Shown here: positions 1-64,000 of the stretch, piece by piece | How positions within the stretch are numbered: the first letter of the stretch is position 1 | How the letters are laid out: each line of letters begins with the position of its first letter | Source: a virus | DNA length: 64,000 nt | Direction: 5' to 3' (one strand) | Virus record (IMG/VR): IMGVR_UViG_3300023208_000003 | Coordinates: 62,001-126,000 of that record | Notes under the pieces: generated by a model | Told to the model about the DNA's origin: nothing | The model's database searches: none | The model's input: the letters and a program-made list of their open reading frames with translations, nothing else | Translations under genes and position numbers: made by a program

Positions 1-434
1 TTATCAACTACGATACCTTTAAACGGAAGATTAATCCATACAAAACTATTAACTTCCATTTTTATGTCTGAACCAAATTCCGCACGAAGCTGTTGAATAA
101 ACCCATTCCGTAACTTTAAGCAATCAACGCTTTGAACCAATGGAAATGACATTTCAAGTTCATATACCGGGCCATCAGCTCCAAGTGACGTTAAAATATC
201 ATCGTCTTCATAATTATGTGTTCGCTTTAATGAAAAAGCGCGCTTAAAGTTATTTTTAACAGTGTTAAACTCTTCGACCGTAGCTGGAAATCTTCGCTCA
301 AGATCAGATTTGCTTATTTCGTGATCTTCTCCATTAAAAAGTTCATCATCAGATTCAATAAAAATCTTAGGAACTATTTTAAAAGCTGTTACTGGTTGCA
401 ACCCCTCTTTTAAGAAATGTTTAAAGTTTTGCAT
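1..434 (-). CDS. AKL-family protein, partial (3' end beyond window)
   Basis: The gene starts at an ATG at 434 and runs off the left edge, so only about 144 residues are visible. The N-terminus MQNFKHFLKEG has the MxxFKxFLxE shape of T4 capsid-targeting sequences, with a candidate prohead-protease site after FLKE. The start lies inside the end of the upstream gene: the 14 bp ATGCAAAACTTTAA at 434-421 encode both that gene's AKL stop and this protein's MQNF. The body is not recognised; I see acidic stretches such as ESDDELFNGEDHE. Family membership rests on the N-terminus and the junction, because the diagnostic C-terminus is outside the window. A packaged internal protein is inferred, not shown. 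Confidence 0.75.
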   Translation of the reverse strand, partial: MQNFKHFLKEGLQPVTAFKIVPKIFIESDDELFNGEDHEISKSDLERRFPATVEEFNTVKNNFKRAFSLKRTHNYEDDDILTSLGADGPVYELEMSFPLVQSVDCLKLRNGFIQQLRAEFGSDIKMEVNSFVWINLPFKGIVVD

Positions 435-1098
435 GCTGTCCAAATCCATTTTTAATTAATTCTGTTTTACATTCAAGCAGGTCACGATCTTCACTTTTTA
501 AGTAACCGTTCAAAGTACTTAACCAAACCGGTATATCATCAGTATCACAACGTAAAAATTCAAGATCATCAATTAATAAAAAACCAAGACCGCCCTCTTT
601 AAATTCATTAATATCAAAAAGACTTAAAGTCTTAAATGAAAAAGTATCCTTTGTAATTTTAATTTTTTTATGAATACCGCAAAGACTTTCAAATTTAGTG
701 TTACCATTTAAAAACAACTTAAAACCATCTGGTGACCAGACATTGTTTGGCATTTTAAAAAGATCAGCAAATATATTAACTGAAAATATTGAATATCCTA
801 ATTCGCTAATTTGTTTTTCAATCCATTTAAATGTAGATTGCGAAATAAGTTCAGTGCACGGTTTAATCGCTTCAAAATCAAATTCAAGTTCACTACCACG
901 ATCTAGATAAAAATCAATCGGTCGCAAATAAGGTTTAAATGAACTTTCATTCTTAAAGCTATAAACTAAACCACCAATATTATCTTTGAAATGATTAAGT
1001 TCTTCGCTAGATCTAGTAAAATTTACATCTAATACGATTTTAAAAAGTGCGTCATAATCAGGTTCAGCTTCTATTAAAAATTGCTTAAAGTTTTTCAT
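421..1098 (-). CDS. AKL-family protein, putative packaged internal protein
   Basis: The protein has 225 residues. The start at 1098 is chosen because its ATG overlaps the stop of the upstream hydrolase as ATGA, and it gives the N-terminus MKNFKQFLIEAE, which closely resembles T4 internal-protein targeting sequences (MKTYQEFIAEA) with FLIE|A as the cleavage site. Five codons upstream there is another ATG that would destroy this match. The middle holds SLCGIHKKIK followed by GGLGFLLIDDL, the block shared by most of the family. The end, DRDLLECKTELIKNG...AKL, is the family signature. A KMPNNVW segment also occurs, as KMPDKVW, in the member at 62917-63573, so these two are close relatives. Function is unknown. 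Confidence 0.85.
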   Translation of the reverse strand: MKNFKQFLIEAEPDYDALFKIVLDVNFTRSSEELNHFKDNIGGLVYSFKNESSFKPYLRPIDFYLDRGSELEFDFEAIKPCTELISQSTFKWIEKQISELGYSIFSVNIFADLFKMPNNVWSPDGFKLFLNGNTKFESLCGIHKKIKITKDTFSFKTLSLFDINEFKEGGLGFLLIDDLEFLRCDTDDIPVWLSTLNGYLKSEDRDLLECKTELIKNGFGQHAKL

Positions 1099-1637
1099 GG
1101 GGTCAACCAACACCTGTATTCTACGTGCATTGCATTTACAAAGATTCGCTCAAGCTCTGCTGGGCTAATACAAGTATCAGTGATTGGAAATCCGCCTTTC
1201 TTCCACATTTTTGCCGCCATTTCAGAACAAAATTCACCTTCTTCATTCACTGCTGGAAGCCAACAATATTGTTTTATGCCAGACCAAATAGCTTTCAAGT
1301 AACTGTATGGAGCTTTATTAATTTTAGAAAGTAAATCATCTGAAAATAATTTGAAATCAACATATGATGGCATCGCAAGAACATGAAGATCTTGTTTTGA
1401 ATATTCAGAAAGTGAAATAATTCTACGATGACTATCCATGGCTTCAACTAAAAACAAACGTTTTTCTTTTGTTAACTCATTTGTTAACCAAATTGCTATT
1501 CCAACATGATAAATTGGCGAGCCAGTAAAAAATGAAATCGTGCTGGCAAAAAGGGAGAATCTTTTAGGTCGAAGTATTGTTACAATATCACCACTTTCAA
1601 TTAACTCTCTACCTTGCGCGTACTGTAAAACTTTCAT
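1095..1637 (-). CDS. Permuted papain-like (YiiX/NlpC-P60 superfamily) hydrolase
   Basis: This 180-residue protein shows the circularly permuted papain-like pattern. SGDIVTI lies near residues 15-21, YHVGIAI carries the likely catalytic His44, and GEFCSEMAA carries the likely nucleophile Cys137. In known members of this superfamily these residues hydrolyse amide or ester bonds in peptidoglycan, lipids or proteins; the substrate here is unknown. The gene lies in a late structural operon, directly upstream of an AKL-family gene to which it is coupled by an ATGA overlap. It could be a virion-associated cell-wall enzyme or an effector. There is no signal peptide or membrane segment. The fold call is fairly sure; the role is inferred. 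Confidence 0.7.
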   Translation of the reverse strand: MKVLQYAQGRELIESGDIVTILRPKRFSLFASTISFFTGSPIYHVGIAIWLTNELTKEKRLFLVEAMDSHRRIISLSEYSKQDLHVLAMPSYVDFKLFSDDLLSKINKAPYSYLKAIWSGIKQYCWLPAVNEEGEFCSEMAAKMWKKGGFPITDTCISPAELERIFVNAMHVEYRCWLTP

Positions 1638-1873
1638 TAGACTATCCTTACTGAGCCAGTGCGAGCTACTGAATGATTTATTGTCAATGAATTGGCCGAT
1701 GTATACTCTATTGCTTCAGGAAACATAACAACTTTCTGCCCATTATAATCAATTCTTACGTCTAAAATTGGATACTGCTGATTTAAATTATGATTGATTA
1801 CCCAAATTGCTGAACTCGTATCTTGTGTAAAATTATAAGAAGGAACTCCAGGTGTCATTAAACTTTCAGACAT
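1637..1873 (-). CDS. Small single-module structural protein (WxIxH module)
   Basis: This 78-residue protein consists almost entirely of one copy of a module that recurs in this window, here called module A. IWVINHNL is followed by PILDVRI, a P-x-x-I strand region, SLTINHSV and a terminal G-x-V-R-I-V. The pattern alternates hydrophobic strands and suggests a small beta-sandwich. The same module ends the large fibre proteins at 2843-5338 and 5660-6658 and occurs three times in the 1706-aa protein. A clear AGGAG ribosome site precedes the ATG. It is probably a free-standing virion decoration or fibre-tip piece. Confidence 0.65.
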   Translation of the reverse strand: MSESLMTPGVPSYNFTQDTSSAIWVINHNLNQQYPILDVRIDYNGQKVVMFPEAIEYTSANSLTINHSVARTGSVRIV

Positions 1874-1886
1874 AATTTTCTCCTGT

Positions 1887-2126
1887 TTAAGATGCTATTC
1901 TAGCTACACCAGAATATGGCGCAGAAAAAGTAATAATAACAGTTCCAACAGTATTACAATCAACACCTAATGGCACCATTTTAACCCTGCCATACCCTTC
2001 AATATCAACCATTACATCGACGGCAACAGGGTTTGGAAAATTATGTAAAATAGCCCAAGTATCACTAGGTGAAGCTTGTTCAAAATTTACTGTTTGAAGA
2101 ACTGTGTGTTGTGCAAAGCTTGCCAT
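1887..2126 (-). CDS. Small single-module structural protein (WxIxH module)
   Basis: This is a second 79-residue stand-alone module A protein: DTWAILHNF, then AVDVMVD, VKMVPLGV, TVIITFSAP and GVARIAS. It is adjacent to, and co-oriented with, the 78-residue paralogue, and GGAGA lies just upstream of the ATG. The P-x-x-G closing turn (APYSGVARI) is closer to the modules inside the larger proteins than the first paralogue is. A virion adhesin or decoration role is inferred from context only. Confidence 0.65.
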   Translation of the reverse strand: MASFAQHTVLQTVNFEQASPSDTWAILHNFPNPVAVDVMVDIEGYGRVKMVPLGVDCNTVGTVIITFSAPYSGVARIAS

Positions 2127-2139
2127 ACATATTCTCCAA

Positions 2140-2742
2140 TTAAATTAATTTTGCCACGCCTACTTGTGGGTCAGTAAAACCAATAGTAAGCTGATTGACT
2201 GAATTATGTGTGATAACTTGAGGTTGAACTTCGACATTGCCAACGAAAACACGCACAATAGGATCATATCCAAGACCGTGATTTATTACCCAGCTAGATG
2301 CGGCAACTGTTTGATTCCAGGTAAAAGCAATTGTTGGTCTAACATTGCCAGAGATAGCTCCAGCCATTAACACAGCTTTACCGGCCATCTGCATTCCTAA
2401 CTTGACTTGAACTTGAGTATTATTAATTACATTAATTTCATCAGGAATAACCGCTTTATTTTCAGTATCCCAAATTTGAACAACTAAATCAGTACTATTC
2501 AACGGATGAATGATCGTCCATGTGGTGGTGCCAGTTTGCTGAATATGAACGTACATATCAATCTCATTTGTAAGAGGAATCCAAATTGGAAGTCCTCCAA
2601 CAATTGCCGCGCAAATATATACGATTTTATTTAAGAAAATTAAACGACCAACAACAGGTTCAGCTGGAAATTGTGTTTCAGTTTCCATTACGGCCTGTTG
2701 AATGAAATTATTTTGTAGGTCTATATTGCCGAAGTATTTCAT
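2140..2742 (-). CDS. Structural protein with two WxIxH modules
   Basis: The start is placed at the ATG at 2742 (MKYFGNIDLQNN), which has GGAG about six bases upstream; an in-frame TTG four codons earlier is less likely. That gives 200 residues. The first part (about residues 1-65) resembles the N-terminus of the fibre protein at 2843-5338: both begin with an MxxxGNIxLxNN motif, then a segment ending in a W-containing strand. Two module A copies follow, with TWTIIHPL and SWVINHGLGYDP as landmarks. A late promoter core lies at 2771-2778. It is probably a short fibre or fibre-associated protein, read together with the two single-module proteins downstream. Confidence 0.65.
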   Translation of the reverse strand: MKYFGNIDLQNNFIQQAVMETETQFPAEPVVGRLIFLNKIVYICAAIVGGLPIWIPLTNEIDMYVHIQQTGTTTWTIIHPLNSTDLVVQIWDTENKAVIPDEINVINNTQVQVKLGMQMAGKAVLMAGAISGNVRPTIAFTWNQTVAASSWVINHGLGYDPIVRVFVGNVEVQPQVITHNSVNQLTIGFTDPQVGVAKLI

Positions 2743-2770
2743 TGAAAGCTCCAATTGAATTGATTTTACA

Positions 2771-2778
2771 TATTTATC
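2771..2778 (-). promoter_or_regulatory. T4-type late promoter core
   Basis: On the minus strand this reads GATAAATA, close to the T4 late consensus TATAAATA. It lies about 30 bases upstream of the ATG at 2742 and immediately beyond the terminator of the preceding fibre gene, so it would start a new transcript for the module A and AKL genes down to the left edge. Confidence 0.65.
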
Positions 2779-2791
2779 GCAAAGACAAAGA

Positions 2792-2815
2792 AAAGGGGCG
2801 CTTAAGCGCCCCTTT
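2792..2815 (-). terminator. Rho-independent terminator after the tail-fibre gene
   Basis: A perfect 10-bp stem, AAAGGGGCGC at 2792-2801 with GCGCCCCTTT at 2806-2815, closes a TTAA loop. On the minus strand it is followed by a T-rich tract (TTTTCTTT). It lies just past the stop of the 831-residue fibre gene and ahead of a new late promoter, so it separates two transcription units. Confidence 0.85.
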
Positions 2816-2842
2816 CTTACATCGATTTAATTAACTAGTGTC

Positions 2843-5338
2843 TTATGCAAGACCCATTACAACTGCCTTAATAGCAACTGCTACGTTGAAGGTAATTGTC
2901 AAAGTAGAGCTGTTATTAAATACGATGCTCTGAGGAATGATAACTTCGTCTGAACTATCGCAAATGGTTACGTTGCAGAACTTCTGACCAAGGTTATGGG
3001 TAACAGTGTGAGAAGTTGCGGCACCGCCGGTGTACAAGTAGTACATTGCGGTGACACGGTTGTTGATCTGAGTATCAAGTGTCTTAAGAGCAGTATCAAG
3101 AGCAGAAACTGCAGCCTTGAACGTTGTTGATGCGTCAACATAATTGGTACCAGACCATGCGTTCAATGAACCGTCAGTGTTAAGACCAACAGAAGATTCA
3201 ACAGCGTTAACTTCAGCAAGTAAGCTAGATGCGCTGCTTTCAATTGAATCAAGACGAGTATCAACAGCTTCGATTGCAGCCTGAACAGTAGCAGGTGCGC
3301 CTGGAAGACTTGCAGTTGTGTTAACAAAGGTAATTGCAGATGCCTTGTGGGTGTGGTTACCAGGAGCCGCTTCGGTTGCACCGTCGCCCAAGGAAACACC
3401 GACAGCGTCAGCAGTAACAACGATAGTACCTACACCAGTCCAATCATTTGGATCGTCAAGACCTGTTGCACCAGTACCAGCAGCAGAAACAACTGCTAGA
3501 GCAGTACCGTTACCACCAATCAAACCAGCACCTGCAACGGAAGCGGTAAGCTCTGCTTCAGTGATAGTGTTTGTGGTTACCTTCAAGCCGTTTGCAGACT
3601 GAACGAGACGACCATTACCGCCGAGATCAAGCAAGAGGTGAACTTTTGCATTGGTAGCGGTAGAACGGGAAGTTGCGTTTTCAGTAAGAATAAGCGCAGA
3701 AGAAGTAGGATCGTAAAGATCAATACCAACTTCATCACCAGGAAGTTCTACGATACCTGCACCAAGGTTGACATTGAGCGTGTTGCCAGTCTTAGAAAGA
3801 CCAATACCAGCTGTTACACCAGAAGCACCGTTGAACTGAACAAAAGAAACTGCGTCAGTACCAACAGTAGTAACTGCGTTAATCTGTGTCCAAGCGGTGT
3901 GGGCGTATACAGTGCCGTTTTCAACAAGAACTGCAGAGCCTTCAAATTCGGCAGCGGCGTCAAAATCTGTTGTACGAACCCAGGTGCCGGCCTTTGCTAA
4001 ATAGATACCGTTTTCTGCAGCTGCAGTCTGAGCAGTAACAAGAACGCGCTCATCAGCAGAAAGCATGTGACCATCAAGAGTCAAAAGACCGCCAGTGGTA
4101 AGATCAACGTTTGCTGCTGCAAGAGCGGCAACTGGTTGCTTCCAAGAAAGACCAGTGATAGCTGCTTCCAACTGATTCTTGTTAATTGCGTCAGTACCTG
4201 CAACACCAGGAGCAAGGTTAGTAAGCTTGTAGCTGTTGAAGCTGATATCATGAGCAACGTTAGAAGAACCTGCATTATCCGCGCGGATGAACATTGATTC
4301 GTCAAGAACTGCAATGTTGCCAAGACCAAGAGAGGTACGAGCAGCAGCGCCGCGCTTAAGAGTCCAACGAGAACCTTCTGCACCACCAGTACCAACCATA
4401 ACGTCATTCTGACCGCCGTGGGTAACAGCAACTGTATTGATTGTAAGGGTTTCAGAAGAATCTGCAGCAGGTGCAAAACCAGCGATTGTATCAAGGTCTG
4501 CATCCCAAGCTTGAACATTTGAACCAAGGGCAACACCGAGTTCAGTACGGAAAGCGGCGGCGTCAATAATAGTGAAGGTGCCATCACCAGCAGAAACACC
4601 AATGATATAACGGTTAGATGCGGTTGGAGTAAGAGCTGCAAGAGAAGTAAGCTGAGCATCAAGTGGTTGCTTGTTATCTAACTGATCTTGAATTGCGGAT
4701 GTTACGCCATCAACATAGTTAAGTTCAACGGTCGTAAGAGTTGCGCCGGTAAGAATATTAAGCTCAGCAGCTGTAGAAGTAACAGCGTGAAGCTTAACTA
4801 AATCTGCAGTTACAACACCTGAAGTATGAAGCTGATTAACTTCAGAAGCGGTAGATGTAACATTAGAAACATCAGCAAGTACTAAAGTGTGATTATCCCA
4901 CTTTGAAGTAGTACCGTTGAACATTGCAACTTGACCAGTTGTGGCTGCGAGAACGTTAACGTCGTCAAGTTCAGCAAAAGTATTGTGTGCAGTCATTGCG
5001 GTCTGCAACAAGTTAATTGCGTTAGTTACTGAGGTAGCACCTGCAGCGTAACCAGAGAAAGCTGCGCTGTTGAAAGTACCATCAGCGTTAACTGCTGTAC
5101 CAAGAGAAGACTCAAGGTAATCAACTTCTTGCTGGAGAGCGGTAGCGTTACCACCAGTAGCAAAAGCCATCCAGGAGGTGCCGTTATTGTAGTAGTAGAT
5201 GTTATCTACTGTATTAAAATAGATACGGCCCTTTTCAGAAGATGAAACTGTAGGCGCTGTAGTTAAGCGCTCAATCACAAAATTCTGAACTTCACCCTGG
5301 CCGCCATTGTTAAGGGTAATATTACCATTTATTCTCAT
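2843..5338 (-). CDS. Putative long tail fibre protein
   Basis: This 831-residue protein is rich in Ala, Thr, Gly, Val and Asn and has features of trimeric phage fibres. There is an N-terminal segment with a GRIYFNTVDN...YYNNGTSW strand pair, then many short repeats of the TAAELNILTGATLTTVEL and DKQPLDAQLTSLAAL type, a GNHTHKASAI motif, and a coiled-coil-like stretch near residues 690-760 (AAIEAVDTRLDSIESSASS). It ends in one module A (SHTVTHNLG...IPQSIVF). An AAGGAG site precedes the ATG. Its base composition is visibly more GC-rich than its neighbours, like the capsid gene, which suggests high expression or a different origin. A dedicated terminator lies downstream. Receptor binding is inferred. 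Confidence 0.75.
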   Translation of the reverse strand: MRINGNITLNNGGQGEVQNFVIERLTTAPTVSSSEKGRIYFNTVDNIYYYNNGTSWMAFATGGNATALQQEVDYLESSLGTAVNADGTFNSAAFSGYAAGATSVTNAINLLQTAMTAHNTFAELDDVNVLAATTGQVAMFNGTTSKWDNHTLVLADVSNVTSTASEVNQLHTSGVVTADLVKLHAVTSTAAELNILTGATLTTVELNYVDGVTSAIQDQLDNKQPLDAQLTSLAALTPTASNRYIIGVSAGDGTFTIIDAAAFRTELGVALGSNVQAWDADLDTIAGFAPAADSSETLTINTVAVTHGGQNDVMVGTGGAEGSRWTLKRGAAARTSLGLGNIAVLDESMFIRADNAGSSNVAHDISFNSYKLTNLAPGVAGTDAINKNQLEAAITGLSWKQPVAALAAANVDLTTGGLLTLDGHMLSADERVLVTAQTAAAENGIYLAKAGTWVRTTDFDAAAEFEGSAVLVENGTVYAHTAWTQINAVTTVGTDAVSFVQFNGASGVTAGIGLSKTGNTLNVNLGAGIVELPGDEVGIDLYDPTSSALILTENATSRSTATNAKVHLLLDLGGNGRLVQSANGLKVTTNTITEAELTASVAGAGLIGGNGTALAVVSAAGTGATGLDDPNDWTGVGTIVVTADAVGVSLGDGATEAAPGNHTHKASAITFVNTTASLPGAPATVQAAIEAVDTRLDSIESSASSLLAEVNAVESSVGLNTDGSLNAWSGTNYVDASTTFKAAVSALDTALKTLDTQINNRVTAMYYLYTGGAATSHTVTHNLGQKFCNVTICDSSDEVIIPQSIVFNNSSTLTITFNVAVAIKAVVMGLA

Positions 5339-5374
5339 TGTTTAACTCCTTTAGGATAGATAGAAAATCTCTTT

Positions 5375-5605
5375 TTAGTATTGTCTACGAACACTTGTTG
5401 TTAGCGCTTTGATCGCGTTGTTAAACGCAACTGGTTCTACTAACAACTGCCCCAGATCATATAACTGAACAGTATCATCGCCAACATCTTCAAAAAAGAA
5501 GGTTCCTTTATTTCCAGTTTTTTCAATATGGTGCAACTTAAAGCCTTTAACTTTCAAGGCTGCAGCTAATACAATATCCTGTGTATTAATTAGTTTTTCA
5601 GTCAT
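5375..5605 (-). CDS. Small phage protein, DUF5659-like
   Basis: This is a 76-residue protein. INTQDIVLAAALKVKGFKL, then a charged hairpin (EKTGNKGTFFFEDV) and a C-terminal helix with AFNNAIKALTTSVRRQY resemble the small DUF5659 proteins often found beside phage structural genes. Their function is not established. It is read from the late promoter at 5639-5646 and lies directly upstream of the long fibre gene, so a helper role in fibre expression or folding is possible but unproven. Confidence 0.55.
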   Translation of the reverse strand: MTEKLINTQDIVLAAALKVKGFKLHHIEKTGNKGTFFFEDVGDDTVQLYDLGQLLVEPVAFNNAIKALTTSVRRQY

Positions 5606-5638
5606 ATTATTTCCTATATCGTATGTTCGTTATGCCAC

Positions 5639-5646
5639 TATTTATG
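5639..5646 (-). promoter_or_regulatory. T4-type late promoter core
   Basis: The minus strand reads CATAAATA, about 35 bases upstream of the 76-residue gene that starts at 5605. The GAAAATTCAAT context upstream is AT-rich. It would drive the small gene and the long fibre gene as one late unit ending at the terminator at 2792-2815. Confidence 0.6.
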
Positions 5647-5659
5647 AAAATTCAATTTT

Positions 5660-6658
5660 TTAGAAGCAAATTAACATCGCATATCCACTTTGTGGAGCGC
5701 CGAATGTTATCTGTACAGTGTCTAAATCAATAACTTGAACTTTATCTGGCAGAATTGAAGTAAAACCACCATCATAAATTGACCATTGAATACGCATTGT
5801 GTGTTTGTTGTGTGTTACTACCCAAATAGTGGCAGCAACGTTTTGAACATGCTCATATCCCTGTGGGCCTGAGGCAGTTACGTGAATATTTTGTACGGTT
5901 GTCGCTAAGTTGCTAAGAGCTTGTTGAACATTAGTTGCGCCTGGTATTGAACTAATAGGTGTAATCGAAATTTCAGTAGCAGCGTGTTTAGCATTACCAT
6001 CATAAGTAAGGTGATTCTGAACTGAGTTGTTTAGTGTGGTAATGTTAACGTTGTTAATTGTTCCATTAACAGACATATTACCTGAAATTGACGCAGTTCC
6101 AGTAATAAGCGTTGCTTGGAGAAACGCGTTACCATCTTTGTCAATTCTAAATACTGGGGCACCGCCAAACGTTTTACGTACAGTAATTAAATCAACAGCT
6201 GGAACAACTCCGGCGTCAGGTTCAATTTTTAGCGGGGTTACGTTAGCATTTGATGGAGTAATTTGCCAGTGATCTGAATCTTGAATGTTTGTATTGACAA
6301 TAGTTGAATTGCCAAGAACATTTAAATCACCAGTAATAGTAACAGCGCCAGTGCTTGAATCAACCTTAAAGAAAATTGTGGAATTGTTATCATCATAGAT
6401 AACAAAATCCTTACCAGTATCGAGCTTAATTGAAGCATTGCCTTGATTATCATGAGATGCATCGTAAATTGTTTGTAAGTCTAGAGCATTGCCGTGATGA
6501 CCACTTGTTGATGAGCCATCATCAAATAAAAGTCCTCTACCGCCAACGGTAAACGTTGAATTACTTGTACCACCCGCATTAATCGTTTCACCATCACGAA
6601 GACGATCAAAAATACCATCTTCGCTAAGATAAATAACCCGTCTGATGCTTGTTGTCAT
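5660..6658 (-). CDS. Tail fibre/baseplate-attached structural protein
   Basis: This 332-residue protein has three parts. The N-terminal region (about 1-130) has a GRGLLFDDGSSTSGHHGNAL stretch and repeats of the DSSTGAVTITGDLNVLGN type that recall fibre shaft repeats. The middle (130-260) contains SISGNMSVNGTINNVNI and a helix, TNVQQALSNLATTVQNI. The C-terminus (about 268-332) is one module A (TIWVVTHN...LPDKVQVI...FGAPQSGYAMLI). The neighbours are other fibre and structural genes in the same orientation. A short fibre or fibre-connector is the likely role. Confidence 0.6.
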   Translation of the reverse strand: MTTSIRRVIYLSEDGIFDRLRDGETINAGGTSNSTFTVGGRGLLFDDGSSTSGHHGNALDLQTIYDASHDNQGNASIKLDTGKDFVIYDDNNSTIFFKVDSSTGAVTITGDLNVLGNSTIVNTNIQDSDHWQITPSNANVTPLKIEPDAGVVPAVDLITVRKTFGGAPVFRIDKDGNAFLQATLITGTASISGNMSVNGTINNVNITTLNNSVQNHLTYDGNAKHAATEISITPISSIPGATNVQQALSNLATTVQNIHVTASGPQGYEHVQNVAATIWVVTHNKHTMRIQWSIYDGGFTSILPDKVQVIDLDTVQITFGAPQSGYAMLICF

Positions 6659-6667
6659 TATGGCACC

Positions 6668-7630
6668 TTAAATTGATAAACGCACTGCTGGCATTAAGTT
6701 CATAAAAACTGCATCTTTATCATAGACAAATCCAACTTGTTGCGATATACCAACTGCTGGTGGAGATAAAGTAATCTCTCCATTTGCTGAACAAAATAAT
6801 GGTTTACCAGCTGATGTCGATGCAAAATTCCATTGATCATTTCTAACGATGCCGTTTGCAACTACGTGCCCGACCTCTGTGGCGTATAAATCTTCCTGTA
6901 CGATACCATGAATTTGACGATTCGGTTGCGCTGATGAAGCTAACGCAATCTTACCAAAATTAACATATGAAACCAAGTGAAATTTTGGGATAGGTTCAAC
7001 TGCTTCTCCGAAAAGTTGAGCAGCTTCAAACTTAACATTTTCACTCGAAGTGTGAGAAATTTTTAAATCTGACTCAGTAGTAACAAACGTTCCATCATTA
7101 TTACGAAGCGGTTTATTGTTAGTACCGAATATGATGTTACCAGAATTTACTTCCTGATGCTTGTTGATCTGTGATCCAACAGGAAACGGAATAATGATGG
7201 CGTTGCTATCATAAGTTGCAGCAAAAAGACGAATTTTTGGAATCCACTTTGAGCCATTCCAAACTTTCATCGTCATTTCAGATAAATCAAACCAGTGCTG
7301 ATCCTTTGCAGGATTTACTGGCTGATTTGGAGTAATCATTGGCGGCAGCGTTGTAAAGCTGCGAGTCAAACTACCATCAAGAAAGCTAATATCCCAATAC
7401 AGATATTGCGTTATACCGTGAGGCGCAAACGGCCCCCAAGCGTGCGTTATAGTCTTCGTTTCTTCAATTAAATAGTTAGCGCCTTGATGCGCAATTGAAA
7501 TAATTGTTGGATCAGGTGATATAATTAAATCAATAAATTCACCACCAAGAGACGACTTACGTAAGAATGTTGGTGTTCCAGTGTAATCCGTTTGACAACG
7601 TACAATTCCGTGTCTAAAGCTTAGTCTCAC
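6668..7630 (-). CDS. Virion structural protein, tail/baseplate region
   Basis: This 320-residue protein starts with GTG at 7630, preceded by GAGG. I do not recognise a named family. Visible features are TITHAWGPFAPHGITQYLYWD near residues 80-100, which phage structural proteins with adhesive domains sometimes show, and a DQHWFDLSEMTMKVWNGSKW strand pair. The latter matches the KVWNG-x-x-W repeats in the gp13 homologue at 58332-59864. There are no transmembrane segments. Its position between fibre genes and the giant baseplate genes suggests a tail-surface or baseplate component. Confidence 0.5.
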   Translation of the reverse strand: MRLSFRHGIVRCQTDYTGTPTFLRKSSLGGEFIDLIISPDPTIISIAHQGANYLIEETKTITHAWGPFAPHGITQYLYWDISFLDGSLTRSFTTLPPMITPNQPVNPAKDQHWFDLSEMTMKVWNGSKWIPKIRLFAATYDSNAIIIPFPVGSQINKHQEVNSGNIIFGTNNKPLRNNDGTFVTTESDLKISHTSSENVKFEAAQLFGEAVEPIPKFHLVSYVNFGKIALASSAQPNRQIHGIVQEDLYATEVGHVVANGIVRNDQWNFASTSAGKPLFCSANGEITLSPPAVGISQQVGFVYDKDAVFMNLMPAVRLSI

Positions 7631-7648
7631 AGTTTAAATCCTCTATCC

Positions 7649-8305
7649 TTAAGAAACTGAAATAGTCAAACTGTAAGTAATTAACAGCTCACGATTAGCA
7701 GTTTTTTCAATTGGATTAAAAATCAAATGTGTTAAAAGCAGTCCGCCGGCATTTGCAGCACCGTTAGAAGCAGTATCTGCCAAGAGTGCTAGTTCATCGA
7801 AAGCAAAACTATATCCAAAATCAGTGCCGGGTCCATACGGAGGGTCTATTGACGGCGGATTTGCTAAAGCTTGATCTGGTCCCGTATCAGTTGATAGCTG
7901 TGTTGCAGGTTCATTGACAGCAAGTGTAAGCGTTGCAACCACAATTGATGTTAAATCGCCTGGAACAGAGCTTGCCGCAGAAATACAAGAATTACCTGAA
8001 CCAACAGACACTGAAGAATCATCAATAACTTCTTCATACGTTTGGTTGTAAAGCGTTGCATTTACGCCAGTCGTATTTGGTTGCAAGTAGTTAATTTTTA
8101 ACGCAGAGTCAATATAAGTTCCACCATTACCAAGCGCAAGCTTAAAAATTGTTCCATAAGGTTCATTTGCTAAACCACGGGCAATAGTGCGCGCCATGTT
8201 CTGCGGATGAACAGCGTTGCATGTCCAAGGAAGAAGGATTTCTCCAGTCTTCTTATCTTCTATCTTAACGCGTCCTTTTACAAAGGATGAAAATCTTTCG
8301 TACAT
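7649..8305 (-). CDS. Virion structural protein, function unknown
   Basis: This is a 218-residue protein. It opens with MYERFSSFVKGRVKIEDKKTGE and has a HPQNMARTIARGLANE helix followed by IFKLALGNGGTYID; the rest is beta-rich. Proteins of this pattern occur near baseplate genes in large myoviruses, but I cannot name a T4 counterpart. A late promoter core at 8344-8351 lies about 40 bases upstream of the ATG, so it starts its own late unit that continues into the 320- and 332-residue proteins. Confidence 0.5.
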   Translation of the reverse strand: MYERFSSFVKGRVKIEDKKTGEILLPWTCNAVHPQNMARTIARGLANEPYGTIFKLALGNGGTYIDSALKINYLQPNTTGVNATLYNQTYEEVIDDSSVSVGSGNSCISAASSVPGDLTSIVVATLTLAVNEPATQLSTDTGPDQALANPPSIDPPYGPGTDFGYSFAFDELALLADTASNGAANAGGLLLTHLIFNPIEKTANRELLITYSLTISVS

Positions 8306-8343
8306 ATTAGATGTCCCTAAAAAGTTTAGTATTGCATTTGTGT

Positions 8344-8351
8344 TATTTATG
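8344..8351 (-). promoter_or_regulatory. T4-type late promoter core
   Basis: The minus strand reads CATAAATA in the short gap between the 1706-residue gene and the 218-residue gene. Distance to the downstream start codon (8305) is about 40 bases, as at the other late promoters in this window. Confidence 0.6.
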
Positions 8352-8357
8352 AAAAAA

Positions 8358-11300
8358 TTAAGTTATCGTTACTGTAATAGCTCTTGGTGCTGGTAGTTCA
8401 ATTAAAAATGCTTTATCCGTCAAAATAATTACCGTATAATCAGCAATGTCACCTAGCCAAATTGGATAATCAGTTAAAATTGCGTTCGTGTATGCGTCTT
8501 TTACTACAATTGTCGGTGTATTTGGTATATTATGATCCACTTTTACACGCATTATTTCTTTAGTTGGATTTTGATCAGGTGTATGATAACTCGGTAAATT
8601 TAAACAACTAAAAGTTTCATGTGCTTCTAAGTGAACCTCGACTTCAAAAGTGCCATTTAACAGCTTCATGTAAAATACGGCGCTGTCTACGATTCTACTT
8701 GTAGAAGATTCCTCTACTCCACCAATGTGAGCTGGAGTATTTAAAGGGTCATCAGAGATTGAAGTTAAATTCGCAAGTCCGTAATACGCCTGATCATCAT
8801 AACCACCAACAAAAAGAGAATTTGGGTCATCACCTGCGTGTGGTGGAACGGTTGTTGGATGTGGTGCTGCGTCATATGGCGCAACATCATACCCAACCGG
8901 CAGAATAAACGTAAATGGAACTCCAGGTACTACTTCATCATAAACCTTAACACGAATATCATCTTTCCACATTGGCATTATGCCACTGTCGATCTTAAAA
9001 TCATACTTTTCTGTTATTGCAACACTAGCGGTATCATAAAATCTATTTACTTCTGAAAAGCTAATAAAATCAGTAAATTTTATTCTTGGATGTTCAGTGA
9101 AAGTATCGCGTTGATCAACTTGGAATGAAAAATTTGTTCCAACGGGAACATAATTATCAACAAATGAAGTATCTAAATCAATGAATTGAATATCGTTGTT
9201 TGTAGTAGGGTCTGTTAGATAATGAATTGTGCCAAGACTTTCAAATGTTTTTCCGTCCTTCGTTTTATTTGAAAGATAAACATTCTGCTGGCGACTTTCA
9301 GTCGGAAAATATTTATTTCCGACCATATGAATAGGAACCCAGCTACTTTCAGATTCATTCGTAATTGCGTATTGATCACCATCACGCAATCCCTTAATCG
9401 TTACGTATTTTGTACTTGCTGTTTCTGTAACAAAAAAGTTTGTGTAAGTATGTCCATTGATAAAAACACCTGCTTCAACTACTGTTTTTGGAATAACAAC
9501 ATTTATAGTTGATGCGTGCGCAACGCCAGCTGGCAAATTGTACTCAACAAAACCGACTATTGAATAACGATCTCCAGGATTCAACGGTTCAGAAGTAAAT
9601 TGAAAATTAGTAAAAGTAAAATTACTATTAAATTCACCATTTACAAAAAATTGAATTTCTTTATACATACCTGGTATTCGCATGGTGATTGGACCACCTT
9701 TTGAAATACCATGCGCAAATGTTTTAGGAGTTGTTCCTAATTCTTCATGATTTTTAGCTGAATTTTGAATCCAAAATCTAAACGTGTCGCTTTCCGCACC
9801 ATCAATAATGATAGCTGAGTTTAAAGCTGGGCGTTCTTTAAATATTATTAAATCATGACCATACCAAAGATCAAAATCGTGTGCCTTTACGTTAAAGTCA
9901 AAACTATAATAAAGTGGAAAATCACCAGTTATTTTAAAGAAAACTTTTCCGGCGCCTCGATAATCTGTTCCAATCTTTAAAAGATCAGTGTAATCAAACC
10001 CTGGCACTGCTCCAGTTCCCGTTCCAGCAACTGAACGGTTTACGGAAAATACTTGATCAGCTTCATTAATCAGTTGAAGCGAATATTTTTCAGTTACTGA
10101 ATCAAGACGCGGTTTATGTGTAAACTCAATTGCGCGAGCACCATCTAGAATAACTGATGACGGCGTTTTTACTTCTGCTGTTGTAGTTTTATTATTTTCA
10201 ACGTGTTCAATTTGATAAAATGGTTCAGGAATAGTAAAGCCAATTTTACCGTTATAATAGCGTTTTCCAACAATTGCGGGGTCTTGCCAGCCAGAAACTG
10301 TTCCATAAACAAGATATGATGGTTTATCAGCAAATACCTCAAATTTAAAAACATCACCAGCTATAATGTCAAGACTTGCTGCATAAATTGTGAAACTTAG
10401 TAAATCAGAAAAATAAGTTTCTCCAACAGTAGCCAAACCTTGATCACCACTTACAGAACCAATTACCGTAAAAGTAGTACCATTAATTGCAGTAAGGGTC
10501 CATACCTGTGCAGGGCAGTTCCAGAATGTAGAAGCGTATAGTGAAATATAAGGGTTATTGATGGAGTGGACTTCAATAGGTGGTAACTCATTGGCGTCTA
10601 AACTATAATTTGTTATGTTAAATGAAATTTTATCGCCTTCCACAAAATGAGTTGGCGAAGTTCCTACAGTTGTTCCCCAAGATGAAAATGCAGAATACGG
10701 CGGAGTGTGGGCCGTTGGAATATCCTCATGTAGAATTGGAACAATTGTAAATCTTACTTTTCCATTATCGTATGGAATATCAACTGTTGCATCAGCAAAT
10801 GTTTCTATTAAAACAGTTTTTGAATTATCAGTGTATTGTTTAACTGAAAATGTTGTTGCTGTTTTCGCGTCAAGTTCCCAGAAGCTTGTTTCAACTAAGT
10901 CAGTAATTGTCCAAACTTGAAGCTCTGTTGGGTTATAAATTGCAGGTGTTTGAAAACCAAAATGTTCAGCATAACCGCTGTTAAATGTTGCATTACTAAC
11001 TTCAAGCTTTCTACCATTTTTAATGTAAGGAGTTGGATTATTCAGCGTAAATGAAAATTTTGACCCAATTGGAAATGCTGTAGGACCTGGCTGAATTGTA
11101 AAGCTAATAACTCCATTATCATAAGGTACCCCTAGAGTTGCTTGCGCAAAAGTTCTAGTTACCTGACCAAACGCTAAGTCTGCTTTTTCAATAACGTCAA
11201 ATTTTGTTGTTAAAAGTGGATCACGTGAAATTTCCCAATATCTTGTTGGAGCTCCTTGATCAACAATAGTTAAATTTAGCGAACTAAGATCATAATTTTG

Positions 11301-13478
11301 AAATGGCGTATTATATGGGTACGCGTCATAAAATTCAAAATCTTTAAAATTTGGAGTTGAAGGTTGAGCCGTTTTTAACCAATTAATAAAAGTCCAGATA
11401 TCATTTAACTGCGATTCAGTAAAAATAACAGCGTTGCTTAAATCAAAAAATGGTGCTTCTGCCGGCGCATCTGTTAAAAATAACTGGAATACTGGTCTAC
11501 CAATAGTTGTTAATTCATTGGAGATATCAACATATCCTAATGAAAAAAGATAACTCATGAACGCGGTAAAAACATCACTGTCAGTAAATGGCGATGGATC
11601 ATAACCATCAGATAAAGCTAACTTTTCAATTGTAGGCTTTGGATTTTCAATAAAAATTTCAAACCAATCAGTAACTCGAAAATCATAGGTTCCACTGTTT
11701 ATCGTAAAACCGATTTCAGAATTTGAATATGGGGTATCAATAAACGCATTTGCCATTGTACCTGAAATTTCACCAACGACCGTAAATTCAGTTGGTGAAA
11801 TTGCAGTTAATAACCAGCGTTGCGTTTTTACTGCAGCATGATTGATAATAACTGGATCCAAATAACCTAAATTTCTAGAAAGAAATAGTGGTCTAGAATA
11901 TGCTAAAGGGTCCGTCTTAATTAATGACCAAGTTTCAACAGGAGCTGTTGGATTTACATAAACTTTACAAACAGGTTCAAGAACAATTTTATCGCCAATT
12001 GTTAATTCATCCTGCTCAATTAATGGGTGACTTACTCTAAATGAAATTTTTGGTGACGTAAATTTTTTACCAGCAATCGCAACACCTTGATACCCACTTA
12101 CTTCACCAATTACATTAAACGCAACAAAGTCAACTACTGGCGCAGGCTCAGTAATAGTAACAATTTTACCGGTATATCCAGGAGAATCAATAATGTTAGT
12201 AAAATTGACAATAATATTATCATCAGTAACTGAAATCTTAGCTGGTATAATCATCTGTTGGCCTTCTGGACCATCGACATAAACTGAGATTACTGGAGTT
12301 GAACTGCCTGATTCATTAGGAAAAATCCAATCAAAAAGAGGAACTTGCTGATTATAAGTATGGCCAATTCCATTTGTACTTGACGCTAAAATAACCTTTC
12401 CAGCTTGTGGTGAGCTAAATTTTATTTGAGCGTGATACTTGTCAATGATAATTGTTTCAAGCGGAAGAATTGGAACATATTTTCCATCTTCTAAAACATA
12501 GCTTTGAATTATTACATCGGTTGTTCCTATATCATGCGGAATGCTCCAAGTAACCGAAGGAGTTGTTTGTTCAAATGTAAATATTTGAAGCTGAGTGTCT
12601 AGCGCGTTCAACGCACGAAGCACACCTTCTCGTGGTGAATTAAATTCAGCAATAACGTGATTTGAAGTTGTAATTACATTGTTTGGAAGCGCCGCAATTA
12701 GAGTTCCTGGATTTTCAGGATCATCAATATAAGTTTGAAAAACAACGTCAGTAATTTCAGCTGGTTTATTAATTACCCACTCAGTTAATGGATATGGTGG
12801 TGAAAGTATTGTTGCTGTTGGCGGTTGATAATTAGAGGAAATAATGTTAAAAATTTCCAACGTCCAATTTTCATAAACGTCACCAGGTGTTTCAATATGC
12901 GTTATTTTAAATAAATCAGAAATATAATTCTGAAAATAAACATTCGCATTTTCTTTTACCTCAAAGCCAGTTGAAATATAACTCGACGCAGTTGGACTGG
13001 TTTTCCAACGATTTTGTTCACGATCAAGCTGTGTCCACGTACGGTTGAGCGGATCAACTTTAAATGAATTAACGCCGTGAGATATAAAAAAATCAACGGA
13101 TTGTGATTGAGCAAATGAATTAACTTTAACAGTCGTTATTTCTTCGACAGCGCGCTGGCGCATTACTCCTTGTAAACCAGGAATATCTAATGTTTCACTT
13201 GCAACACCTTTAAAAATATGTTCACAAACACCTGTTGTAAATCGAGGAGTTAAAAATGGCGGAATTTGAAGTCTGGTTTGCCAGCCATCGGACGGAACAT
13301 TTATACGCCACTTACCATTAAGATGAACCCACGTATGATTCTGATCTTTAATATTAACGTCAACGTTATCAAAAAATTTATATTCATCTACTATTTCAGT
13401 TATTTTACAATGATATGGTTTAACGTCATTGATAAAATCAACAAGCGACTGAATATAACGCGCATTTTTAGTAGTCAT
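8358..13478 (-). CDS. Giant baseplate/tail structural protein (1706 aa)
   Basis: The first ~200 residues are unlike the rest and begin MTTKNARYIQSLVDFINDVKPYHCK; a similar opening is common in large baseplate-associated proteins of big myoviruses. Residues about 228-445 hold three module A copies (EWVINKPAEI, TWSIPHDIG, FDWIFPNESG). From about 450 to 1090 a second repeat, here called module B, recurs at least four times: a W-x-L strand, F-x-V-x-G-x-x-SG, A-x-x-G-x-x-Y-x-NG, a FTI strand, then a GDxFxF strand. The C-terminal third is a different beta-rich region. The start overlaps the stop of the 2842-residue gene by 11 bases, so the two are coupled. I infer a peripheral baseplate or whisker-like component. 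Confidence 0.6.
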   Translation of the reverse strand: MTTKNARYIQSLVDFINDVKPYHCKITEIVDEYKFFDNVDVNIKDQNHTWVHLNGKWRINVPSDGWQTRLQIPPFLTPRFTTGVCEHIFKGVASETLDIPGLQGVMRQRAVEEITTVKVNSFAQSQSVDFFISHGVNSFKVDPLNRTWTQLDREQNRWKTSPTASSYISTGFEVKENANVYFQNYISDLFKITHIETPGDVYENWTLEIFNIISSNYQPPTATILSPPYPLTEWVINKPAEITDVVFQTYIDDPENPGTLIAALPNNVITTSNHVIAEFNSPREGVLRALNALDTQLQIFTFEQTTPSVTWSIPHDIGTTDVIIQSYVLEDGKYVPILPLETIIIDKYHAQIKFSSPQAGKVILASSTNGIGHTYNQQVPLFDWIFPNESGSSTPVISVYVDGPEGQQMIIPAKISVTDDNIIVNFTNIIDSPGYTGKIVTITEPAPVVDFVAFNVIGEVSGYQGVAIAGKKFTSPKISFRVSHPLIEQDELTIGDKIVLEPVCKVYVNPTAPVETWSLIKTDPLAYSRPLFLSRNLGYLDPVIINHAAVKTQRWLLTAISPTEFTVVGEISGTMANAFIDTPYSNSEIGFTINSGTYDFRVTDWFEIFIENPKPTIEKLALSDGYDPSPFTDSDVFTAFMSYLFSLGYVDISNELTTIGRPVFQLFLTDAPAEAPFFDLSNAVIFTESQLNDIWTFINWLKTAQPSTPNFKDFEFYDAYPYNTPFQNYDLSSLNLTIVDQGAPTRYWEISRDPLLTTKFDVIEKADLAFGQVTRTFAQATLGVPYDNGVISFTIQPGPTAFPIGSKFSFTLNNPTPYIKNGRKLEVSNATFNSGYAEHFGFQTPAIYNPTELQVWTITDLVETSFWELDAKTATTFSVKQYTDNSKTVLIETFADATVDIPYDNGKVRFTIVPILHEDIPTAHTPPYSAFSSWGTTVGTSPTHFVEGDKISFNITNYSLDANELPPIEVHSINNPYISLYASTFWNCPAQVWTLTAINGTTFTVIGSVSGDQGLATVGETYFSDLLSFTIYAASLDIIAGDVFKFEVFADKPSYLVYGTVSGWQDPAIVGKRYYNGKIGFTIPEPFYQIEHVENNKTTTAEVKTPSSVILDGARAIEFTHKPRLDSVTEKYSLQLINEADQVFSVNRSVAGTGTGAVPGFDYTDLLKIGTDYRGAGKVFFKITGDFPLYYSFDFNVKAHDFDLWYGHDLIIFKERPALNSAIIIDGAESDTFRFWIQNSAKNHEELGTTPKTFAHGISKGGPITMRIPGMYKEIQFFVNGEFNSNFTFTNFQFTSEPLNPGDRYSIVGFVEYNLPAGVAHASTINVVIPKTVVEAGVFINGHTYTNFFVTETASTKYVTIKGLRDGDQYAITNESESSWVPIHMVGNKYFPTESRQQNVYLSNKTKDGKTFESLGTIHYLTDPTTNNDIQFIDLDTSFVDNYVPVGTNFSFQVDQRDTFTEHPRIKFTDFISFSEVNRFYDTASVAITEKYDFKIDSGIMPMWKDDIRVKVYDEVVPGVPFTFILPVGYDVAPYDAAPHPTTVPPHAGDDPNSLFVGGYDDQAYYGLANLTSISDDPLNTPAHIGGVEESSTSRIVDSAVFYMKLLNGTFEVEVHLEAHETFSCLNLPSYHTPDQNPTKEIMRVKVDHNIPNTPTIVVKDAYTNAILTDYPIWLGDIADYTVIILTDKAFLIELPAPRAITVTIT

Positions 13479-16400
13479 TGAATGGAATTACCTGCGGTGG
13501 CGAAATTGTTCTAACTGAGTGAACTGCTAATCTTGATGTTTTAAATAAATCAGTAAATTCAAAGTTATTAGCTAACGCGTCATTTAAAACTTCAAAGAAT
13601 AATGTGTTTATTTGACGTGGAGAAGCTAATCTCCAAATAGTATCAAGTGTCCTTCTTGTTGCAAAGGGAGTTGCAAACCAAAGATCCGCCTCAATAAAAT
13701 TCAAAGCTTCGATGTAATCTGGAATATTTATTCCTCCAATATTTTTTACTAATTTAGTGTTCAGGATAGCATCTCTCAAAGTCGCTAACACTAAATGTGT
13801 ATCAACCATTATTTGATCTTTTCCAAAACCATAACGTGTACGTGTATTGTGACGAGCATCATAATCAATTCTATTTTGAGATGGAAGTTGATCGCCTCGA
13901 GAATTTTGACCACATGCTGTGTCAGATAATTTATCCCAAAGTTGTTTTGGTATTTTATGTTTTTGATCTGGTCTAATCTGTGTCCATTCCGTGTGAGTAT
14001 TCTTAAGATCAAGCTCTTTAGGATCATCTCGTAAAGTAAAATCTTCAGTAAATCTTAATTTATATGAATCATCACTTGTAACAAATAAGTTCAAACCATG
14101 AACGCTTATCGCGTCGTAGCGCGCTGGTTTAGTCAAAGTGGCAGGTAACAAATTATGAAATGTTAGGTATGTACTTGGACCATTTCTTAGTTGAATTTCA
14201 GCTTGCTGGGCTGACATTAAATTATTTGTAGCAGCAAATGTTTTATTTCGTACCCAGAAAAAATAATTATTACCAATAATCGTTCCTTCAGAATCACGTT
14301 GAGGCACAATAACATATTGATAATCATTTTTAAATTGAGTTTGTATCGTTAAATCATCTTTGCTTTCTGGGTCAAATGTCAACTCAATAGCATTTGGTTC
14401 ATACTTTCGATACAAAACAACTACCTGTTGACCAGCTGGTATTTTATTTGTTAAATAAACAATATTTCCATTAACAGTAAAAATACTATTAAGCTGCAAA
14501 ATTCCATTTATGTAAACAGAAATTCGCTTCGAGTTCAATGTCTCGTCAAACGTGAATGTCAACTTATCATTATTTCCAGTTTTCTTTTGTAATAAATCAG
14601 TGAGAATAGCCCAAGAGGTCCATGATGACTTTATTCTGTTTACAATTTCACCGCTATTAAGAACCAAAGGAGTCTTATTTTCAGCAACGGCTTCTGCTAC
14701 AAGATCAGCAGTTGTTGCAACTTGAATCCAATCACCATAAAATGGTTGCCACGTATTGATAGGCGCATTCAAATCAGCCGAAAGTTGTTTTTGTGTAGGA
14801 ATTACCTGTGCTATCCACTGTGTTTGCGAAATTAAAGGATCATTTACAAGTTCTAATGAAGCAAATGGAAGATGAGTTGTTATTGAAATTTGCTCACGAA
14901 CTTTTACATTATGTCCAAGAGCAATTGCTTGCGCTATTTCAAGCGAATCAATATTATTAACTGCAGGAGTTAAAATTACTGCAATTCCAAGATTTGTAAA
15001 ATCATACTTGATAGGAGCTCCTATTTGTCCAAAGAAATCTTCAATATCAAGACGCTGAGACAAAGTATTTGAAATAGCAATAACTCCAACTGTTCCATCA
15101 AAAATATCAAGCTTAAATGAAATTTCGCCAATAGCATTTCCAATCGAAGACACTTTGGCAGACGGTACAAAGGCAATAGAACTAAATTCAGCAGGTAAAT
15201 CGACTAATCCTGGAAGCAACAATTCAAAACTTGAACCAATATCATAATTTAAAATTCCAGTTATCGTAGCTTCACCGACCGGTTTATCTTCATCCCATCC
15301 CCAAATTTTGACATTTGCATTTAATCCATGATCGCTAAATCTTCCATCATCAAGAGTTACATGTAAATCACTGATAAACAAGCGTGTAGAAGCACCAAGA
15401 AATTGAGTTACATTGCCTTCTGGAGGTGGGTTTGGAGTTCTTGACCAAGCAACTGGACGTTTCCACCAAATTCTATTACGAGAATAAGTTTCTTGACGAG
15501 CAACAGTTCCAGATTTTTTAAGACCACTTTCTATTTCTAATTTTCCTTCTTGTTCTTTTGCTTGCTTGTTATAAGTAAGAGGAGGAACATCTGATTGTAC
15601 CCACTCATAGACCTTTATGTCAGAATAATCCGCTAATGATCCCCAACGTGATAAACGCTCCTCAATGGTTGAAAAGATTGAAGTATCGTAATATGGAACG
15701 TAATCAAGCGTTTCAGTATCCCACCAGACTCTACCAACTTCACGTTCCCCCCAGGTAGAAACGGTAGAATAATTAGGATTATCAGTAATAAGCGTAGAGC
15801 AATTGTAACGCGCTAAGTCAGTAGGCGAAATAATATTCACTGATTCAAGTGGTAACGGATTATGAGAATCAAATGCTGGATGCCAAACACTAATATCTTC
15901 TATAAGCGTTTGGCTCTTATAATTAAATAATTTAATTGGTGAAAATTTTGGTTTAGCTGGAATAAAACCAACTAATTCAACAGTTCCAGCTGTTAAAACG
16001 CGAATAGTATCAGAATTCACCTTTTCAACATCAACTCTAAATGAAAATAATTGTCCATTCGTGAATGGATTTAAGCCAGCTTCAATTAAGAATCCAATTT
16101 TACCATTATCATAATAAGTTCCAACAGTTCCATAATCTGCTTGAGTTAAAGTATCTCCAATTACGCTAAACTGAGTAGCTGATAACATCGTGATTTGCCA
16201 ATTTTCGGCTGTTGCGTAGGGTCCATGAACTTTTATATCAGTAAGATTTCCATAACCTGTAACTTCCAGAGATGTTTTAACATTAGTTTCAAATACAAAA
16301 AAATCCTCGGCTACAAAAGCGATTTCACCGTTTATTAAGTCAAATTTAAATAAACCATTATCATACCTACCAAATCCAATATTTGTATCAATCACACCAG

Positions 16401-19400
16401 AAATTTCGCCTTCGAGTGTAAATGAATGTGGAGAGTTGGCACGCAATTTCCAAGTTTGAAATGGAATGCTATCTGAAATTGTTACGTTTGTTAATCTTCC
16501 GCTACCAAAACCAACCAACATTGGCTGCACAATTGTAGAAGTAAAAGCATCGCTTTTAAATGAAATAGGTAAAATAACATCAAGCTCTGTTCTAATTGTT
16601 TCAAATTCAAAAATATCAATTGAATCAAAATCCTGTGTTCCACTTTTAATTGATACAGTAAAATACCCGGGTAAAATAAGTGGTTCATCAACTTGTCCAG
16701 TTCCTATTAAGGTCGTTCCTTCATAAACATTGTAATGGTTAAAATCAATCGCTGTATCAAACTTGACTGAAAATATTGCTGCTTTCGTTATTTCATAAAA
16801 GTCATAAACATCAAAAATACCATTTCCAATTGTTGATCTGCTTATCAATTTCCACGTTGGTAGCACATTAAACATTGCCGTTCCAGCAAGTTCAGCTTCA
16901 AATGAAACATTAGCATTTAAATCGTCAATTAAAAACCAACGACTATCATCTAATGAGTCAATTCGCGTAAATGATGGATCAAACAATAATTTGTTTTGCT
17001 CATCTTCTGAAAAGAATTGAAAGCGACTCGTTTGAAGAGAGCAATCACTTTCAAAAAGTTTCATTTCTGGATATGCTTTTTGGCGCGCATCGCCGTATTC
17101 AGCTACTTTGTAAACCCAAAATTCATCAAGTTCGGCAGTATCAAACTTACTATTATTCGTAAATGCATTTATTGCAAAATTTGAGCCTTTAGCGCCTATT
17201 AAACCACGCCAAAATTGAAACTGTGTTGATTTACTTATGTCTAATTGGTCAAAATATTCTTTTTCATGATATCCAAATAATGACATTGCGTGCTGCGTAG
17301 TGTCATTATTTTGATAAACAAAATCAGAATCAAAATACTTAGCTACATTATCAACGCTTGCTTCAAGATTACGCTTTACTGAGTGACCTTGAAGATAAAA
17401 GCCGCCCATAGTTGGGCGTCGAGTTGATTTAACTTGACGTAATGTTTTAATTAAAAGCTTACTAATAATTAAACCTAAAAATGGATCATAAATTAAATTT
17501 ACCTTTTCAGCTGGAAGAGCGTAATTTTCAAACAGTACAATATGTTCATATTCATCGATGTGAATATGAGCTGAAAAAATTGGAATTTTTGATGAAACCA
17601 TTGTAATATCATCTTCACGAATCACTGTTAAAGCAGTCTTATCAAGCGCCTGACCTAACATGTCAAATACTAATTGACCACCACTAACGTCAGCAAATTT
17701 TGTAGAGTCAAAAGTTGAAACTAACCCCGTTTGTGTTTCAAACCAAAATGCTTTTGGAAATGGATTTAACACGTGACCTTGCCCAACATTTATCCCAGAG
17801 TATACAAAATCAATTAGCTTTTCTATTTCAAGTTGCCAATTTAAATTTCTACCTGTTAGATCGTCAATTTGAGAAACATCAGATTGATCAAAGCGCCAGC
17901 CGTCTTCCTCCAAGCGTTTAACATAGCCAAACATAATGTTTACTAAATTCTGAATACCCGTAACCACAAAAGGTGTAGACTGAGTTATTCTTGTTTCACC
18001 GTCAAGGTAGTGATTCCAATAAATGTCAGTATGACGTTTACTTAATGCGTGAAATGTTTGAAAATTTCCTGTAGCATTAAGATCAATGTACTCGATCACA
18101 GGATAATTCGGATTAAAAGTTTCAATTCGAAATTTCCAATCACTTCCATCAGTTGCAGGAATATACAGACCCTGTTCATTTAAAGCATAAGTGCCAATTT
18201 GAACAACCTGAATGCGAAATGCGTGTAACCATGATTCACGAACTATAGGATTCTGTTTAAATATTACAGAGCGAGCATTTGTTGTTACTTCATAAACGTC
18301 AGAACGAATTTCTAAATTATCCGTTTCAATCATTCCATCGCAACGATAACCAAGCTTTACGTCCCAATTTCTAAATGCAATTGACGCATAATTATTTCCA
18401 TTAACATCAAGAGAGTTATATCGTAAGAGATTCGTAAATGACTGGTTTAAACCATTAAAACGATACGCTGTAAATGGTATAAACTTAAACTCAAATCCAT
18501 CAAAAACAATTTGATCATTTAAAACAAACGGAATTCCAAGATCATCAACTTGTAGTTGACCATATGTGCCAATTGTTAAATCTTGACCTTCCACAACATA
18601 AAATTCACTATTTTCAATGCTTAATTTAAGTACAGTTACATTATTACCAACTTCACAAACTTTTAATGTAAACGGTAATGCAATATCAGTTATAACATTA
18701 TCTGAAATGTTTCTAAGTGGAGAAACGTAAGATTCTCCATGAAGCTTAAAATCGATATGTGATAATTTTTTTCCAAGATAACGATCAAATTCCCAACCAT
18801 TTACATCAAAAACAGTATTACCCCAAGTTTTTGCAAGGAACTCAAGAGGCGATAATTTAAAACCAATTCTTGTGATAGCGTGTTGAAATTCAATTGACTT
18901 TACCCAAAGTAATTCAGTTGGACCATAATCACCAATCACGTATGAATTTGCAATACCAGTTGGTATTGCATTCAATAAAGCGTCGCCGGAGTTCCATGCC
19001 GGAGGTGCAACATACGGCGGTAAAAGCTCATCAGTATGCACGTTTGTGCATACTTTAACAGTTGGATTTTGGGTTTTGATATAAACCCACATAGAGTCTT
19101 TCCACATTCTTACTTGCTCATAAATCATAGGATCAAGCATCGTAGTTGGATTAGACGTTAATTTCCAAACTGACCCATTCCAAGGTAACTCAGGACCATC
19201 GACAGTAACGTTGAACCCTGTTACTACTTGAGAAATGGTGTTAGCATCGTCCGCGCGCACGAGTGTTGCGGACGTTCCATTTATGGCGTGTACACGATAA
19301 ATGCCATTTTGATGTAAATCACTTTGCCCAACAAATAAGAGACGTTGATTTACTGACAAGGAATAACCATTTACCGTAGAATCAAAGCCATCAGTTATGT

Positions 19401-21996
19401 TGAATAATCCAGCTATGTTGTTTCTAAAAACTAAAGAAACAGGAACACGTGACATTGACGCGTCATAAAAATTTTCAGTGTTTGCCCAAGTAGAATCCCA
19501 GTTCGAAGGTTTAACAGCAAAGTTTAATAGCTTCCAAGGTTCCAAATTTGGGCGGACCGTTCCATAAAGTGACAAATAAATTTGATGCCAGCGAGCAATA
19601 CCTAAAGTTGATTCCGAATAGTTCCAAGAAAATGCATCTGTTGCTACATAATCAATGCCATATGGGTCATAGTTATATTTTGCAGCAAACTTTGCAAGTT
19701 CTTCCTCAAGCGCCGGCTTATTTAAATGTGCTGGTGTAAATGCGTCCCAGCTAGGAGTTGTTAAAATTACATTTTTTGAATTGAATAATTTTTGTTCCGC
19801 GGCAAGAATTAATGAGTTTTGAAGAGCAGCTATATTAATTTCTACCCACGCGTTGCTCAATGTTGTAACATTCCAATTATTTCCGTCCCACTGGAACAAT
19901 TGATTAGTAGAACGTTTATACCAAAAATCACCAATTTCAATTTCTGAAATTAGTGGAGCATTTGATAAATCACTAATTACCGCGAAACACATTAATTTAC
20001 CAGTTAAGCTGTTAAACCACAGTTGATTTTTATAGGGTTGTACTGGAGGTTGAGCTCCACTTGAACCAGAAACAATGTTACCGTCAGAACGTACAACTGG
20101 AAGATTAACTAGTTGATGTTCAAGCGTTATATTTCTTTCTTGTATTGGTGAAACATGACTGTCATGGTGACGAATTACATAAATTCCAAGTTCAAAATCA
20201 AACTCTATTCCTGGCTGAGTAAATGGAGAGATACCCAATACTGGAAGTGTGGCAGGCCAATTTGAAATAGGAGATGTAGTATCACGATAAACGCCAATAA
20301 CATCAGCTCTGTTTGATCTATTTTCTTCATATGAAGCAAGTAAACGAGCTACTAAATCAGCGTTCGGATCAATAACTGTAAATTCAGATATTTTTGTCGT
20401 TGAAAGAAATTCAATTGAATTTAATGCAACATAATCAACCAAAGAATTTATCGCACCTTCATATTGTGCTTCGATAAATGAAATTATTGATGTTGGTGAA
20501 AAATCACGCTGATGCGCAAGCGCAACTAAAATGTTAAAGGCCCCATTATAATCTTTAATTTTACCACCTAAGCCAAGATCATGTGAAATTTGACGATAAT
20601 TATTTCTGCCAAAAGGCGAACCATCAATTGCTATTTGATCCTTTATGACTGTCATAAAATGGTTGACTAAATCACCATGTAGTACGTCACGTCGATTTTC
20701 ATGATAAGGATTTAAATTTAACTGGTTTGGTGTCATCCACGCACCAATATTTTCAAAATCCTGAGATGGGTGTAGTGGAAAATTTATAACGTTTCCATTT
20801 CCATCAGCAGTTACGTATCTAAACCCCTCAATGTTGAAAACACTAGTGGTGATTGTGTCACCGTTCATAAATGGGATTGTCCCAGGTGTCACCAGGAACA
20901 CGCCAGCCTCAGTGATTAATGGTACATTGACTTGTCCATTGTGTGCAATCCCGGACTTTGAGCCAATCGCAGTAAAATTGGTTGCATCATCAAAGAATAG
21001 GCGCCACATTTCTGCGGAAGCTTGCGGATTAAGAGTTATTGAAAGAGTTCCATTGCCAATTCCTTGAATATCCGGATCACTGCATTGAACTGAAATTGGT
21101 CCCGGTGACCAGATACTTCTAATAGATGCTCCCTTTTTAAAAAACAATGTTCTTCCATTTTCATCAATTAAGCCTTGTGAAAAAATGAAATTGCCTGATT
21201 TATTTGTTTTAACACGTCTAAAAAGGTATTGATCTACTGAATAAGTTTGATCTTCAGTGTAATAAAAAATTGAAGAAACTTTATTCGTAGGAGTTCCATC
21301 GTAATAGTAAATGTTAAACAGTGGAATTTGATTTACGATTGAGCGAACTTGTCCTGAAAGCATTTCAATGTCAGCATCGAACTCAATGATAGGACGAAGA
21401 GCTTGAACAACTAATTTTTTATCAATAGCGTGAGACGCTACCCAATCATCAAGATCATCTTTATGCACCCAGTAATTTGAAGTAGACCAATCGCTTGACC
21501 CATTTGATTCAATAACATAAAACTCGGGTACACAGGCTGGATTCCAATCTAAGGTAGGACGGGTTGTCTCTGGAATTGCTGGAAGAACCCAATAATACTG
21601 AGCAAAATTATCAAATTTGTCAAGATTAATTGGCGGAATGAAATTAAATGATTGTTGTTTACTCCACTCGCGAGCGTTATCAATATCTATACCGGCGCTA
21701 CGCCATTTATTAATAATGTCCGAAAAACCGTAGGAGAATTCTTGCGAACCTACTTTCCAATATGTCATTGGTGACAGTTCGTTGACGACTCTTTCAATTG
21801 TTGACTGAGGAACCCAAGGACGAACTTCTGATGAATCTTCTACCTTATGGCCAATTAGCCCGTAAAGAGGAAGTACTTCTTCTTTGGTTAAAAAGCGATT
21901 AAAAAGATTTCGCGTAAGCGATAAATTTACCTTGTTTCTAAGATACTGCGGAAGATATCTTGTTAGATCGTGGTAAGGTGTTAAGTAGTCAGTCAT
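13468..21996 (-). CDS. Giant baseplate wedge-associated protein (2842 aa)
   Basis: The start MTDYLTPYHDLTRYLPQYLRN, the length and the position after gp6 suggest that this gene occupies the place of T4 gp7 in the wedge operon, though I see no direct gp7 homology. Module B copies appear near residues 329-384, 1842-1902 and 1929-1992 (for example TWKLRANSPHSFTLEGEISG, then YDNGLFKF and AEDFFVFE). There are segments with QLWFNSLTGKL and QLFQWDGNNWNV strand pairs near 670-730, and a C-terminal region (about 2600-2842) rich in Arg and Asn that is not module-like. A late promoter core lies at 22034-22041. At over 300 kDa it would be one of the largest virion proteins of the phage. Confidence 0.6.
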   Translation of the reverse strand: MTDYLTPYHDLTRYLPQYLRNKVNLSLTRNLFNRFLTKEEVLPLYGLIGHKVEDSSEVRPWVPQSTIERVVNELSPMTYWKVGSQEFSYGFSDIINKWRSAGIDIDNAREWSKQQSFNFIPPINLDKFDNFAQYYWVLPAIPETTRPTLDWNPACVPEFYVIESNGSSDWSTSNYWVHKDDLDDWVASHAIDKKLVVQALRPIIEFDADIEMLSGQVRSIVNQIPLFNIYYYDGTPTNKVSSIFYYTEDQTYSVDQYLFRRVKTNKSGNFIFSQGLIDENGRTLFFKKGASIRSIWSPGPISVQCSDPDIQGIGNGTLSITLNPQASAEMWRLFFDDATNFTAIGSKSGIAHNGQVNVPLITEAGVFLVTPGTIPFMNGDTITTSVFNIEGFRYVTADGNGNVINFPLHPSQDFENIGAWMTPNQLNLNPYHENRRDVLHGDLVNHFMTVIKDQIAIDGSPFGRNNYRQISHDLGLGGKIKDYNGAFNILVALAHQRDFSPTSIISFIEAQYEGAINSLVDYVALNSIEFLSTTKISEFTVIDPNADLVARLLASYEENRSNRADVIGVYRDTTSPISNWPATLPVLGISPFTQPGIEFDFELGIYVIRHHDSHVSPIQERNITLEHQLVNLPVVRSDGNIVSGSSGAQPPVQPYKNQLWFNSLTGKLMCFAVISDLSNAPLISEIEIGDFWYKRSTNQLFQWDGNNWNVTTLSNAWVEINIAALQNSLILAAEQKLFNSKNVILTTPSWDAFTPAHLNKPALEEELAKFAAKYNYDPYGIDYVATDAFSWNYSESTLGIARWHQIYLSLYGTVRPNLEPWKLLNFAVKPSNWDSTWANTENFYDASMSRVPVSLVFRNNIAGLFNITDGFDSTVNGYSLSVNQRLLFVGQSDLHQNGIYRVHAINGTSATLVRADDANTISQVVTGFNVTVDGPELPWNGSVWKLTSNPTTMLDPMIYEQVRMWKDSMWVYIKTQNPTVKVCTNVHTDELLPPYVAPPAWNSGDALLNAIPTGIANSYVIGDYGPTELLWVKSIEFQHAITRIGFKLSPLEFLAKTWGNTVFDVNGWEFDRYLGKKLSHIDFKLHGESYVSPLRNISDNVITDIALPFTLKVCEVGNNVTVLKLSIENSEFYVVEGQDLTIGTYGQLQVDDLGIPFVLNDQIVFDGFEFKFIPFTAYRFNGLNQSFTNLLRYNSLDVNGNNYASIAFRNWDVKLGYRCDGMIETDNLEIRSDVYEVTTNARSVIFKQNPIVRESWLHAFRIQVVQIGTYALNEQGLYIPATDGSDWKFRIETFNPNYPVIEYIDLNATGNFQTFHALSKRHTDIYWNHYLDGETRITQSTPFVVTGIQNLVNIMFGYVKRLEEDGWRFDQSDVSQIDDLTGRNLNWQLEIEKLIDFVYSGINVGQGHVLNPFPKAFWFETQTGLVSTFDSTKFADVSGGQLVFDMLGQALDKTALTVIREDDITMVSSKIPIFSAHIHIDEYEHIVLFENYALPAEKVNLIYDPFLGLIISKLLIKTLRQVKSTRRPTMGGFYLQGHSVKRNLEASVDNVAKYFDSDFVYQNNDTTQHAMSLFGYHEKEYFDQLDISKSTQFQFWRGLIGAKGSNFAINAFTNNSKFDTAELDEFWVYKVAEYGDARQKAYPEMKLFESDCSLQTSRFQFFSEDEQNKLLFDPSFTRIDSLDDSRWFLIDDLNANVSFEAELAGTAMFNVLPTWKLISRSTIGNGIFDVYDFYEITKAAIFSVKFDTAIDFNHYNVYEGTTLIGTGQVDEPLILPGYFTVSIKSGTQDFDSIDIFEFETIRTELDVILPISFKSDAFTSTIVQPMLVGFGSGRLTNVTISDSIPFQTWKLRANSPHSFTLEGEISGVIDTNIGFGRYDNGLFKFDLINGEIAFVAEDFFVFETNVKTSLEVTGYGNLTDIKVHGPYATAENWQITMLSATQFSVIGDTLTQADYGTVGTYYDNGKIGFLIEAGLNPFTNGQLFSFRVDVEKVNSDTIRVLTAGTVELVGFIPAKPKFSPIKLFNYKSQTLIEDISVWHPAFDSHNPLPLESVNIISPTDLARYNCSTLITDNPNYSTVSTWGEREVGRVWWDTETLDYVPYYDTSIFSTIEERLSRWGSLADYSDIKVYEWVQSDVPPLTYNKQAKEQEGKLEIESGLKKSGTVARQETYSRNRIWWKRPVAWSRTPNPPPEGNVTQFLGASTRLFISDLHVTLDDGRFSDHGLNANVKIWGWDEDKPVGEATITGILNYDIGSSFELLLPGLVDLPAEFSSIAFVPSAKVSSIGNAIGEISFKLDIFDGTVGVIAISNTLSQRLDIEDFFGQIGAPIKYDFTNLGIAVILTPAVNNIDSLEIAQAIALGHNVKVREQISITTHLPFASLELVNDPLISQTQWIAQVIPTQKQLSADLNAPINTWQPFYGDWIQVATTADLVAEAVAENKTPLVLNSGEIVNRIKSSWTSWAILTDLLQKKTGNNDKLTFTFDETLNSKRISVYINGILQLNSIFTVNGNIVYLTNKIPAGQQVVVLYRKYEPNAIELTFDPESKDDLTIQTQFKNDYQYVIVPQRDSEGTIIGNNYFFWVRNKTFAATNNLMSAQQAEIQLRNGPSTYLTFHNLLPATLTKPARYDAISVHGLNLFVTSDDSYKLRFTEDFTLRDDPKELDLKNTHTEWTQIRPDQKHKIPKQLWDKLSDTACGQNSRGDQLPSQNRIDYDARHNTRTRYGFGKDQIMVDTHLVLATLRDAILNTKLVKNIGGINIPDYIEALNFIEADLWFATPFATRRTLDTIWRLASPRQINTLFFEVLNDALANNFEFTDLFKTSRLAVHSVRTISPPQVIPFNDY

Positions 21997-22033
21997 ATTG
22001 AAAGCTCAAAGGTCGCAAATGTTAGCTATGATA

Positions 22034-22041
22034 TATTTATC
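22034..22041 (-). promoter_or_regulatory. T4-type late promoter core
   Basis: The minus strand reads GATAAATA within the 76-base gap between the AKL-family gene ending at 22073 and the 2842-residue gene starting at 21996. It gives the two giant proteins their own late transcript. Confidence 0.65.
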
Positions 22042-22072
22042 ACAAAAAACATTTGCTCCAAAATGAGCTTTC

Positions 22073-22486
22073 TTATAGTTTCGCGTACTCGCTTAGTCCT
22101 GTCTCAATAAGGTCAGCTTTGCAATCAAGCAAATCACCTGATCCGTCTTGTCGATAATGTTGATTTATAATTTCAATTGCCTTTTTTAATTTTTCTGGTT
22201 TATTACAAATAATGTTTTTTATATTTTTTATTAGCAAAAACTTTAAAATTCGTTTTAGAGATGTACAATCAGTGCAACTAAAATCACCGTCAACTGAAGA
22301 TGGCGCGCCTTGTAGAGATGTCAGTGACGTACAATCAGAGCAACTAAAATCACCAGTTAAATGACAACCTGGTGTATAACCAGGATATTTTTTTGGTAAT
22401 TTGGATAAATCTGTCCATTTGGCAGGTACTTTAATATTACCTTTATAAGTTGGGATTACATTTTCAAATAATTGATTTATTTTCAT
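22073..22486 (-). CDS. AKL-family protein, short LRR-like member
   Basis: This 137-residue protein is inserted in the baseplate operon directly behind gp6, sharing one base of a TAATG stop/start. The N-terminus MKINQLFEN is the short form of the targeting-like sequence. The middle has two near-identical leucine-rich-type units, GDFSCSDCTSLTSLQGAPSS and DGDFSCTDCTSLKRIL. The end, DLLDCKADLIETGLSEYAKL, is the family signature. Compared with the 210-220 residue LRR-type members at 44707-46619 it lacks about two repeat units, so repeat number varies. It lacks the IHKxI block. Function is unknown; packaging is inferred. Confidence 0.8.
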   Translation of the reverse strand: MKINQLFENVIPTYKGNIKVPAKWTDLSKLPKKYPGYTPGCHLTGDFSCSDCTSLTSLQGAPSSVDGDFSCTDCTSLKRILKFLLIKNIKNIICNKPEKLKKAIEIINQHYRQDGSGDLLDCKADLIETGLSEYAKL

Positions 22487-25400
22487 TATGTTAGTCTTCC
22501 TTGTCTTAATACATCCCGCGTCAAATCTGCTACAATCTCAATATCAGTAATCTTAGCGGCAGATTGCAAAATCTCATCCATACCACACTGTACAGTAAAA
22601 AGTGAGCCAAATGAATTAGTTGAGAATACAGGCACAAGTACAACTGAAGAAATTTCAGTTGGAAGACGCTGGTGAATTAACGCGATAAGTTCAGTAGCAT
22701 AGAAACTATTACCAAAATCCCAATTAGAAATATCAAAATAAGTGTTAATTACATTTAGAACTTCTTGTTTAATAACTTCGGTTGAAAGTTTTGCTGTTGG
22801 AGCAATAACAACTTTAAAGCGCGCGCGTAGCTGCGGTTCTGCAAGTTCACCAAATAACAATCTAATTTTTCCTGAGTGAAGGACAATCGTATCTGAAAGC
22901 ATCTTATTTTCAAGCAGATAGCCATATGACTGACGAAGCTCAAGAGGCGTTGGTGGAACTGGAGGTACAGTTGACAAGCCACGAATATATGAAATTACGT
23001 TGTTGTAGTAACCGCTAGTTAAGATAAATGCGTCGTGTATGTTTGATGCTGATGGGTCAATCATATTTGTATGAGGAGCATAATGCTGCCACATAAAATC
23101 TAAGTTTTTACGCGTCATAAAGCGTAAATAATTACCAGTTGTATCAACCATTGAACCTGGATTAAAAGTAACTGATGGCCAACCAATAGGAATAGAATCA
23201 TAATAAATTGATGAAGGTGTAATTGGCACAGTTGTGTACACAAACATATTCGCTGAAAAATTTTCAAACTGCAAAAGCTTATCAGGAATAGTGTCTCCAG
23301 ATACTGAAAGCTTTAACGCATCTGATGGCATAATTTCAAGTGCGTGAATGTTAATAACGCCATCACCATCAACAACTGGACCAACAACATCATAATTTTC
23401 ATTATGACCAAGTGGTAATCCATTAGGCTTTAAGTTTGAGCGAAGAACACGAACAGTATCGTACACGCGATCTTTTGTCTCATTATCAAGAATTTGATCG
23501 GCTTGATTAAACCAAAACTTTGTATTTTGAGATGATGCCACAAGTTTCAGTGAGCGGTAATGAATTGTAAATCCAATTAAGTCATTTGTAACTGGCGCTA
23601 ATATTCGCTCGATCCAAAAAATCCACGAAGATATTGGATCAGTAGGATCAAATCCTAAAGAATCTGGATTTGCTGGCAGCGAAGTACCATTTATAAGTTC
23701 CCAGTAACCATTAAGATTAAAAGTTGAAATATAATCTGGAAGCAATGGGCCTGCGTAGCCAGCTGGTGGACGTAAAATAAAAGCGTCACCTTGTTTAAGA
23801 TCAACATTCGTTACTAGAAAATCAATTGGTGAACTAGTGTCAACTAATGAATACTGTTTATCAACAACGCCATTAGAAAGATTGCCGCGAATAGAACTTG
23901 TAACATAAAGAGTTTTTTCATCTGCTGCAACTTCAATAGTGAAAACTTCTAACTCAGCAATAGCGCTTGTTATTGAACCAGTTAATGTTCCTGAACCTCG
24001 CATTGCTGTTTTACGATTAAAGCGTAAACCAAAGCGTTGCTGAATAGCAACGGTCTGTAAGCGAGACCCACTATCACCATTTACGTAAGGTGTTACACCA
24101 TCAATTGTTCTTGGTAAGGTATCCTGCCAAATTTTGCCATCATCACTTGAACCTGACGTACCAGCTCCGCTTGGAATTAGCGCGTAAGTAACACCATTTA
24201 TGGTTGTCAAACCTAAAGGCTCACCGTACCAATGACGATCAAGCGCACCCTGTATCATTGTTTTTTCTAGAAGAGGGATTCTATTATCTTCAATAAAAAG
24301 ACGACGTGGTGATGAGATAACGCCTATTAAATCAGGATCTGTTGCTGAAATATGAAGCAACATATTCATAATAGAAGTTGAAGAAAGCAGCGGCTCAATT
24401 ACATTATCAATTAATGAGCGCGCTGAAACACTTGTATTTTGAACTTCAGTAGTTAAATTGTAACGAAGCTGAAGATCATCACCAAACAGTTTAATATTTT
24501 CATATGTTCCTGACGCGTCATTCCAATCAATCCATTTTGGCTGGCCAGCAAATGTGCGATTGATTGTAAATAATCGAAGAATTGACTGATCTTTTAACAT
24601 AAACGTATTATGATCAGCAGCGTTGACCATTCTGTTCTGAGCGTAATATGTAGAAGGCGCTGATTGACGAACATGATCAATTGTTTCAGACGCAGCAGAG
24701 TTTTGAATAGCTGATGTAAGTGAAAATGTTAAAGAGCAAGTTTCATTTAAACCTAAATTCGAAGTGTATGAAAATGAAATAGGTTGATTTTGAATTCTAT
24801 TTGCTTGAATTACAATCGGCTTGTTAATTGATTGACGAGTCCAAATTTGGAACGTTCCAATAGGCATATCACTATAGTCACCATCCCCAAACAACAACTT
24901 TACACGATCATTTTCTAATGTTTCAACTTCAAACTTTTTACGATTTGTAGTATTATTAAAAAACAAATTTTGTTCAGCTAACGTACTTACTTGTTCCCAG
25001 CGTTCAAGAACATTTCCATTTGTGTCAACACGTGAAAGCCAAACGTCTGTTTCATTAACATTTTGAAGAGCAAGCTCAAGTGTTCTGTTTGGAATCTGAG
25101 AACTAATAGTGTAATCAGTTCTAACGAGGCCGCCCTGTTTTACGAAAAGTAAAATTCCAGTGTAATCAGAGCCATCTCCTAAACCATCACTAGAGTAAAT
25201 AAATGAAAGAGATTGCGATGGATCAGGTGTTCTTTCAAATGGTCCATTTTCATCAATGTCAACAGGAACAATTTCCATTGGAAATTGTTCAGTTCCAGTA
25301 TCAGCAATAAATGGAAAAACACCATTTACAAATGTTGATGAAATATTTGCAAAGTTATACAATTGAAGACTAACATCGCCAACTTGCACTGACTTTTGAG

Positions 25401-25899
25401 GTTGCCCAAATTTTCCAGTTAAAACGTGATTTAGCACTAAGAAAAATTGTTCCTTCCAATTTGAATTATTAGGATCATTCCACTTAATCACTGTGTTTGC
25501 GAGATTAATACCTTGCGAGTCAATAATTCTTTCTGAAGTAACAATTGATGTTATTTTTACAAGGCCACGGCCTGGAATGTTTCGTGTCACCTTGTATGAA
25601 ATTAACTTAGCAAGACGAAGAATTGATTGTTTGCGCTGAGCAGTCGTAATAAAGTTTTCATGTGACAGCATATCAACACGATACGCGAGAACTTCTGCTA
25701 CATAAGCAAACATTTCAAGGAAAGCAATAAACTCAGATGACTCAATAAAGTCATTGAAACTTTCTGAATAGTACAACTTAACGTAATCAAGCAGAGCTGC
25801 TTTAACTGTATCAAAATCGTAGGAAACAAATGAGATATTGTTAAACGCCTCGTACACACGTTCCCAAGATTCTGCACTGTAAATATTTCGAATTGCCAT
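22486..25899 (-). CDS. gp6: Baseplate wedge protein gp6-like
   Basis: The N-terminal 100 residues (NISFVSYDFDTVKAALLDY, then FAYVAEVLAYRVDMLSHENF and SILRLAKLISYKVTRN) match the gp6/gpJ wedge family start, in which a helical bundle precedes a beta-rich body. A central segment, YAQNRMVNAADHNTFML followed by ILRLFTINRTF, matches the conserved core of T4 gp6 (TATDYDTF region). At 1137 residues it is much longer than T4 gp6 (660). Part of the extra length is a module B copy near residues 645-710 (TLYVTSSIRGNLSNGVV, then LKQGDAFILRP). gp6 dimers link baseplate wedges in T4. It lies directly after gp25, as expected for a wedge operon. Confidence 0.85.
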   Translation of the reverse strand: MAIRNIYSAESWERVYEAFNNISFVSYDFDTVKAALLDYVKLYYSESFNDFIESSEFIAFLEMFAYVAEVLAYRVDMLSHENFITTAQRKQSILRLAKLISYKVTRNIPGRGLVKITSIVTSERIIDSQGINLANTVIKWNDPNNSNWKEQFFLVLNHVLTGKFGQPQKSVQVGDVSLQLYNFANISSTFVNGVFPFIADTGTEQFPMEIVPVDIDENGPFERTPDPSQSLSFIYSSDGLGDGSDYTGILLFVKQGGLVRTDYTISSQIPNRTLELALQNVNETDVWLSRVDTNGNVLERWEQVSTLAEQNLFFNNTTNRKKFEVETLENDRVKLLFGDGDYSDMPIGTFQIWTRQSINKPIVIQANRIQNQPISFSYTSNLGLNETCSLTFSLTSAIQNSAASETIDHVRQSAPSTYYAQNRMVNAADHNTFMLKDQSILRLFTINRTFAGQPKWIDWNDASGTYENIKLFGDDLQLRYNLTTEVQNTSVSARSLIDNVIEPLLSSTSIMNMLLHISATDPDLIGVISSPRRLFIEDNRIPLLEKTMIQGALDRHWYGEPLGLTTINGVTYALIPSGAGTSGSSDDGKIWQDTLPRTIDGVTPYVNGDSGSRLQTVAIQQRFGLRFNRKTAMRGSGTLTGSITSAIAELEVFTIEVAADEKTLYVTSSIRGNLSNGVVDKQYSLVDTSSPIDFLVTNVDLKQGDAFILRPPAGYAGPLLPDYISTFNLNGYWELINGTSLPANPDSLGFDPTDPISSWIFWIERILAPVTNDLIGFTIHYRSLKLVASSQNTKFWFNQADQILDNETKDRVYDTVRVLRSNLKPNGLPLGHNENYDVVGPVVDGDGVINIHALEIMPSDALKLSVSGDTIPDKLLQFENFSANMFVYTTVPITPSSIYYDSIPIGWPSVTFNPGSMVDTTGNYLRFMTRKNLDFMWQHYAPHTNMIDPSASNIHDAFILTSGYYNNVISYIRGLSTVPPVPPTPLELRQSYGYLLENKMLSDTIVLHSGKIRLLFGELAEPQLRARFKVVIAPTAKLSTEVIKQEVLNVINTYFDISNWDFGNSFYATELIALIHQRLPTEISSVVLVPVFSTNSFGSLFTVQCGMDEILQSAAKITDIEIVADLTRDVLRQGRLT

Positions 25900-25904
25900 T
25901 TATT

Positions 25905-26282
25905 TTAACCGTTTGTCGAAATTTCGATTCGTAACGTATCCGTTACCTTAAATTCAATGTAATAAAGATCTGCTAATGCAAGAATCGCGTTATTATCAGG
26001 AAGTGAAACAACTGATATTGCAACAAGTTTAACTCGTGGATCATAATTAATAACTTCACGTAAATCAGCTTCTATAGCAGCTCTAGTGCGCTCATCATTT
26101 GGTTCAAACACCATAAGCGGTATTCTAGTACCAAAATTAGGCATCATGAGACGCTCACCTTTTATTGTGTAAATGTGATTTAACAAATCACGCTTTACAG
26201 TCTCGATATTTGAGGTGCTAAAACGAAAGCCAGTATCTAACCAGGCTTGCGTTGAAAATCCTCTGTAAGTTGCAGTTGTCAT
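25905..26282 (-). CDS. gp25: Baseplate wedge protein gp25
   Basis: This 125-residue protein has the whole gp25/lysozyme-like wedge pattern: GFRFSTSNIETVKRDLLNHI, then the hallmark GERLMMPNFGTRIP with the conserved Gly-Glu-Arg and Asn-Phe-Gly, and a C-terminal beta sheet ending in RIEISTNG. In T4, gp25 nucleates sheath assembly on the wedge. It is the first gene of a unit driven by the late promoter core at 26310-26317, followed six bases later by gp6. Confidence 0.93.
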   Translation of the reverse strand: MTTATYRGFSTQAWLDTGFRFSTSNIETVKRDLLNHIYTIKGERLMMPNFGTRIPLMVFEPNDERTRAAIEADLREVINYDPRVKLVAISVVSLPDNNAILALADLYYIEFKVTDTLRIEISTNG

Positions 26283-26309
26283 TTACGTCTCGTTTTTTAT
26301 TTGCTTCAA

Positions 26310-26317
26310 TATTTATC
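26310..26317 (-). promoter_or_regulatory. T4-type late promoter core
   Basis: The minus strand reads GATAAATA about 30 bases upstream of the gp25 start at 26282, in the short gap after the gp5-like gene. Confidence 0.65.
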
Positions 26318-26324
26318 CAAAAAA

Positions 26325-27521
26325 CTATTCACGCCAATTTTGATTTCTTTTCAATTCTGACGTTGGACGTTGCCACGGTTCATGCTCTGGAACCAATGGA
26401 GGAGGTACTGCTTTATCAGGACATTCGGGTGAATCAGCAGCTGGACCATTTAGATCTATTGAGGAACCAGTAACAAAGACTCCACCTTCTCCAGTTAGAT
26501 GCATTTCAGCGCCAGAAGCTAAAAATCCACCATTACCTGTTAAATTCATTTTAGAACATGCTGTTGCCAAAACTGAACCACCGGAGCTCAAATTAAAGTT
26601 TCCACCTGATGTTACTCGCGTAACTCCGCCAGATATTAAATCAATAGTGCCACCAGCTTCAAGGTGGATGTTCTGTCCAGCGGTCATGTTAATATCTTTT
26701 CCTGCGTGCACAGAAATAGAAGCACCACCAAAAATGTGAATGTGCCCATCTTCATCAAGTTCAATCCAGGTGTTACCGAGGGCAGATGAAATGTAAATAC
26801 GCTCATTTGTATCGTCTAAAATGACTTGAGCGCCTGCAGTAGTTTTTAGTCGGATTCTACAGTGAGCGTTATCATCAGTCATTATTAACGAGTGGTGACC
26901 TGGAGTAACAAAGCAATACGTTTGCGGATCTTTTATTTTTTGAGGGTCAGCAGCGGAAGGTGTATAACCATCGGTTCCATCTTTAAGAGTTTGTGCTTGC
27001 GATGCTTGTAGCTCAAAACCACCTCGCGAAATACATTGAGGACTTTCTACTTGATTCTGAAATTGAGCTCGAAGATTTGTATAGGCCGGTTGAAGAGGTT
27101 CATAGATATCTGTCCATGGGCCCGGTTGCTTTTGATCATTTACATTACGACCAGCAGGAAGCGAGCGATTGCGATGCAAGTCAAAAAATGAGGCAAAATA
27201 AAAGCGGCGGGCGGGGTTGCCGTTGAGTAAAAATACAAGAACTTGAGCGCCAATTTTTGGAATTGCCCAAAAGCCATAAGATGCCCAGCCTTTATTTGGT
27301 GCTGCATCTCGTCCAGCTGGAAAATCATTTGTTACTCCAGCTAACGGTGAGGCATACTCTGCCCATGGCAAAGTATCAATACTGTAAGTTTCACCATCTA
27401 AAGCTGGACACCAAATCTTACAACGACCCATTTGTGACGGGTCGTCAGTTGCCATTACAAATCCTTCAATTATAAAAGGAAATTGAAATTTTGCATTATC
27501 TAAAATATGTTTTTTAGCCAT
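26325..27521 (-). CDS. gp5: gp5-like baseplate central spike (OB fold and beta-helix)
   Basis: The N-terminal ~120 residues contain the gp5/VgrG OB-fold pattern: EGFVMATDDPSQMGRCKIW, then LPWAEYASPLAG and a GFWAIPKIGAQVLVFLLNGNP strand. From about residue 270 a row of short repeats (SVHAGKDINMTAGQNIHLEA, GGTIDLISGG, GGNFNLSSGG, AEMHLTGEGG) forms the triple-stranded beta-helix of the needle. At 398 residues it is shorter than T4 gp5 (575), and I see no lysozyme domain between the two parts, so it resembles P2 gpV-type spikes in that respect. It lies between the hub gene and gp25. Confidence 0.85.
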   Translation of the reverse strand: MAKKHILDNAKFQFPFIIEGFVMATDDPSQMGRCKIWCPALDGETYSIDTLPWAEYASPLAGVTNDFPAGRDAAPNKGWASYGFWAIPKIGAQVLVFLLNGNPARRFYFASFFDLHRNRSLPAGRNVNDQKQPGPWTDIYEPLQPAYTNLRAQFQNQVESPQCISRGGFELQASQAQTLKDGTDGYTPSAADPQKIKDPQTYCFVTPGHHSLIMTDDNAHCRIRLKTTAGAQVILDDTNERIYISSALGNTWIELDEDGHIHIFGGASISVHAGKDINMTAGQNIHLEAGGTIDLISGGVTRVTSGGNFNLSSGGSVLATACSKMNLTGNGGFLASGAEMHLTGEGGVFVTGSSIDLNGPAADSPECPDKAVPPPLVPEHEPWQRPTSELKRNQNWRE

Positions 27522-29605
27522 TATTTTTGAGGAACTTTTTTATCGTCTGGACGAGCTTCTAAGTATTGACCGTAAAGGTCAAATGATTTTAAAAAAAGAT
27601 CTTGTGTAAAATGCCCATCAGAGGTAAAATGATTTTCTACTTCAGTTACCCAGTACCAGCCATTGTAAAAAAATTGTTCTGAAAAAAGCTTTTGATCAGC
27701 AATTGAATAAAGATAATCAGCAGGTTGAAAAATGTTAATCTTTACAAAAAGAGGCTCTGAAATTGCTGAGCTGCCGCCTTTGTGCTTTCCTTTATCACTT
27801 GCTTCATCAACAGTTGAAATAGCTTTTTTCGCCATTTCATCGACCCACTTACGATGCTGAGTTTTTGAAGCTTGAACTGAGGTTTGAACAGTAGAGTCAC
27901 TGAAATTCGTAATTTTTGTATAGTCTGCCAAATTTTCACGCACTTTAGTGTGCGCTGGAACAGCAGGAAGAACTGTCATACCTAGTAACTCTGGATTTCC
28001 TCTAATCTTAACCTTAGCGTTTACCATTGAGATAGCGTGAATCATACACAGCGCGGCGTGAAACTCTTGAGAATTTCTAAATCGCTGTTCAGAACCAGGT
28101 AATCCTTTATTAACTGCGGTAGAATTATTTTGCTGTTCTTCTTTTGAACGAGAAACTGGAATCATTGGCTGTCGTTTACGCGCGTAAGCTAACGTATTTT
28201 TTGGCGCAACCTTTTGTTTATCTTCTTGCTCTATTTGACCATTTTTAAATACTGTGGTTGCAGCAAGCTCTCCAATTTTGCTATTATCTTGAAGAGCAAA
28301 CATATAATCGTTCAACTTAATATCCATGTGAATGATGTCACTGTTTTTTCCAGAAAAAATATAATCATACACGTAATAATTTGAAGGGGTTTCATTTGCC
28401 TTCGGCATATTATTTTGTGTGTCTTCTTTCTTTTTACGCGCTTCTTGAAATCGTTGAACATCTGGTAAATTGTATTCTACTACATCACAGTGTACTAAAA
28501 TCGTATCATCATCAGATGTTACACTTGATACTGTTTTAAAAATCTTTGCTGTTCCTTTTGTTTTATTTTCAAGCGACGCCATAGCGTTTACTTCAGGGGT
28601 CGCTCTTAGCAAAGAATAAATTGCATCAAAAATATTCATGTTAACAGCTGAATTAAAATATTGACCATTAAGCTGTTCAACTTTTCCAGGTTCACCGGAT
28701 TCTCCTGTAGTGGCTGGAGTACCAGCATAAAGATTTTTAAAGTTTATTTCAGGCGAATTTTCAGGTGTTGTGTCAATCTTAAATGATTCCCAACTTTTTG
28801 GAATTGTTATCATGTATTGAACCAAGCGACCGTTTTGAAGATCCTTTGACTTCTTTACGTCATCTGAGTTATAAGCCTTTAAATCAGCATTAAAATTATT
28901 AAAATAATCTAACGAAATACGATTAAGATTATTTTCAAGCGATTGGATTGCTGCTCCAAGCGTGCTGTCTTTTGAAAAAATTGTTTTATCAGTATTAAAC
29001 TTTGCAAATGTTTCTACAGCGTCAAGTGACCCAATTGAGATTGGTAAAAATTCAATCTCATGATCTGAACCACGTTCAGTAACAGTCATGTCTCCTTTAA
29101 CAAAGATCATTGGAATATCAGTTACTTCAATTAACTCAGTTGTATTTTGGTCAGTATGACCTATAAACATAGTATGAAGCAAAAACATCATTCCTGTAAC
29201 ATCAGTTTTAAGTTTTTCATCAACTAAATATTGAAGATAATTTAAAAAGCCAACGCCTGAAACATCAGTTACTTCCATTTTAAGCTTACTACTATAAACG
29301 TGAGTATCACTTGGGCCAGACCCCGCCCCAAATAAAACGTTGTATGAAACACCTTTAATTGAAAAGTCAGAAGTTCGTCTAGTATCTATAATAAGATAAA
29401 CGTCACCACCTTCTTTAGAAGGCGATATATTTGATCCAATTCTTGCATTTTCAAGTTTTTCTAAAAAACTTTTTTCTGGTTTGCCTTTTTCTTTTTCTCC
29501 TTGTCCTAAAAACTTACGAAGAGATTCTGATGAATTACTTACCAACAAAATATGGTGAAAAGCGTATGAACGATACTTATCAAGAGGATTTAAAGGTAAA
29601 CCCAT
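27521..29605 (-). CDS. Baseplate hub protein, gp27-like
   Basis: This 694-residue protein lies directly upstream of the spike gene, where hub proteins normally sit, with a one-base overlap at 27521. The C-terminal segment YNGWYWVTEVENHFTSDGHF followed by a QDLFLKSFDLYG strand is typical of hub proteins of the gp27/gpD class, where a last beta-barrel strand pair closes the trimeric ring. The N-terminal portion has a basic/acidic linker (KEKGKPEKSFLEKLENAR), and a low-complexity region occurs near residues 470-500. It is longer than T4 gp27 (391). The assignment rests on position and C-terminal pattern, not on full-length similarity. Confidence 0.6.
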   Translation of the reverse strand: MGLPLNPLDKYRSYAFHHILLVSNSSESLRKFLGQGEKEKGKPEKSFLEKLENARIGSNISPSKEGGDVYLIIDTRRTSDFSIKGVSYNVLFGAGSGPSDTHVYSSKLKMEVTDVSGVGFLNYLQYLVDEKLKTDVTGMMFLLHTMFIGHTDQNTTELIEVTDIPMIFVKGDMTVTERGSDHEIEFLPISIGSLDAVETFAKFNTDKTIFSKDSTLGAAIQSLENNLNRISLDYFNNFNADLKAYNSDDVKKSKDLQNGRLVQYMITIPKSWESFKIDTTPENSPEINFKNLYAGTPATTGESGEPGKVEQLNGQYFNSAVNMNIFDAIYSLLRATPEVNAMASLENKTKGTAKIFKTVSSVTSDDDTILVHCDVVEYNLPDVQRFQEARKKKEDTQNNMPKANETPSNYYVYDYIFSGKNSDIIHMDIKLNDYMFALQDNSKIGELAATTVFKNGQIEQEDKQKVAPKNTLAYARKRQPMIPVSRSKEEQQNNSTAVNKGLPGSEQRFRNSQEFHAALCMIHAISMVNAKVKIRGNPELLGMTVLPAVPAHTKVRENLADYTKITNFSDSTVQTSVQASKTQHRKWVDEMAKKAISTVDEASDKGKHKGGSSAISEPLFVKINIFQPADYLYSIADQKLFSEQFFYNGWYWVTEVENHFTSDGHFTQDLFLKSFDLYGQYLEARPDDKKVPQK

Positions 29606-29980
29606 TTACACCACCACTGGCTCAAGAATTGTACCTTTTTCACGGGTTGAATTAAGCCCACCAATTTTTTCAGAAGTAAACATCATAACGCGATCAATTG
29701 CTGGAATTCGTAAAACTCTTCCAGGAGTAATTTCGTTAATAGGATCAAGAATAGCATTATACTGTGCTAGGAACCACCAAAGTCGAGGATTGTTATAAAA
29801 AGCGTTCGCTATTAAATCAAGTCGGCCTTCATAAAAATTTTCAACAGTATATTCTAAATCTGAAACGTCAAGATCAAGTTCTTTCGGTTGCCAAACTTCA
29901 AGACCAATTGAGCCAAATTCAGTCACTCCACCTTGAACATAACGAGAAATTTTTGATTTTATTGAATTAGTTTCTGTCAT
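29606..29980 (-). CDS. gp53: Baseplate wedge protein gp53-like
   Basis: This is a 124-residue protein. The segment RLDLIANAFYNNPRLWWFLA followed by QYNAILDPINE matches the diagnostic gp53 motif (T4: ELANAIYGNPQLYWVLLMCN, then DNYDP). The following TPGRVLRIPAIDRV is LysM-like, consistent with gp53 carrying a LysM-type fold. It lies between the hub and the putative tube-cap gene, overlapping the latter by four bases. In T4, gp53 clamps neighbouring wedges together. It is shorter than T4 gp53 (196). Confidence 0.8.
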   Translation of the reverse strand: MTETNSIKSKISRYVQGGVTEFGSIGLEVWQPKELDLDVSDLEYTVENFYEGRLDLIANAFYNNPRLWWFLAQYNAILDPINEITPGRVLRIPAIDRVMMFTSEKIGGLNSTREKGTILEPVVV

Positions 29981-31404
29981 GATGTTCTTCTTGAACCTGT
30001 ACGATTAATTTGAAATTGAGGGTCACTCCCAGTAGAGCGAGACCCATTACGAATGATGTCAAAAACTGGTGCATTTGGAGTATCAAGCGAGCGGCCGCCG
30101 TCACGTTGAATCGTAAATACTGGATTACTACTTTGTGAACTTATAGCTCCAGCCGCATTATCCTTAACAGCGCCTTCGGCAACCGAGGGAGAGGGTGGCC
30201 CCATTATTTCAGAAACTGGGCTTGCCACTTGTGGTGTGGTTCCAGCATCTACTGATGGAACCACAGCATCTGAGCCAGTTGCTCCAGATTGTCCTTGTAT
30301 AGCACCTTCTTGATCTGTTATAGGAGCATTTGAAAATGCTTTTGAAAGATTACCAATACGATAATCAGCTAGACTAAAATTTGAATACTCACGAGGTGAA
30401 TATGCTTCCAGTAAATCTAAACTGATGTTAATTAAGACAGGAAATGGATCGCCGGAAGTCGTAGGTATGTAATCATATTCCTGTGGCCACTCCCAGCTGT
30501 AGCTAGTTAGAACTACTGGCAATGGACCAATGTTTCTATCACCGTACGCTTCTAAGATCAAAATATCCGGTGGGGCGCCTAGTTTTGATTTTAACTGCGT
30601 GTCCTTTCCAGTGCCATAACCGTAGTACGGCATAACCCAGGAACGAATTACTTGAATTATTTCTTGATTCTTAGTTGCCTCGCCAGTTGTTCGTGAAATA
30701 AGCTTCGCCTGCATTGACCAGTCGCGAGCGCGAGTTGTACGCCATTTTTGAATTTGTCCTGGATGATGAATAATATCAACACCAGCATAATCGGCCGAAC
30801 GCTTTTCGGTTATCGTTGGAGTAACGTTAAACATTACAACTTGATTGCTAATAGTGGAAGTCAATTTAACAAAAAAATCAGAACCATATTTTGACTTTTG
30901 CGTGTCGGCAGCTGATGGCATACACATTAAGTTTGATTCCATAGCGCCAATTTGACCAGGAACACCACCCATTACGGCGCCCGAAATGTCCTTAACACTG
31001 CTTATTCCGCTGTTTAAGAGGCCTGCTGCTGCTTTGCCTGCCATCTGTGATACTTGAGCAGTCATATTTGGCATCAATTGAGTTCCAATTAATGAGGAGA
31101 ACTGTCCAAGATTTCTACCAAGCGAACCAGTAAGGGCGCCAGTAGCATTTGAAATCAACGTTCCAGCACTTGCAGTGGAATAATTGACTAAGTTGTTAGC
31201 TATTGAAGTCGCTCCAGTTGCAAGTCCTGAAATACTTGGCAATGAAAATCCAGGAGTGTCAGTTGCTGGATTTACTTGCCCAGCAGCATTCGTATTTGCG
31301 CCAGGCAAGCCGCTTGCCGGTGTAGCTTGTCCTACTGTTCGCGTTGTTTCTCCATCCTTTATATCATATTGAGTTGGTGTGCGAATTATAACAAAATCAT
31401 TCAC
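29977..31404 (-). CDS. Baseplate tail-tube cap/initiator, gp48/gp54-like
   Basis: This 475-residue protein has three regions. An N-terminal Ala/Gly/Ser-rich segment (about 20-160) contains amphipathic, flexible sequence. A core (about 175-370) contains VMFNVTPTITEKRSADYAGV, HHPGQIQKWRTTRARDWS and PYYGYGTGKDTQLKS, and resembles the tube-like domain of gp48/gp54-type initiators. The C-terminal tail carries three short repeats of the pattern F-x-I-x-R-x-G-x-R-S (FTIQRDGGRS, FDIIRNGSRS, FQINRTGSRR). Its position next to gp53 fits. Which of gp48 or gp54 it corresponds to cannot be decided from sequence alone. Confidence 0.55.
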   Translation of the reverse strand: MNDFVIIRTPTQYDIKDGETTRTVGQATPASGLPGANTNAAGQVNPATDTPGFSLPSISGLATGATSIANNLVNYSTASAGTLISNATGALTGSLGRNLGQFSSLIGTQLMPNMTAQVSQMAGKAAAGLLNSGISSVKDISGAVMGGVPGQIGAMESNLMCMPSAADTQKSKYGSDFFVKLTSTISNQVVMFNVTPTITEKRSADYAGVDIIHHPGQIQKWRTTRARDWSMQAKLISRTTGEATKNQEIIQVIRSWVMPYYGYGTGKDTQLKSKLGAPPDILILEAYGDRNIGPLPVVLTSYSWEWPQEYDYIPTTSGDPFPVLINISLDLLEAYSPREYSNFSLADYRIGNLSKAFSNAPITDQEGAIQGQSGATGSDAVVPSVDAGTTPQVASPVSEIMGPPSPSVAEGAVKDNAAGAISSQSSNPVFTIQRDGGRSLDTPNAPVFDIIRNGSRSTGSDPQFQINRTGSRRTS

Positions 31405-32173
31405 TTACGTTCTCCATTAATTTCCAGAGACGATTAGCAAGAGGCGCATTTTTTGAAAGTCCAGTCAATAAAGCAAAAACTTCTTTTTCACTTTTGTGGA
31501 CGGCGCGGCGAACAAGAGTTCCACTAACTTTAGTTATATCATCCGTTGATAATCTAAAATGCTTATCTTCTTTAAGTTTTTCTGAAAGTTCATCAATGTA
31601 AGTATCAAGTACTTCATCAGGAGCATCAATAAATAAGCTATTACGTGGTGGTAATTCAATTTTAAAATGCTTAATTTTTTCACCATTAGGTTTTGTAAAT
31701 TTTGAATCTAGCAATTCCTTATAACTATCGACTCTATCAGAACCTGCAGCGACTGCAATAGGTTCATAACCTGTTGGGGTCATTCCTTCCTCATACGATG
31801 TTCCAGGTGGAAGATAGCGGCGAACTTTTACAAAAGCGTCAAACGCGCTTTTTACAACAATAAAAGAATCTTTTGGAATAACGCCGGTATGACCTGAATT
31901 TTGCATAATGTATACTCGTTCTTTTCCAGGAATTGGATTACGATCAGTATCGTGAGAGCTTTTTTCACCTTCAACAACTGCCACAAAAAGTCGGGTTATG
32001 TTTAAGTCATTGTGTTCTTTAATAAACTTTACCATTTTGCCAATTAACGTATAGTGCGCGATTGTTGGTGGCTGCATACGTCCTATCATTATTACACAAT
32101 TTTGTGAAAGTTCTGGATATTTAGTTTTGTTTTCTATTAAAACTAATTCAGCTTCATTATAATCAAAAAGCAT
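31397..32173 (-). CDS. Nucleotidyltransferase (NMN adenylyltransferase-like)
   Basis: This 258-residue protein has the HxGH-superfamily landmarks. The nucleotide-binding motif GRMQPPTIAHYTLIGK lies at residues 31-46, with His40 in the second histidine position. AAGSDRVDSY matches the ribose/base-binding loop, and VSGTLVRRAV matches the C-terminal (I/V)S-x-T-x-x-R motif. Such enzymes transfer a nucleotide to NMN or similar acceptors, so it may act in NAD metabolism. An extra ~25 residues before the domain (ELVLIENKTKYPEL) contain an LxE motif like the targeting sequences seen elsewhere here. It overlaps the tube-cap gene by 8 bases and the endonuclease fusion by 11. Confidence 0.75.
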   Translation of the reverse strand: MLFDYNEAELVLIENKTKYPELSQNCVIMIGRMQPPTIAHYTLIGKMVKFIKEHNDLNITRLFVAVVEGEKSSHDTDRNPIPGKERVYIMQNSGHTGVIPKDSFIVVKSAFDAFVKVRRYLPPGTSYEEGMTPTGYEPIAVAAGSDRVDSYKELLDSKFTKPNGEKIKHFKIELPPRNSLFIDAPDEVLDTYIDELSEKLKEDKHFRLSTDDITKVSGTLVRRAVHKSEKEVFALLTGLSKNAPLANRLWKLMENVSE

Positions 32174-33044
32174 TTTCTATTCTCCTAATTAAAAAACCAT
32201 TTAATGGAAAATCATTTCCTCTTTTTAATTGGATAGGAATTTCATTTTTTATAAATTTAGAAATATTTCTAAAAGGAATGTTTGATTCAATGAAAAATTT
32301 TTTAAGATTTTTTATAATTTGCTTATTACCGTTTAAATCGACAATTTCAAAAAATCTTGAATTATTCTCTAATCCCTTGCGTGATTCTTTCCACAACATA
32401 CGAGTTTCCAAATTGTGTTTTTTTCCATAAAATCCATTTTTTTTACCAAGCACTGCATTTGACATATTCTTAGAATATTTTTCAGTTTTCATATAATCTC
32501 TATTTTTTGGTCCTTTACCAAAACTTTTTTTAAGTCTTTCTTCACGTTTTTTATCTGAAAGCAGATTCCATTGATTTTTAGATGCTATACCAACATTACG
32601 TTTCCATTTTTCTTTTTGTTCATATGTCATACTTTCAACAGTATTTCCGCCAGCAGCGTATTTTTTAAGATTATAATATTTTTTTCCCAATTCTTCATTT
32701 TTAATTTTAGAAAGCCATTTTTGTTCTATTGTCAAGGTTTGTTTTTTACAATTTTCAAAATTAAATTCTAATACATTAAATCTAAATGTTTCAGGTCTTT
32801 TTAAAATAGCTCGTTTACAATTAATAGAAGAAGTTAAATATCCATCAGAAAGCTTTCCATGATGTGAGCCGATGCAAAATTTATTTCTGATTGTATCAAA
32901 CCAAATATAAACGTATCCAAAATATGGAACATTCGGCGGCTGAAAGCGCCCGACAGCAACTGCAGCATATTGTTTAAGCTCAGGAAATTTTTTATCTTCT
33001 AAAAGAGTAAGAGCGAGATATTCGTCGTAATCGTTATAAAGCAT
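32163..33044 (-). CDS. GIY-YIG homing endonuclease fused to a truncated nucleotidyltransferase N-terminus
   Basis: Residues 1-39 parallel the N-terminus of the neighbouring nucleotidyltransferase, ending AVAVGRFQPPN, where the nucleotide-binding motif should continue to a histidine. Instead the frame passes into a GIY-YIG endonuclease: GYVYIW at residues 43-48, FCIGSHHG at 56-63, DGYLTSS, KRAILK and a Glu in TIEQKWL. A basic region follows with NUMOD3-like repeats (GKKNGFYGKKHNLETR) and a C-terminal helix-turn-helix-like segment. The endonuclease part looks complete; the nucleotidyltransferase part cannot be active. A late promoter core lies at 33079-33086. This is a selfish element inserted at the active-site motif of a duplicated gene. 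Confidence 0.85.
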   Translation of the reverse strand: MLYNDYDEYLALTLLEDKKFPELKQYAAVAVGRFQPPNVPYFGYVYIWFDTIRNKFCIGSHHGKLSDGYLTSSINCKRAILKRPETFRFNVLEFNFENCKKQTLTIEQKWLSKIKNEELGKKYYNLKKYAAGGNTVESMTYEQKEKWKRNVGIASKNQWNLLSDKKREERLKKSFGKGPKNRDYMKTEKYSKNMSNAVLGKKNGFYGKKHNLETRMLWKESRKGLENNSRFFEIVDLNGNKQIIKNLKKFFIESNIPFRNISKFIKNEIPIQLKRGNDFPLNGFLIRRIENAF

Positions 33045-33078
33045 TAGGTAGGCCTGTTAAATAATTAATTGCTTTTCA

Positions 33079-33086
33079 TATTTATA
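33079..33086 (-). promoter_or_regulatory. T4-type late promoter core, exact consensus
   Basis: The minus strand reads TATAAATA exactly, in GGGTATAAATATG, about 35 bases upstream of the ATG at 33044. It begins the leftward late unit carrying the endonuclease fusion, the nucleotidyltransferase and baseplate genes. Confidence 0.75.
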
Positions 33087-33098
33087 CCCAACAGAACT

Positions 33099-33128
33099 AT
33101 GTACAAAATCAAAAATTTTGTGTATAAT
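33099..33128 (+). promoter_or_regulatory. Early/middle-type promoter for gp55
   Basis: ATGTAC at 33099-33104 and TATAAT at 33123-33128 are separated by 18 bases. The same arrangement recurs at 40327, 42360 and 43049. It lies about 50 bases upstream of the late sigma gene, and the T4-like logic requires gp55 to be made before late transcription. Confidence 0.6.
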
Positions 33129-33181
33129 GTAGTTATGGGTAAGGAATAAACTCGAAAAACTACAATATGGAGAAACGTTTA

Positions 33182-33652
33182 ATGTCTGAAACTACTATTG
33201 AAAAACCTAAAAAATTAAAAAGAGAAAGATCAACCACCACCAAAGGTCATTATGTAACAAACGCAAAGCTACTTCCAGCAATTGAAAAATCAAGAGCTGA
33301 AGGGCGAATTACCCATGAGCTAGCGGTAATGCTTAAGCAAATAGCTGAGCGCTATTCACTAAAAAGCTGGTTCATTGGTTATTCATATCGTGAAGATATG
33401 ATTGCGTACGCGCTGTTAAATTTATGCGCTAATGCGTTAAAATTTGACCCATCAAAAGGCTCAAATCCTTTTGCTTATTATACAACCTGCGTTCACAATT
33501 CTTTTCAACAATTTAAAATTGACGAAAAGAAACATCGTGATATAAGAGATAAGCTTATGATTGATGCTGGAGCTAACCCAAGTTATGGGTATTCTGAGCG
33601 CGAACATGAGCATTTTAAAAATGAACATCAAGACTTTTTTGAAAATTATTAA
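33182..33652 (+). CDS. gp55: Late transcription sigma factor gp55
   Basis: The start is set at 33182 (MSETTIEK), because GGAGA at 33169-33173 is then well spaced; the ATG at 33167 would overlap that site. The 156-residue protein matches T4 gp55 in order. A YVTNAKLLPAI segment aligns with T4's YVNNKELLQAI. LKQIAERYSLKSWFIGYSYR, then EDMIAYALLNLCANAL, aligns with the SKRFNFSGYT and QEMIADGIEASIKGL region 2. FDPSKGSNPFAYYTTCVHNS, followed by FQQFKIDEKK, aligns with T4's [21 protein letters not shown]. gp55 directs host RNA polymerase to TATAAATA promoters, which fits the late cores seen here. It shares one base with gp47. Confidence 0.92.
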   Translation: MSETTIEKPKKLKRERSTTTKGHYVTNAKLLPAIEKSRAEGRITHELAVMLKQIAERYSLKSWFIGYSYREDMIAYALLNLCANALKFDPSKGSNPFAYYTTCVHNSFQQFKIDEKKHRDIRDKLMIDAGANPSYGYSEREHEHFKNEHQDFFENY

Positions 33653-34725
33653 TGAGCTTAGAAATTCAAGAACTTTCAATGGGAGACTACCCCATTAAAA
33701 GAATTTTGATGTTTACTGACATCCACTTTGGAGCCAGAAACAACGGAATTCAACATAATCAAGATTGTCTAAATTATCTCGACTGGTTTACATACTTAGT
33801 CAAGAAAGAAAAAGCAGATGCAGTCGCCTTTATGGGCGACTGGCATGAGAATAGAAATTCAATAAATGTGCTCACACACAAATATTCAATACAGGGTTTA
33901 CGAAAACTCGAGGAACTTAATATTCCTATTTTCTTCATCATAGGAAATCATGACCTTTATCACCGACATACGCGTGATGTTCACTCACTTGAAATTTTTA
34001 AAGGACGAGAACATTTTATTTTAATTGAACATCCTGTTTCAGTTGATAAGAAAATGTTATTTTGCCCTTACCTTTTTAAGGACGAGTACCCTGCAATGGT
34101 TCCTCACGTAATAAAACATCGTTATGTGTTTGGTCACTTTGAATTTAGAAACTTTGTACTGACAGGCAGTAACACAATTGCTGAACATGGCCCTGATCAC
34201 ACAATGTTTAAAGGTTGTCGCTTTTTATTTTCTGGTCACTATCACGCTCGTCAAACCAAAGACAACATCATTTACATTGGAAATACTTTTCCAACTAATT
34301 ACGGTGATGTTGATGACATTAGGCGAGGAGCGTGTCTTCTTAACCTAGAGGAAGATGATTTCAAATTTTTTGACTGGCCAGATTGCCCATCATTTCATAA
34401 AACAACCTTATCAAAGGTAATAAATGAAGAATGGGAACCTAGAAGAAATGGAAGAGTTCGCTGCTTAATTGATGAAGAAATTAGCTACACTGAAGTTCAG
34501 CAGCTACGAGAAGATTTACTTGAGCTTTATGGGCTACGAGAGTTCACTATTGAAGAAAATATTCTTGAAAAAAAGGATGCTATGCTTGAAGGAGCTGATG
34601 TTGCAATTAATTCTCTAGAATTAAGTGATTTAGATGAAACGGTTCGAATATTAATAAAAGAGGGTGTTCAAAATACAACAACAATTTCATCAGACAAGTT
34701 AATTGAAATTTACAACGAGCTATAA
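33652..34725 (+). CDS. gp47: Recombination endonuclease subunit gp47 (Mre11/SbcD-like)
   Basis: This 357-residue metallophosphoesterase has the full motif set: FTDIHFGARNN (D23, H25), FMGDWHENRNS, FIIGNHDLYHRHTRD, FGHFEFRNF and FSGHYHARQT, followed by a C-terminal capping region. In T4, gp47 with gp46 resects double-strand breaks for recombination-dependent replication and degrades host DNA. It follows gp55 with a one-base overlap and abuts gp46, keeping the T4 gene cluster together. Confidence 0.95.
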   Translation: MSLEIQELSMGDYPIKRILMFTDIHFGARNNGIQHNQDCLNYLDWFTYLVKKEKADAVAFMGDWHENRNSINVLTHKYSIQGLRKLEELNIPIFFIIGNHDLYHRHTRDVHSLEIFKGREHFILIEHPVSVDKKMLFCPYLFKDEYPAMVPHVIKHRYVFGHFEFRNFVLTGSNTIAEHGPDHTMFKGCRFLFSGHYHARQTKDNIIYIGNTFPTNYGDVDDIRRGACLLNLEEDDFKFFDWPDCPSFHKTTLSKVINEEWEPRRNGRVRCLIDEEISYTEVQQLREDLLELYGLREFTIEENILEKKDAMLEGADVAINSLELSDLDETVRILIKEGVQNTTTISSDKLIEIYNEL

Positions 34726-36474
34726 ATGTCACGTAAAATAACTTTTAAATGGATGTCCTGGAGGAATTTCACCTCATTCGGTGAAATTGAAACTTTCATT
34801 GATCTTACTCAAATTGGCACTATCTTTTTATATGGCGTTAATTTAGACACGGGTTCAGCCAATGGAACTGGTAAGTCATCAATCATAAACGCTTTTTGTT
34901 ACGCTGTTTATAATAAGCCACGCGATTCAATTTCATTGCAGCGACTTATAAATTCCACTAACGCTTGTAAGAATACACTAATGGAAGCGCGTATCGCTTT
35001 CTCAAAAGGAGAAGATGAGTATGAAGTCTATCGTTGTAGGGGGGCGGCTTACAACATATTAATTACAAAAAATGGAGTTGACATAACTCCTGACTCAGTA
35101 AGTGAGTCAGATAAGTTAGTTGAAGAAATTATTGGAATCAGTTATGAACTTTTTACAAAGGTAATTGTGTTCTCTGGTTCAGCAATGCCATTTCTTGAAA
35201 TGCCTGTTGCTTTTCAACGTAATTACATTGAGGAGCTTTTTAAGATAACATTGCTTAGTGAAAAAGCAATTATCTTAAAGAAAAAAATACAGCAAACAGA
35301 AAATGACATTCAAATAGCTCAGGTTATTATTTTAGAACAAGAAACAGCTGTAAAGCTTCACGCAAAAAGAATCAAAGATGCAACAGAACGAGCCATAACC
35401 TGGGAAAATAATAATGAAAAGCAGATCAAAACGATTACTGCAAAGCTTGCAAGCATCGAAGGAGTTGACTTTGACCGTGAGCAAGAGCTGCATTTAGCCA
35501 AATCTGAGTTAAACAGTATTAAAAAGGAATTGGAAAGCGAACAAGCTTTAAAGCGTCAAACGCTAACTACTATTGAAAAGAAGATAAAGAAAAACAATGA
35601 AGAGCTAAGTCACTTACGAGATGATAAGTGCCCTTATTGTTTACAAGGAATGCCAAACGCTAACGATAAAATTCAGTCACTTAAACTTGATAATAATACC
35701 CAATATCAAAACAAACAAGTTATTGAGAAACAGTTAGCAAAACTTCAAGCTGAAATTCAAACTATTGGAGCAGAGTTTGTAGAAATATCTGAGGAAATAA
35801 AATACCCCGATCTTCAGCAGCTTCTTAATATTAGAGCTCAACGAGCAACTTTTGAAGCGCAACTAGATGAGTACGCTCATGCTGTTAACCCTCATACTGA
35901 AACCATTGAAACTCTCACAAAAGAAAATGTCGCTGATATTGATTACGAATTGATTGACAGGTTAAAAGCTCAACAAGAGCACCAACAATTTCTGTTAAAG
36001 CTTCTTGTTGATAAAAATTCCTTCATAAGACGTAGAATCATAAATCGCACAATTCCATTTCTTAATGAACGCATTAATTACTATGCTAAGGAACTTGGCT
36101 TACCACATGTTGTAAAATTTGATGACAATATGAGTTGTACTGTTTCCGAATTTGGTAGAGAACTTGACTTTGGTAACCTATCAGGCGGCGAAAAGAAACG
36201 TGTTAATTTGGCTATTGCTATCGCGTTTAGAGACGTGCTTCACAGGCGACACGCTTTTATTAACGTGCTATTCTTAGATGAGATAGATGCCTCGTTAGAC
36301 GCAACTGGAACTGATGTTTTAATTAAGCTGATCAGAAACAAAGCTAACTCTGATAATCTTGGTATCTGGGTTATTATGCATCGACCAGAAGCTGAGGGTA
36401 AGTTTGATAAAACTATGCTAGTAATTAAAGAAGGTGGCTTTTCTCGCTTAGAAGAGTTACAGTTAAATACGTAA
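34726..36474 (+). CDS. gp46: Recombination endonuclease subunit gp46 (Rad50/SbcC-like)
   Basis: This 582-residue SMC-type ATPase has a Walker A motif, GSANGTGKSS, near residues 44-53, and coiled-coil arms on both sides of a zinc hook, CPYCLQG (Cys302 and Cys305). The ABC signature NLSGGEKKRVNL lies near residue 484 and Walker B VLFLDEIDASLD near 514-525. It is the partner of gp47. The gene begins at the base after the gp47 stop codon, so the two are probably co-translated. Confidence 0.95.
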   Translation: MSRKITFKWMSWRNFTSFGEIETFIDLTQIGTIFLYGVNLDTGSANGTGKSSIINAFCYAVYNKPRDSISLQRLINSTNACKNTLMEARIAFSKGEDEYEVYRCRGAAYNILITKNGVDITPDSVSESDKLVEEIIGISYELFTKVIVFSGSAMPFLEMPVAFQRNYIEELFKITLLSEKAIILKKKIQQTENDIQIAQVIILEQETAVKLHAKRIKDATERAITWENNNEKQIKTITAKLASIEGVDFDREQELHLAKSELNSIKKELESEQALKRQTLTTIEKKIKKNNEELSHLRDDKCPYCLQGMPNANDKIQSLKLDNNTQYQNKQVIEKQLAKLQAEIQTIGAEFVEISEEIKYPDLQQLLNIRAQRATFEAQLDEYAHAVNPHTETIETLTKENVADIDYELIDRLKAQQEHQQFLLKLLVDKNSFIRRRIINRTIPFLNERINYYAKELGLPHVVKFDDNMSCTVSEFGRELDFGNLSGGEKKRVNLAIAIAFRDVLHRRHAFINVLFLDEIDASLDATGTDVLIKLIRNKANSDNLGIWVIMHRPEAEGKFDKTMLVIKEGGFSRLEELQLNT

Positions 36475-36487
36475 AATAATCCATAAA

Positions 36488-36495
36488 AATAAATA
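36488..36495 (+). promoter_or_regulatory. T4-type late promoter core
   Basis: AATAAATA followed by GTGG lies about 30 bases upstream of the ATG at 36524, in the only gap between gp46 and the AKL-family array. The first base departs from consensus (A instead of T/G/C). If active it would make the array, up to the next promoter at 40327, a late-expressed unit, as expected for packaged proteins. Confidence 0.5.
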
Positions 36496-36523
36496 GTGGT
36501 ATCAACAATGAAAAGGTGCCACT

Positions 36524-37045
36524 ATGAACCTCCTGCAAGAAATAGACCTCATCGCTGAGGAAACCAAAACCGAGAAAGACTTGGTAAAGATGTTCAAGGA
36601 CGCCAAAGACAGCGGCGCACTTAAGAACTATGTCCTTTCTGAAACCTATGACGTTCGTCCACTCAAGATAGACGAAGAAGTCAAAGTAAAATTCCCAGGA
36701 TTTACCTCTAAAACCGAAAAAGCGCAGGAAGGCGAGAGCTTGTTGCGTGTTCACGATAAACCAAATCTTCAACGCATTATTGATGAGGAAGAACTTGAAG
36801 ATAGTTACGCTCCTATTCGTCCAAATGAAAAACCAGATGCAGAAGGATTTACGCTTTATCGTAGCGTTAAAACACTTCAAGCTTTTCAATATACTGAGGA
36901 CCAACCTCTGGTCTTCCAGGGTAACGTAGGAGGCTCATTGCATGTTAAAATGAATGACTATATCGCTCGTGACGTAGCTAATCCCAAGAGAGTCCTAGTG
37001 TTTCCTGGTCCAAAGTTTGAAGACAAATATACTGAAACCAAATGA
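36524..37045 (+). CDS. PGDYG-like domain protein
   Basis: This is a 173-residue protein. The C-terminal ~65 residues (FTLYRSVKTLQAFQYTEDQP, then LHVKMNDYIARD and RVLVFPGPKFEDKY) follow the pattern of the small PGDYG domain found in many phage proteins: YRK-x-V-x-x-x-AFQ..., a GDY-like turn, then F-x-x-x-Y. The N-terminus MNLLQEIDLIAEET is hydrophobic and acidic with an LIAEE stretch that could serve as a prohead-protease site. It lacks the AKL C-terminus. The stop overlaps the next gene as ATGA. Function is unknown; it may be packaged like its neighbours. Confidence 0.55.
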   Translation: MNLLQEIDLIAEETKTEKDLVKMFKDAKDSGALKNYVLSETYDVRPLKIDEEVKVKFPGFTSKTEKAQEGESLLRVHDKPNLQRIIDEEELEDSYAPIRPNEKPDAEGFTLYRSVKTLQAFQYTEDQPLVFQGNVGGSLHVKMNDYIARDVANPKRVLVFPGPKFEDKYTETK

Positions 37046-37692
37046 AAGTTCAAAAGCTAATTTCTGAGAGCCCTGGTTCTGGTTCTTTTACTATTATGTG
37101 CACTAAGCAAGTAAAAAGTAATGTTCAAATTGATATGTTTGAGCAAAATTTTAAATATCTTGCGTCACAAAATTTTAAAGATGAAACTGTTAGATTGGAT
37201 AGTTCCTCTGGTAGAATTAATGTCGGAATACAATTTAACAATTCTTCACGAACAATTTTTCCTAAAAAAGTAGCAGAAATAATTTTAAAATTTGTAACAA
37301 ATTATACTGGAAGTTCCGTGTTTCCACCAGTAAAAATGCATGTAAATTATCCAACGTTGATTTTGTTAGATTTTAGTGATCAAGATGATCGAATTGTTGA
37401 TCAAACAGTCGACAATGAACATTTAATGATTAATGGATTTACGCTCAAAGACATTCATAAACACATTAAAAATATTGATTCGATTTATTGTAATGATAAA
37501 ATCACAGATAGCGTTTTAGGTCTATTATTAATTGAACACAGTCTTCGTTGTTTTGAAGAAGTTGTAGGCGTTCCATCTTTAAATGAAGACTGGATGGAAA
37601 TAGTTAATAAACACTTAAGTGGCGATAAAGATGTTCTTGAATGTAAAACAGATTTAATTGAAAAAGGATTTCCAAAGTTGGCAAAAATATGA
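37042..37692 (+). CDS. AKL-family protein
   Basis: This 216-residue protein is the first of seven array members arranged head to tail. The N-terminus MKVQKLISESPG is the short targeting-like type with ISE|S as a possible cleavage point. The middle is beta-rich and variable, then VNYPTLILLDFSD, a TLKDIHKHIKNID block followed by DSVLGLLLIEH. The end is DVLECKTDLIEKG...AKI. Start and stop both use ATGA overlaps with neighbours, which indicates translational coupling. Function is unknown. Confidence 0.82.
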   Translation: MKVQKLISESPGSGSFTIMCTKQVKSNVQIDMFEQNFKYLASQNFKDETVRLDSSSGRINVGIQFNNSSRTIFPKKVAEIILKFVTNYTGSSVFPPVKMHVNYPTLILLDFSDQDDRIVDQTVDNEHLMINGFTLKDIHKHIKNIDSIYCNDKITDSVLGLLLIEHSLRCFEEVVGVPSLNEDWMEIVNKHLSGDKDVLECKTDLIEKGFPKLAKI

Positions 37693-38359
37693 AAGTCAAG
37701 CAACTTCTTCAAGAAGCTCAGCGTGGAATGTTTTACTTTACATTCAACTCAGCTCAGCTCAAACAACGTATGAAAATTCTCTCCTTCTGAAAGATGATTT
37801 ACAGGTTGCAGCAGAAAAGCTCGGTGCTGAAGTAGAGTTCATTGGACGTACTGAAGATGATGACGATGAAGGCAGACTCACGAGTAATTATGGGTTCAAG
37901 ATTTATCATCACTCAGGTGATCTTCACCCGAAACAACTTGGTATTGTTCTCAATAATCTTTATGTAAAATACACAAATGGAGATGTTGATGTAAGTAACA
38001 CAATGGTAACTCCAACAATGGGACTTCACTTGCCAGTCAATTTTCTTGTTGACTTTTCAGATGGCACAGCTACATTTGTAAATCAATTTATAAATCAATA
38101 TTTCGTAAATATTGCAGGAACCGATTTACATAATATTCACAAGCAAATTCAGCACATTGACGCAATATTTATAGATGATGATGTGAAATCGGGTGGGCTT
38201 GGACTTATGCTAGTTGAAGATTTAGTAAATGTTTCTGGGATAAAGCAAACACTTCAGTGGCGAAACATTATAACCAAGCATCTCAAAAATGAGCGCGATG
38301 TGCTTGATTGCAAAGCAGAGTTAATTGAGAAAGGGTATTCAACGCTCGCAAAACTATAA
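37689..38359 (+). pseudogene. AKL-family member with an apparent 1-nt frameshift
   Basis: The expected start at 37689 overlaps the previous stop as ATGA and gives MKVKQLLQEAQ, a good targeting-like sequence. That frame ends at TGA 37788-37790. The rest of the protein, from about NSLLLKDDLQVAAEK onward, lies in the -1 frame and runs to 38359 with the family blocks: HNIHKQIQHIDAIF, GGLGLMLVEDL and DVLDCKAELIEKG...AKL. One extra A in the AAAA run at 37773-37776 would restore a single frame. So either one base is missing (sequencing error or real mutation), or the start is recoded. No canonical -1 slippery heptamer is evident. Confidence 0.75.
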
Positions 38360-38371
38360 AAGAGAATTCAT

Positions 38372-38917
38372 ATGATAGAAGAAGAAAAAAAGAAAAGAAA
38401 GAATAGTAAAGCAAAAGGAAATGGCTTTGAAAGTAAAGTTGCAAAAATTTTAGCAGAGCACCTAGCGCCTTTAAAATTTATTCGTACCCAAAGTTCTGGA
38501 GCTCGTGTAGGTGGAAAAAACTTTGGAACAACTGGACAGCTTTTTAATCAACAGACACTTTCGCTTTTCGTGGGTGATGTGGTTGCCACAAATGATGGCG
38601 AAGACGGTCACTGGTTTAGGTTTGTAGTTGAATGCAAATTTTATAAGGAACCTGATACATTAGATCAGCTGCTTACTCGTAAAGCAAAGGTATTTGGCTG
38701 GCTGAATGAAGTTGATGTTGATAAAGTAAAGGTTGGTAAAGAAGGAATTGTCATAATGAAGTTTAATGGAAAAGATCCATTGATAGCCGTTAGACCTGAA
38801 ATTGAGCTACCTTTTAAGAATTACTTAACAATTGGGAATGCAAAGATTGGTTATCTTGCAGACGCACTAGAACACCCGGAATTCTGGTTAAAAAATGAAA
38901 ATACAACAGCTACTTGA
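38372..38917 (+). CDS. PD-(D/E)XK nuclease-like protein
   Basis: This 181-residue protein has the core layout of the PD-(D/E)XK fold. A helix carries GNGFESKVAKILAEHL with Glu20, then RTQSSGARVGG, then FVGDVVA with Asp69, and finally RFVVECKF with Glu87-x-Lys89. A following helix with LLTRKAKVFGWLNE and an HPEFWLKNE tail complete it. Members cleave DNA as resolvases, restriction enzymes or repair nucleases; the exact role is unknown. The N-terminus is strongly basic/acidic (EEEKKKRKNSKAKG). It sits between two frameshifted AKL-family genes and overlaps the second by 23 bases. Confidence 0.65.
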   Translation: MIEEEKKKRKNSKAKGNGFESKVAKILAEHLAPLKFIRTQSSGARVGGKNFGTTGQLFNQQTLSLFVGDVVATNDGEDGHWFRFVVECKFYKEPDTLDQLLTRKAKVFGWLNEVDVDKVKVGKEGIVIMKFNGKDPLIAVRPEIELPFKNYLTIGNAKIGYLADALEHPEFWLKNENTTAT

Positions 38918-39567
38918 AAATCAAGAAGTTAAATCTCACTTTACAATGCATGAGATTTATCCTGAAATGTCAAAAATAAAAAGTGAGTTTGTAAATATGC
39001 CACAAGGTAAAATTTCAAAATTAATTGAAAAGAAACTCAAACTATTAAAGACGAAATATGGATTTGACGCTATTCCGACAGCTTTTTTTTAAAACTCATT
39101 CTAATGACTTTTTTTTTGGAGAGTATGGAATTACGTTTACTTTCAGTGACAGAACAGCAACAATTGATCTTACAAAACTTAGAAATGAAACCAATTTAAC
39201 TTTAGGACTATCTTCTAGAAAAAATAATTACACTACGCTCGAATTTAATTGTCCACTAAGTTTAACATTCAAAACTGATAAATCATTTAGTGAAGCATTA
39301 TGCGAATTCGCAGCAAACGGAAAAACTCTGCAGAATATTCATAAAATTATTCCTGACGTTTATAGTTTACGTGTAGTTGATACAATTGAAAGCAACGTGT
39401 TAGGGCTTGTTTTAATGAAAAAATTAGAAGCTGGGTTTATTGATTTTGGAGCATCAAATAAAGATTGGTCATTAATAGTCTGTCGTTATCTTCACAGCAA
39501 TCGTGACCTGCTTGAATGCAAAACTGAGTTAATTGAAAAAGGATTTGGAGCTTACGCAAAGCTATGA
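38895..39567 (+). pseudogene. AKL-family member with a frameshift in a poly-T run
   Basis: The frame opened at 38895 (MKIQQLLENQE, targeting-like) ends at TAA 39090-39092, immediately after a run of eight T at 39083-39090. The continuation lies in the +1 frame: KTHSNDFFFGEYGITFTF, then FNCPLSLTFKTD, TLQNIHKIIPDVYSLR, SNVLGLVLMKK and DLLECKTELIEKG...AKL, ending at 39567. Removing one T gives a seamless ...IPTAFFKTHSND... reading. A second run of nine T follows at 39109-39117. Sequencing error, a true mutation or slippage at the T run are all possible. Confidence 0.75.
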
Positions 39568-40325
39568 AAATAAATCAATTATTTGAAGAAGTTAATCACT
39601 ACGCCACCATTCGCTTTCGTCTGAGTCCCTTTGTGGTTGATGATGAAACTGGCGAGCTTTTACCGATTAAGCGCTGGCAAAAAGACGGGGTTGACGCCTT
39701 TAACGTCGACAGTGATGCTTGGAAAGAAACACTGCAGTTGGTTAAAAACGCTAATGTTGATGGTTTAAAAATGTTCAGAATGTCTGCCCAATCAAGAAAT
39801 AATAGTGATCTTGGGTATGATTTTATTTTTTACGTGACAAAAGCAATCAACGTTGATCAAGCGCTTTTAGAGCTTCACAGTAAGATCGCTTATTACGATT
39901 CTCATTCGGAACCTAAGAAAGGGAGTGCGATGTATGTGAACTCCATCGTCTTTATTTCTCCTATTCCAGCTGGTCTTACCTTTGATGAGGAAAAAACTCG
40001 AGACTTGCAGAAGTGGAACTGGGACGGTATTGCGCTTGGCGGAAGAAGTGCTTCTGCTGCGCAAAATGAGCTTTCACTTGCAAATATCAAACACATCAAG
40101 TGCTTCAATTTATTTTTGTTCGGTAAGGTAGTAAGTAACGCGTTAGGCATTTTGCTAAATCCTACAATACGAACGCTAACTTCAGCATCAGGATTTAAAT
40201 CGCCTAATCAAGTATGGAATCCTTGGATCCCAATAGTCACTAAGCATTTAGATGGCGATAAAGACATTCTTGAGTGTAAAACAGATTTGATAGAAGCTGG
40301 TTACAAGGAACTCGCGAAAATCTAA
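39564..40325 (+). CDS. AKL-family protein, long member
   Basis: At 253 residues this is the longest member of the left array. The N-terminus MKINQLFEEVN matches the short targeting-like form also used at 22486. The body has a longer and more hydrophilic insert (residues about 30-150) and a modified central block, IKHIKCFNLFLFGKVVSNAL followed by GILLNPT, in which HK is retained but shifted. The end DILECKTDLIEAG...LAKI is typical. Its codon use in the first half is less AT-rich than its neighbours, which may indicate recombination. The start overlaps the previous stop as ATGA. Confidence 0.8.
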   Translation: MKINQLFEEVNHYATIRFRLSPFVVDDETGELLPIKRWQKDGVDAFNVDSDAWKETLQLVKNANVDGLKMFRMSAQSRNNSDLGYDFIFYVTKAINVDQALLELHSKIAYYDSHSEPKKGSAMYVNSIVFISPIPAGLTFDEEKTRDLQKWNWDGIALGGRSASAAQNELSLANIKHIKCFNLFLFGKVVSNALGILLNPTIRTLTSASGFKSPNQVWNPWIPIVTKHLDGDKDILECKTDLIEAGYKELAKI

Positions 40326-40326
40326 A

Positions 40327-40356
40327 TTGTACTTTTTCTTACTTTGATGTTATAAT
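40327..40356 (+). promoter_or_regulatory. Early/middle-type promoter
   Basis: TTGTAC at 40327-40332 and TATAAT at 40351-40356 are separated by 18 bases. A 22-base stretch then leads to the ATG at 40379, with an AGGGTGA ribosome site. It is nearly the same sequence as the promoter at 42360, including the T-rich spacer after TTGTAC and the TGTTATAAT end. Confidence 0.7.
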
Positions 40357-40378
40357 TTGCATTAAAATAGGGTGATTT

Positions 40379-41038
40379 ATGTCTGCTGAAGCTCCATTAC
40401 TTGGTTACGGTGCGCGCTACGCCGTAATGATAAAAAATCCGTATGAAAAAAACCCGGAACAGTTTTTATCCAAAATCTTCAAGCAGCTTGAAGTAAACGT
40501 TACTGCTGCACTTCAAGATTATCCTATCTATTCAATCAGTTTCAATGTTGAAACTGCCGGCAAATTCGTTTCATTAATAATTTTCTTTGACGATGCAGCT
40601 TTTACTATTGATATTGAAAAGCTGCACGCAACTATTTTAGATAACCTCAAAGCTTTAAATTTAAAAGTAGCAAATTCTGATAAATACTACGGAATGACGA
40701 ACTTGTATTTGCCTACAAGCATTTCAATATTTGTTTCAGATAAGATCTTTGAAACTGATAATGGAATAGTGCTGGTTTCTGGCAGGTCCCTTAGTGGAGT
40801 TCATAAACAGCTGATAAATGTCAATTGTATTATCTTACAAGACACAATCAAATCAAACATTTTAGGATTGCTTTTGATTGATAATTTAGTAGAACTTAAC
40901 TTTACAAGTAAAGAAGTTCGAGAAAGCAATCGTACTTGGACAGAGCCTTACAAGCTGGCTAGATTGGAAAAAATGGATTTGCTCGAGTTTAAAGCGATGC
41001 TCATTGAAAATGGATTATCACAATACGCGAAACTATGA
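40379..41038 (+). CDS. AKL-family protein without targeting-like N-terminus
   Basis: This 219-residue protein begins MSAEAPLLGYGARYAVMIKN, which has no MKxFKxFLxE motif; an in-frame TGA at 40373-40375 excludes an upstream start. The rest is canonical: NLYLPTSISIFVSD, SLSGVHKQLINVNC, SNILGLLLIDN and MDLLEFKAMLIENG...YAKL. It has its own promoter at 40327-40356. A second member with its own promoter (42395) also lacks the motif. These may be made early and act in the cell rather than being packaged; this is inference. Confidence 0.8.
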   Translation: MSAEAPLLGYGARYAVMIKNPYEKNPEQFLSKIFKQLEVNVTAALQDYPIYSISFNVETAGKFVSLIIFFDDAAFTIDIEKLHATILDNLKALNLKVANSDKYYGMTNLYLPTSISIFVSDKIFETDNGIVLVSGRSLSGVHKQLINVNCIILQDTIKSNILGLLLIDNLVELNFTSKEVRESNRTWTEPYKLARLEKMDLLEFKAMLIENGLSQYAKL

Positions 41039-41697
41039 AAGTACAAACATTATTAAAAGAAAACACTAATTTTGAAGGGTTTAAATACAGCTTCAGAGTG
41101 TCTGAAGAATGGCCTAGTCAGCCCCAAGATAAAGAAAAAAATATCAGTAACAGTGTTAATAGCGTAATTAAAGAACTTTATTCATTGTCGTTTTCAATAA
41201 AAGAAATTCTTTTTAATTTTGATGGAACCGAGAGAAAATTCAAAATTGAGTTTAAAGATGTTTCAGAAGTTGTTAACTTAGGTCATTTTCACGATGAAAT
41301 CAAAAAAATACTTAAGAACAATAATTTAATATTTACCATGAGTGATGAATATATTGCTAATATGACAATGATGTTTCCAGGCAAAATCGGTGTTCGTATT
41401 AGCGCATTTCAGAGAAATAACGGGTGGGCTACAGTCGTCGTATACGGTAATTCATTAAAAGATGTTCATAAAAGAATTCTTAATGCTGAAGAGCTCGTTA
41501 TTCAAAATGAAATTAACTCAAGTGTCTTAGGACTTATCTTAATGTCTGGAACGTCTATACGTTTTAGATCAAATCAAATCATTGAAGATAATCCTTGGCT
41601 TGATTTATATGTTGAAGCAATGGAGCAAAAAATGGACGTGCTTGAGTTCAAAGCGATGCTCATTGAAAATGGAATGTCACATCTGGCAAAATTATGA
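41035..41697 (+). CDS. AKL-family protein
   Basis: This 220-residue member begins MKVQTLLKENTN, a targeting-like sequence with LLKE|N. The family blocks follow in order: MMFPGKIGVRISAF, SLKDVHKRILNAEE, SSVLGLILMSG and MDVLEFKAMLIENG...LAKL. Its C-terminal LEFKAMLIENG matches the preceding gene exactly, so these two are recent tandem duplicates that have diverged in the middle. ATGA overlaps join it to both neighbours. Confidence 0.83.
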   Translation: MKVQTLLKENTNFEGFKYSFRVSEEWPSQPQDKEKNISNSVNSVIKELYSLSFSIKEILFNFDGTERKFKIEFKDVSEVVNLGHFHDEIKKILKNNNLIFTMSDEYIANMTMMFPGKIGVRISAFQRNNGWATVVVYGNSLKDVHKRILNAEELVIQNEINSSVLGLILMSGTSIRFRSNQIIEDNPWLDLYVEAMEQKMDVLEFKAMLIENGMSHLAKL

Positions 41698-42359
41698 AAG
41701 TTCAAACATTACTAGAAAGTGAAGAAAGTTTACTAACCACTCCAGGCTACGCGTATGTCACATACATCTGTTCTAGTGAGTACCCAAAGGGGCTAAAAGA
41801 AATTATTGAAGAGCTCAAACATAAGATACCTTGTACAAAATTTGTAGAAAATAAAGATAGCTACATTAATGCAGAAGAAGGTGTTGAAACGTGTAAGCTT
41901 ATCTTTCACTTTGCTTCAGGTAATGTTAGTATCAAACAACTACAAACTGACATTCGAAAGATTGTTTTCAATAAATTTGATTGGAATTTCATTAGAGGGT
42001 TTGGTAGAATTGGACTTTCTTATATTAATTTTCCAACTAGTGTAGTTGTAAATTCCGATTACATTGAAATTGATGACAATGAAAACATTGATTATGCAAC
42101 TTCTTCAACTACTCTCAAAAATATTCACAAGTCAATAAAAGGAGAAATCACGTTTCTAGAACTTCATAGAGAGATTGAAGACTCAGTTTTAGGCTTATGT
42201 CTTTTAGAACACCGTGACTTTAAAATTATGTCATCAAGTTCAAAAGTAGCCGGCACAAACGTATCTTGGGTTAAGCTTTACAGAGAACATAAAGATGATC
42301 TTCTAGAGTTTAAAACTGCTCTCATTGAAGCTGGACTTCCACATCTCGCAAAAATTTAA
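41694..42359 (+). CDS. AKL-family protein
   Basis: This is a 221-residue protein. MKVQTLLESEES is almost the same as the N-terminus of the preceding member. The middle contains INFPTSVVVNSD, TLKNIHKSIKGEI and DSVLGLCLLEH, and the end is DDLLEFKTALIEAG...LAKI. It is the last gene read from the promoter at 40327; its stop is followed at once by the next promoter of the same class. Function is unknown. Confidence 0.83.
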   Translation: MKVQTLLESEESLLTTPGYAYVTYICSSEYPKGLKEIIEELKHKIPCTKFVENKDSYINAEEGVETCKLIFHFASGNVSIKQLQTDIRKIVFNKFDWNFIRGFGRIGLSYINFPTSVVVNSDYIEIDDNENIDYATSSTTLKNIHKSIKGEITFLELHREIEDSVLGLCLLEHRDFKIMSSSSKVAGTNVSWVKLYREHKDDLLEFKTALIEAGLPHLAKI

Positions 42360-42388
42360 TTGTACCTTTTTTACGCTTATGTTATAAT
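42360..42388 (+). promoter_or_regulatory. Early/middle-type promoter giving a probable leaderless mRNA
   Basis: TTGTAC at 42360-42365 and TATAAT at 42383-42388 are separated by 17 bases. The ATG of the next gene is at 42395, six bases after the -10 box, where transcription would be expected to start. No Shine-Dalgarno-like sequence is present, which supports a leaderless transcript. Confidence 0.65.
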
Positions 42389-42394
42389 AGTAAT

Positions 42395-42985
42395 ATGAGC
42401 GTAAAACTTAAGTTAACATTTTCAGCAAATGTAGATTTTTACCCATCATATACGGTAAAAATCGCGGCGGCGCTTCTTAAAGAGTTTAATGTTTCGCCTG
42501 ATCTTTGGATTTATGGTAACGCAAATTTAAATCTTGACGTTACATTCACCGATGTGCAAACTGTTAACATCAGTGAGCTAATTCATAATTATAAAAGATG
42601 TATTTTAAAAGCATTAAATCCACCAGCATCATCTTATTTAGTCTTAACCGTGATCGCGCGTAGTATCGAACTTCATGTTCCTAGCGTTACAAAAATCATA
42701 ATGGATGATAAACTTTCTGCTGGGCACAATCTTTTAAAGCTGTTTGGCACTGACTTTCATAACCTTCAAAAGGTTGCCGATCTCAACTCAACGATAGTCG
42801 TTGACATCAAGGATCACGTTAAGGCTAACGTTCTATCAATGTGTCTTCTTTCAAATTGCATGTTTAAAGTTGAAAATATTGAAAATTTAAAATGGCTTAA
42901 TTTATTTTATGATACTGATAGAGATTTATTAGCATTTAAAGCTGCTTTAATTGAGAATGGATTTTCACAATTGGCAAAAATATGA
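42395..42985 (+). CDS. AKL-family protein without targeting-like N-terminus, possibly leaderless
   Basis: This 196-residue member begins MSVKLKLTFSANVDFYP with no targeting motif. The central blocks are degenerate: LHVPSVTKIIMDD, DFHNLQKVADLNST (Gln replaces His) and ANVLSMCLLSN. The end, DRDLLAFKAALIENG...LAKI, is clear. It lies directly behind its own promoter with only six bases between the -10 box and the ATG. It is the most divergent member of the array. Confidence 0.78.
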   Translation: MSVKLKLTFSANVDFYPSYTVKIAAALLKEFNVSPDLWIYGNANLNLDVTFTDVQTVNISELIHNYKRCILKALNPPASSYLVLTVIARSIELHVPSVTKIIMDDKLSAGHNLLKLFGTDFHNLQKVADLNSTIVVDIKDHVKANVLSMCLLSNCMFKVENIENLKWLNLFYDTDRDLLAFKAALIENGFSQLAKI

Positions 42986-43048
42986 ATATTGCTAAAGATA
43001 GTATTTTTAAACTATAGAATTTGTTCCAAAGCAATACGCTAAATTTTA

Positions 43049-43078
43049 GTGTACTTCTTCTGATTTCCTTGTTATAAT
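43049..43078 (+). promoter_or_regulatory. Early/middle-type promoter
   Basis: GTGTAC at 43049-43054 and TATAAT at 43073-43078 are separated by 18 bases and end in TTGTTATAAT, as at 40327 and 42360. It reads into two small genes and, with no terminator seen between, into the large non-coding region that follows. Confidence 0.65.
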
Positions 43079-43113
43079 GTTATCTGATAATAACAGACAA
43101 GGAGAGCACTCTC

Positions 43114-43362
43114 GTGAATCTAAAGAAAGCAAAGGCTCTACGCCGAGCCGCAAAAAATATCATTACAGGTTTAACTCAGGCCGGTCAAACTATTGAGCCA
43201 ACTGGGTACGTTGAAATTGAAAAGAACCGTAAGACCATGATGGTTGATGGCGCGTTAATTCCAATTTCAGTAGGAACCATCTTAAACGCCAAGAATACCT
43301 TCCGCGGCATCTACCGTAACCTTAAGCGCTCTGCTCGTAACCAGCGCATATTAGGCCTATAG
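43114..43362 (+). CDS. Small basic phage protein
   Basis: This 82-residue protein starts at GTG 43114, with AAGGAG upstream. It is strongly basic at both ends: LKKAKALRRAAKN at the N-terminus and RGIYRNLKRSARNQR at the C-terminus. The middle holds EIEKNRKTMMVDGALI. Similar small basic proteins with a terminal G-x-YR-x-LK motif are widespread in phages, with unknown function. It is less AT-rich than its surroundings. Being cotranscribed with the large RNA downstream, it could bind RNA; that is speculation from charge and position. Confidence 0.65.
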   Translation: MNLKKAKALRRAAKNIITGLTQAGQTIEPTGYVEIEKNRKTMMVDGALIPISVGTILNAKNTFRGIYRNLKRSARNQRILGL

Positions 43363-43375
43363 GGAGACTATAAAT

Positions 43376-43585
43376 ATGCTTATTTATGATAAGATAATGT
43401 CCCTCAAGTCAGGCGACATCTTTATCGTACACGTTGACACCTATGATTTACCAAAGCCAAAGGCTCGTCAGCTTTTGCGCAAGCACCTTGTTGTGCTACG
43501 GGAACTTATTCCCAATAAAAAAATTAGAATTTTAGTGTTTGCAAAAAAATCCGTTTCGTTTTCAGTTATTCGTTCAGAAGTTTAA
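43376..43585 (+). CDS. Small protein of unknown function
   Basis: This 69-residue protein follows the basic protein by 13 bases with a GGAGA ribosome site. It begins MLIYDKIMSLKSGDIFIVHV and has a DLPKPKARQLLRKHLVVLRE helix, then a strand pair, KIRILVFAKKSVSFSVIRSE. The alternation of strand-helix-strand suggests a small alpha/beta fold. I do not recognise it. It is the last gene before about 1.1 kb without any coding sequence. Confidence 0.6.
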   Translation: MLIYDKIMSLKSGDIFIVHVDTYDLPKPKARQLLRKHLVVLRELIPNKKIRILVFAKKSVSFSVIRSEV

Positions 43586-43599
43586 AAGTTTAAGCCGTT

Positions 43600-44575
43600 T
43601 ATTTGTTTTGATTCTGTTTTTATAGAGGTGCTTGTGGGTTCCGGGACTTTTGTTCGCACCTCTCAAATCAAAACCTTAAAAAGGACTGCACGGTTAGATC
43701 AACAGTACAAGAACTGCCGTCCCCAATGATCTCACACTGCAATTAAGTGCGCGCTGAAGAGCTGACTAAAAAGATATAATTCGTAGGTGTTGCGAGCCTA
43801 TAGTTAAGTTTCTCGTTATTTTGCTAGAGAAATTAATATCGCACCAGAATGGGTTTACCAACTGGTAAAGTGGGTCTTGACAATGTAGCCTTGCCGCGAG
43901 AGCTGCCTGTAGAGGTTTGGAGGGGCTAATTCTTACACGCTGAAAGAAGCGTAAGGAATTAATAACTTAAAAAGAAGACATTGGTGCCTGGACTTGCCCT
44001 TGAGAGCCAATAGCTTGGGGCGCCGCAAGGCGAGGCCTGATAGTATCAGGTTGAATGGCAGGATAGACTAGCGCTTCCGTAAAGCCGACACGAGAAAGAA
44101 AGGATTTCTTTCAAGCTCATAAACGACCATATCGCGACAACCGTAAGGACTTTTTAATAAGAGCTTTTACGGTTGTCGTTCTGAATTTAATTCAGTCCGC
44201 CAAATCGTTCTTAGTGTGGAACGTAAAACGACGGGGATAAGTATCGAATTAGTAGTCGTCCACAAAAACCAGTCGAGAGATTGGTGTAGGCTACCTGGCA
44301 TAGCAAGCCAGCTTAAATAAATTTTGGTCGATAAACGCTTACTATTGTCACTCGATTAATCACTGAGGTAATCAGCTTGATTGGGTTCTACTGAAAATCC
44401 TGTTAATGGGTTTGGGCCGTCTTTATCTAAAAGACTTACAATAATGTCCCTATAATCCAATAACTACATAAAGCTAATTAAAAAGCTTCAATGCAGTGAT
44501 AAACGGGAGAGCGGTAGAGAGGTAGAGATATGTCCCGAGGAAGGTTATAGCTATATTCCTCAATCAGTTTTTAAC
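43600..44575 (+). ncRNA. Large structured non-coding RNA candidate (about 1 kb)
   Basis: No gene can be supported between 43586 and 44706. Instead the plus strand is dense with hairpins and several good tetraloops. A two-part hairpin pairs 43605-43613 with 43666-43674 and 43624-43631 with 43656-43663. Others are 43854-43869, a long hairpin 43928-43960, a GCAA tetraloop at 44021-44032, 44036-44050, 44094-44112 (8 bp), a perfect 12-bp stem pairing 44135-44146 with 44167-44178, 44181-44195, and a GAGA tetraloop at 44268-44285. Base composition is richer in G and C than neighbouring gaps. Size and ornateness recall the phage-borne GOLLD and ROOL classes, but I cannot assign it to either. Ends are approximate. 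Confidence 0.7.
44504..44572 (+). terminator. Possible terminator/3' end of the large RNA
   Basis: CGGGA at 44504-44508 pairs with TCCCG at 44533-44537, and GAGGAA at 44537-44542 pairs with TTCCTC at 44556-44561. Five T follow at 44568-44572, six bases after the stem. The T run is short and offset, so this is a weak terminator call; it may instead be the 3' domain of the RNA. Confidence 0.35.
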
Positions 44576-44669
44576 AAAATAGATAAATTATCAAAAGAGC
44601 TTTGTTTAAATTAACCATTTTATTGGTTAGGCTTAAAAATTTGATATACTTCAAAAATCCTCAATCTTT

Positions 44670-44697
44670 CTGATAAATAAGTCATCACCTTTATCAG
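44670..44697 (+). promoter_or_regulatory. Late promoter core within an inverted repeat
   Basis: GATAAATA at 44672-44679 is the late core for the three AKL-family genes that follow. It overlaps the left arm of an 8-bp perfect inverted repeat, CTGATAAA at 44670-44677 and TTTATCAG at 44690-44697, with a 12-base spacer. The right arm would lie in the transcribed leader just before the ATG at 44707, so a protein-binding or leader-structure role is possible. Confidence 0.5.
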
Positions 44698-44706
44698 ATT
44701 GTCTTA

Positions 44707-45375
44707 ATGAAAACATTCAAGCGCTTTCTAACAGAAGCACCCAAAATTTATAATTCAGATCGTCATTATCCAAACGAGGATTCTGAAGATCTAATCATAA
44801 AAGGTAATATTGAAGATAGTCCTGTTATTGATTTTAGTGACTGGGTAGAGTACGATGAGCAGTATAGTCCAGGCTGTATTGTAGAAGGAAATGTTACTGT
44901 CAGTAAAATTGATTCATTTAAAACTTGTGTTGGCGCTCCAAGTAAAATTAAAAAAACTTTAACAATTCAATATTGCAAAAATTTTATTTCATTAAAAGGG
45001 TTACCTGAAAAGATCGGCGGAAATCTTTATGGATTAAACATTCGTGGTTGTACTGCGTTGACAACTTTAGAGTATTGTCCAAAACAACTTGGCGCTTATT
45101 TTAACCTTGACGGTTGTACGAGTTTAATTAGCTTGAAGTATATGCCGAAGAAAATGGATGGAGATCTGTTTTTAACGGATTGCAAAAATTTAAAAAACAT
45201 TCTTCACGTTTTTCTAACCATTGGTATTGATGAAATTCATTACGATGCTAATCAATCTAATCTAGAACAAGCGCTTTATATTATTTGTGATCATTACTTT
45301 AAAAAAGATAGGGATTTACTTGAGTGCAAAGCTGAATTGATAGAAAGAGGATTATCAGAATATGCAAAGCTTTAA
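44707..45375 (+). CDS. AKL-family protein, LRR-like member with targeting-like N-terminus
   Basis: This 222-residue protein begins MKTFKRFLTEAPK, which is almost the T4 internal-protein targeting sequence, with FLTE|A as the protease site. The middle consists of leucine-rich-type units that alternate a short strand with a turn: SFKTCVGAPSKIKKTLTIQY, SLKGLPEKIGGNLYGLNIRG, TLEYCPKQLGAYFNLDG and SLKYMPKKMDGDLFLTD. The end is DLLECKAELIERGLSEYAKL. The 14 bases at 45362-45375 also encode the start of the next gene. The N-terminus and repeats together suggest a packaged recognition or binding protein. Confidence 0.85.
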   Translation: MKTFKRFLTEAPKIYNSDRHYPNEDSEDLIIKGNIEDSPVIDFSDWVEYDEQYSPGCIVEGNVTVSKIDSFKTCVGAPSKIKKTLTIQYCKNFISLKGLPEKIGGNLYGLNIRGCTALTTLEYCPKQLGAYFNLDGCTSLISLKYMPKKMDGDLFLTDCKNLKNILHVFLTIGIDEIHYDANQSNLEQALYIICDHYFKKDRDLLECKAELIERGLSEYAKL

Positions 45376-46000
45376 ATCATATCTTCAGGAAGAAGATCCT
45401 CCAAGAATTTTCTTTGATCCTAATTATACTTTTTACGATAAGAATGACATTCATTCAATGCGTGATTTAATTCACATACAGCCTGATTATGTTACAGGGT
45501 GCATCATCAAAAATGATTTTGATATCAGCGGTTTGAAAAATATTAAGAGTTGGGATGACGGTCCATCGTATATAGCAGGAACGTTATATGCTGCAGACAC
45601 TGGTTTTACTACGCTAAAAGGAATGCCAAAATATATTGGTTCTGATATTAATCTTCGTATGTGTATGGGATTAACTACTCTTGAAGGGTGTGTTCAAGAG
45701 TGTAATGGGTATTTTGCTATTTCAAATTGTGTTAATCTAGTTTCATTAAAGTGGATGCCTAAGAAAATAACAGGAATTTTATTAATACGATTCTGTCATT
45801 CGCTAAGAGGTATTCTTTCTATTTTACTCTGTGATGGAATAATTGCAATCAAAGATGAAATTACAACAAATCAAAATAACGCGCAGCTACGTGAAGCCAT
45901 GCGAATTGTAAAAGATCATTATTTTAATCAAGATAGAGATATTCTTGAATGTAAAGCAGAACTAATTGAAAATGGATTAGGTGAGTATGCAAAGCTTTAA
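45362..46000 (+). CDS. AKL-family protein, LRR-like member
   Basis: This is a 212-residue protein. MQSFKSYLQEED is encoded by the same bases as the AKL stop of the previous gene (ATGCAAAGCTTTAA). LRR-like units follow: TLKGMPKYIGSDINLRM, TLEGCVQECNGYFAISN and SLKWMPKKITGILLIRF. A helical region then leads to DILECKAELIENGLGEYAKL. It is closest to the flanking two members, a three-gene tandem expansion. Confidence 0.85.
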   Translation: MQSFKSYLQEEDPPRIFFDPNYTFYDKNDIHSMRDLIHIQPDYVTGCIIKNDFDISGLKNIKSWDDGPSYIAGTLYAADTGFTTLKGMPKYIGSDINLRMCMGLTTLEGCVQECNGYFAISNCVNLVSLKWMPKKITGILLIRFCHSLRGILSILLCDGIIAIKDEITTNQNNAQLREAMRIVKDHYFNQDRDILECKAELIENGLGEYAKL

Positions 46001-46619
46001 ATCATTCCTAAATGAAGAAACTCATACAATTCGCTTTGATATTGGCGTTCCTGAATCTGTTGAAGATTTAGCTGAACTTACTGAGGTTTATAATAAAGGA
46101 CCTCAAATATACGTTCCTGGCTGTAAAATTGAAGGTGCATTTTTTGCTACTAATTCTAAAATTAAAAATTTTAAAAATGGTCCATCATACGTTCGTAAGG
46201 AAATTATGGCTGATAGATGTCGAGAGCTTGAATCTCTTGAAGGTATGTGCGATTCAGGTAGCTATGTTTCGCTTGAACGTTGTGATAAGCTTACAACGCT
46301 CGAACATATTCCAAACGTAATTCAAGGCTGGTTGAATATTAATTTTTGCTCAAGCTTAGAAACTCTCAAGCATTTTCCAAAAGCGATTATGGGTGCACTT
46401 TACATTCGTGAGTGCAACGAGATTAGAAATGTGATGCGGCTTTTGATGTGTCATCAAATTTTTAGATTCGATTTTGAAAAAGACTTTCCAGAAAATCCTC
46501 AACTGTCCGAAGCTCTTACAATTATAGCAAAAAATTATAAAAAGTCAGGCGATGCTGATATTCTTGAATGTAAAGCAGAACTAATTGAAAATGGACTAAG
46601 TGATTACGCGAAACTATAA
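45987..46619 (+). CDS. AKL-family protein, LRR-like member
   Basis: The start is set at 45987 (MQSFKSFLNEET), inside the 14-bp overlap with the previous gene; a GTG six bases earlier is less likely, because the overlap form recurs at other junctions. The 210-residue protein has LRR-like units SLEGMCDSGSYVSLERC, TLEHIPNVIQGWLNINF and TLKHFPKAIMGALYIRE, and ends DILECKAELIENGLSDYAKL. A terminator hairpin begins at its stop codon, closing the unit. Confidence 0.85.
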   Translation: MQSFKSFLNEETHTIRFDIGVPESVEDLAELTEVYNKGPQIYVPGCKIEGAFFATNSKIKNFKNGPSYVRKEIMADRCRELESLEGMCDSGSYVSLERCDKLTTLEHIPNVIQGWLNINFCSSLETLKHFPKAIMGALYIRECNEIRNVMRLLMCHQIFRFDFEKDFPENPQLSEALTIIAKNYKKSGDADILECKAELIENGLSDYAKL

Positions 46620-46644
46620 AGGGCAACCGAAGCTGCCCTTTATA
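46615..46644. terminator. Bidirectional terminator between convergent genes
   Basis: TATAAAGGGCA at 46615-46625 is the inverted repeat of TGCCCTTTATA at 46634-46644. Inside, AC and GC flank a CGAA loop; on the minus strand the loop reads CTTCGG-like, a stable tetraloop. It lies between the rightward AKL-family unit and the leftward gp26 unit, so it can serve both. T tracts are short on both sides. Confidence 0.65.
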
Positions 46645-46677
46645 ACGTCGCTAAAAGTATCTGAACTCACGACTTGA

Positions 46678-46902
46678 TTAAAACACTGGGTGCATCATTT
46701 TACCAGCAGCTTCTAAACGCTCATTTACTATTTCAATTGCAAGATCTCGCTCACCTGCAGACATTTGCAGTACTTGATCATAATCCCACCCACCCCTAGA
46801 AAACCACGCTATTTCTAAACACGTCTTAATCAGCGATCTGATTTCTTTTCCTAAGAAATTGATGTGCTGACTAACCATATTCATATCCCCAGTGTGCATC
46901 AT
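46678..46902 (-). CDS. Small tail-assembly protein, chaperone-like
   Basis: This 74-residue helical protein lies directly downstream of the gp26 homologue, overlapping it by four bases. The pattern W-F-x-R-G-GW-DY-D-x-V-L-x-M-S-x-x-ER followed by a charged helix (DLAIEIVNERLEAAG) resembles the small assembly chaperone partners found beside gp26-type genes in T4-like phages and the G/T-type chaperones of other tailed phages. In T4 the neighbour is gp51, but this protein is far shorter. The role is a suggestion from position and pattern. Confidence 0.45.
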   Translation of the reverse strand: MMHTGDMNMVSQHINFLGKEIRSLIKTCLEIAWFSRGGWDYDQVLQMSAGERDLAIEIVNERLEAAGKMMHPVF

Positions 46903-47693
46903 TCGGTGAAAAAAGACACTGGATTAATTGGAATTTCAGTATCAAAACTTTCACCACAATCTCTACACTCAAGCTTAACTTCAAGCTTTGGTCCCCAACT
47001 ATTTGTATTTTCAATTGCTGTGGCAATTTTACTAATGTAAGGAGCAGGTACTACCTTTAACCACTCTCTAATCATCTTCTTATCTTCAACATTATCGACG
47101 CTCTTGATAATGTTGAGAAGATTTGTCATTAACGTTTTCTGCATATCATCAGCAGTAAATTCCTTTTTAGATTCGTTAAGCTTTACAATTTCTAGCAAGT
47201 GACGATAGCGCACGGGTTGAATTAAAACCTGTTGCTCATTTCCAAGATCCACAGTATACTGTTGTGTGATAATTGCTGGATCAAGATACTCCATTGTTTG
47301 GAGCTGTTGCTCTAAATTAACCGCGTAGCTATGAGACTTTGCATTATCGCAGGTATGAATTCTATGAAGTTCATAGTTACTTCCATATGTAACTAGTCGT
47401 AAGAACAACATCACCGCATCAACGTCACGTCCAAACAATTCGTGCGGTTTAACGATATCGGGAACACAAGTTTTAAAAACTGTTTCGATAGCTGAACCAT
47501 TGAAAAGAAGATCTGGATTCTTAATTACGATTTCATCAAGCGCCGACATTGGATGCACGTGAATTTCACCGTTTGTCACACTTGACGCAAGCTCTCCATT
47601 CGTATATAAAGCCCCACGTGAAGGGAGCTGAAAGACTCGACCTGGAAGTTTGACTTTCGCAAGGAGAGGATTTGATTGAAAATTTTCTGACAT
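46899..47693 (-). CDS. gp26: Baseplate hub assembly protein gp26-like
   Basis: This is a 264-residue protein. The N-terminal LPGRVFQLPSRGALYTNGEL, a later HPMSALDEIVIKNPDLLFNG, the DVDAVMLFLRLVTYG segment and a C-terminal CRDCGESFDTEIPINPVSFF that looks like half of a zinc ribbon match the T4-like gp26/baseplate assembly family. The T4 protein is an assembly factor for the hub; the family is sometimes noted as a tail tape or hub chaperone. The adjacent divergent gene is the tape measure, which fits a role in tail initiation. It is read from the late core at 47729-47736. Confidence 0.75.
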   Translation of the reverse strand: MSENFQSNPLLAKVKLPGRVFQLPSRGALYTNGELASSVTNGEIHVHPMSALDEIVIKNPDLLFNGSAIETVFKTCVPDIVKPHELFGRDVDAVMLFLRLVTYGSNYELHRIHTCDNAKSHSYAVNLEQQLQTMEYLDPAIITQQYTVDLGNEQQVLIQPVRYRHLLEIVKLNESKKEFTADDMQKTLMTNLLNIIKSVDNVEDKKMIREWLKVVPAPYISKIATAIENTNSWGPKLEVKLECRDCGESFDTEIPINPVSFFTE

Positions 47694-47712
47694 TTTTGTA
47701 TTCCTTTATGCG

Positions 47713-47720
47713 TATAAATA
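47713..47720 (+). promoter_or_regulatory. Late promoter core for the tape-measure/head operon, face-to-face pair
   Basis: TATAAATA exact consensus on the plus strand, about 37 bases upstream of the tape-measure ATG at 47757. With the minus-strand core at 47729-47736 it forms an inverted repeat (TATAAATAG and CTATTTATC separated by six bases), so the two promoters point at and through each other. Confidence 0.75.
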
Positions 47721-47728
47721 GACAATAC

Positions 47729-47736
47729 TATTTATC
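47729..47736 (-). promoter_or_regulatory. Late promoter core for gp26, face-to-face pair
   Basis: The minus strand reads GATAAATA about 36 bases upstream of the gp26 start at 47693. Its expected start site falls within a few bases of that of the opposing plus-strand promoter, so the two polymerase complexes could not bind at once. Confidence 0.7.
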
Positions 47737-47756
47737 TTTGTGAGAATAACACAAAA

Positions 47757-50700
47757 ATGGCAGCATCTGACAACACCGAACTTTTAAAATCACTTGATAG
47801 ACTTCGCGGCACTATAGAAAGTTTATCAAGAATTACTGAAACATCAGAAACGCGCCGTCGCCAGCGCGTTGAAGGGGGTGGTGGTGAATTCAAACCAAAA
47901 GATGTAAAGAAGACATTTACTGAATTCTACGTGAGCGTTGGCAAAGCTTCTAAGAGTTTCAAAGATACTGCTGAGGCGATGACTGATCTTCACGAAGCAG
48001 CACATTTAACATCAGAGGAACACGATAAACTAACTGCTTCAATTTTAAAAAGCTCAAATATCATTGAACTGTATAATGATCAGACGCATAAAACAATTCG
48101 ATCAATGCGTCAATTTGATGAAGAGAATAGAAGAACGGCTGCTAATTTAGATGATGTTTTTTCGATGCTTGACAAAGAAATTAATGGTAGCACGAAAAAA
48201 TATGCTGAGCTTATAAAGCATATTAAAGACGCTAATGGTGATTATAAAAAAATACGCGGAACTGCGCTAACATATATGATGGCAATAAATGACGCAAAAG
48301 ACTCGATTAAAGGTTTTGAAAAAGGTTTAGATTCTTCACTAGAAGAAATTCAAAAAGCTTATGATGCAGCTGCAAAAAAACAAAAAGCAATTCAAGAGAA
48401 TACAAAACGTAATTATGCAGCAGCTCAGGCTGCTTCAAATATTCAGCAAAAATTTGGAGTATTTGGTGAAGCAATAACAGGTGTAGCTTCAAAAGCGGTA
48501 ATTGCTGGTGCCATTTTAACTGAGCTTTGGAAAGGCGCAAAGCTTGCGTGGGATCAATTGACGATTTTAGGTAAGGCTGGGTTAGCCTCAGAATTTGGTA
48601 ATATTTGGAATTCGTCATTTCATCTCGGTGTAAATTTTGAAAAAATGACGGCTATTACTAAAGATAGTATGGCCGCAATGCGTTTATCAAAAAAGAATAT
48701 AGATGAATTTACAAAAGAAGTGAGCGCCAATCAAAACGCACTAACTGCCTTTACTTACAGTACCGAAGATTCTGCTGCCGGGTTAATGGCAATGCGCTCA
48801 GACTTGCTTGATATGGGCGCGGCGTTTGATAACACTCCAACTCTTAACAAAGCAATGGCGTCTCAGACTGCTTCGTTTGCTAAATTGAATGCGATGACCG
48901 GCGCGTCAATGGAAGAGTTTATTCGTTTGAATAAAGAGCTTGGAACGTCATCTTCCGTTCAAATGATGCTTTTAGGGCTTGATAAAAAAGCTCGTCTTCA
49001 AAAAATTGAGGACTTAAAACAAGCACGTGAATATTATGCCACGATGGGAATGAGCGCGCAAGAAGCTCAGGAAATGGTAAAGCGCATTCAAGACATTGGT
49101 AAGGAAAAAGTAGTTGATCGTTTTGAACAAGCTGCGCAGCTTAGACGCTCTATGACAATGCTTGGAATAGCTGGAGGAGCAGAAGCTCAACAAAATTTAT
49201 TAAGTGGAAAGTTTAGAAATGATCCAGAAGCTGCTAAAAAATTGCAAGCAGCGATCCAAGCTACGCAAGTAGGGTTAGATCGCTGGAAAATGTCGAATAA
49301 TATTCAAAAAGAATTACAGGCTGACACTTTAATTGCTACTCTTGGGCCATTATTCAATCAATTTAGCGATAGCAATCGTCAAAATCAGTTACGTCAAGAG
49401 GCCGCAGACGACAAGCGTATAATTGCAGATGCCGAAGCTCGTAAGCAACAGGCGAGTGATGGAACTTTATTTTTAAAAGAACTTGGTGGTAAGTTTGACG
49501 CAATAATGAGCGGTCCTCTAGGCAATATTATTAAAGCTGGAGGTTTTGCAGCTGCAGGATTATTCGGTGGGAAACTTTGGAGCAAAGGCAAGGATTGGTT
49601 TGTAAATCGTGGCGCAAGTAAAACTGCAGAGGGCGCAGCCGAAGATGCAGGAAAAATTGCTAAAAAATCTGGCGGAAAGGTGTTAGGATTTTTAGGACGC
49701 TTCGGTGAAGCATTTGGAAAAATAGCAACTAAAATTCCGTGGGAAGGAATGGGTAGAATGCTTGGAAAAACTTTAGGCCCAATAGCAATTATAGGAGAAA
49801 GTCTTTTTAATATGTCAAAAACGGCAGAAATTTTTGGCAAGGAGGCAAATAATGTTTCTTTTAGCCAACTTCTGACTACCTACTTTATGGGTTTCCCAAA
49901 AATGATCGGTAAGATCATTGACAGTATCTTTGGAACAGATGCAGAGTCTCTTTTTGACACTTCAACAATTGTAATTTCACGATTTTTTACTGATCTTTAT
50001 GATGGGGTTGTTGACTTTTTTCAATATTCGTGGGACTTAGTGACTGGTCACGGCTCAGATTTGTTTGATAAACTTTCACTTGTTATGAAACGTGTTATTC
50101 ATTCATTCGGCAATATTATGTCAAATATTGCTGATATGATGCAAGAAGCACCTGACACAATTTTCTCAATGTATGATCGTTATTTTGGTGATGATGAGGC
50201 AAAAGAACGATCACGAAAATATGATGAAGTAAGAGCTAAAGCTAAAACCGAAAGAGATGCTCAGCACGCTCAAGATAATAAAGCGTTTGAAGATTCAATA
50301 AAAGCAGAAATGCAAAAAATAACACAAAAGCGCGCAGAATCTGACGCTGCATTTAAAGCGCAACAGGCTTCAAAAAAATCTGAAAAAGATAAACAGCGTG
50401 CTCAAGAAGATGACGCATTTGTTCAAACAATGGTCAACAGAAATAGAAAGAAAGCAGCCGATGCAGCGAAAAAGGATGCTGAAGAAGCAGCAGCTAAGAA
50501 TAAAAATGCCAACAACGCACTTAGTCAGCTAATGTCAGACCCTAAATCATTCCTTGGTTTGACAAACTGGGCAAATTTGAGTAACAATTTAGCTCAAACT
50601 GTAACTTCTGGAGGAACTACAGGAATTTCAGGTGGGCCGACTATAAATAGCAACGTAGCTCCAATAGTTGCCGCTCAAGCAGCAACTTCTTCCGGAAATG

Positions 50701-50933
50701 CATCACCAACAGCGACAACTGAAAAAACAGAAGAAACTACACTCGCGGATGTTGCTGCACTCTTACAAAAGCTTGTCGATATTGAGCAGAAAAATCTTAC
50801 TTCTCAACAGGATCAGTTTGACTATATGAAAAGTCTGAAAGGATCTGGTTTAGCAGGAGCTGCTGCCGCCACCGTGCTCGACGCTTTCGGTAATTCTTTT
50901 TCTTCAAAATTTGACATGTCACAGAGGGCATAA
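47757..50933 (+). CDS. Tail tape-measure protein
   Basis: This 1058-residue protein is mostly helical, with long Lys/Glu/Gln/Ala-rich stretches at residues about 1-230 and 820-960. Hydrophobic segments lie near 590-720 (IIKAGGFAAAGLFGGKLW, MGRMLGKTLGPIAIIGESLF, LLTTYFMGFPKMIG). This mix is typical of tape-measure proteins, which set tail length and enter the host membrane during injection. At about 1.5 angstrom per residue, a known rule for this family, the tail would be near 160 nm. It corresponds in position to T4 gp29, but I see no clear sequence match to it. It overlaps the portal start by one base (TAATG). Confidence 0.75.
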   Translation: MAASDNTELLKSLDRLRGTIESLSRITETSETRRRQRVEGGGGEFKPKDVKKTFTEFYVSVGKASKSFKDTAEAMTDLHEAAHLTSEEHDKLTASILKSSNIIELYNDQTHKTIRSMRQFDEENRRTAANLDDVFSMLDKEINGSTKKYAELIKHIKDANGDYKKIRGTALTYMMAINDAKDSIKGFEKGLDSSLEEIQKAYDAAAKKQKAIQENTKRNYAAAQAASNIQQKFGVFGEAITGVASKAVIAGAILTELWKGAKLAWDQLTILGKAGLASEFGNIWNSSFHLGVNFEKMTAITKDSMAAMRLSKKNIDEFTKEVSANQNALTAFTYSTEDSAAGLMAMRSDLLDMGAAFDNTPTLNKAMASQTASFAKLNAMTGASMEEFIRLNKELGTSSSVQMMLLGLDKKARLQKIEDLKQAREYYATMGMSAQEAQEMVKRIQDIGKEKVVDRFEQAAQLRRSMTMLGIAGGAEAQQNLLSGKFRNDPEAAKKLQAAIQATQVGLDRWKMSNNIQKELQADTLIATLGPLFNQFSDSNRQNQLRQEAADDKRIIADAEARKQQASDGTLFLKELGGKFDAIMSGPLGNIIKAGGFAAAGLFGGKLWSKGKDWFVNRGASKTAEGAAEDAGKIAKKSGGKVLGFLGRFGEAFGKIATKIPWEGMGRMLGKTLGPIAIIGESLFNMSKTAEIFGKEANNVSFSQLLTTYFMGFPKMIGKIIDSIFGTDAESLFDTSTIVISRFFTDLYDGVVDFFQYSWDLVTGHGSDLFDKLSLVMKRVIHSFGNIMSNIADMMQEAPDTIFSMYDRYFGDDEAKERSRKYDEVRAKAKTERDAQHAQDNKAFEDSIKAEMQKITQKRAESDAAFKAQQASKKSEKDKQRAQEDDAFVQTMVNRNRKKAADAAKKDAEEAAAKNKNANNALSQLMSDPKSFLGLTNWANLSNNLAQTVTSGGTTGISGGPTINSNVAPIVAAQAATSSGNASPTATTEKTEETTLADVAALLQKLVDIEQKNLTSQQDQFDYMKSLKGSGLAGAAAATVLDAFGNSFSSKFDMSQRA

Positions 50934-52582
50934 TGGCAACTTGGGTAAATTATTGGCGAATTATTACGCCAGCTTCTAAAAAGCAGCAATACACGCATTT
51001 AGCGACAGATACTCTATCAAACACAAATCCAAACGCTGTAGCGTCAATTTCATGGTACTCGCAGATCATGAAAGGCGCTGGAACTCGTTTACAACGTTAT
51101 ATCCAATACGAAGGCATGGATGGCGACGTTGACGTATCACGCGCTCTTGATATTATTGCCGAAGAAATTTCAAATGATGACGAACGTACAGGTTTGCCAT
51201 TTTTAATTGAGTATCAAAATGAAGAAGATGAGGAAGTATCAGAAACTATTGTTTCAACGCTAAGAGCGGCTGTTCGACATTGGGCAAGAATACAAGATTT
51301 AAACAATAGAATTTTTAGAACTGCCCGCACGATGGTTAAGTACGGAGATTGCTTCTTTAGAAAAACTACTGACTTTAAGAAATGGGATTTTGTTGACCCA
51401 TCAAAAGTTTTAGGCATTGAAATTAACGAAAAAAATGAGCGAGTTGCGTATCACTTAAAAAAGGGTGAGGGCACTGTAACAGTAGGCGGGCGCAACGATA
51501 ACGTTGAAATTGTTCCAGCTGACGCAATAATTCACTTCTCACTTTCGGATGAAATGGAAGATATGGCTCCATTTGGTGAGTCTGTTCTTCAACCAATTTT
51601 TAGAACATTCAAACAGCTTTCAATGCTTGAAGACTCAACAATCATTTATCAGATTGTTCGCGCGCCTGAACGTCGAGTATTCTACATTGACGTTGGTAAC
51701 ATGCCACAGCAGCGCGTGGCAACTTATTTAGAATCTATTAAGAATCAAATTCGTCAAAAACGTCAACCAAATACAACCGCTGGAAAGGAAAATGTTGACG
51801 GTGTATACAATCCAAACTCCATTCAAGAGGATTTCTTTTTTCCTGTAACGACATCTGGACGTGGTTCGCGCGTTGAAACTCTTCCTGGCGGCGAAAATCA
51901 AGGGCAAAATGAAAATCTTCTTTATTTTCAAAAGAAGATGTTTAGAGGCCTTCGTATTCCAACTTCATATATGGTTGGCCAGGATGGTCAACAAGCTCAA
52001 TATAACGATGGTAAGGTTGGTATTGCTTATATTGAAGAACTTCGTTTTGCAAACTTTATTAAACGTCTTCAAAATAAGCTTGAAAGCGTTTATGATTATC
52101 AGTTCAAAATATATCTGAATGCCGCAAACATTATTGTAAATGAGGAGCTCTTTCTTTTAAAACTTCCTGATCCACAAAATTTTGCTCTTTATAGACAAGC
52201 CGCACTTGACACTGATCTTATAAATGCGTTCAAGTCTGTTGAAGATGTTGAGTATCTTTCACGTAGATTTATTTTAGCTCGTTACCTTGGTTTAACTGAG
52301 GATGAAATTCAAATGAATGAAGCAATGCTTAAGCAAGAACGCGCTATTCGTGAGGATGTTAATCTTTCTGATCTACAGCAAATATATGACAAAAAGGTTT
52401 ATGAAAATCGTCCAGAACAAAAAGTTGAAGAGCCAGAAGCTGAAGGTGGTGAAGAAATGGGTGGCGGGGAACCTGGTGGTGAAGAAATGGGTGGAATGGG
52501 TGGCGCGCCTGAAGAAATGGGTGGCGGAGGAGCAGAATTACCACCAGGAGGACCTGGTGGTGAAGAAAATTTAACAATTTAG
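50933..52582 (+). CDS. gp20: Portal protein gp20
   Basis: This is a 549-residue protein. Segments DVSRALDIIAEEISNDDERT, ARTMVKYGDCFFRK, PFGESVLQPIFRTFKQLSML, EDSTIIYQIVRAPERRVFYI, DVGNMPQQRVATYLE and KMFRGLRIPTSYMVGQDG follow the T4 gp20 portal pattern in order. The dodecameric portal is the DNA gate and the neck attachment site. The last ~55 residues are unusual: a low-complexity tail of Gly, Glu, Met and Pro with repeats of GGEEMGG and PEEMGGGG. The usual portal, protease, core, scaffold, capsid order follows. Confidence 0.95.
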   Translation: MATWVNYWRIITPASKKQQYTHLATDTLSNTNPNAVASISWYSQIMKGAGTRLQRYIQYEGMDGDVDVSRALDIIAEEISNDDERTGLPFLIEYQNEEDEEVSETIVSTLRAAVRHWARIQDLNNRIFRTARTMVKYGDCFFRKTTDFKKWDFVDPSKVLGIEINEKNERVAYHLKKGEGTVTVGGRNDNVEIVPADAIIHFSLSDEMEDMAPFGESVLQPIFRTFKQLSMLEDSTIIYQIVRAPERRVFYIDVGNMPQQRVATYLESIKNQIRQKRQPNTTAGKENVDGVYNPNSIQEDFFFPVTTSGRGSRVETLPGGENQGQNENLLYFQKKMFRGLRIPTSYMVGQDGQQAQYNDGKVGIAYIEELRFANFIKRLQNKLESVYDYQFKIYLNAANIIVNEELFLLKLPDPQNFALYRQAALDTDLINAFKSVEDVEYLSRRFILARYLGLTEDEIQMNEAMLKQERAIREDVNLSDLQQIYDKKVYENRPEQKVEEPEAEGGEEMGGGEPGGEEMGGMGGAPEEMGGGGAELPPGGPGGEENLTI

Positions 52583-52650
52583 TAACAAAAGTTTGAAAAA
52601 CGCTAAATATAACTAACTAGAATTTTCGCCTATTTAAAGGAATTACAACT

Positions 52651-53262
52651 ATGGCAAAAGAAATTTTGATTGAAAACATTTCGCCAATTCAGGCAAATTT
52701 AGTTGAATCAATTGATACTGAAAAAAATTATTTTTTGACAGGTATTTCAATGCAGGCCAATATTCGTAATGGCAATAATCGCATTTATCCACTTGAAGAA
52801 ATCTCACGTGAAGTTCAACGAGTACAAGAAAATTTAAAAAAAGGAAGCTATGTGCTTGGAGAACTTAATCATCCAGATACCTTAGCAATCAATCCATACA
52901 ATGCGTCTCACGCAATTATGGAAATTAACATGGATGGTGAAAATGCTGTTAGTAAGATGAAACTTCTTGATACCCCTGCTGGTAATATTGCACGTGCAAT
53001 TTTAGAAGGCGGTGTTCGCTTAGGTGTTTCATCTCGTGGTGCCGGTAATGTTGGAAATGATGGAAGCGTTTCTGATTTTCAACTTGTAACAATTGACATT
53101 GTTCATCAACCATCAGCACCTAACGCATATCCAAATTTTGTTCGTGAAGCTCAAGAGAACACAAAGATTGTAACTCTTGCTGAGTCTGTTGTTCACGATA
53201 AAGCTGCTCAAAAATATTTAGCAGCGGAGATGAAAAAATTTATCAAAAGCATTTTGAATTAA
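52651..53262 (+). CDS. gp21: Prohead core scaffold protease gp21
   Basis: This is a 203-residue serine protease of the herpesvirus-assemblin-like (S80/U9) fold. His74 is in GELNHPD and the nucleophile is Ser127 or Ser128 in LGVSSRGAG, the two signature motifs of T4 gp21. A third motif, VTIDIVHQPSAPNA, follows. gp21 cuts scaffold, capsid and internal proteins at (L/I)xE sites during maturation; matching sites are seen in the capsid protein here (LTE|T) and in the targeting-like N-termini of the AKL family. Possible self-cleavage sites lie near the C-terminus. Confidence 0.95.
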   Translation: MAKEILIENISPIQANLVESIDTEKNYFLTGISMQANIRNGNNRIYPLEEISREVQRVQENLKKGSYVLGELNHPDTLAINPYNASHAIMEINMDGENAVSKMKLLDTPAGNIARAILEGGVRLGVSSRGAGNVGNDGSVSDFQLVTIDIVHQPSAPNAYPNFVREAQENTKIVTLAESVVHDKAAQKYLAAEMKKFIKSILN

Positions 53263-53288
53263 AAATATAACACATAGGAGCATAAAAA

Positions 53289-53474
53289 ATGAGTGACGAA
53301 AATAAAGAAAAACTTCATTCAGTACTTCGTGATCTAATTAAAGATGAATCGACTACTGCGTCAGCAACTCTTCATGATTACTTTTCGTCCAAGTCTAGAG
53401 AAGTTCTAGGTTTTGGTGAAAAAGATGCAAGTAGTTCAAGAATCGATGACAAAAATGACTTAGAAGACGAATAA
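53289..53474 (+). CDS. Small acidic prohead core protein, gp67/gp68-like
   Basis: This 61-residue protein is helical and acidic, with MSDENKEKLHSVLRDLIKDE and a C-terminal DDKNDLEDE. The position between protease and scaffold is where T4-like phages encode small core proteins that are packaged in the prohead and degraded. The middle HDYFSSKSREVLGFGE resembles other such proteins. A TAGGAG site lies eight bases upstream. The exact T4 counterpart is uncertain. Confidence 0.55.
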   Translation: MSDENKEKLHSVLRDLIKDESTTASATLHDYFSSKSREVLGFGEKDASSSRIDDKNDLEDE

Positions 53475-53507
53475 TTACTCATTTTTTACACTGCATTTTT
53501 GAACCTG

Positions 53508-53515
53508 TATAAATA
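53508..53515 (+). promoter_or_regulatory. Late promoter core for scaffold and capsid genes
   Basis: TATAAATA exact consensus in the 121-base gap upstream of the scaffold gene, leaving a leader of about 75 bases. The leader includes an AACGCAATTTGCAG segment of possible structure. It would give scaffold and major capsid an extra promoter beyond the operon promoter at 47713, as expected for the most abundant products. Confidence 0.7.
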
Positions 53516-53595
53516 ATAACAAATCAAAATGCGGAAAACGCAATTTGCAGTTGTAAAGATTTTGATTTTCACCTTATAAATAGGAGATTAGCACT

Positions 53596-54495
53596 ATGGA
53601 TGAAATCCTTAATAAATTATTGGAATCCGAGTTGCTAAGCGACGAAACGAAGACTGAAGTTTCAACTCTCTGGAACTCTGCCGTATCAAAGAAAATGGCA
53701 GAAATTAAAGAAGAAGTTGAATTGGAAGTTCGCGCAGAACTCGCCGAGCAATGGACAAAAGACCGTGAAGCCTTCATTACGAAGGTTGATACATTTGTAA
53801 CCGAGCAGCTTACTACTGAACTTGCAGACTTACGTGGCGATATTGAGCGCTTCCGTGATCTAGAGGTTGAGTACAGCGAGCGTCTCGTAGAAGAAAAGAA
53901 GAAAATTGCAGAAGAAGTTGCAAAAGAAATGGATACTCTTGTTGACAAGATTGATGCATTCTTTGAGCTTCGTATTGCAGAAGAGATGGCTGAATTCAAG
54001 GAAGACCTTGAAATCGTTAAGCAGAACGAGTTTGGTCGTAAAGTATTTGAGGCATTTGCTTCAGAGTACGCGAACTCCCACGTTGATGAAGAAAGCAACT
54101 CTACTAAGCTTTCAATTGCTGAAAGCAAAGTTGCTGATCTTACCAAGCGCCTAGCGGCACTTGAAACTGAAAAGAACAAAATGATTCGTGAATCTAAAAT
54201 GGCTGAAGTTCTTAAGCCACTTTCTGGCGAAAAACGTGAGTCAATGGCATTCATCCTCCAAAACGTTGAGACCAACAAACTTGAAGAAGCTTACAAGCAC
54301 TTCATTGGTCGCATCTTAAAGGAAGAAAAGCCTGCTTCTGAAAAGAAGGAAGAGGTTCTTAAAGAGTCAACCACTAAAGTTGTAACTGGCGAAGAGAAGA
54401 ATGCAGAAATCATCAAAGAAGAAAAATCTGCAGCAGCTCCAGCCTCCAGCAGCAATCTTGATAGTATCAGACGCTTAGCTGGTATCAAGAAATAA
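53596..54495 (+). CDS. gp22: Prohead core scaffolding protein gp22
   Basis: This 299-residue protein is highly charged, rich in Glu and Lys and almost entirely helical (EIKEEVELEVRAELAEQW, YSERLVEEKKKIAEEVAKEM), typical of the T4 gp22 core scaffold. It ends with a flexible Lys/Glu/Ala/Ser region (EEKSAAAPASSSNLD) and RRLAGIKK. It lies directly before the capsid gene. (L/I)xE-type sites occur, consistent with proteolysis during maturation. Its codon use is GC-richer than other genes, as for the capsid, which suggests strong expression. Confidence 0.9.
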   Translation: MDEILNKLLESELLSDETKTEVSTLWNSAVSKKMAEIKEEVELEVRAELAEQWTKDREAFITKVDTFVTEQLTTELADLRGDIERFRDLEVEYSERLVEEKKKIAEEVAKEMDTLVDKIDAFFELRIAEEMAEFKEDLEIVKQNEFGRKVFEAFASEYANSHVDEESNSTKLSIAESKVADLTKRLAALETEKNKMIRESKMAEVLKPLSGEKRESMAFILQNVETNKLEEAYKHFIGRILKEEKPASEKKEEVLKESTTKVVTGEEKNAEIIKEEKSAAAPASSSNLDSIRRLAGIKK

Positions 54496-54520
54496 TTTCC
54501 AAGTTAGAGGAGAATTTACT

Positions 54521-55747
54521 ATGGAACTATTTGAAAATTGGCAAGAAACTAAAGAAGTATTGCTTGAAGGCGTACCTGAGCACAAGAAGAGCTATGTTGC
54601 TTCTGTAATGGAAACTCAGAAAAAGTACCTTACTGAAACTGCTGCCGCTACTGCCAGCAACTCAACCGCTATCAGCAATTTCCAGAAGATCGTCATTCCG
54701 ATGATCCGCCGTATTATCCCAGCAACTATTGCTACTGAACTCGTTGGTATTCAGCCAATGCCTGGTCCAGTATCTTTGGTTTATTCATTACGTTTCCTCT
54801 TTTCTGAGAACGTAACAACCGTACCAGCACAGACACCATCTGAAGACATCGTTGGTCTTTCTACTGAAGTTTTCTCAAACAACAGTAAGACAAAACGTTG
54901 GTATTCTACTTCTAATGTCTCTGCACCGAGCGGTGGCCCAGCAGCTGCTACTTCAGCAGGTGAAGCTGCTCTTACCTCTGATTACGAAAGTTTCGGCGGT
55001 CGTGCAATGCAGCTCGAAGTTCTTAAGCAGACTGTAACTGCTGGTTCACGTAAGTTACAAGCTAAGTGGACTATCGAAGCTATGCAGGATCTTTCTGCGC
55101 AGCACGGTCTTGATCTTGAAGCTGAAATTACTGCAGCTCTTTCTGCAGAAATCGTATCTGAAATTGATAACGAAATCATCAACAACCTTATCCAGCTTGC
55201 TGGTACTTCCGACAGCTTTGATATGTCTGGTACTTTTACTGGCGTACCTAACTACGTTGGTGATCGTCACGCAGTTCTTGGTGTATTGATTAACAAGGTT
55301 GCTAATGAGATTGGACGTAAGACACGTCGTGGTCCTGCTAACTGGATCGTTGTTTCCCCACTTGTTGTTTCTATCCTCCAGTCAGCTGCTAAGTCTGTCT
55401 TTGCTCCTGCTGTTTCTGGTTCTTTTGAAGGTCCAAACAACACCAAGTTGGTTGGTACTTTGAATGGAAATATCAAGGTTTACACCTACTTGTACCATGA
55501 CACTGGCGTTGAGCCAATTCTTCTTGGTTACAAGGGTGGTAATGGTGAGTTGGATGCAGGTTATTTTTACTGCCCATACATCCCATTGATGGCTTCTCAG
55601 GTTATTACTGATCCATCTACCTACAACCCACAAATCAGCTTAATGACCCGTTACGGAAAAGCAACTTTCCTTAACAGCACAACAAGCCTTGGGAACTCAG
55701 CCGACTACTACGGAAAAATCACTGTTTCGAATTTGACTTTCCTCTAA
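54521..55747 (+). CDS. gp23: Major capsid protein gp23
   Basis: This 408-residue protein matches the T4 gp23 layout. An N-terminal propeptide ends in KKYLTE|T, so cleavage is expected after Glu39. IPMIRRIIPATIATELVGIQPM and VYSLRFLF follow, then a RKLQAKWTIEAMQDLSAQHG E-helix region and the VSPLVVSILQSAA and CPYIPLM segments. It is shorter than T4 gp23 (521; mature about 456), so a surface insertion domain is probably reduced or absent. Codon use is distinctly biased and GC-richer. A strong terminator follows 33 bases after the stop. Confidence 0.95.
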   Translation: MELFENWQETKEVLLEGVPEHKKSYVASVMETQKKYLTETAAATASNSTAISNFQKIVIPMIRRIIPATIATELVGIQPMPGPVSLVYSLRFLFSENVTTVPAQTPSEDIVGLSTEVFSNNSKTKRWYSTSNVSAPSGGPAAATSAGEAALTSDYESFGGRAMQLEVLKQTVTAGSRKLQAKWTIEAMQDLSAQHGLDLEAEITAALSAEIVSEIDNEIINNLIQLAGTSDSFDMSGTFTGVPNYVGDRHAVLGVLINKVANEIGRKTRRGPANWIVVSPLVVSILQSAAKSVFAPAVSGSFEGPNNTKLVGTLNGNIKVYTYLYHDTGVEPILLGYKGGNGELDAGYFYCPYIPLMASQVITDPSTYNPQISLMTRYGKATFLNSTTSLGNSADYYGKITVSNLTFL

Positions 55748-55780
55748 TTCGACTCTGTAATTTACAGGATGTAAGCAAAA

Positions 55781-55807
55781 AAGCCAACCCGAAGGTTGGC
55801 TTTTTTT
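55781..55807 (+). terminator. Strong rho-independent terminator after gp23
   Basis: A perfect 9-bp stem, AAGCCAACC at 55781-55789 with GGTTGGCTT at 55794-55802, has a CGAA loop and runs into seven T at 55801-55807. It closes the head operon. Confidence 0.95.
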
Positions 55808-55831
55808 GTTTATAAAAGTTGATAAAGATGT

Positions 55832-55837
55832 TATAAT
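55832..55837 (+). promoter_or_regulatory. -10 box of an early/middle-type promoter, probable leaderless start
   Basis: TGTTATAAT, the shared 3' half of the promoter class at 40327/42360/43049, lies only six bases before the ATG at 55844. The TTGTAC-type -35 box is poorly preserved here (TTGTTT, 20 bases away). No ribosome-binding sequence is present between. Confidence 0.5.
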
Positions 55838-55843
55838 AAGCAC

Positions 55844-56350
55844 ATGAATATTTTTGTACTAGATGAAGATGTTGAAGTCTGCGCGCGTTATCACTGTGAT
55901 GCGCACATTCGAAAAATGATTATTGAATATGCACAACTTCTTTCATTTGCTTTTTATTCAGTTCCTGAAATAGGCGCAGCGTTTTATGATTATGGCTTAA
56001 TTTATAAGAACAGTAAAGCTCATTTTAATCACCCTTGCGCTGTTTGGGTACGAGAATCATTAGCTAACTGGGAATGGTTGCAGCAACTTGCAATTCATTT
56101 ATCGCTTGAGCATTGGTACCGATACGGGCAGTATTCAGGAAACTTTCATAAGTCTGGAGTAATGTTAAATAATATGCCAACTCCAGAGCATTTACCTAAC
56201 AAGGAACTTACTGAGCAACCAAAGTGCATGCCTGACCAATTTAAGGATGAGACAGTTATAACATCGTATCGTAATTATTATCGCTACGATAAGGTAAGAT
56301 TCGCTACATGGAAAAACCGTTCAATTCCATATTTTATGAAAATACAATGA
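55844..56350 (+). CDS. Conserved phage protein of unknown function, HCDAH motif
   Basis: This 168-residue protein has MNIFVLDEDVEVCARYHCDA followed by HIRKMIIEYAQLLS, then HFNHPCAVWVRESLANWEWL and YNYRYDK-type residues at the end. Proteins with this D-x-D...HCDKH...EYAQLLS...HPC-x-x-WVR pattern are common in T4-like phages of aquatic and enteric bacteria, usually unannotated. The conserved His, Cys and Asp residues suggest a metal site or enzyme. It follows a -10 box by only six bases and may be leaderless. It ends with an ATGA overlap with a small membrane protein. Confidence 0.65.
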   Translation: MNIFVLDEDVEVCARYHCDAHIRKMIIEYAQLLSFAFYSVPEIGAAFYDYGLIYKNSKAHFNHPCAVWVRESLANWEWLQQLAIHLSLEHWYRYGQYSGNFHKSGVMLNNMPTPEHLPNKELTEQPKCMPDQFKDETVITSYRNYYRYDKVRFATWKNRSIPYFMKIQ

Positions 56351-56535
56351 AAATTTTAGCCAGTATTTTACTTTGGATGCTAGCTTCTTTTTTAGGAATG
56401 ATTTTAGCAAGTGAGCTCTTCTTTAGCAACTTAAAACAAATGGCACCTGAAAAGCTAAAGTGTTATGAAAAACGTTTTTTGATTTATCAAGTAAATCCTA
56501 CAATTCCTGGGTGTGAGGTAAAAAACAATGATTGA
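56347..56535 (+). CDS. Small membrane protein
   Basis: The start is at 56347, overlapping the previous stop as ATGA, which gives 62 residues. Residues about 4-24 (ASILLWMLASFLGMILASE) form one clear transmembrane segment. The remaining ~35 residues hold two Cys and several Lys and would be on one side of the membrane. It could be a signal-anchor protein involved in superinfection exclusion or lysis, but nothing in the sequence decides this. Confidence 0.6.
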   Translation: MKILASILLWMLASFLGMILASELFFSNLKQMAPEKLKCYEKRFLIYQVNPTIPGCEVKNND

Positions 56536-56695
56536 ACAACTTGTTGATGATCTTCAGTATGGTCAACTTTGGTTAACCATCAATCGAAATTTTTTTATAC
56601 TTTACTCGTATGAAGGTGAACGTTTGTTTGAAACAACTGACTTTAATGAGCTAAATGCATGGTTGAAATCTTTTATTCAGCCTTTAAAAGACTAA
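56528..56695 (+). CDS. Small protein of unknown function (55 aa)
   Basis: The ATG at 56528 overlaps the end of the membrane protein by eight bases, and the frame stops with TAA at 56693-56695. The product MIEQLVDDLQYGQLWLTINR continues with a beta hairpin (FFILYSYEGERLFETTDF) and a short helix (NELNAWLKSFIQPLKD). The dense packing of overlapping small genes and the protein-like composition support it as real. No family is recognised. Confidence 0.5.
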   Translation: MIEQLVDDLQYGQLWLTINRNFFILYSYEGERLFETTDFNELNAWLKSFIQPLKD

Positions 56696-56739
56696 CAGAT
56701 TTAATTTGCGGTCAATCAATACTTATAGAGGGGCAAAAA

Positions 56740-56952
56740 ATGAGCCACCCGTTTTCAGAAGAGCGTTTAGCGGAGTTAAACGCAGAAATTGATTTTCTAA
56801 CTGAGGTAATTTCAGCTACACGTGATAGACCAACACGCTACAATGCGGTTATATCAGGTTCAAATATTTACGCGATCATTCAGCAGCTTGAACTTCAGCG
56901 TTCTGAATTACAGGTAAAAGCTGCTGTTCTTGAGGATTATCTTCAAGAATAG
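56740..56952 (+). CDS. Small coiled-coil protein
   Basis: The start at 56740 (MSHPFSEERLAELN) is preferred because GAGGGG lies just upstream. The 70-residue product is helical: ERLAELNAEIDFLTEVISAT and QQLELQRSELQVKAAVLEDY look like two halves of a coiled coil. Its last 77 bases overlap the minus-strand gene that ends at 56876. Function is unknown. Confidence 0.5.
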   Translation: MSHPFSEERLAELNAEIDFLTEVISATRDRPTRYNAVISGSNIYAIIQQLELQRSELQVKAAVLEDYLQE

Positions 56953-57115
56953 GAACCCAGTATGTTTCACCTGCTTTAGGCACAACGTTTTGATTTGCTA
57001 TGTTGAATAAGTTTTGAAGTTCATCAAGTTTACTATGATCGTTGTTTTTGAGCTTTAAAACAGCATCGACTGTGTGACCTGGTAGAAAGCACCAGGCTTC
57101 ATATCTAATTACCAT
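56876..57115 (-). CDS. LysM-like small protein
   Basis: This is a 79-residue protein. HTVDAVLKLKNN, then LDELQNLFNIANQNVVPKAG and ETYWVPIL follow the LysM pattern of a GDT-like start, two helices and a closing strand at a P-x-x-G-x-x-Y-x-x-P turn. LysM folds bind peptidoglycan or serve as structural joints in phage tails (as in gp53). It follows the 374-residue gene by one base. Its 3' end overlaps a plus-strand small gene tail to tail. Confidence 0.5.
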   Translation of the reverse strand: MVIRYEAWCFLPGHTVDAVLKLKNNDHSKLDELQNLFNIANQNVVPKAGETYWVPILEDNPQEQQLLPVIQNAEVQAAE

Positions 57116-57116
57116 T

Positions 57117-58238
57117 TTAGTAATACCAATTCGCTGATGAACTTGTTTGAAGGCTAATTTTTAATGGAACAATTTTATTTCCATCCATTTTTACAAAAAC
57201 ACGAAATGAAGGAGGCGGAACGCCGTAATCTGTTGTAATAGCATTTAAAGTAGAATCATTCCATTTATCAATACTTTTCATCTTATTTTTTATTTCATTT
57301 TTAATATTTTTTACTTTTGTGGTATTTTCATTAATCTCGTATTCAATATATGCTTCACCGCTTAAAAGCGATTTAAATGAAAAGTTGCTGTTATTATTGA
57401 ATAATGTGTAATCATATCCATCAATTTTTAGCTTTTCTAATGGTCCGTGTTCTTGAAAAAGACCTTGGACCTGGTCGATATTATCAACTCCTTTTGATTT
57501 TGACGCTTTAAAGTTATCAAGACGTTTTGCTAACTCAAGTCTGGCATTTCTTTTAAATTCATTTTGTTTTTTAACATTACTATCAGGTATTGATGGCGCA
57601 AATGTAGCGCCAGCCCGAGTTGACTTACGTTCGCGTTGCTTTTCATCTCGTTTTTCATCTCGTTGAATAGCATAAACAATTGGTTTGTGTGCTTTAAAAA
57701 TTGTTTTGTTTAAAGCTGCCATAATCTTGCTAAGCTGACTAAAATCAAGATTATGTAAAAAGTGAACTCCGCTTCTTGAGTTTTCTTTATGAAAGCTAAG
57801 ACTAGTTTTTTCTATTTGCGGTTTTAAAAGCTTATATTGGTCATCAGTAAAAGCCTGAGCGTCAATTCCTACCTTCCAGTATTTCCAGTCAGAGGCAACA
57901 ATTATAAAACATTGTTTATTGTTTGCGGAATTTAAGAAGACGTAAACGCCTGACGCGTTAGGATAAACACGCGTTTTATCATCATTTGTTTTTAAAGGCT
58001 CTTTTAAAAGTTCAAGAAAATCTGCGCCACTTTTGTAAGTAATCTGAACGAATTCAGAATCTCTGCCAAGCGTTGATTTAAGCTTATCAGCAGGATTAAA
58101 CGTGTTTGAATCGATATTCTTCTTTCTAGTTGGGTCAGTATCCGTTTTTAAAGCGTCTAAAAATTTTCTATCAAGCTTTATTAAGTTACCAAGGTGCTCT
58201 ACAAGAAGAGCTGATTGTAAAAGTTCAAAAAGTTTCAT
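57117..58238 (-). CDS. Large protein of unknown function, possibly packaged
   Basis: The start at 58238 (MKLFELLQSALLVE) is chosen because AGGATAAG lies at the right distance; an in-frame TTG four codons earlier is less likely. The 373-residue protein opens with a targeting-like stretch with a possible LLVE|H site. A middle segment, SGVYVFLNSANNKQCFIIVA, then a strongly charged linker (RDEKRDEKQRERKSTRAG), and SFRVFVKMDGNKIVPLKI near the end are visible. I do not recognise the family. It is transcribed from a late promoter core at 58276-58283, consistent with a virion or internal protein. Confidence 0.55.
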   Translation of the reverse strand: MKLFELLQSALLVEHLGNLIKLDRKFLDALKTDTDPTRKKNIDSNTFNPADKLKSTLGRDSEFVQITYKSGADFLELLKEPLKTNDDKTRVYPNASGVYVFLNSANNKQCFIIVASDWKYWKVGIDAQAFTDDQYKLLKPQIEKTSLSFHKENSRSGVHFLHNLDFSQLSKIMAALNKTIFKAHKPIVYAIQRDEKRDEKQRERKSTRAGATFAPSIPDSNVKKQNEFKRNARLELAKRLDNFKASKSKGVDNIDQVQGLFQEHGPLEKLKIDGYDYTLFNNNSNFSFKSLLSGEAYIEYEINENTTKVKNIKNEIKNKMKSIDKWNDSTLNAITTDYGVPPPSFRVFVKMDGNKIVPLKISLQTSSSANWYY

Positions 58239-58275
58239 TCTTATCCTCAAAAAGAAACAGATTTTATATTGTTTC

Positions 58276-58283
58276 TATTTATC
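58276..58283 (-). promoter_or_regulatory. Late promoter core, divergent pair (left)
   Basis: The minus strand reads GATAAATA about 38 bases upstream of the ATG at 58238. With the plus core at 58292-58299 it forms a perfect 9-bp inverted repeat (CTATTTATC and GATAAATAG, 8-base spacer) that fires outward in both directions. Confidence 0.7.
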
Positions 58284-58291
58284 TCAGGATT

Positions 58292-58299
58292 GATAAATA
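58292..58299 (+). promoter_or_regulatory. Late promoter core, divergent pair (right)
   Basis: GATAAATA on the plus strand, about 33 bases upstream of the gp13 start at 58332. It is the right half of the palindrome described for 58276-58283 and drives the neck operon. Confidence 0.7.
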
Positions 58300-58331
58300 G
58301 TTGAACATAACCACATAATTTGGAAAGTTCA

Positions 58332-59864
58332 ATGATCAATCCGCCAATTGAAAGCAGCACATTCGACTTATGGAGTGAAAGTCGTGAAGTTTCAATTTCA
58401 CTAGTAAGAGCAACTCCAACAACATTAACACTTAATTGGTCGACACCACCTACAACAAAAGCGTATGCTGGTTTTATAGTAACACTTTCAACAGCTCCAA
58501 TTTCATCGTTAAATCACCCAGTAGATGGCCAGCGTTATGTTGCTTCTGCTGATCTTGCTGTTCCAGCTGACACAATTGGTGGCGCGCAAGTAGTTGCTGC
58601 AAGATATTCGGCGTTTGACGGTCCAACGGCTACCGCCGCCGGCTCGATCACAATTACGAACGCGTCCCCAACAACGATTTATTATGCTTCGATTCATGGT
58701 GCATCCAATGTTCTTCAATATTATCCAGTTGGCGTTCAGTCTTACCCGCTAGAAGCCGGTAGAGTTGAAACAAACATTAATGCGTATGCAGGTTCAATCC
58801 CTGAAGCTGATTCTCCACCTCTTAATCCATTTACTGGGCAGGTTTTTTACAATCCAAATGATAATACTGTTAAGATGTGGAATGGAGCTGCCTGGATTAA
58901 CGCAAGTAATGATACTCCAGGAACAGGAACTATTGATCCTGACCCATTAACAGCAAGTCCAGCGTTAATTGCTGGTCAATTCTTTTATAATTCAGCGCAG
59001 CGCAAATTAAAAGTTTGGAATGGATCGTCTTGGATTGATGCAAACACAGATCAACCAGGTACACCAACAACTGATAAAATTCCTATTGGAAATGATGGAT
59101 CGTATGATGAACGTGTTCGCTTAATTAATGTTTTAAAAACTCAGCTTGGTTGGCCGGCCGTTTGTGTAGAACTTTCTGAAGAAAGCTTTAACATTGCAAT
59201 TGATAATGCATTAGATGAATTTAGACGACGTGCTGATAATGCATATCAACACCGTCACGTTTTATTTACTGTTAAAAATGGACAAACAAAATACTTTTTG
59301 AATGACCCAACAACTGGTACAAATCGTATTGTTGACATTATAAAAATTCATCGCGTAAATACTCTTGGTATGAACGCTTTAGGTGGTGATAACGGAATTT
59401 ACGCGCAAATTTTCTACAATCAATTTTTTTACGGTGCCATGATTGATGTATTGTCAATTCATTTGGTACACTCACTCGGAGAAGAATATGAGCGCCTTTT
59501 TGCTGGTAATTTAATGTTTGAGTGGATTGAAAGTTCTCGTGAACTTAACATTCTTCGTAGATTGTATAGAGATGAACGAGTTGTTTTAGAGTGTGTTATG
59601 GAACGAACAGAGCAAGAATTACTTGTTGACCGCTGGGCAAAACAGTGGCTTCAAGGGTGGGCACTAAGTGAGTGCTTTGAACAACTTGGAATGATTCGCT
59701 CTAAGTTCTCAACTTTGCCAGGCGCTGGTGGCGGTTTATCATTAAATGGGTCAGAGCTTCTTTCACTAGCGACAGAACAACAAACTGAGCTTTTAAGACA
59801 GATTCAAGATTTTGAAGTTGGCAATGGTCTTAGCGTTCCTGCCGGCGCCTTATTGATAGGTTAA
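58332..59864 (+). CDS. gp13: Neck protein gp13 with added N-terminal display domains
   Basis: The start at 58332 follows a GGAAAG ribosome site; an in-frame TTG precedes it. The C-terminal half (about 255-510) matches T4 gp13: LGWPAVCVELSEESFNIAID corresponds to [20 protein letters not shown], and the terminal LPGAGGGLSLNGSELL, then LLRQIQDF and PAGALLIG, corresponds to LPGGVTIDGQRLI...PFGILVG. The N-terminal ~145 residues look like a fibronectin-III-type sandwich (TLTLNWSTPP, ASPTTIYYASIHG). Two repeats follow with VFYNPNDNTVKMWNGAAW and FFYNSAQRKLKVWNGSSW. T4 gp13 (309) lacks these. gp13 seals the portal and joins head to tail. Confidence 0.85.
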   Translation: MINPPIESSTFDLWSESREVSISLVRATPTTLTLNWSTPPTTKAYAGFIVTLSTAPISSLNHPVDGQRYVASADLAVPADTIGGAQVVAARYSAFDGPTATAAGSITITNASPTTIYYASIHGASNVLQYYPVGVQSYPLEAGRVETNINAYAGSIPEADSPPLNPFTGQVFYNPNDNTVKMWNGAAWINASNDTPGTGTIDPDPLTASPALIAGQFFYNSAQRKLKVWNGSSWIDANTDQPGTPTTDKIPIGNDGSYDERVRLINVLKTQLGWPAVCVELSEESFNIAIDNALDEFRRRADNAYQHRHVLFTVKNGQTKYFLNDPTTGTNRIVDIIKIHRVNTLGMNALGGDNGIYAQIFYNQFFYGAMIDVLSIHLVHSLGEEYERLFAGNLMFEWIESSRELNILRRLYRDERVVLECVMERTEQELLVDRWAKQWLQGWALSECFEQLGMIRSKFSTLPGAGGGLSLNGSELLSLATEQQTELLRQIQDFEVGNGLSVPAGALLIG

Positions 59865-59866
59865 TT

Positions 59867-61639
59867 ATGGCAGAACCTACATCTTACGTTCCATCACAAC
59901 TTTGCATTGGACAGTGGCGTCTTCAAGACAATGCTGGTTGTAACAACGATTCTTCAACTCTTGAACAATACGTAGCTGAATCAATTGAGATAGCTGGTGC
60001 TCCAATGAATGTCTTTAAATTGCTAGGCGTTCACGAGCAAGGTCGTCTAATGGATTTAACTGGTTTTGGAACACCACTTTCGAGCGGCTCTTTAGCTGGT
60101 TCTGACGTAACAAACGCGTTTGATATTTCAGCTGATAGCTGGAAATCCGCGCAAGTAGGGTCTGCTGTAGTTGCAACTCCTGCTTGGATTGGTTACTTTT
60201 TTGGAACAAAAAAGACTAGCTTTGGAATGGATAAGTATAAACCTTCCAGCCCAATTCTTCAGCATATAACAACACTTAAAATTCAACAAGGCCCGAATAT
60301 TCAAAATCGCGCTTTACAAGTGCGTGTTGATCGTTCGGATGGAAAGCTTGATGCGAGACTCGTCTCACAATTTATTACGAGCGCAGCTGTTTTATCTAAC
60401 ATAAGGGCCGCGCAAACTGCAAAGTGGGGAACTGTTTACGTTACTGCAACAAGTTCTACTCAAATTTCTGTTTCTGGCCCTTCTGGAATCGAAACAGGGA
60501 CGATCGGTTCTTTTAAAGGCACTGACGTTCTATTTGACCTTCAAGGTCCAATGAATACCGGTGATATTTTTAGAATTGAACTAGACGTGAGGTGGAAACG
60601 TGCAGACATTATCAACCTTCCTAATACTAGCAATCTTGAACAAATTGCCATCAGACAGACCGCCCCATCCTCGTACTGGCGCATCGTCCCACTTATCTTT
60701 AATGGTGGAGCGACCGATTCGTGGGAAATTGTCAAGCTCGAACTCATTGATTTTCAATCGACCTCAATTGACAATATTGAAGATACCTTATTTCTCGAGA
60801 ATCGAGACAGAGATTATTCAAATACGTCAATTGAACTCAAGGCCCAATATCAACCAGTAGATTCAATTGGAGATTTAGGTAAATTTGGTTTTAATTTATT
60901 AGATCAATATGCTTTTAGTGTTTCATTTAGTCGAATGGTTGAGCTTCTTGGTAGGCCTATTGTTGTCGGTGACGTTATTGAAGTTACACCTGAGCTTGCC
61001 TATGATCAAAATTTAAAACCGATCAAGAAATTTTTAGAGGTAATCGACGCCTCATGGGCAGCTGAAGGATTTACCCCCGGCTGGAAGCCATTGATCTATA
61101 GATTTACAGCAGTCCCGCTTTTGCCATCGCAAGAACATCGTGATCTATTTGGAACGCCTGATGAGCAGCTTTACAAAGTTGACGATGGAACCTTTTTTAA
61201 CAACATTGGTCAACATCAAAACGCTCAACTAACTGTTGCTGAAGACGCGGCAACAGTTGCGCTTGACCAGGTTCCAGAGATAGGAGCTGACCCACAGGAA
61301 ATTGCTAGTGGTGCTCCACTCCTTAATAACGTAAACAAACTTGGTGAAAGAACTGACCAGCAAGATATGTATGTTCAGGACGCTATTCCACCTGATGGTT
61401 TACCTTACAAAGAGGGGTATACGTTTCCTGACGCAAATACCGCGTTGGACGGAGATTATTTCCGGCAAATTTATCCGCCTGACACCAGAATACCCGCTAG
61501 ACTGTACAAATTTAATGCAATCAAGCACCGCTGGATCTACCAGGAGACTGATATGCGTGATAGCTATAGTAGCCATAAGCCATCCATCCGCAGTGCCCTG
61601 GTGTCATTAGGGTCTAAGAGTTTAAAGAGTGACCTATGA
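59867..61639 (+). CDS. gp14: Neck protein, gp14-like, with inserted module B
   Basis: This 590-residue protein lies immediately behind gp13. A segment (FSVSFSRMVELLGRPIVVGD, then VIEVTPELAYDQNL and KKFLEVIDASWAAEG) resembles the core of T4 gp14. T4 gp14 is only 256 residues; the rest here includes an N-terminal region with MNVFKLLGVHEQGRLMDLTG and, at residues about 186-242, a module B copy (KWGTVYVTATSSTQISVSG, then TGDIFRIELD) shared with the giant baseplate proteins and gp6. The C-terminus is Pro/Asp rich (IYPPDTRIPARLYKFNAIKH). The gp14 assignment rests on position and partial resemblance. Confidence 0.65.
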   Translation: MAEPTSYVPSQLCIGQWRLQDNAGCNNDSSTLEQYVAESIEIAGAPMNVFKLLGVHEQGRLMDLTGFGTPLSSGSLAGSDVTNAFDISADSWKSAQVGSAVVATPAWIGYFFGTKKTSFGMDKYKPSSPILQHITTLKIQQGPNIQNRALQVRVDRSDGKLDARLVSQFITSAAVLSNIRAAQTAKWGTVYVTATSSTQISVSGPSGIETGTIGSFKGTDVLFDLQGPMNTGDIFRIELDVRWKRADIINLPNTSNLEQIAIRQTAPSSYWRIVPLIFNGGATDSWEIVKLELIDFQSTSIDNIEDTLFLENRDRDYSNTSIELKAQYQPVDSIGDLGKFGFNLLDQYAFSVSFSRMVELLGRPIVVGDVIEVTPELAYDQNLKPIKKFLEVIDASWAAEGFTPGWKPLIYRFTAVPLLPSQEHRDLFGTPDEQLYKVDDGTFFNNIGQHQNAQLTVAEDAATVALDQVPEIGADPQEIASGAPLLNNVNKLGERTDQQDMYVQDAIPPDGLPYKEGYTFPDANTALDGDYFRQIYPPDTRIPARLYKFNAIKHRWIYQETDMRDSYSSHKPSIRSALVSLGSKSLKSDL

Positions 61640-62361
61640 GATTTAAACAATTTTTAACAGAAGCCAAAATTCCAGAATTTGTAATACCTGCATTCTTTTG
61701 GTTTTCAGATGATTTTGCTAATTCAGTTTCAATGACGTTAAATTCAGCCATAGAAATATGGATGTCTGAAGACTCAATACAGAAGTTAATGATGCTAGTC
61801 AGAGGAGGCGTAACGCTAAAATGTACAAATTATGAACGTCAAACTAAAGCAGCTGTTAAAAATGGTTGGACGCTATTTGAAGAAGAGCACAATTTTGATA
61901 GTTATGAAGGAATACTTTATAAGAAGAGTCAAGAAATTCAATATCCTAAACTTTACTATTATCAATCTCAAAATTTATCAAAAATTCCAGCTGGTATGAA
62001 TATGGACGCAACTATAGTTGCAAATTTGGCGTTTAATAATTTATCTGACTTTGAAAACTTGCCGCATAATACTGCGCATTGTTTCTTAAATTCTAACAAA
62101 TATACATCACTCTCAGGAATACATAAGCAACTTAAGGATTGTTATCAACTTGATATTGAAAAGAACCCGATTAAAGAATCTGTTTTAGGATTGCTCTTAA
62201 TTAAAGGACTTTATGATTTTTCATTTGAAGGAGTTCCAGCAAAAGCTTATGACGCAATTTACTTAATTATGAAACATCATAGACATGAAGAAGCTGGAGA
62301 TGTTCTCGAAGCAAAAGCAGAACTAATAGAAAAAGGATTTAGCCAGTATGCGAAGCTTTAA
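61636..62361 (+). CDS. AKL-family protein
   Basis: This 241-residue protein is coupled to gp14 by ATGA. The N-terminus MRFKQFLTEAKI is a strong targeting-like sequence with FLTE|A. The body has a WFSDDFANSVSMTLNSAIEI region unlike other members, then an LRR-like bit (ANLAFNNLSDFENLPHNT), SLSGIHKQLKDCYQ and ESVLGLLLIKG. The end is DVLEAKAELIEKGFSQYAKL (Cys of LECK replaced by Ala). It combines features of the LRR-like and IHK-type members. The last 14 bases encode the next protein's MRSFK. Confidence 0.83.
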   Translation: MRFKQFLTEAKIPEFVIPAFFWFSDDFANSVSMTLNSAIEIWMSEDSIQKLMMLVRGGVTLKCTNYERQTKAAVKNGWTLFEEEHNFDSYEGILYKKSQEIQYPKLYYYQSQNLSKIPAGMNMDATIVANLAFNNLSDFENLPHNTAHCFLNSNKYTSLSGIHKQLKDCYQLDIEKNPIKESVLGLLLIKGLYDFSFEGVPAKAYDAIYLIMKHHRHEEAGDVLEAKAELIEKGFSQYAKL

Positions 62362-62920
62362 GCAATTTATACGTGAAAATATCGACGGCGTAAAAAATGG
62401 AATCTGGTGTACCTCACCACCAGAAAATCCTCTTGAGTATAATGCTACAGATTTAAGAACAATTTTAGATTTCAATAATTATGAAGAAGACCATCTTTAT
62501 AATGATGTTGAATTTGCGTTCTACAAAAAGCTAAATACTCTTGAAGGCTGTCCTGAAAAAGTTATTAATTATTTTTATCTAAACTTTTTACCTGAACTTA
62601 AAACGCTTGAGTATGCTCCTAAATTTGTCGGAAATTCAGCTTATCTTTCATCATTAGATCTTTCAACGTTGTCTGGCATTGGTAAGCGCTTTTTCAATGA
62701 AATTAAAGTTATGCTTTCATTTGATAATTGCACAATTGATTCATCTATTTTAGGGCTCTTATTGATTAAGGGGCTTTCATCCTGTGTTTCAGTTTTTAAT
62801 GGCGGTAAAGATTTAGAACGTGCGATAATCGTAATCAACAACCACTTACCTGATCGTGATATTTTAGAAGCAAAAACAGAACTTATCGAACTTGGATATT
62901 CACGATACGCAAAGCTATGA
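62348..62920 (+). CDS. AKL-family protein
   Basis: This is a 190-residue protein. The start MRSFKQFIREN lies within the 14-bp overlap ATGCGAAGCTTTAA at 62348-62361. LRR-like units (TLEGCPEKVINYFYLNF, TLEYAPKFVGNSAYLSS) lead into TLSGIGKRFFNEIK and SSILGLLLIKG, so this member links the two middle types. The end is DILEAKTELIELGYSRYAKL. ATGA joins it to the next gene. Confidence 0.83.
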   Translation: MRSFKQFIRENIDGVKNGIWCTSPPENPLEYNATDLRTILDFNNYEEDHLYNDVEFAFYKKLNTLEGCPEKVINYFYLNFLPELKTLEYAPKFVGNSAYLSSLDLSTLSGIGKRFFNEIKVMLSFDNCTIDSSILGLLLIKGLSSCVSVFNGGKDLERAIIVINNHLPDRDILEAKTELIELGYSRYAKL

Positions 62921-63573
62921 AACTATTAGAAATTACATCTCCTACATACAAACACTCAGATGTTGAATTAGCTTTTTACACAGCCGATGTTAAACGCTTG
63001 TATCAACTTGTGGATGCTGTTACAAAAGAAAAAATAATTAAAGAGATGCTTGATGTTAAAAAATACGGGGTTTATTTTTTAGGCGAAGATTATCATAATG
63101 AAGCATGCTCGATCTTTTACTCATTTGGGTGTGAGGATCCAATATCTTCAGCCGGGGTTAAAGAAATTTATCGCAGTGTTGAAAAAATATTTGAATCTTA
63201 CGGAATTAACACAGAAGAATTATTGGCCGGTCTCAATTTTTATAAAATGCCTGATAAAGTTTGGGTTAAAAGTGATCATTCTTCTCCAAATTTTTATCTT
63301 TCAGCAAATGAAGAATTTACCAGCTTATGTGGAATTTCCAAAAAGATTAAATATGAAGTTGTTGATGATATTGACATTGAGCACGTAGAACGCATCACAG
63401 AAGGTGGTCTAGGATTTTTATTAATTGATAATCTTAGAACAATTTATACTCTTCCTGCAAAAAAAATATTATGGCTGAGCATTATAAATGAGCATCTTAA
63501 AGGAGAACGAGATATTCTTGAATGTAAAACCGCTCTTATTGAACAAGGACAAGGAGCTTTTGCTAAAATATGA
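62917..63573 (+). CDS. AKL-family protein
   Basis: This is a 218-residue member. Its N-terminus MKLLEITSPTY is a poor match to the targeting sequence (LLE|I at best). The central part NFYKMPDKVWVKSDHSSPNF, then SLCGISKKIKYEVV and GGLGFLLIDNL, is close to the member at 421-1098 (KMPNNVW, SLCGIHKKIK, GGLGFLLIDDL), which is far away on the other strand. The end is DILECKTALIEQG...FAKI. It overlaps gp15 by ATGA. Confidence 0.8.
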   Translation: MKLLEITSPTYKHSDVELAFYTADVKRLYQLVDAVTKEKIIKEMLDVKKYGVYFLGEDYHNEACSIFYSFGCEDPISSAGVKEIYRSVEKIFESYGINTEELLAGLNFYKMPDKVWVKSDHSSPNFYLSANEEFTSLCGISKKIKYEVVDDIDIEHVERITEGGLGFLLIDNLRTIYTLPAKKILWLSIINEHLKGERDILECKTALIEQGQGAFAKI

Positions 63574-64000
63574 TAACAGAATATTTTTATGACGCGCAGC
63601 TGCGCTCTTATCTGCAACAATTTTGCGCTATATTTTACGGTCTACAGGTTAAAACAGGTAAAGGTGAAGATGGAACAGAAGCTTTCATAAGCGTTCCAAC
63701 TCACGTAGGCAATCGTGATCGAGTTGTGGCGGCCATCATGCAGTCAAACACGCACAACAAGCCATTCTCTCTTCCTATCATGGCGGCCTCAATTACTGGA
63801 ATTGATTTATCCCCAGAACGTCGAAAAGGCATCGGTGTTACTGATACTCGCGTCTTTATGCCGCAAGGCGGTGTATTTCCTGATGATCTTGCTACAGCAA
63901 GTCGCATCATGCCAATTCCATACAATATGAATGTGCAACTTACGTTATACGCATCGAATACTAATCAGCTTCACCAGATAATCGAGCAGATTTTAATGTT
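63570..64000 (+). CDS. gp15: Proximal tail sheath stabilizer gp15, partial
   Basis: The ATG at 63570 overlaps the preceding stop as ATGA, and the frame stays open to the right edge (143 codons visible). MITEYFYDAQLRSYLQQFCA followed by IFYGLQVKTGKG corresponds to T4 gp15 GYFYNSSFRRYATLMGDLFS and NIQIKRQ. EAFISVPTHVGNRDRVVAAI aligns with DKFIRVPITYASKEHFMMKL. IMPIPYNMNVQLTLYASNTN, then QLHQIIEQIL, aligns with PSPIKMIYELSIFTRYEDDMFQIVEQIL. gp15 caps the tail before head joining. The gp13-gp14-gp15 order is the T4 one, here split by three AKL genes. Confidence 0.88.
   Translation, partial: MITEYFYDAQLRSYLQQFCAIFYGLQVKTGKGEDGTEAFISVPTHVGNRDRVVAAIMQSNTHNKPFSLPIMAASITGIDLSPERRKGIGVTDTRVFMPQGGVFPDDLATASRIMPIPYNMNVQLTLYASNTNQLHQIIEQILM

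What the first reader, a model, noticed from the sequence alone, without database searches (positions are those of the whole stretch)
36524..63573. A 17-member hypervariable paralogous family (AKL family) that looks like an expanded set of capsid-packaged internal proteins
Seen: 17 genes (1-434, 421-1098, 22073-22486, 37042-42985 array, 44707-46619, 61636-63573) share a near-invariant C-terminus, D(L/I/V)LECK(A/T)xLIExG....AK(L/I) (visible in 16), a block IHKxI...VLGLLLI in most, and a short N-terminus MKxFKxFLxE or MKxxxLLE in 14. The middles diverge strongly; some are LRR-like. Known: T4 internal proteins IPI-III carry an N-terminal capsid-targeting sequence (MKTYQEFIAEA type) cut by gp21 at (L/I)xE, are packaged and injected, and IPI* counters a restriction system. 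Inferred: this phage encodes an arsenal of packaged, injected proteins with a conserved C-terminal handle and variable effector part, possibly for anti-defence or host range.
Basis: partly seen in the sequence, partly recalled or inferred. Interest (0 to 1): 0.92.

Follow-up and report, generated by a model that had tools for sequence, protein, structure and literature searches.

The report
Large phage family of likely injected proteins
This virus of bacteria carries 34 related genes whose proteins share a start that resembles the tag T4-type viruses use to load proteins into their heads, so they may form an unusually large set of proteins injected into the host, though packaging and injection have not been shown.

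Summary
The 197 kb record holds 34 members (17 touch the window), about 12% of its DNA. They share a C-terminal module ending D(I/L/V)LECK(A/T)ELIExG..YAK(L/I), divergent middles and, in 30 of 34, a short leader (MKxFKxFLxE or MK(L/V/I)xxLLxE). Other environmental phage contigs carry arrays too, with 40 members in a 360 kb phage. The C-terminal module was not found in 50,697 phage records, Pfam, PDB or bacterial species genomes. The phage is T4-superfamily with a gp21-type head protease. A pattern built from T4 IpI-III starts alone hits 10 of 34 members and 0 of 189 other genes. The two intact members without a leader are the only two of 34 with a TTGTAC-N17/18-TATAAT promoter, also seen before an RNA-repair gene; this suggests two routes into the cell, packaged or made early. 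Models show an LRR solenoid or a ferredoxin-like domain before a similar C-terminal element. Best reading: packaged, probably injected effectors of the T4 internal-protein kind, in a new family. Packaging, cleavage, injection and targets are untested; support from a relative's virion proteome is mixed.

The parts
3..449 (-). family member, cut by window edge (whole gene G000 61652-62449); leader MQNFKHFLKE
421..1098 (-). family member; leader MKNFKQFLIE
22073..22486 (-). short family member beside the baseplate-wedge gene; leader MKINQLFEN
37042..37692 (+). family member; leader MKVQKLISE
37658..38359 (+). family member whose leader MKVKQLLQEA (from 37689) lies in another frame
38895..39092 (+). 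leader-bearing ORF MKIQQLLENQ..., ends at a T8 tract and overlaps the next member in another frame
39058..39567 (+). family member (C-terminal part of the frame-disrupted gene)
39564..40325 (+). family member; leader MKINQLFEE
40327..40356 (+). promoter TTGTAC-N18-TATAAT
40379..41038 (+). family member without leader
41035..41697 (+). family member; leader MKVQTLLKE; modelled (ferredoxin-like domain plus C-terminal element)
41694..42359 (+). family member; leader MKVQTLLES
42360..42388 (+). promoter TTGTAC-N17-TATAAT
42395..42985 (+). family member without leader
44707..45375 (+). LRR-type member; leader MKTFKRFLTE|A; modelled
45362..46000 (+). LRR-type member; leader MQSFKSYLQE
45987..46619 (+). 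LRR-type member; leader MQSFKSFLNE
61636..62361 (+). family member; leader MRFKQFLTE
62348..62920 (+). family member; leader MRSFKQFIRE
62917..63573 (+). family member; short leader MKLLEITSP
50933..52582 (+). portal, T4 gp20 type
   Evidence: phrog_213 E 8e-92
52651..53262 (+). head maturation protease, T4 gp21 type: candidate leader-cutting enzyme
   Evidence: phrog_207 E 5e-54
53596..54495 (+). scaffold candidate
   Evidence: phrog_237 E 1e-5
54521..55747 (+). major capsid protein, gp23 type
   Evidence: phrog_138 E 3e-92

Best explanation
The family is a set of host-acting phage proteins built as cleavable N-terminal leader, variable middle, shared C-terminal module. Shown: the family, its C-terminal conservation, the leader in 30 of 34 members, and a T4-type head protease gene. 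Modelled: an LRR solenoid or ferredoxin-like domain followed by a similar C-terminal strand-helix-helix element. Inferred: the leader is a capsid targeting sequence that draws each protein into the prohead; gp21 cuts after the hydrophobic-x-E site; the protein rides in the head and enters the cell with the DNA; the variable middle binds host or defence proteins, one target per member, as T4 Ip1-3 each block a different GmrSD nuclease. Two members lack the leader and have a promoter of a class also found before an RNA-repair gene, so they are probably made in the cell early instead of being packaged.
For: Leader in 99/117 members against 39/862 other ORFs. Pattern from T4 IpI-III alone: 10/34 against 0/189 in this phage (p 2e-9), 0/576 CBB ORFs; not in G003 with the strict form (0/40), but the relaxed form gives 13/40 against 3/461 there. 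T4 Ips read MKTFKEF and MKTYQEFIAEA. Hydrophobic-x-E at residues 7-12: 88/117 against 128/862. gp21, gp20, gp23 here; gp21 and gp23 in the 360 kb relative with 40 members. Members lie among structural genes here. Exact TTGTAC-N16-18-TATAAT: 8 sites in the genome against 0-1 in shuffles; the only two family genes carrying it are the two leaderless intact ones; an exact site precedes an RlaP-like gene and a one-mismatch site a T4-type RNA ligase gene. PA5oct: leader-like start in 5/93 MS-detected against 2/352 other proteins, p 0.005. T4 internal proteins are diverse effectors sharing only a CTS (PMC3012670); Ip1-3 each block one GmrSD (PMC12373910).
Against: No virion proteomics for any carrier phage. 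PA5oct support depends on the pattern: a position-specific matrix gave no enrichment (p 0.29 and 0.97), though that matrix also scored T4 Ips low. CBB has almost no such leaders, so no replication there. Eight of 40 members in G003 lack a leader without a matching promoter. The promoter link rests on two genes; chance 1/561 for exactly these two, about 0.01 if all four leader-negative ORFs count. No T4 late-promoter octamer lies at the start of a family gene. The C-terminal profile does not match T4. No target is known.
Confidence: 0.6

Rival explanations
1. Packaged but not injected: leader-tagged internal head or core components that serve assembly or DNA packing, expanded by duplication.
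For: Leader, gp21 and structural-gene neighbourhood fit packaging alone.
Against: A structural role does not ask for dozens of strongly diverged paralogues or for LRR-type middles; two members lack the leader and have a promoter of the kind seen before an RNA-repair gene. Median pI 5.7 gives no sign of general DNA binding.
Confidence: 0.15
2. Intracellular effectors never packaged; the leader serves another purpose such as membrane or replication-site targeting or translation control.
For: No virion data; eight of 40 leaderless members in G003 stay in the array.
Against: The leader matches the T4 internal-protein start and carries a hydrophobic-x-E site in most members; leader-like starts are enriched among MS-detected PA5oct proteins by the pattern fixed in advance.
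Confidence: 0.2
3. Variable surface or host-recognition proteins (tail or head fibre type) using LRRs for binding.
For: LRR solenoid model; members near tail genes.
Against: Small proteins in arrays; leaders of head-targeting type; non-LRR members share the C-terminal module.
Confidence: 0.05

Closest known systems
T4 internal proteins IpI, IpII, IpIII (CTS-bearing, gp21-cut, injected; GmrSD inhibitors)
   Same: Short N-terminal leader of the same pattern with a hydrophobic-x-E site, T4-type head protease, small diverse proteins.
   Different: 34-40 copies in two records against 3 in T4 and at least 10 Ips reported across related phages (PMC12373910); shared C-terminal module absent from T4; packaging and injection not shown here.
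Ejection proteins of giant phages such as SPN3US
   Same: Many head-packaged proteins, several cut by the prohead protease (PMC5694885).
   Different: SPN3US propeptides are mostly much longer than T4 leaders (PMC5694885); SPN3US is not among the listed gp23 relatives of this phage.
LRR proteins of Lak phages and Vibrio phage TDDLMA
   Same: Similar LRR repeats.
   Different: The TDDLMA protein has neither leader nor C-terminal module; the C-terminal profile finds nothing in Lak-C1.

Membership tests
T4-type capsid-targeted internal proteins | N-terminal capsid targeting sequence | tested here: inconclusive
   Sequence pattern met: T4-derived pattern 10/34 against 0/189. Targeting itself not tested.
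T4-type capsid-targeted internal proteins | cut by gp21 after (L/I)xE | not testable with these tools
   Sites present in 88/117 and gp21 encoded; cleavage needs MS.
T4-type capsid-targeted internal proteins | present in the virion and injected | not testable with these tools
   No proteome of a carrier phage; PA5oct proxy mixed.
T4-type capsid-targeted internal proteins | late expression | tested here: inconclusive
   gp55-like sigma factor present; no TATAAATA at the start of a family gene.
T4-type capsid-targeted internal proteins | homology to IpI-III beyond the leader | tested here: not met
   C-terminal profile has no match in the T4 genome. T4 Ips themselves share only the CTS (PMC3012670), so this is not required for the class.
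Known protein family in Pfam, PHROGs or PDB | profile match of the C-terminal module | tested here: not met
   scattered weak matches only, one PHROG match of E 8e-9 to a single member.

The most novel reading that the evidence does not exclude
A phage carries a modular arsenal of more than thirty host-targeted proteins on one shared frame and delivers them by two routes: packaged and injected when they bear the leader, or transcribed early when a member has a promoter in place of the leader.
Probability: 0.35. Interest if true: 0.85.

Novelty: new variant of a known kind. Interest (0 to 1): 0.7.

Why it matters
If true, this is a far larger set of injected proteins than T4 carries, on one recognisable frame, so each gene in an array becomes a candidate inhibitor of a host defence. 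It would give a sequence handle (leader plus C-terminal module) for finding such proteins in uncultured phages, and a natural comparison between injected and early-made delivery of the same protein type.

Tried and rejected
Pfam, PHROGs, PADLOC and PDB searches gave no family. Nearest phages by gp23 or portal (XacN1, PA5oct, CBB, RAS14, Phosso, SCTP-2) lack the C-terminal module or give only E above 0.02. CBB as a second mass-spectrometry test failed because it has almost no leader-like starts. A leader matrix did not separate PA5oct virion proteins. The T4 late octamer gave no support at family genes. Fold search of the ferredoxin-like model gave one match below E 0.001 with TM about 0.25, read as a generic fold match; the LRR model matched four unnamed viral proteins. 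A tail-fibre reading was set aside. An early count missed the window's own ORFs through a script error and was redone. Literature searches found no description of this family, within an open-access library only.

Full report
OBSERVATION. The window is bases 62001-126000 of a 197,099-base virus record. The 17 genes are real; 16 have the complete C-terminus in the window and one is cut by its edge. A profile of the C-terminal part finds 34 members in the record, E from 1e-33 to 1e-5, between 57.6 and 148.4 kb, with the next ORF at E 0.09. They take about 12% of the DNA. Non-members inside the reported span include 36524-37045 and the RusA-like 38372-38917.

ANATOMY. Leader: 30 of 34 members start with M..FK.FL.E or MK(L/V/I)..L(L/I).E type sequences; over nine records 99 of 117 members do, against 39 of 862 other ORFs (three records overlap each other). 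A hydrophobic-x-E site with E at residues 7-12 is in 88 of 117 members and 128 of 862 others. Middle: strongly diverged. C-terminus: about 90 residues ending in the AKL motif. Two AlphaFold2 models, built on alignments of 25 and 31 members, reach mean pLDDT 83.6 and 89.5: one has a ferredoxin-like N-terminal domain, the other an LRR solenoid, and both end in a strand and two helices; the first residues have low confidence. I did not superpose the two models; the likeness of their C-terminal elements is read from secondary structure.

DISTRIBUTION. A degenerate pattern of the C-terminus finds the family in further IMG/VR contigs. After profile search and ORF collection there are 40 members in a 360 kb record (G003), 16, 9 and 11 in G004-G006, which overlap as fragments of one phage type, and 1-2 in four small or distant ones. 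G003 encodes gp21 and gp23. No relative was confirmed in one scan of 84,980 bacterial and archaeal species genomes, and one C-terminal sequence had no match in 50,697 phage records; profile searches of named records found none in T4, XacN1, PA5oct, CBB, RAS14, Phosso, Lak-C1 or two huge phages, and only E above 0.02 in SCTP-2.

PHAGE TYPE. gp20, gp21 and gp23 type genes, a gp55-like sigma factor and SbcCD/gp46-47 type genes place it in the T4 superfamily. Nearest gp23 sequences are 42-50% identical, from jumbo phages such as CM1, RAS14, XacN1, SCTP-2 and GAP32.

TEST OF THE CAPSID-TARGETING IDEA. I read T4 IpI, IpII and IpIII from the T4 record. The pattern M..[FY][KQ].F, shared by all three, hits 10 of 34 members here and 0 of 189 other genes (p 2e-9); in G003 it hits 0 of 40, and a relaxed form hits 13 of 40 against 3 of 461. 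For PA5oct, whose record marks proteins seen by mass spectrometry, the short-leader pattern fixed from this family hits 5 of 93 detected and 2 of 352 other proteins (p 0.005); a version relaxed after looking gives 10 and 3 (p 2e-5); the long pattern gives 1 and 1. A matrix trained on other family members shows no enrichment, but it also scores T4 Ips low. So this support is moderate at best. CBB could not serve as a second test.

LEADERLESS MEMBERS. Four of 34 lack the leader. Two are frame-disrupted: MKVKQLLQEA lies in another frame at 37689, and the leader ORF 38895-39092 meets member 39058-39567 at a T8 tract. The other two, 40379-41038 and 42395-42985, are the only family genes with an exact TTGTAC-N16-18-TATAAT site, of which the genome has 8 and shuffles 0-1. 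Exact sites stand 3-80 bases before five genes: the two family members, 171781 (288 aa, no named function), 178610 (RlaP-like nucleotidyltransferase) and 182363; a one-mismatch site precedes the T4-type RNA ligase at 14089. I read this as an early or middle promoter class, which is inference. In G003 eight or nine members lack the leader, and none has this promoter, so the link is seen in one phage only.

MECHANISM. Shown: family, leader, C-terminal module, protease gene. Inferred: targeting, cutting, injection, host binding. T4 Ip1-3 each block one GmrSD type (PMC12373910) and T-even Ips share only the CTS (PMC3012670); this is the model for function here, not evidence for it.

VERDICT. New variant of a known kind; confidence 0.6 for packaged, probably injected effectors.

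Noticed in passing
window 39083-39117 and L055/L017: The frame-disrupted member has a second T tract of 9 in the window and 11 in near-identical IMG/VR contigs: decay, phase variation or assembly error.
   Followed up: partly
L009:17732-18466 and L067:17147-17902: Non-family proteins of one PHROG (phrog_36119) in both phages start with a similar leader; the G003 one has a weak nucleotidyltransferase match.
   Followed up: partly
window 36524-37045: Starts MNLLQEIDLIAEE and weakly matches a virion structural PHROG; not a family member.
   Followed up: no
L116 (SCTP-2): Two non-family proteins start MKIKQLFES and MKVNDILKED, like the short leader.
   Followed up: no
G000, whole record: TATAAATA is rarer than in shuffles (20 against 41), yet 16 sites lie within 150 bases before a gene, including the scaffold candidate.
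   Followed up: partly
BFVD A0A8D4GLZ7, A0A8D4GM51, A0A8D4GM21, A0A8D4GP65: Four unnamed viral proteins match the LRR model, best TM 0.64; their source was not identified.
   Followed up: partly
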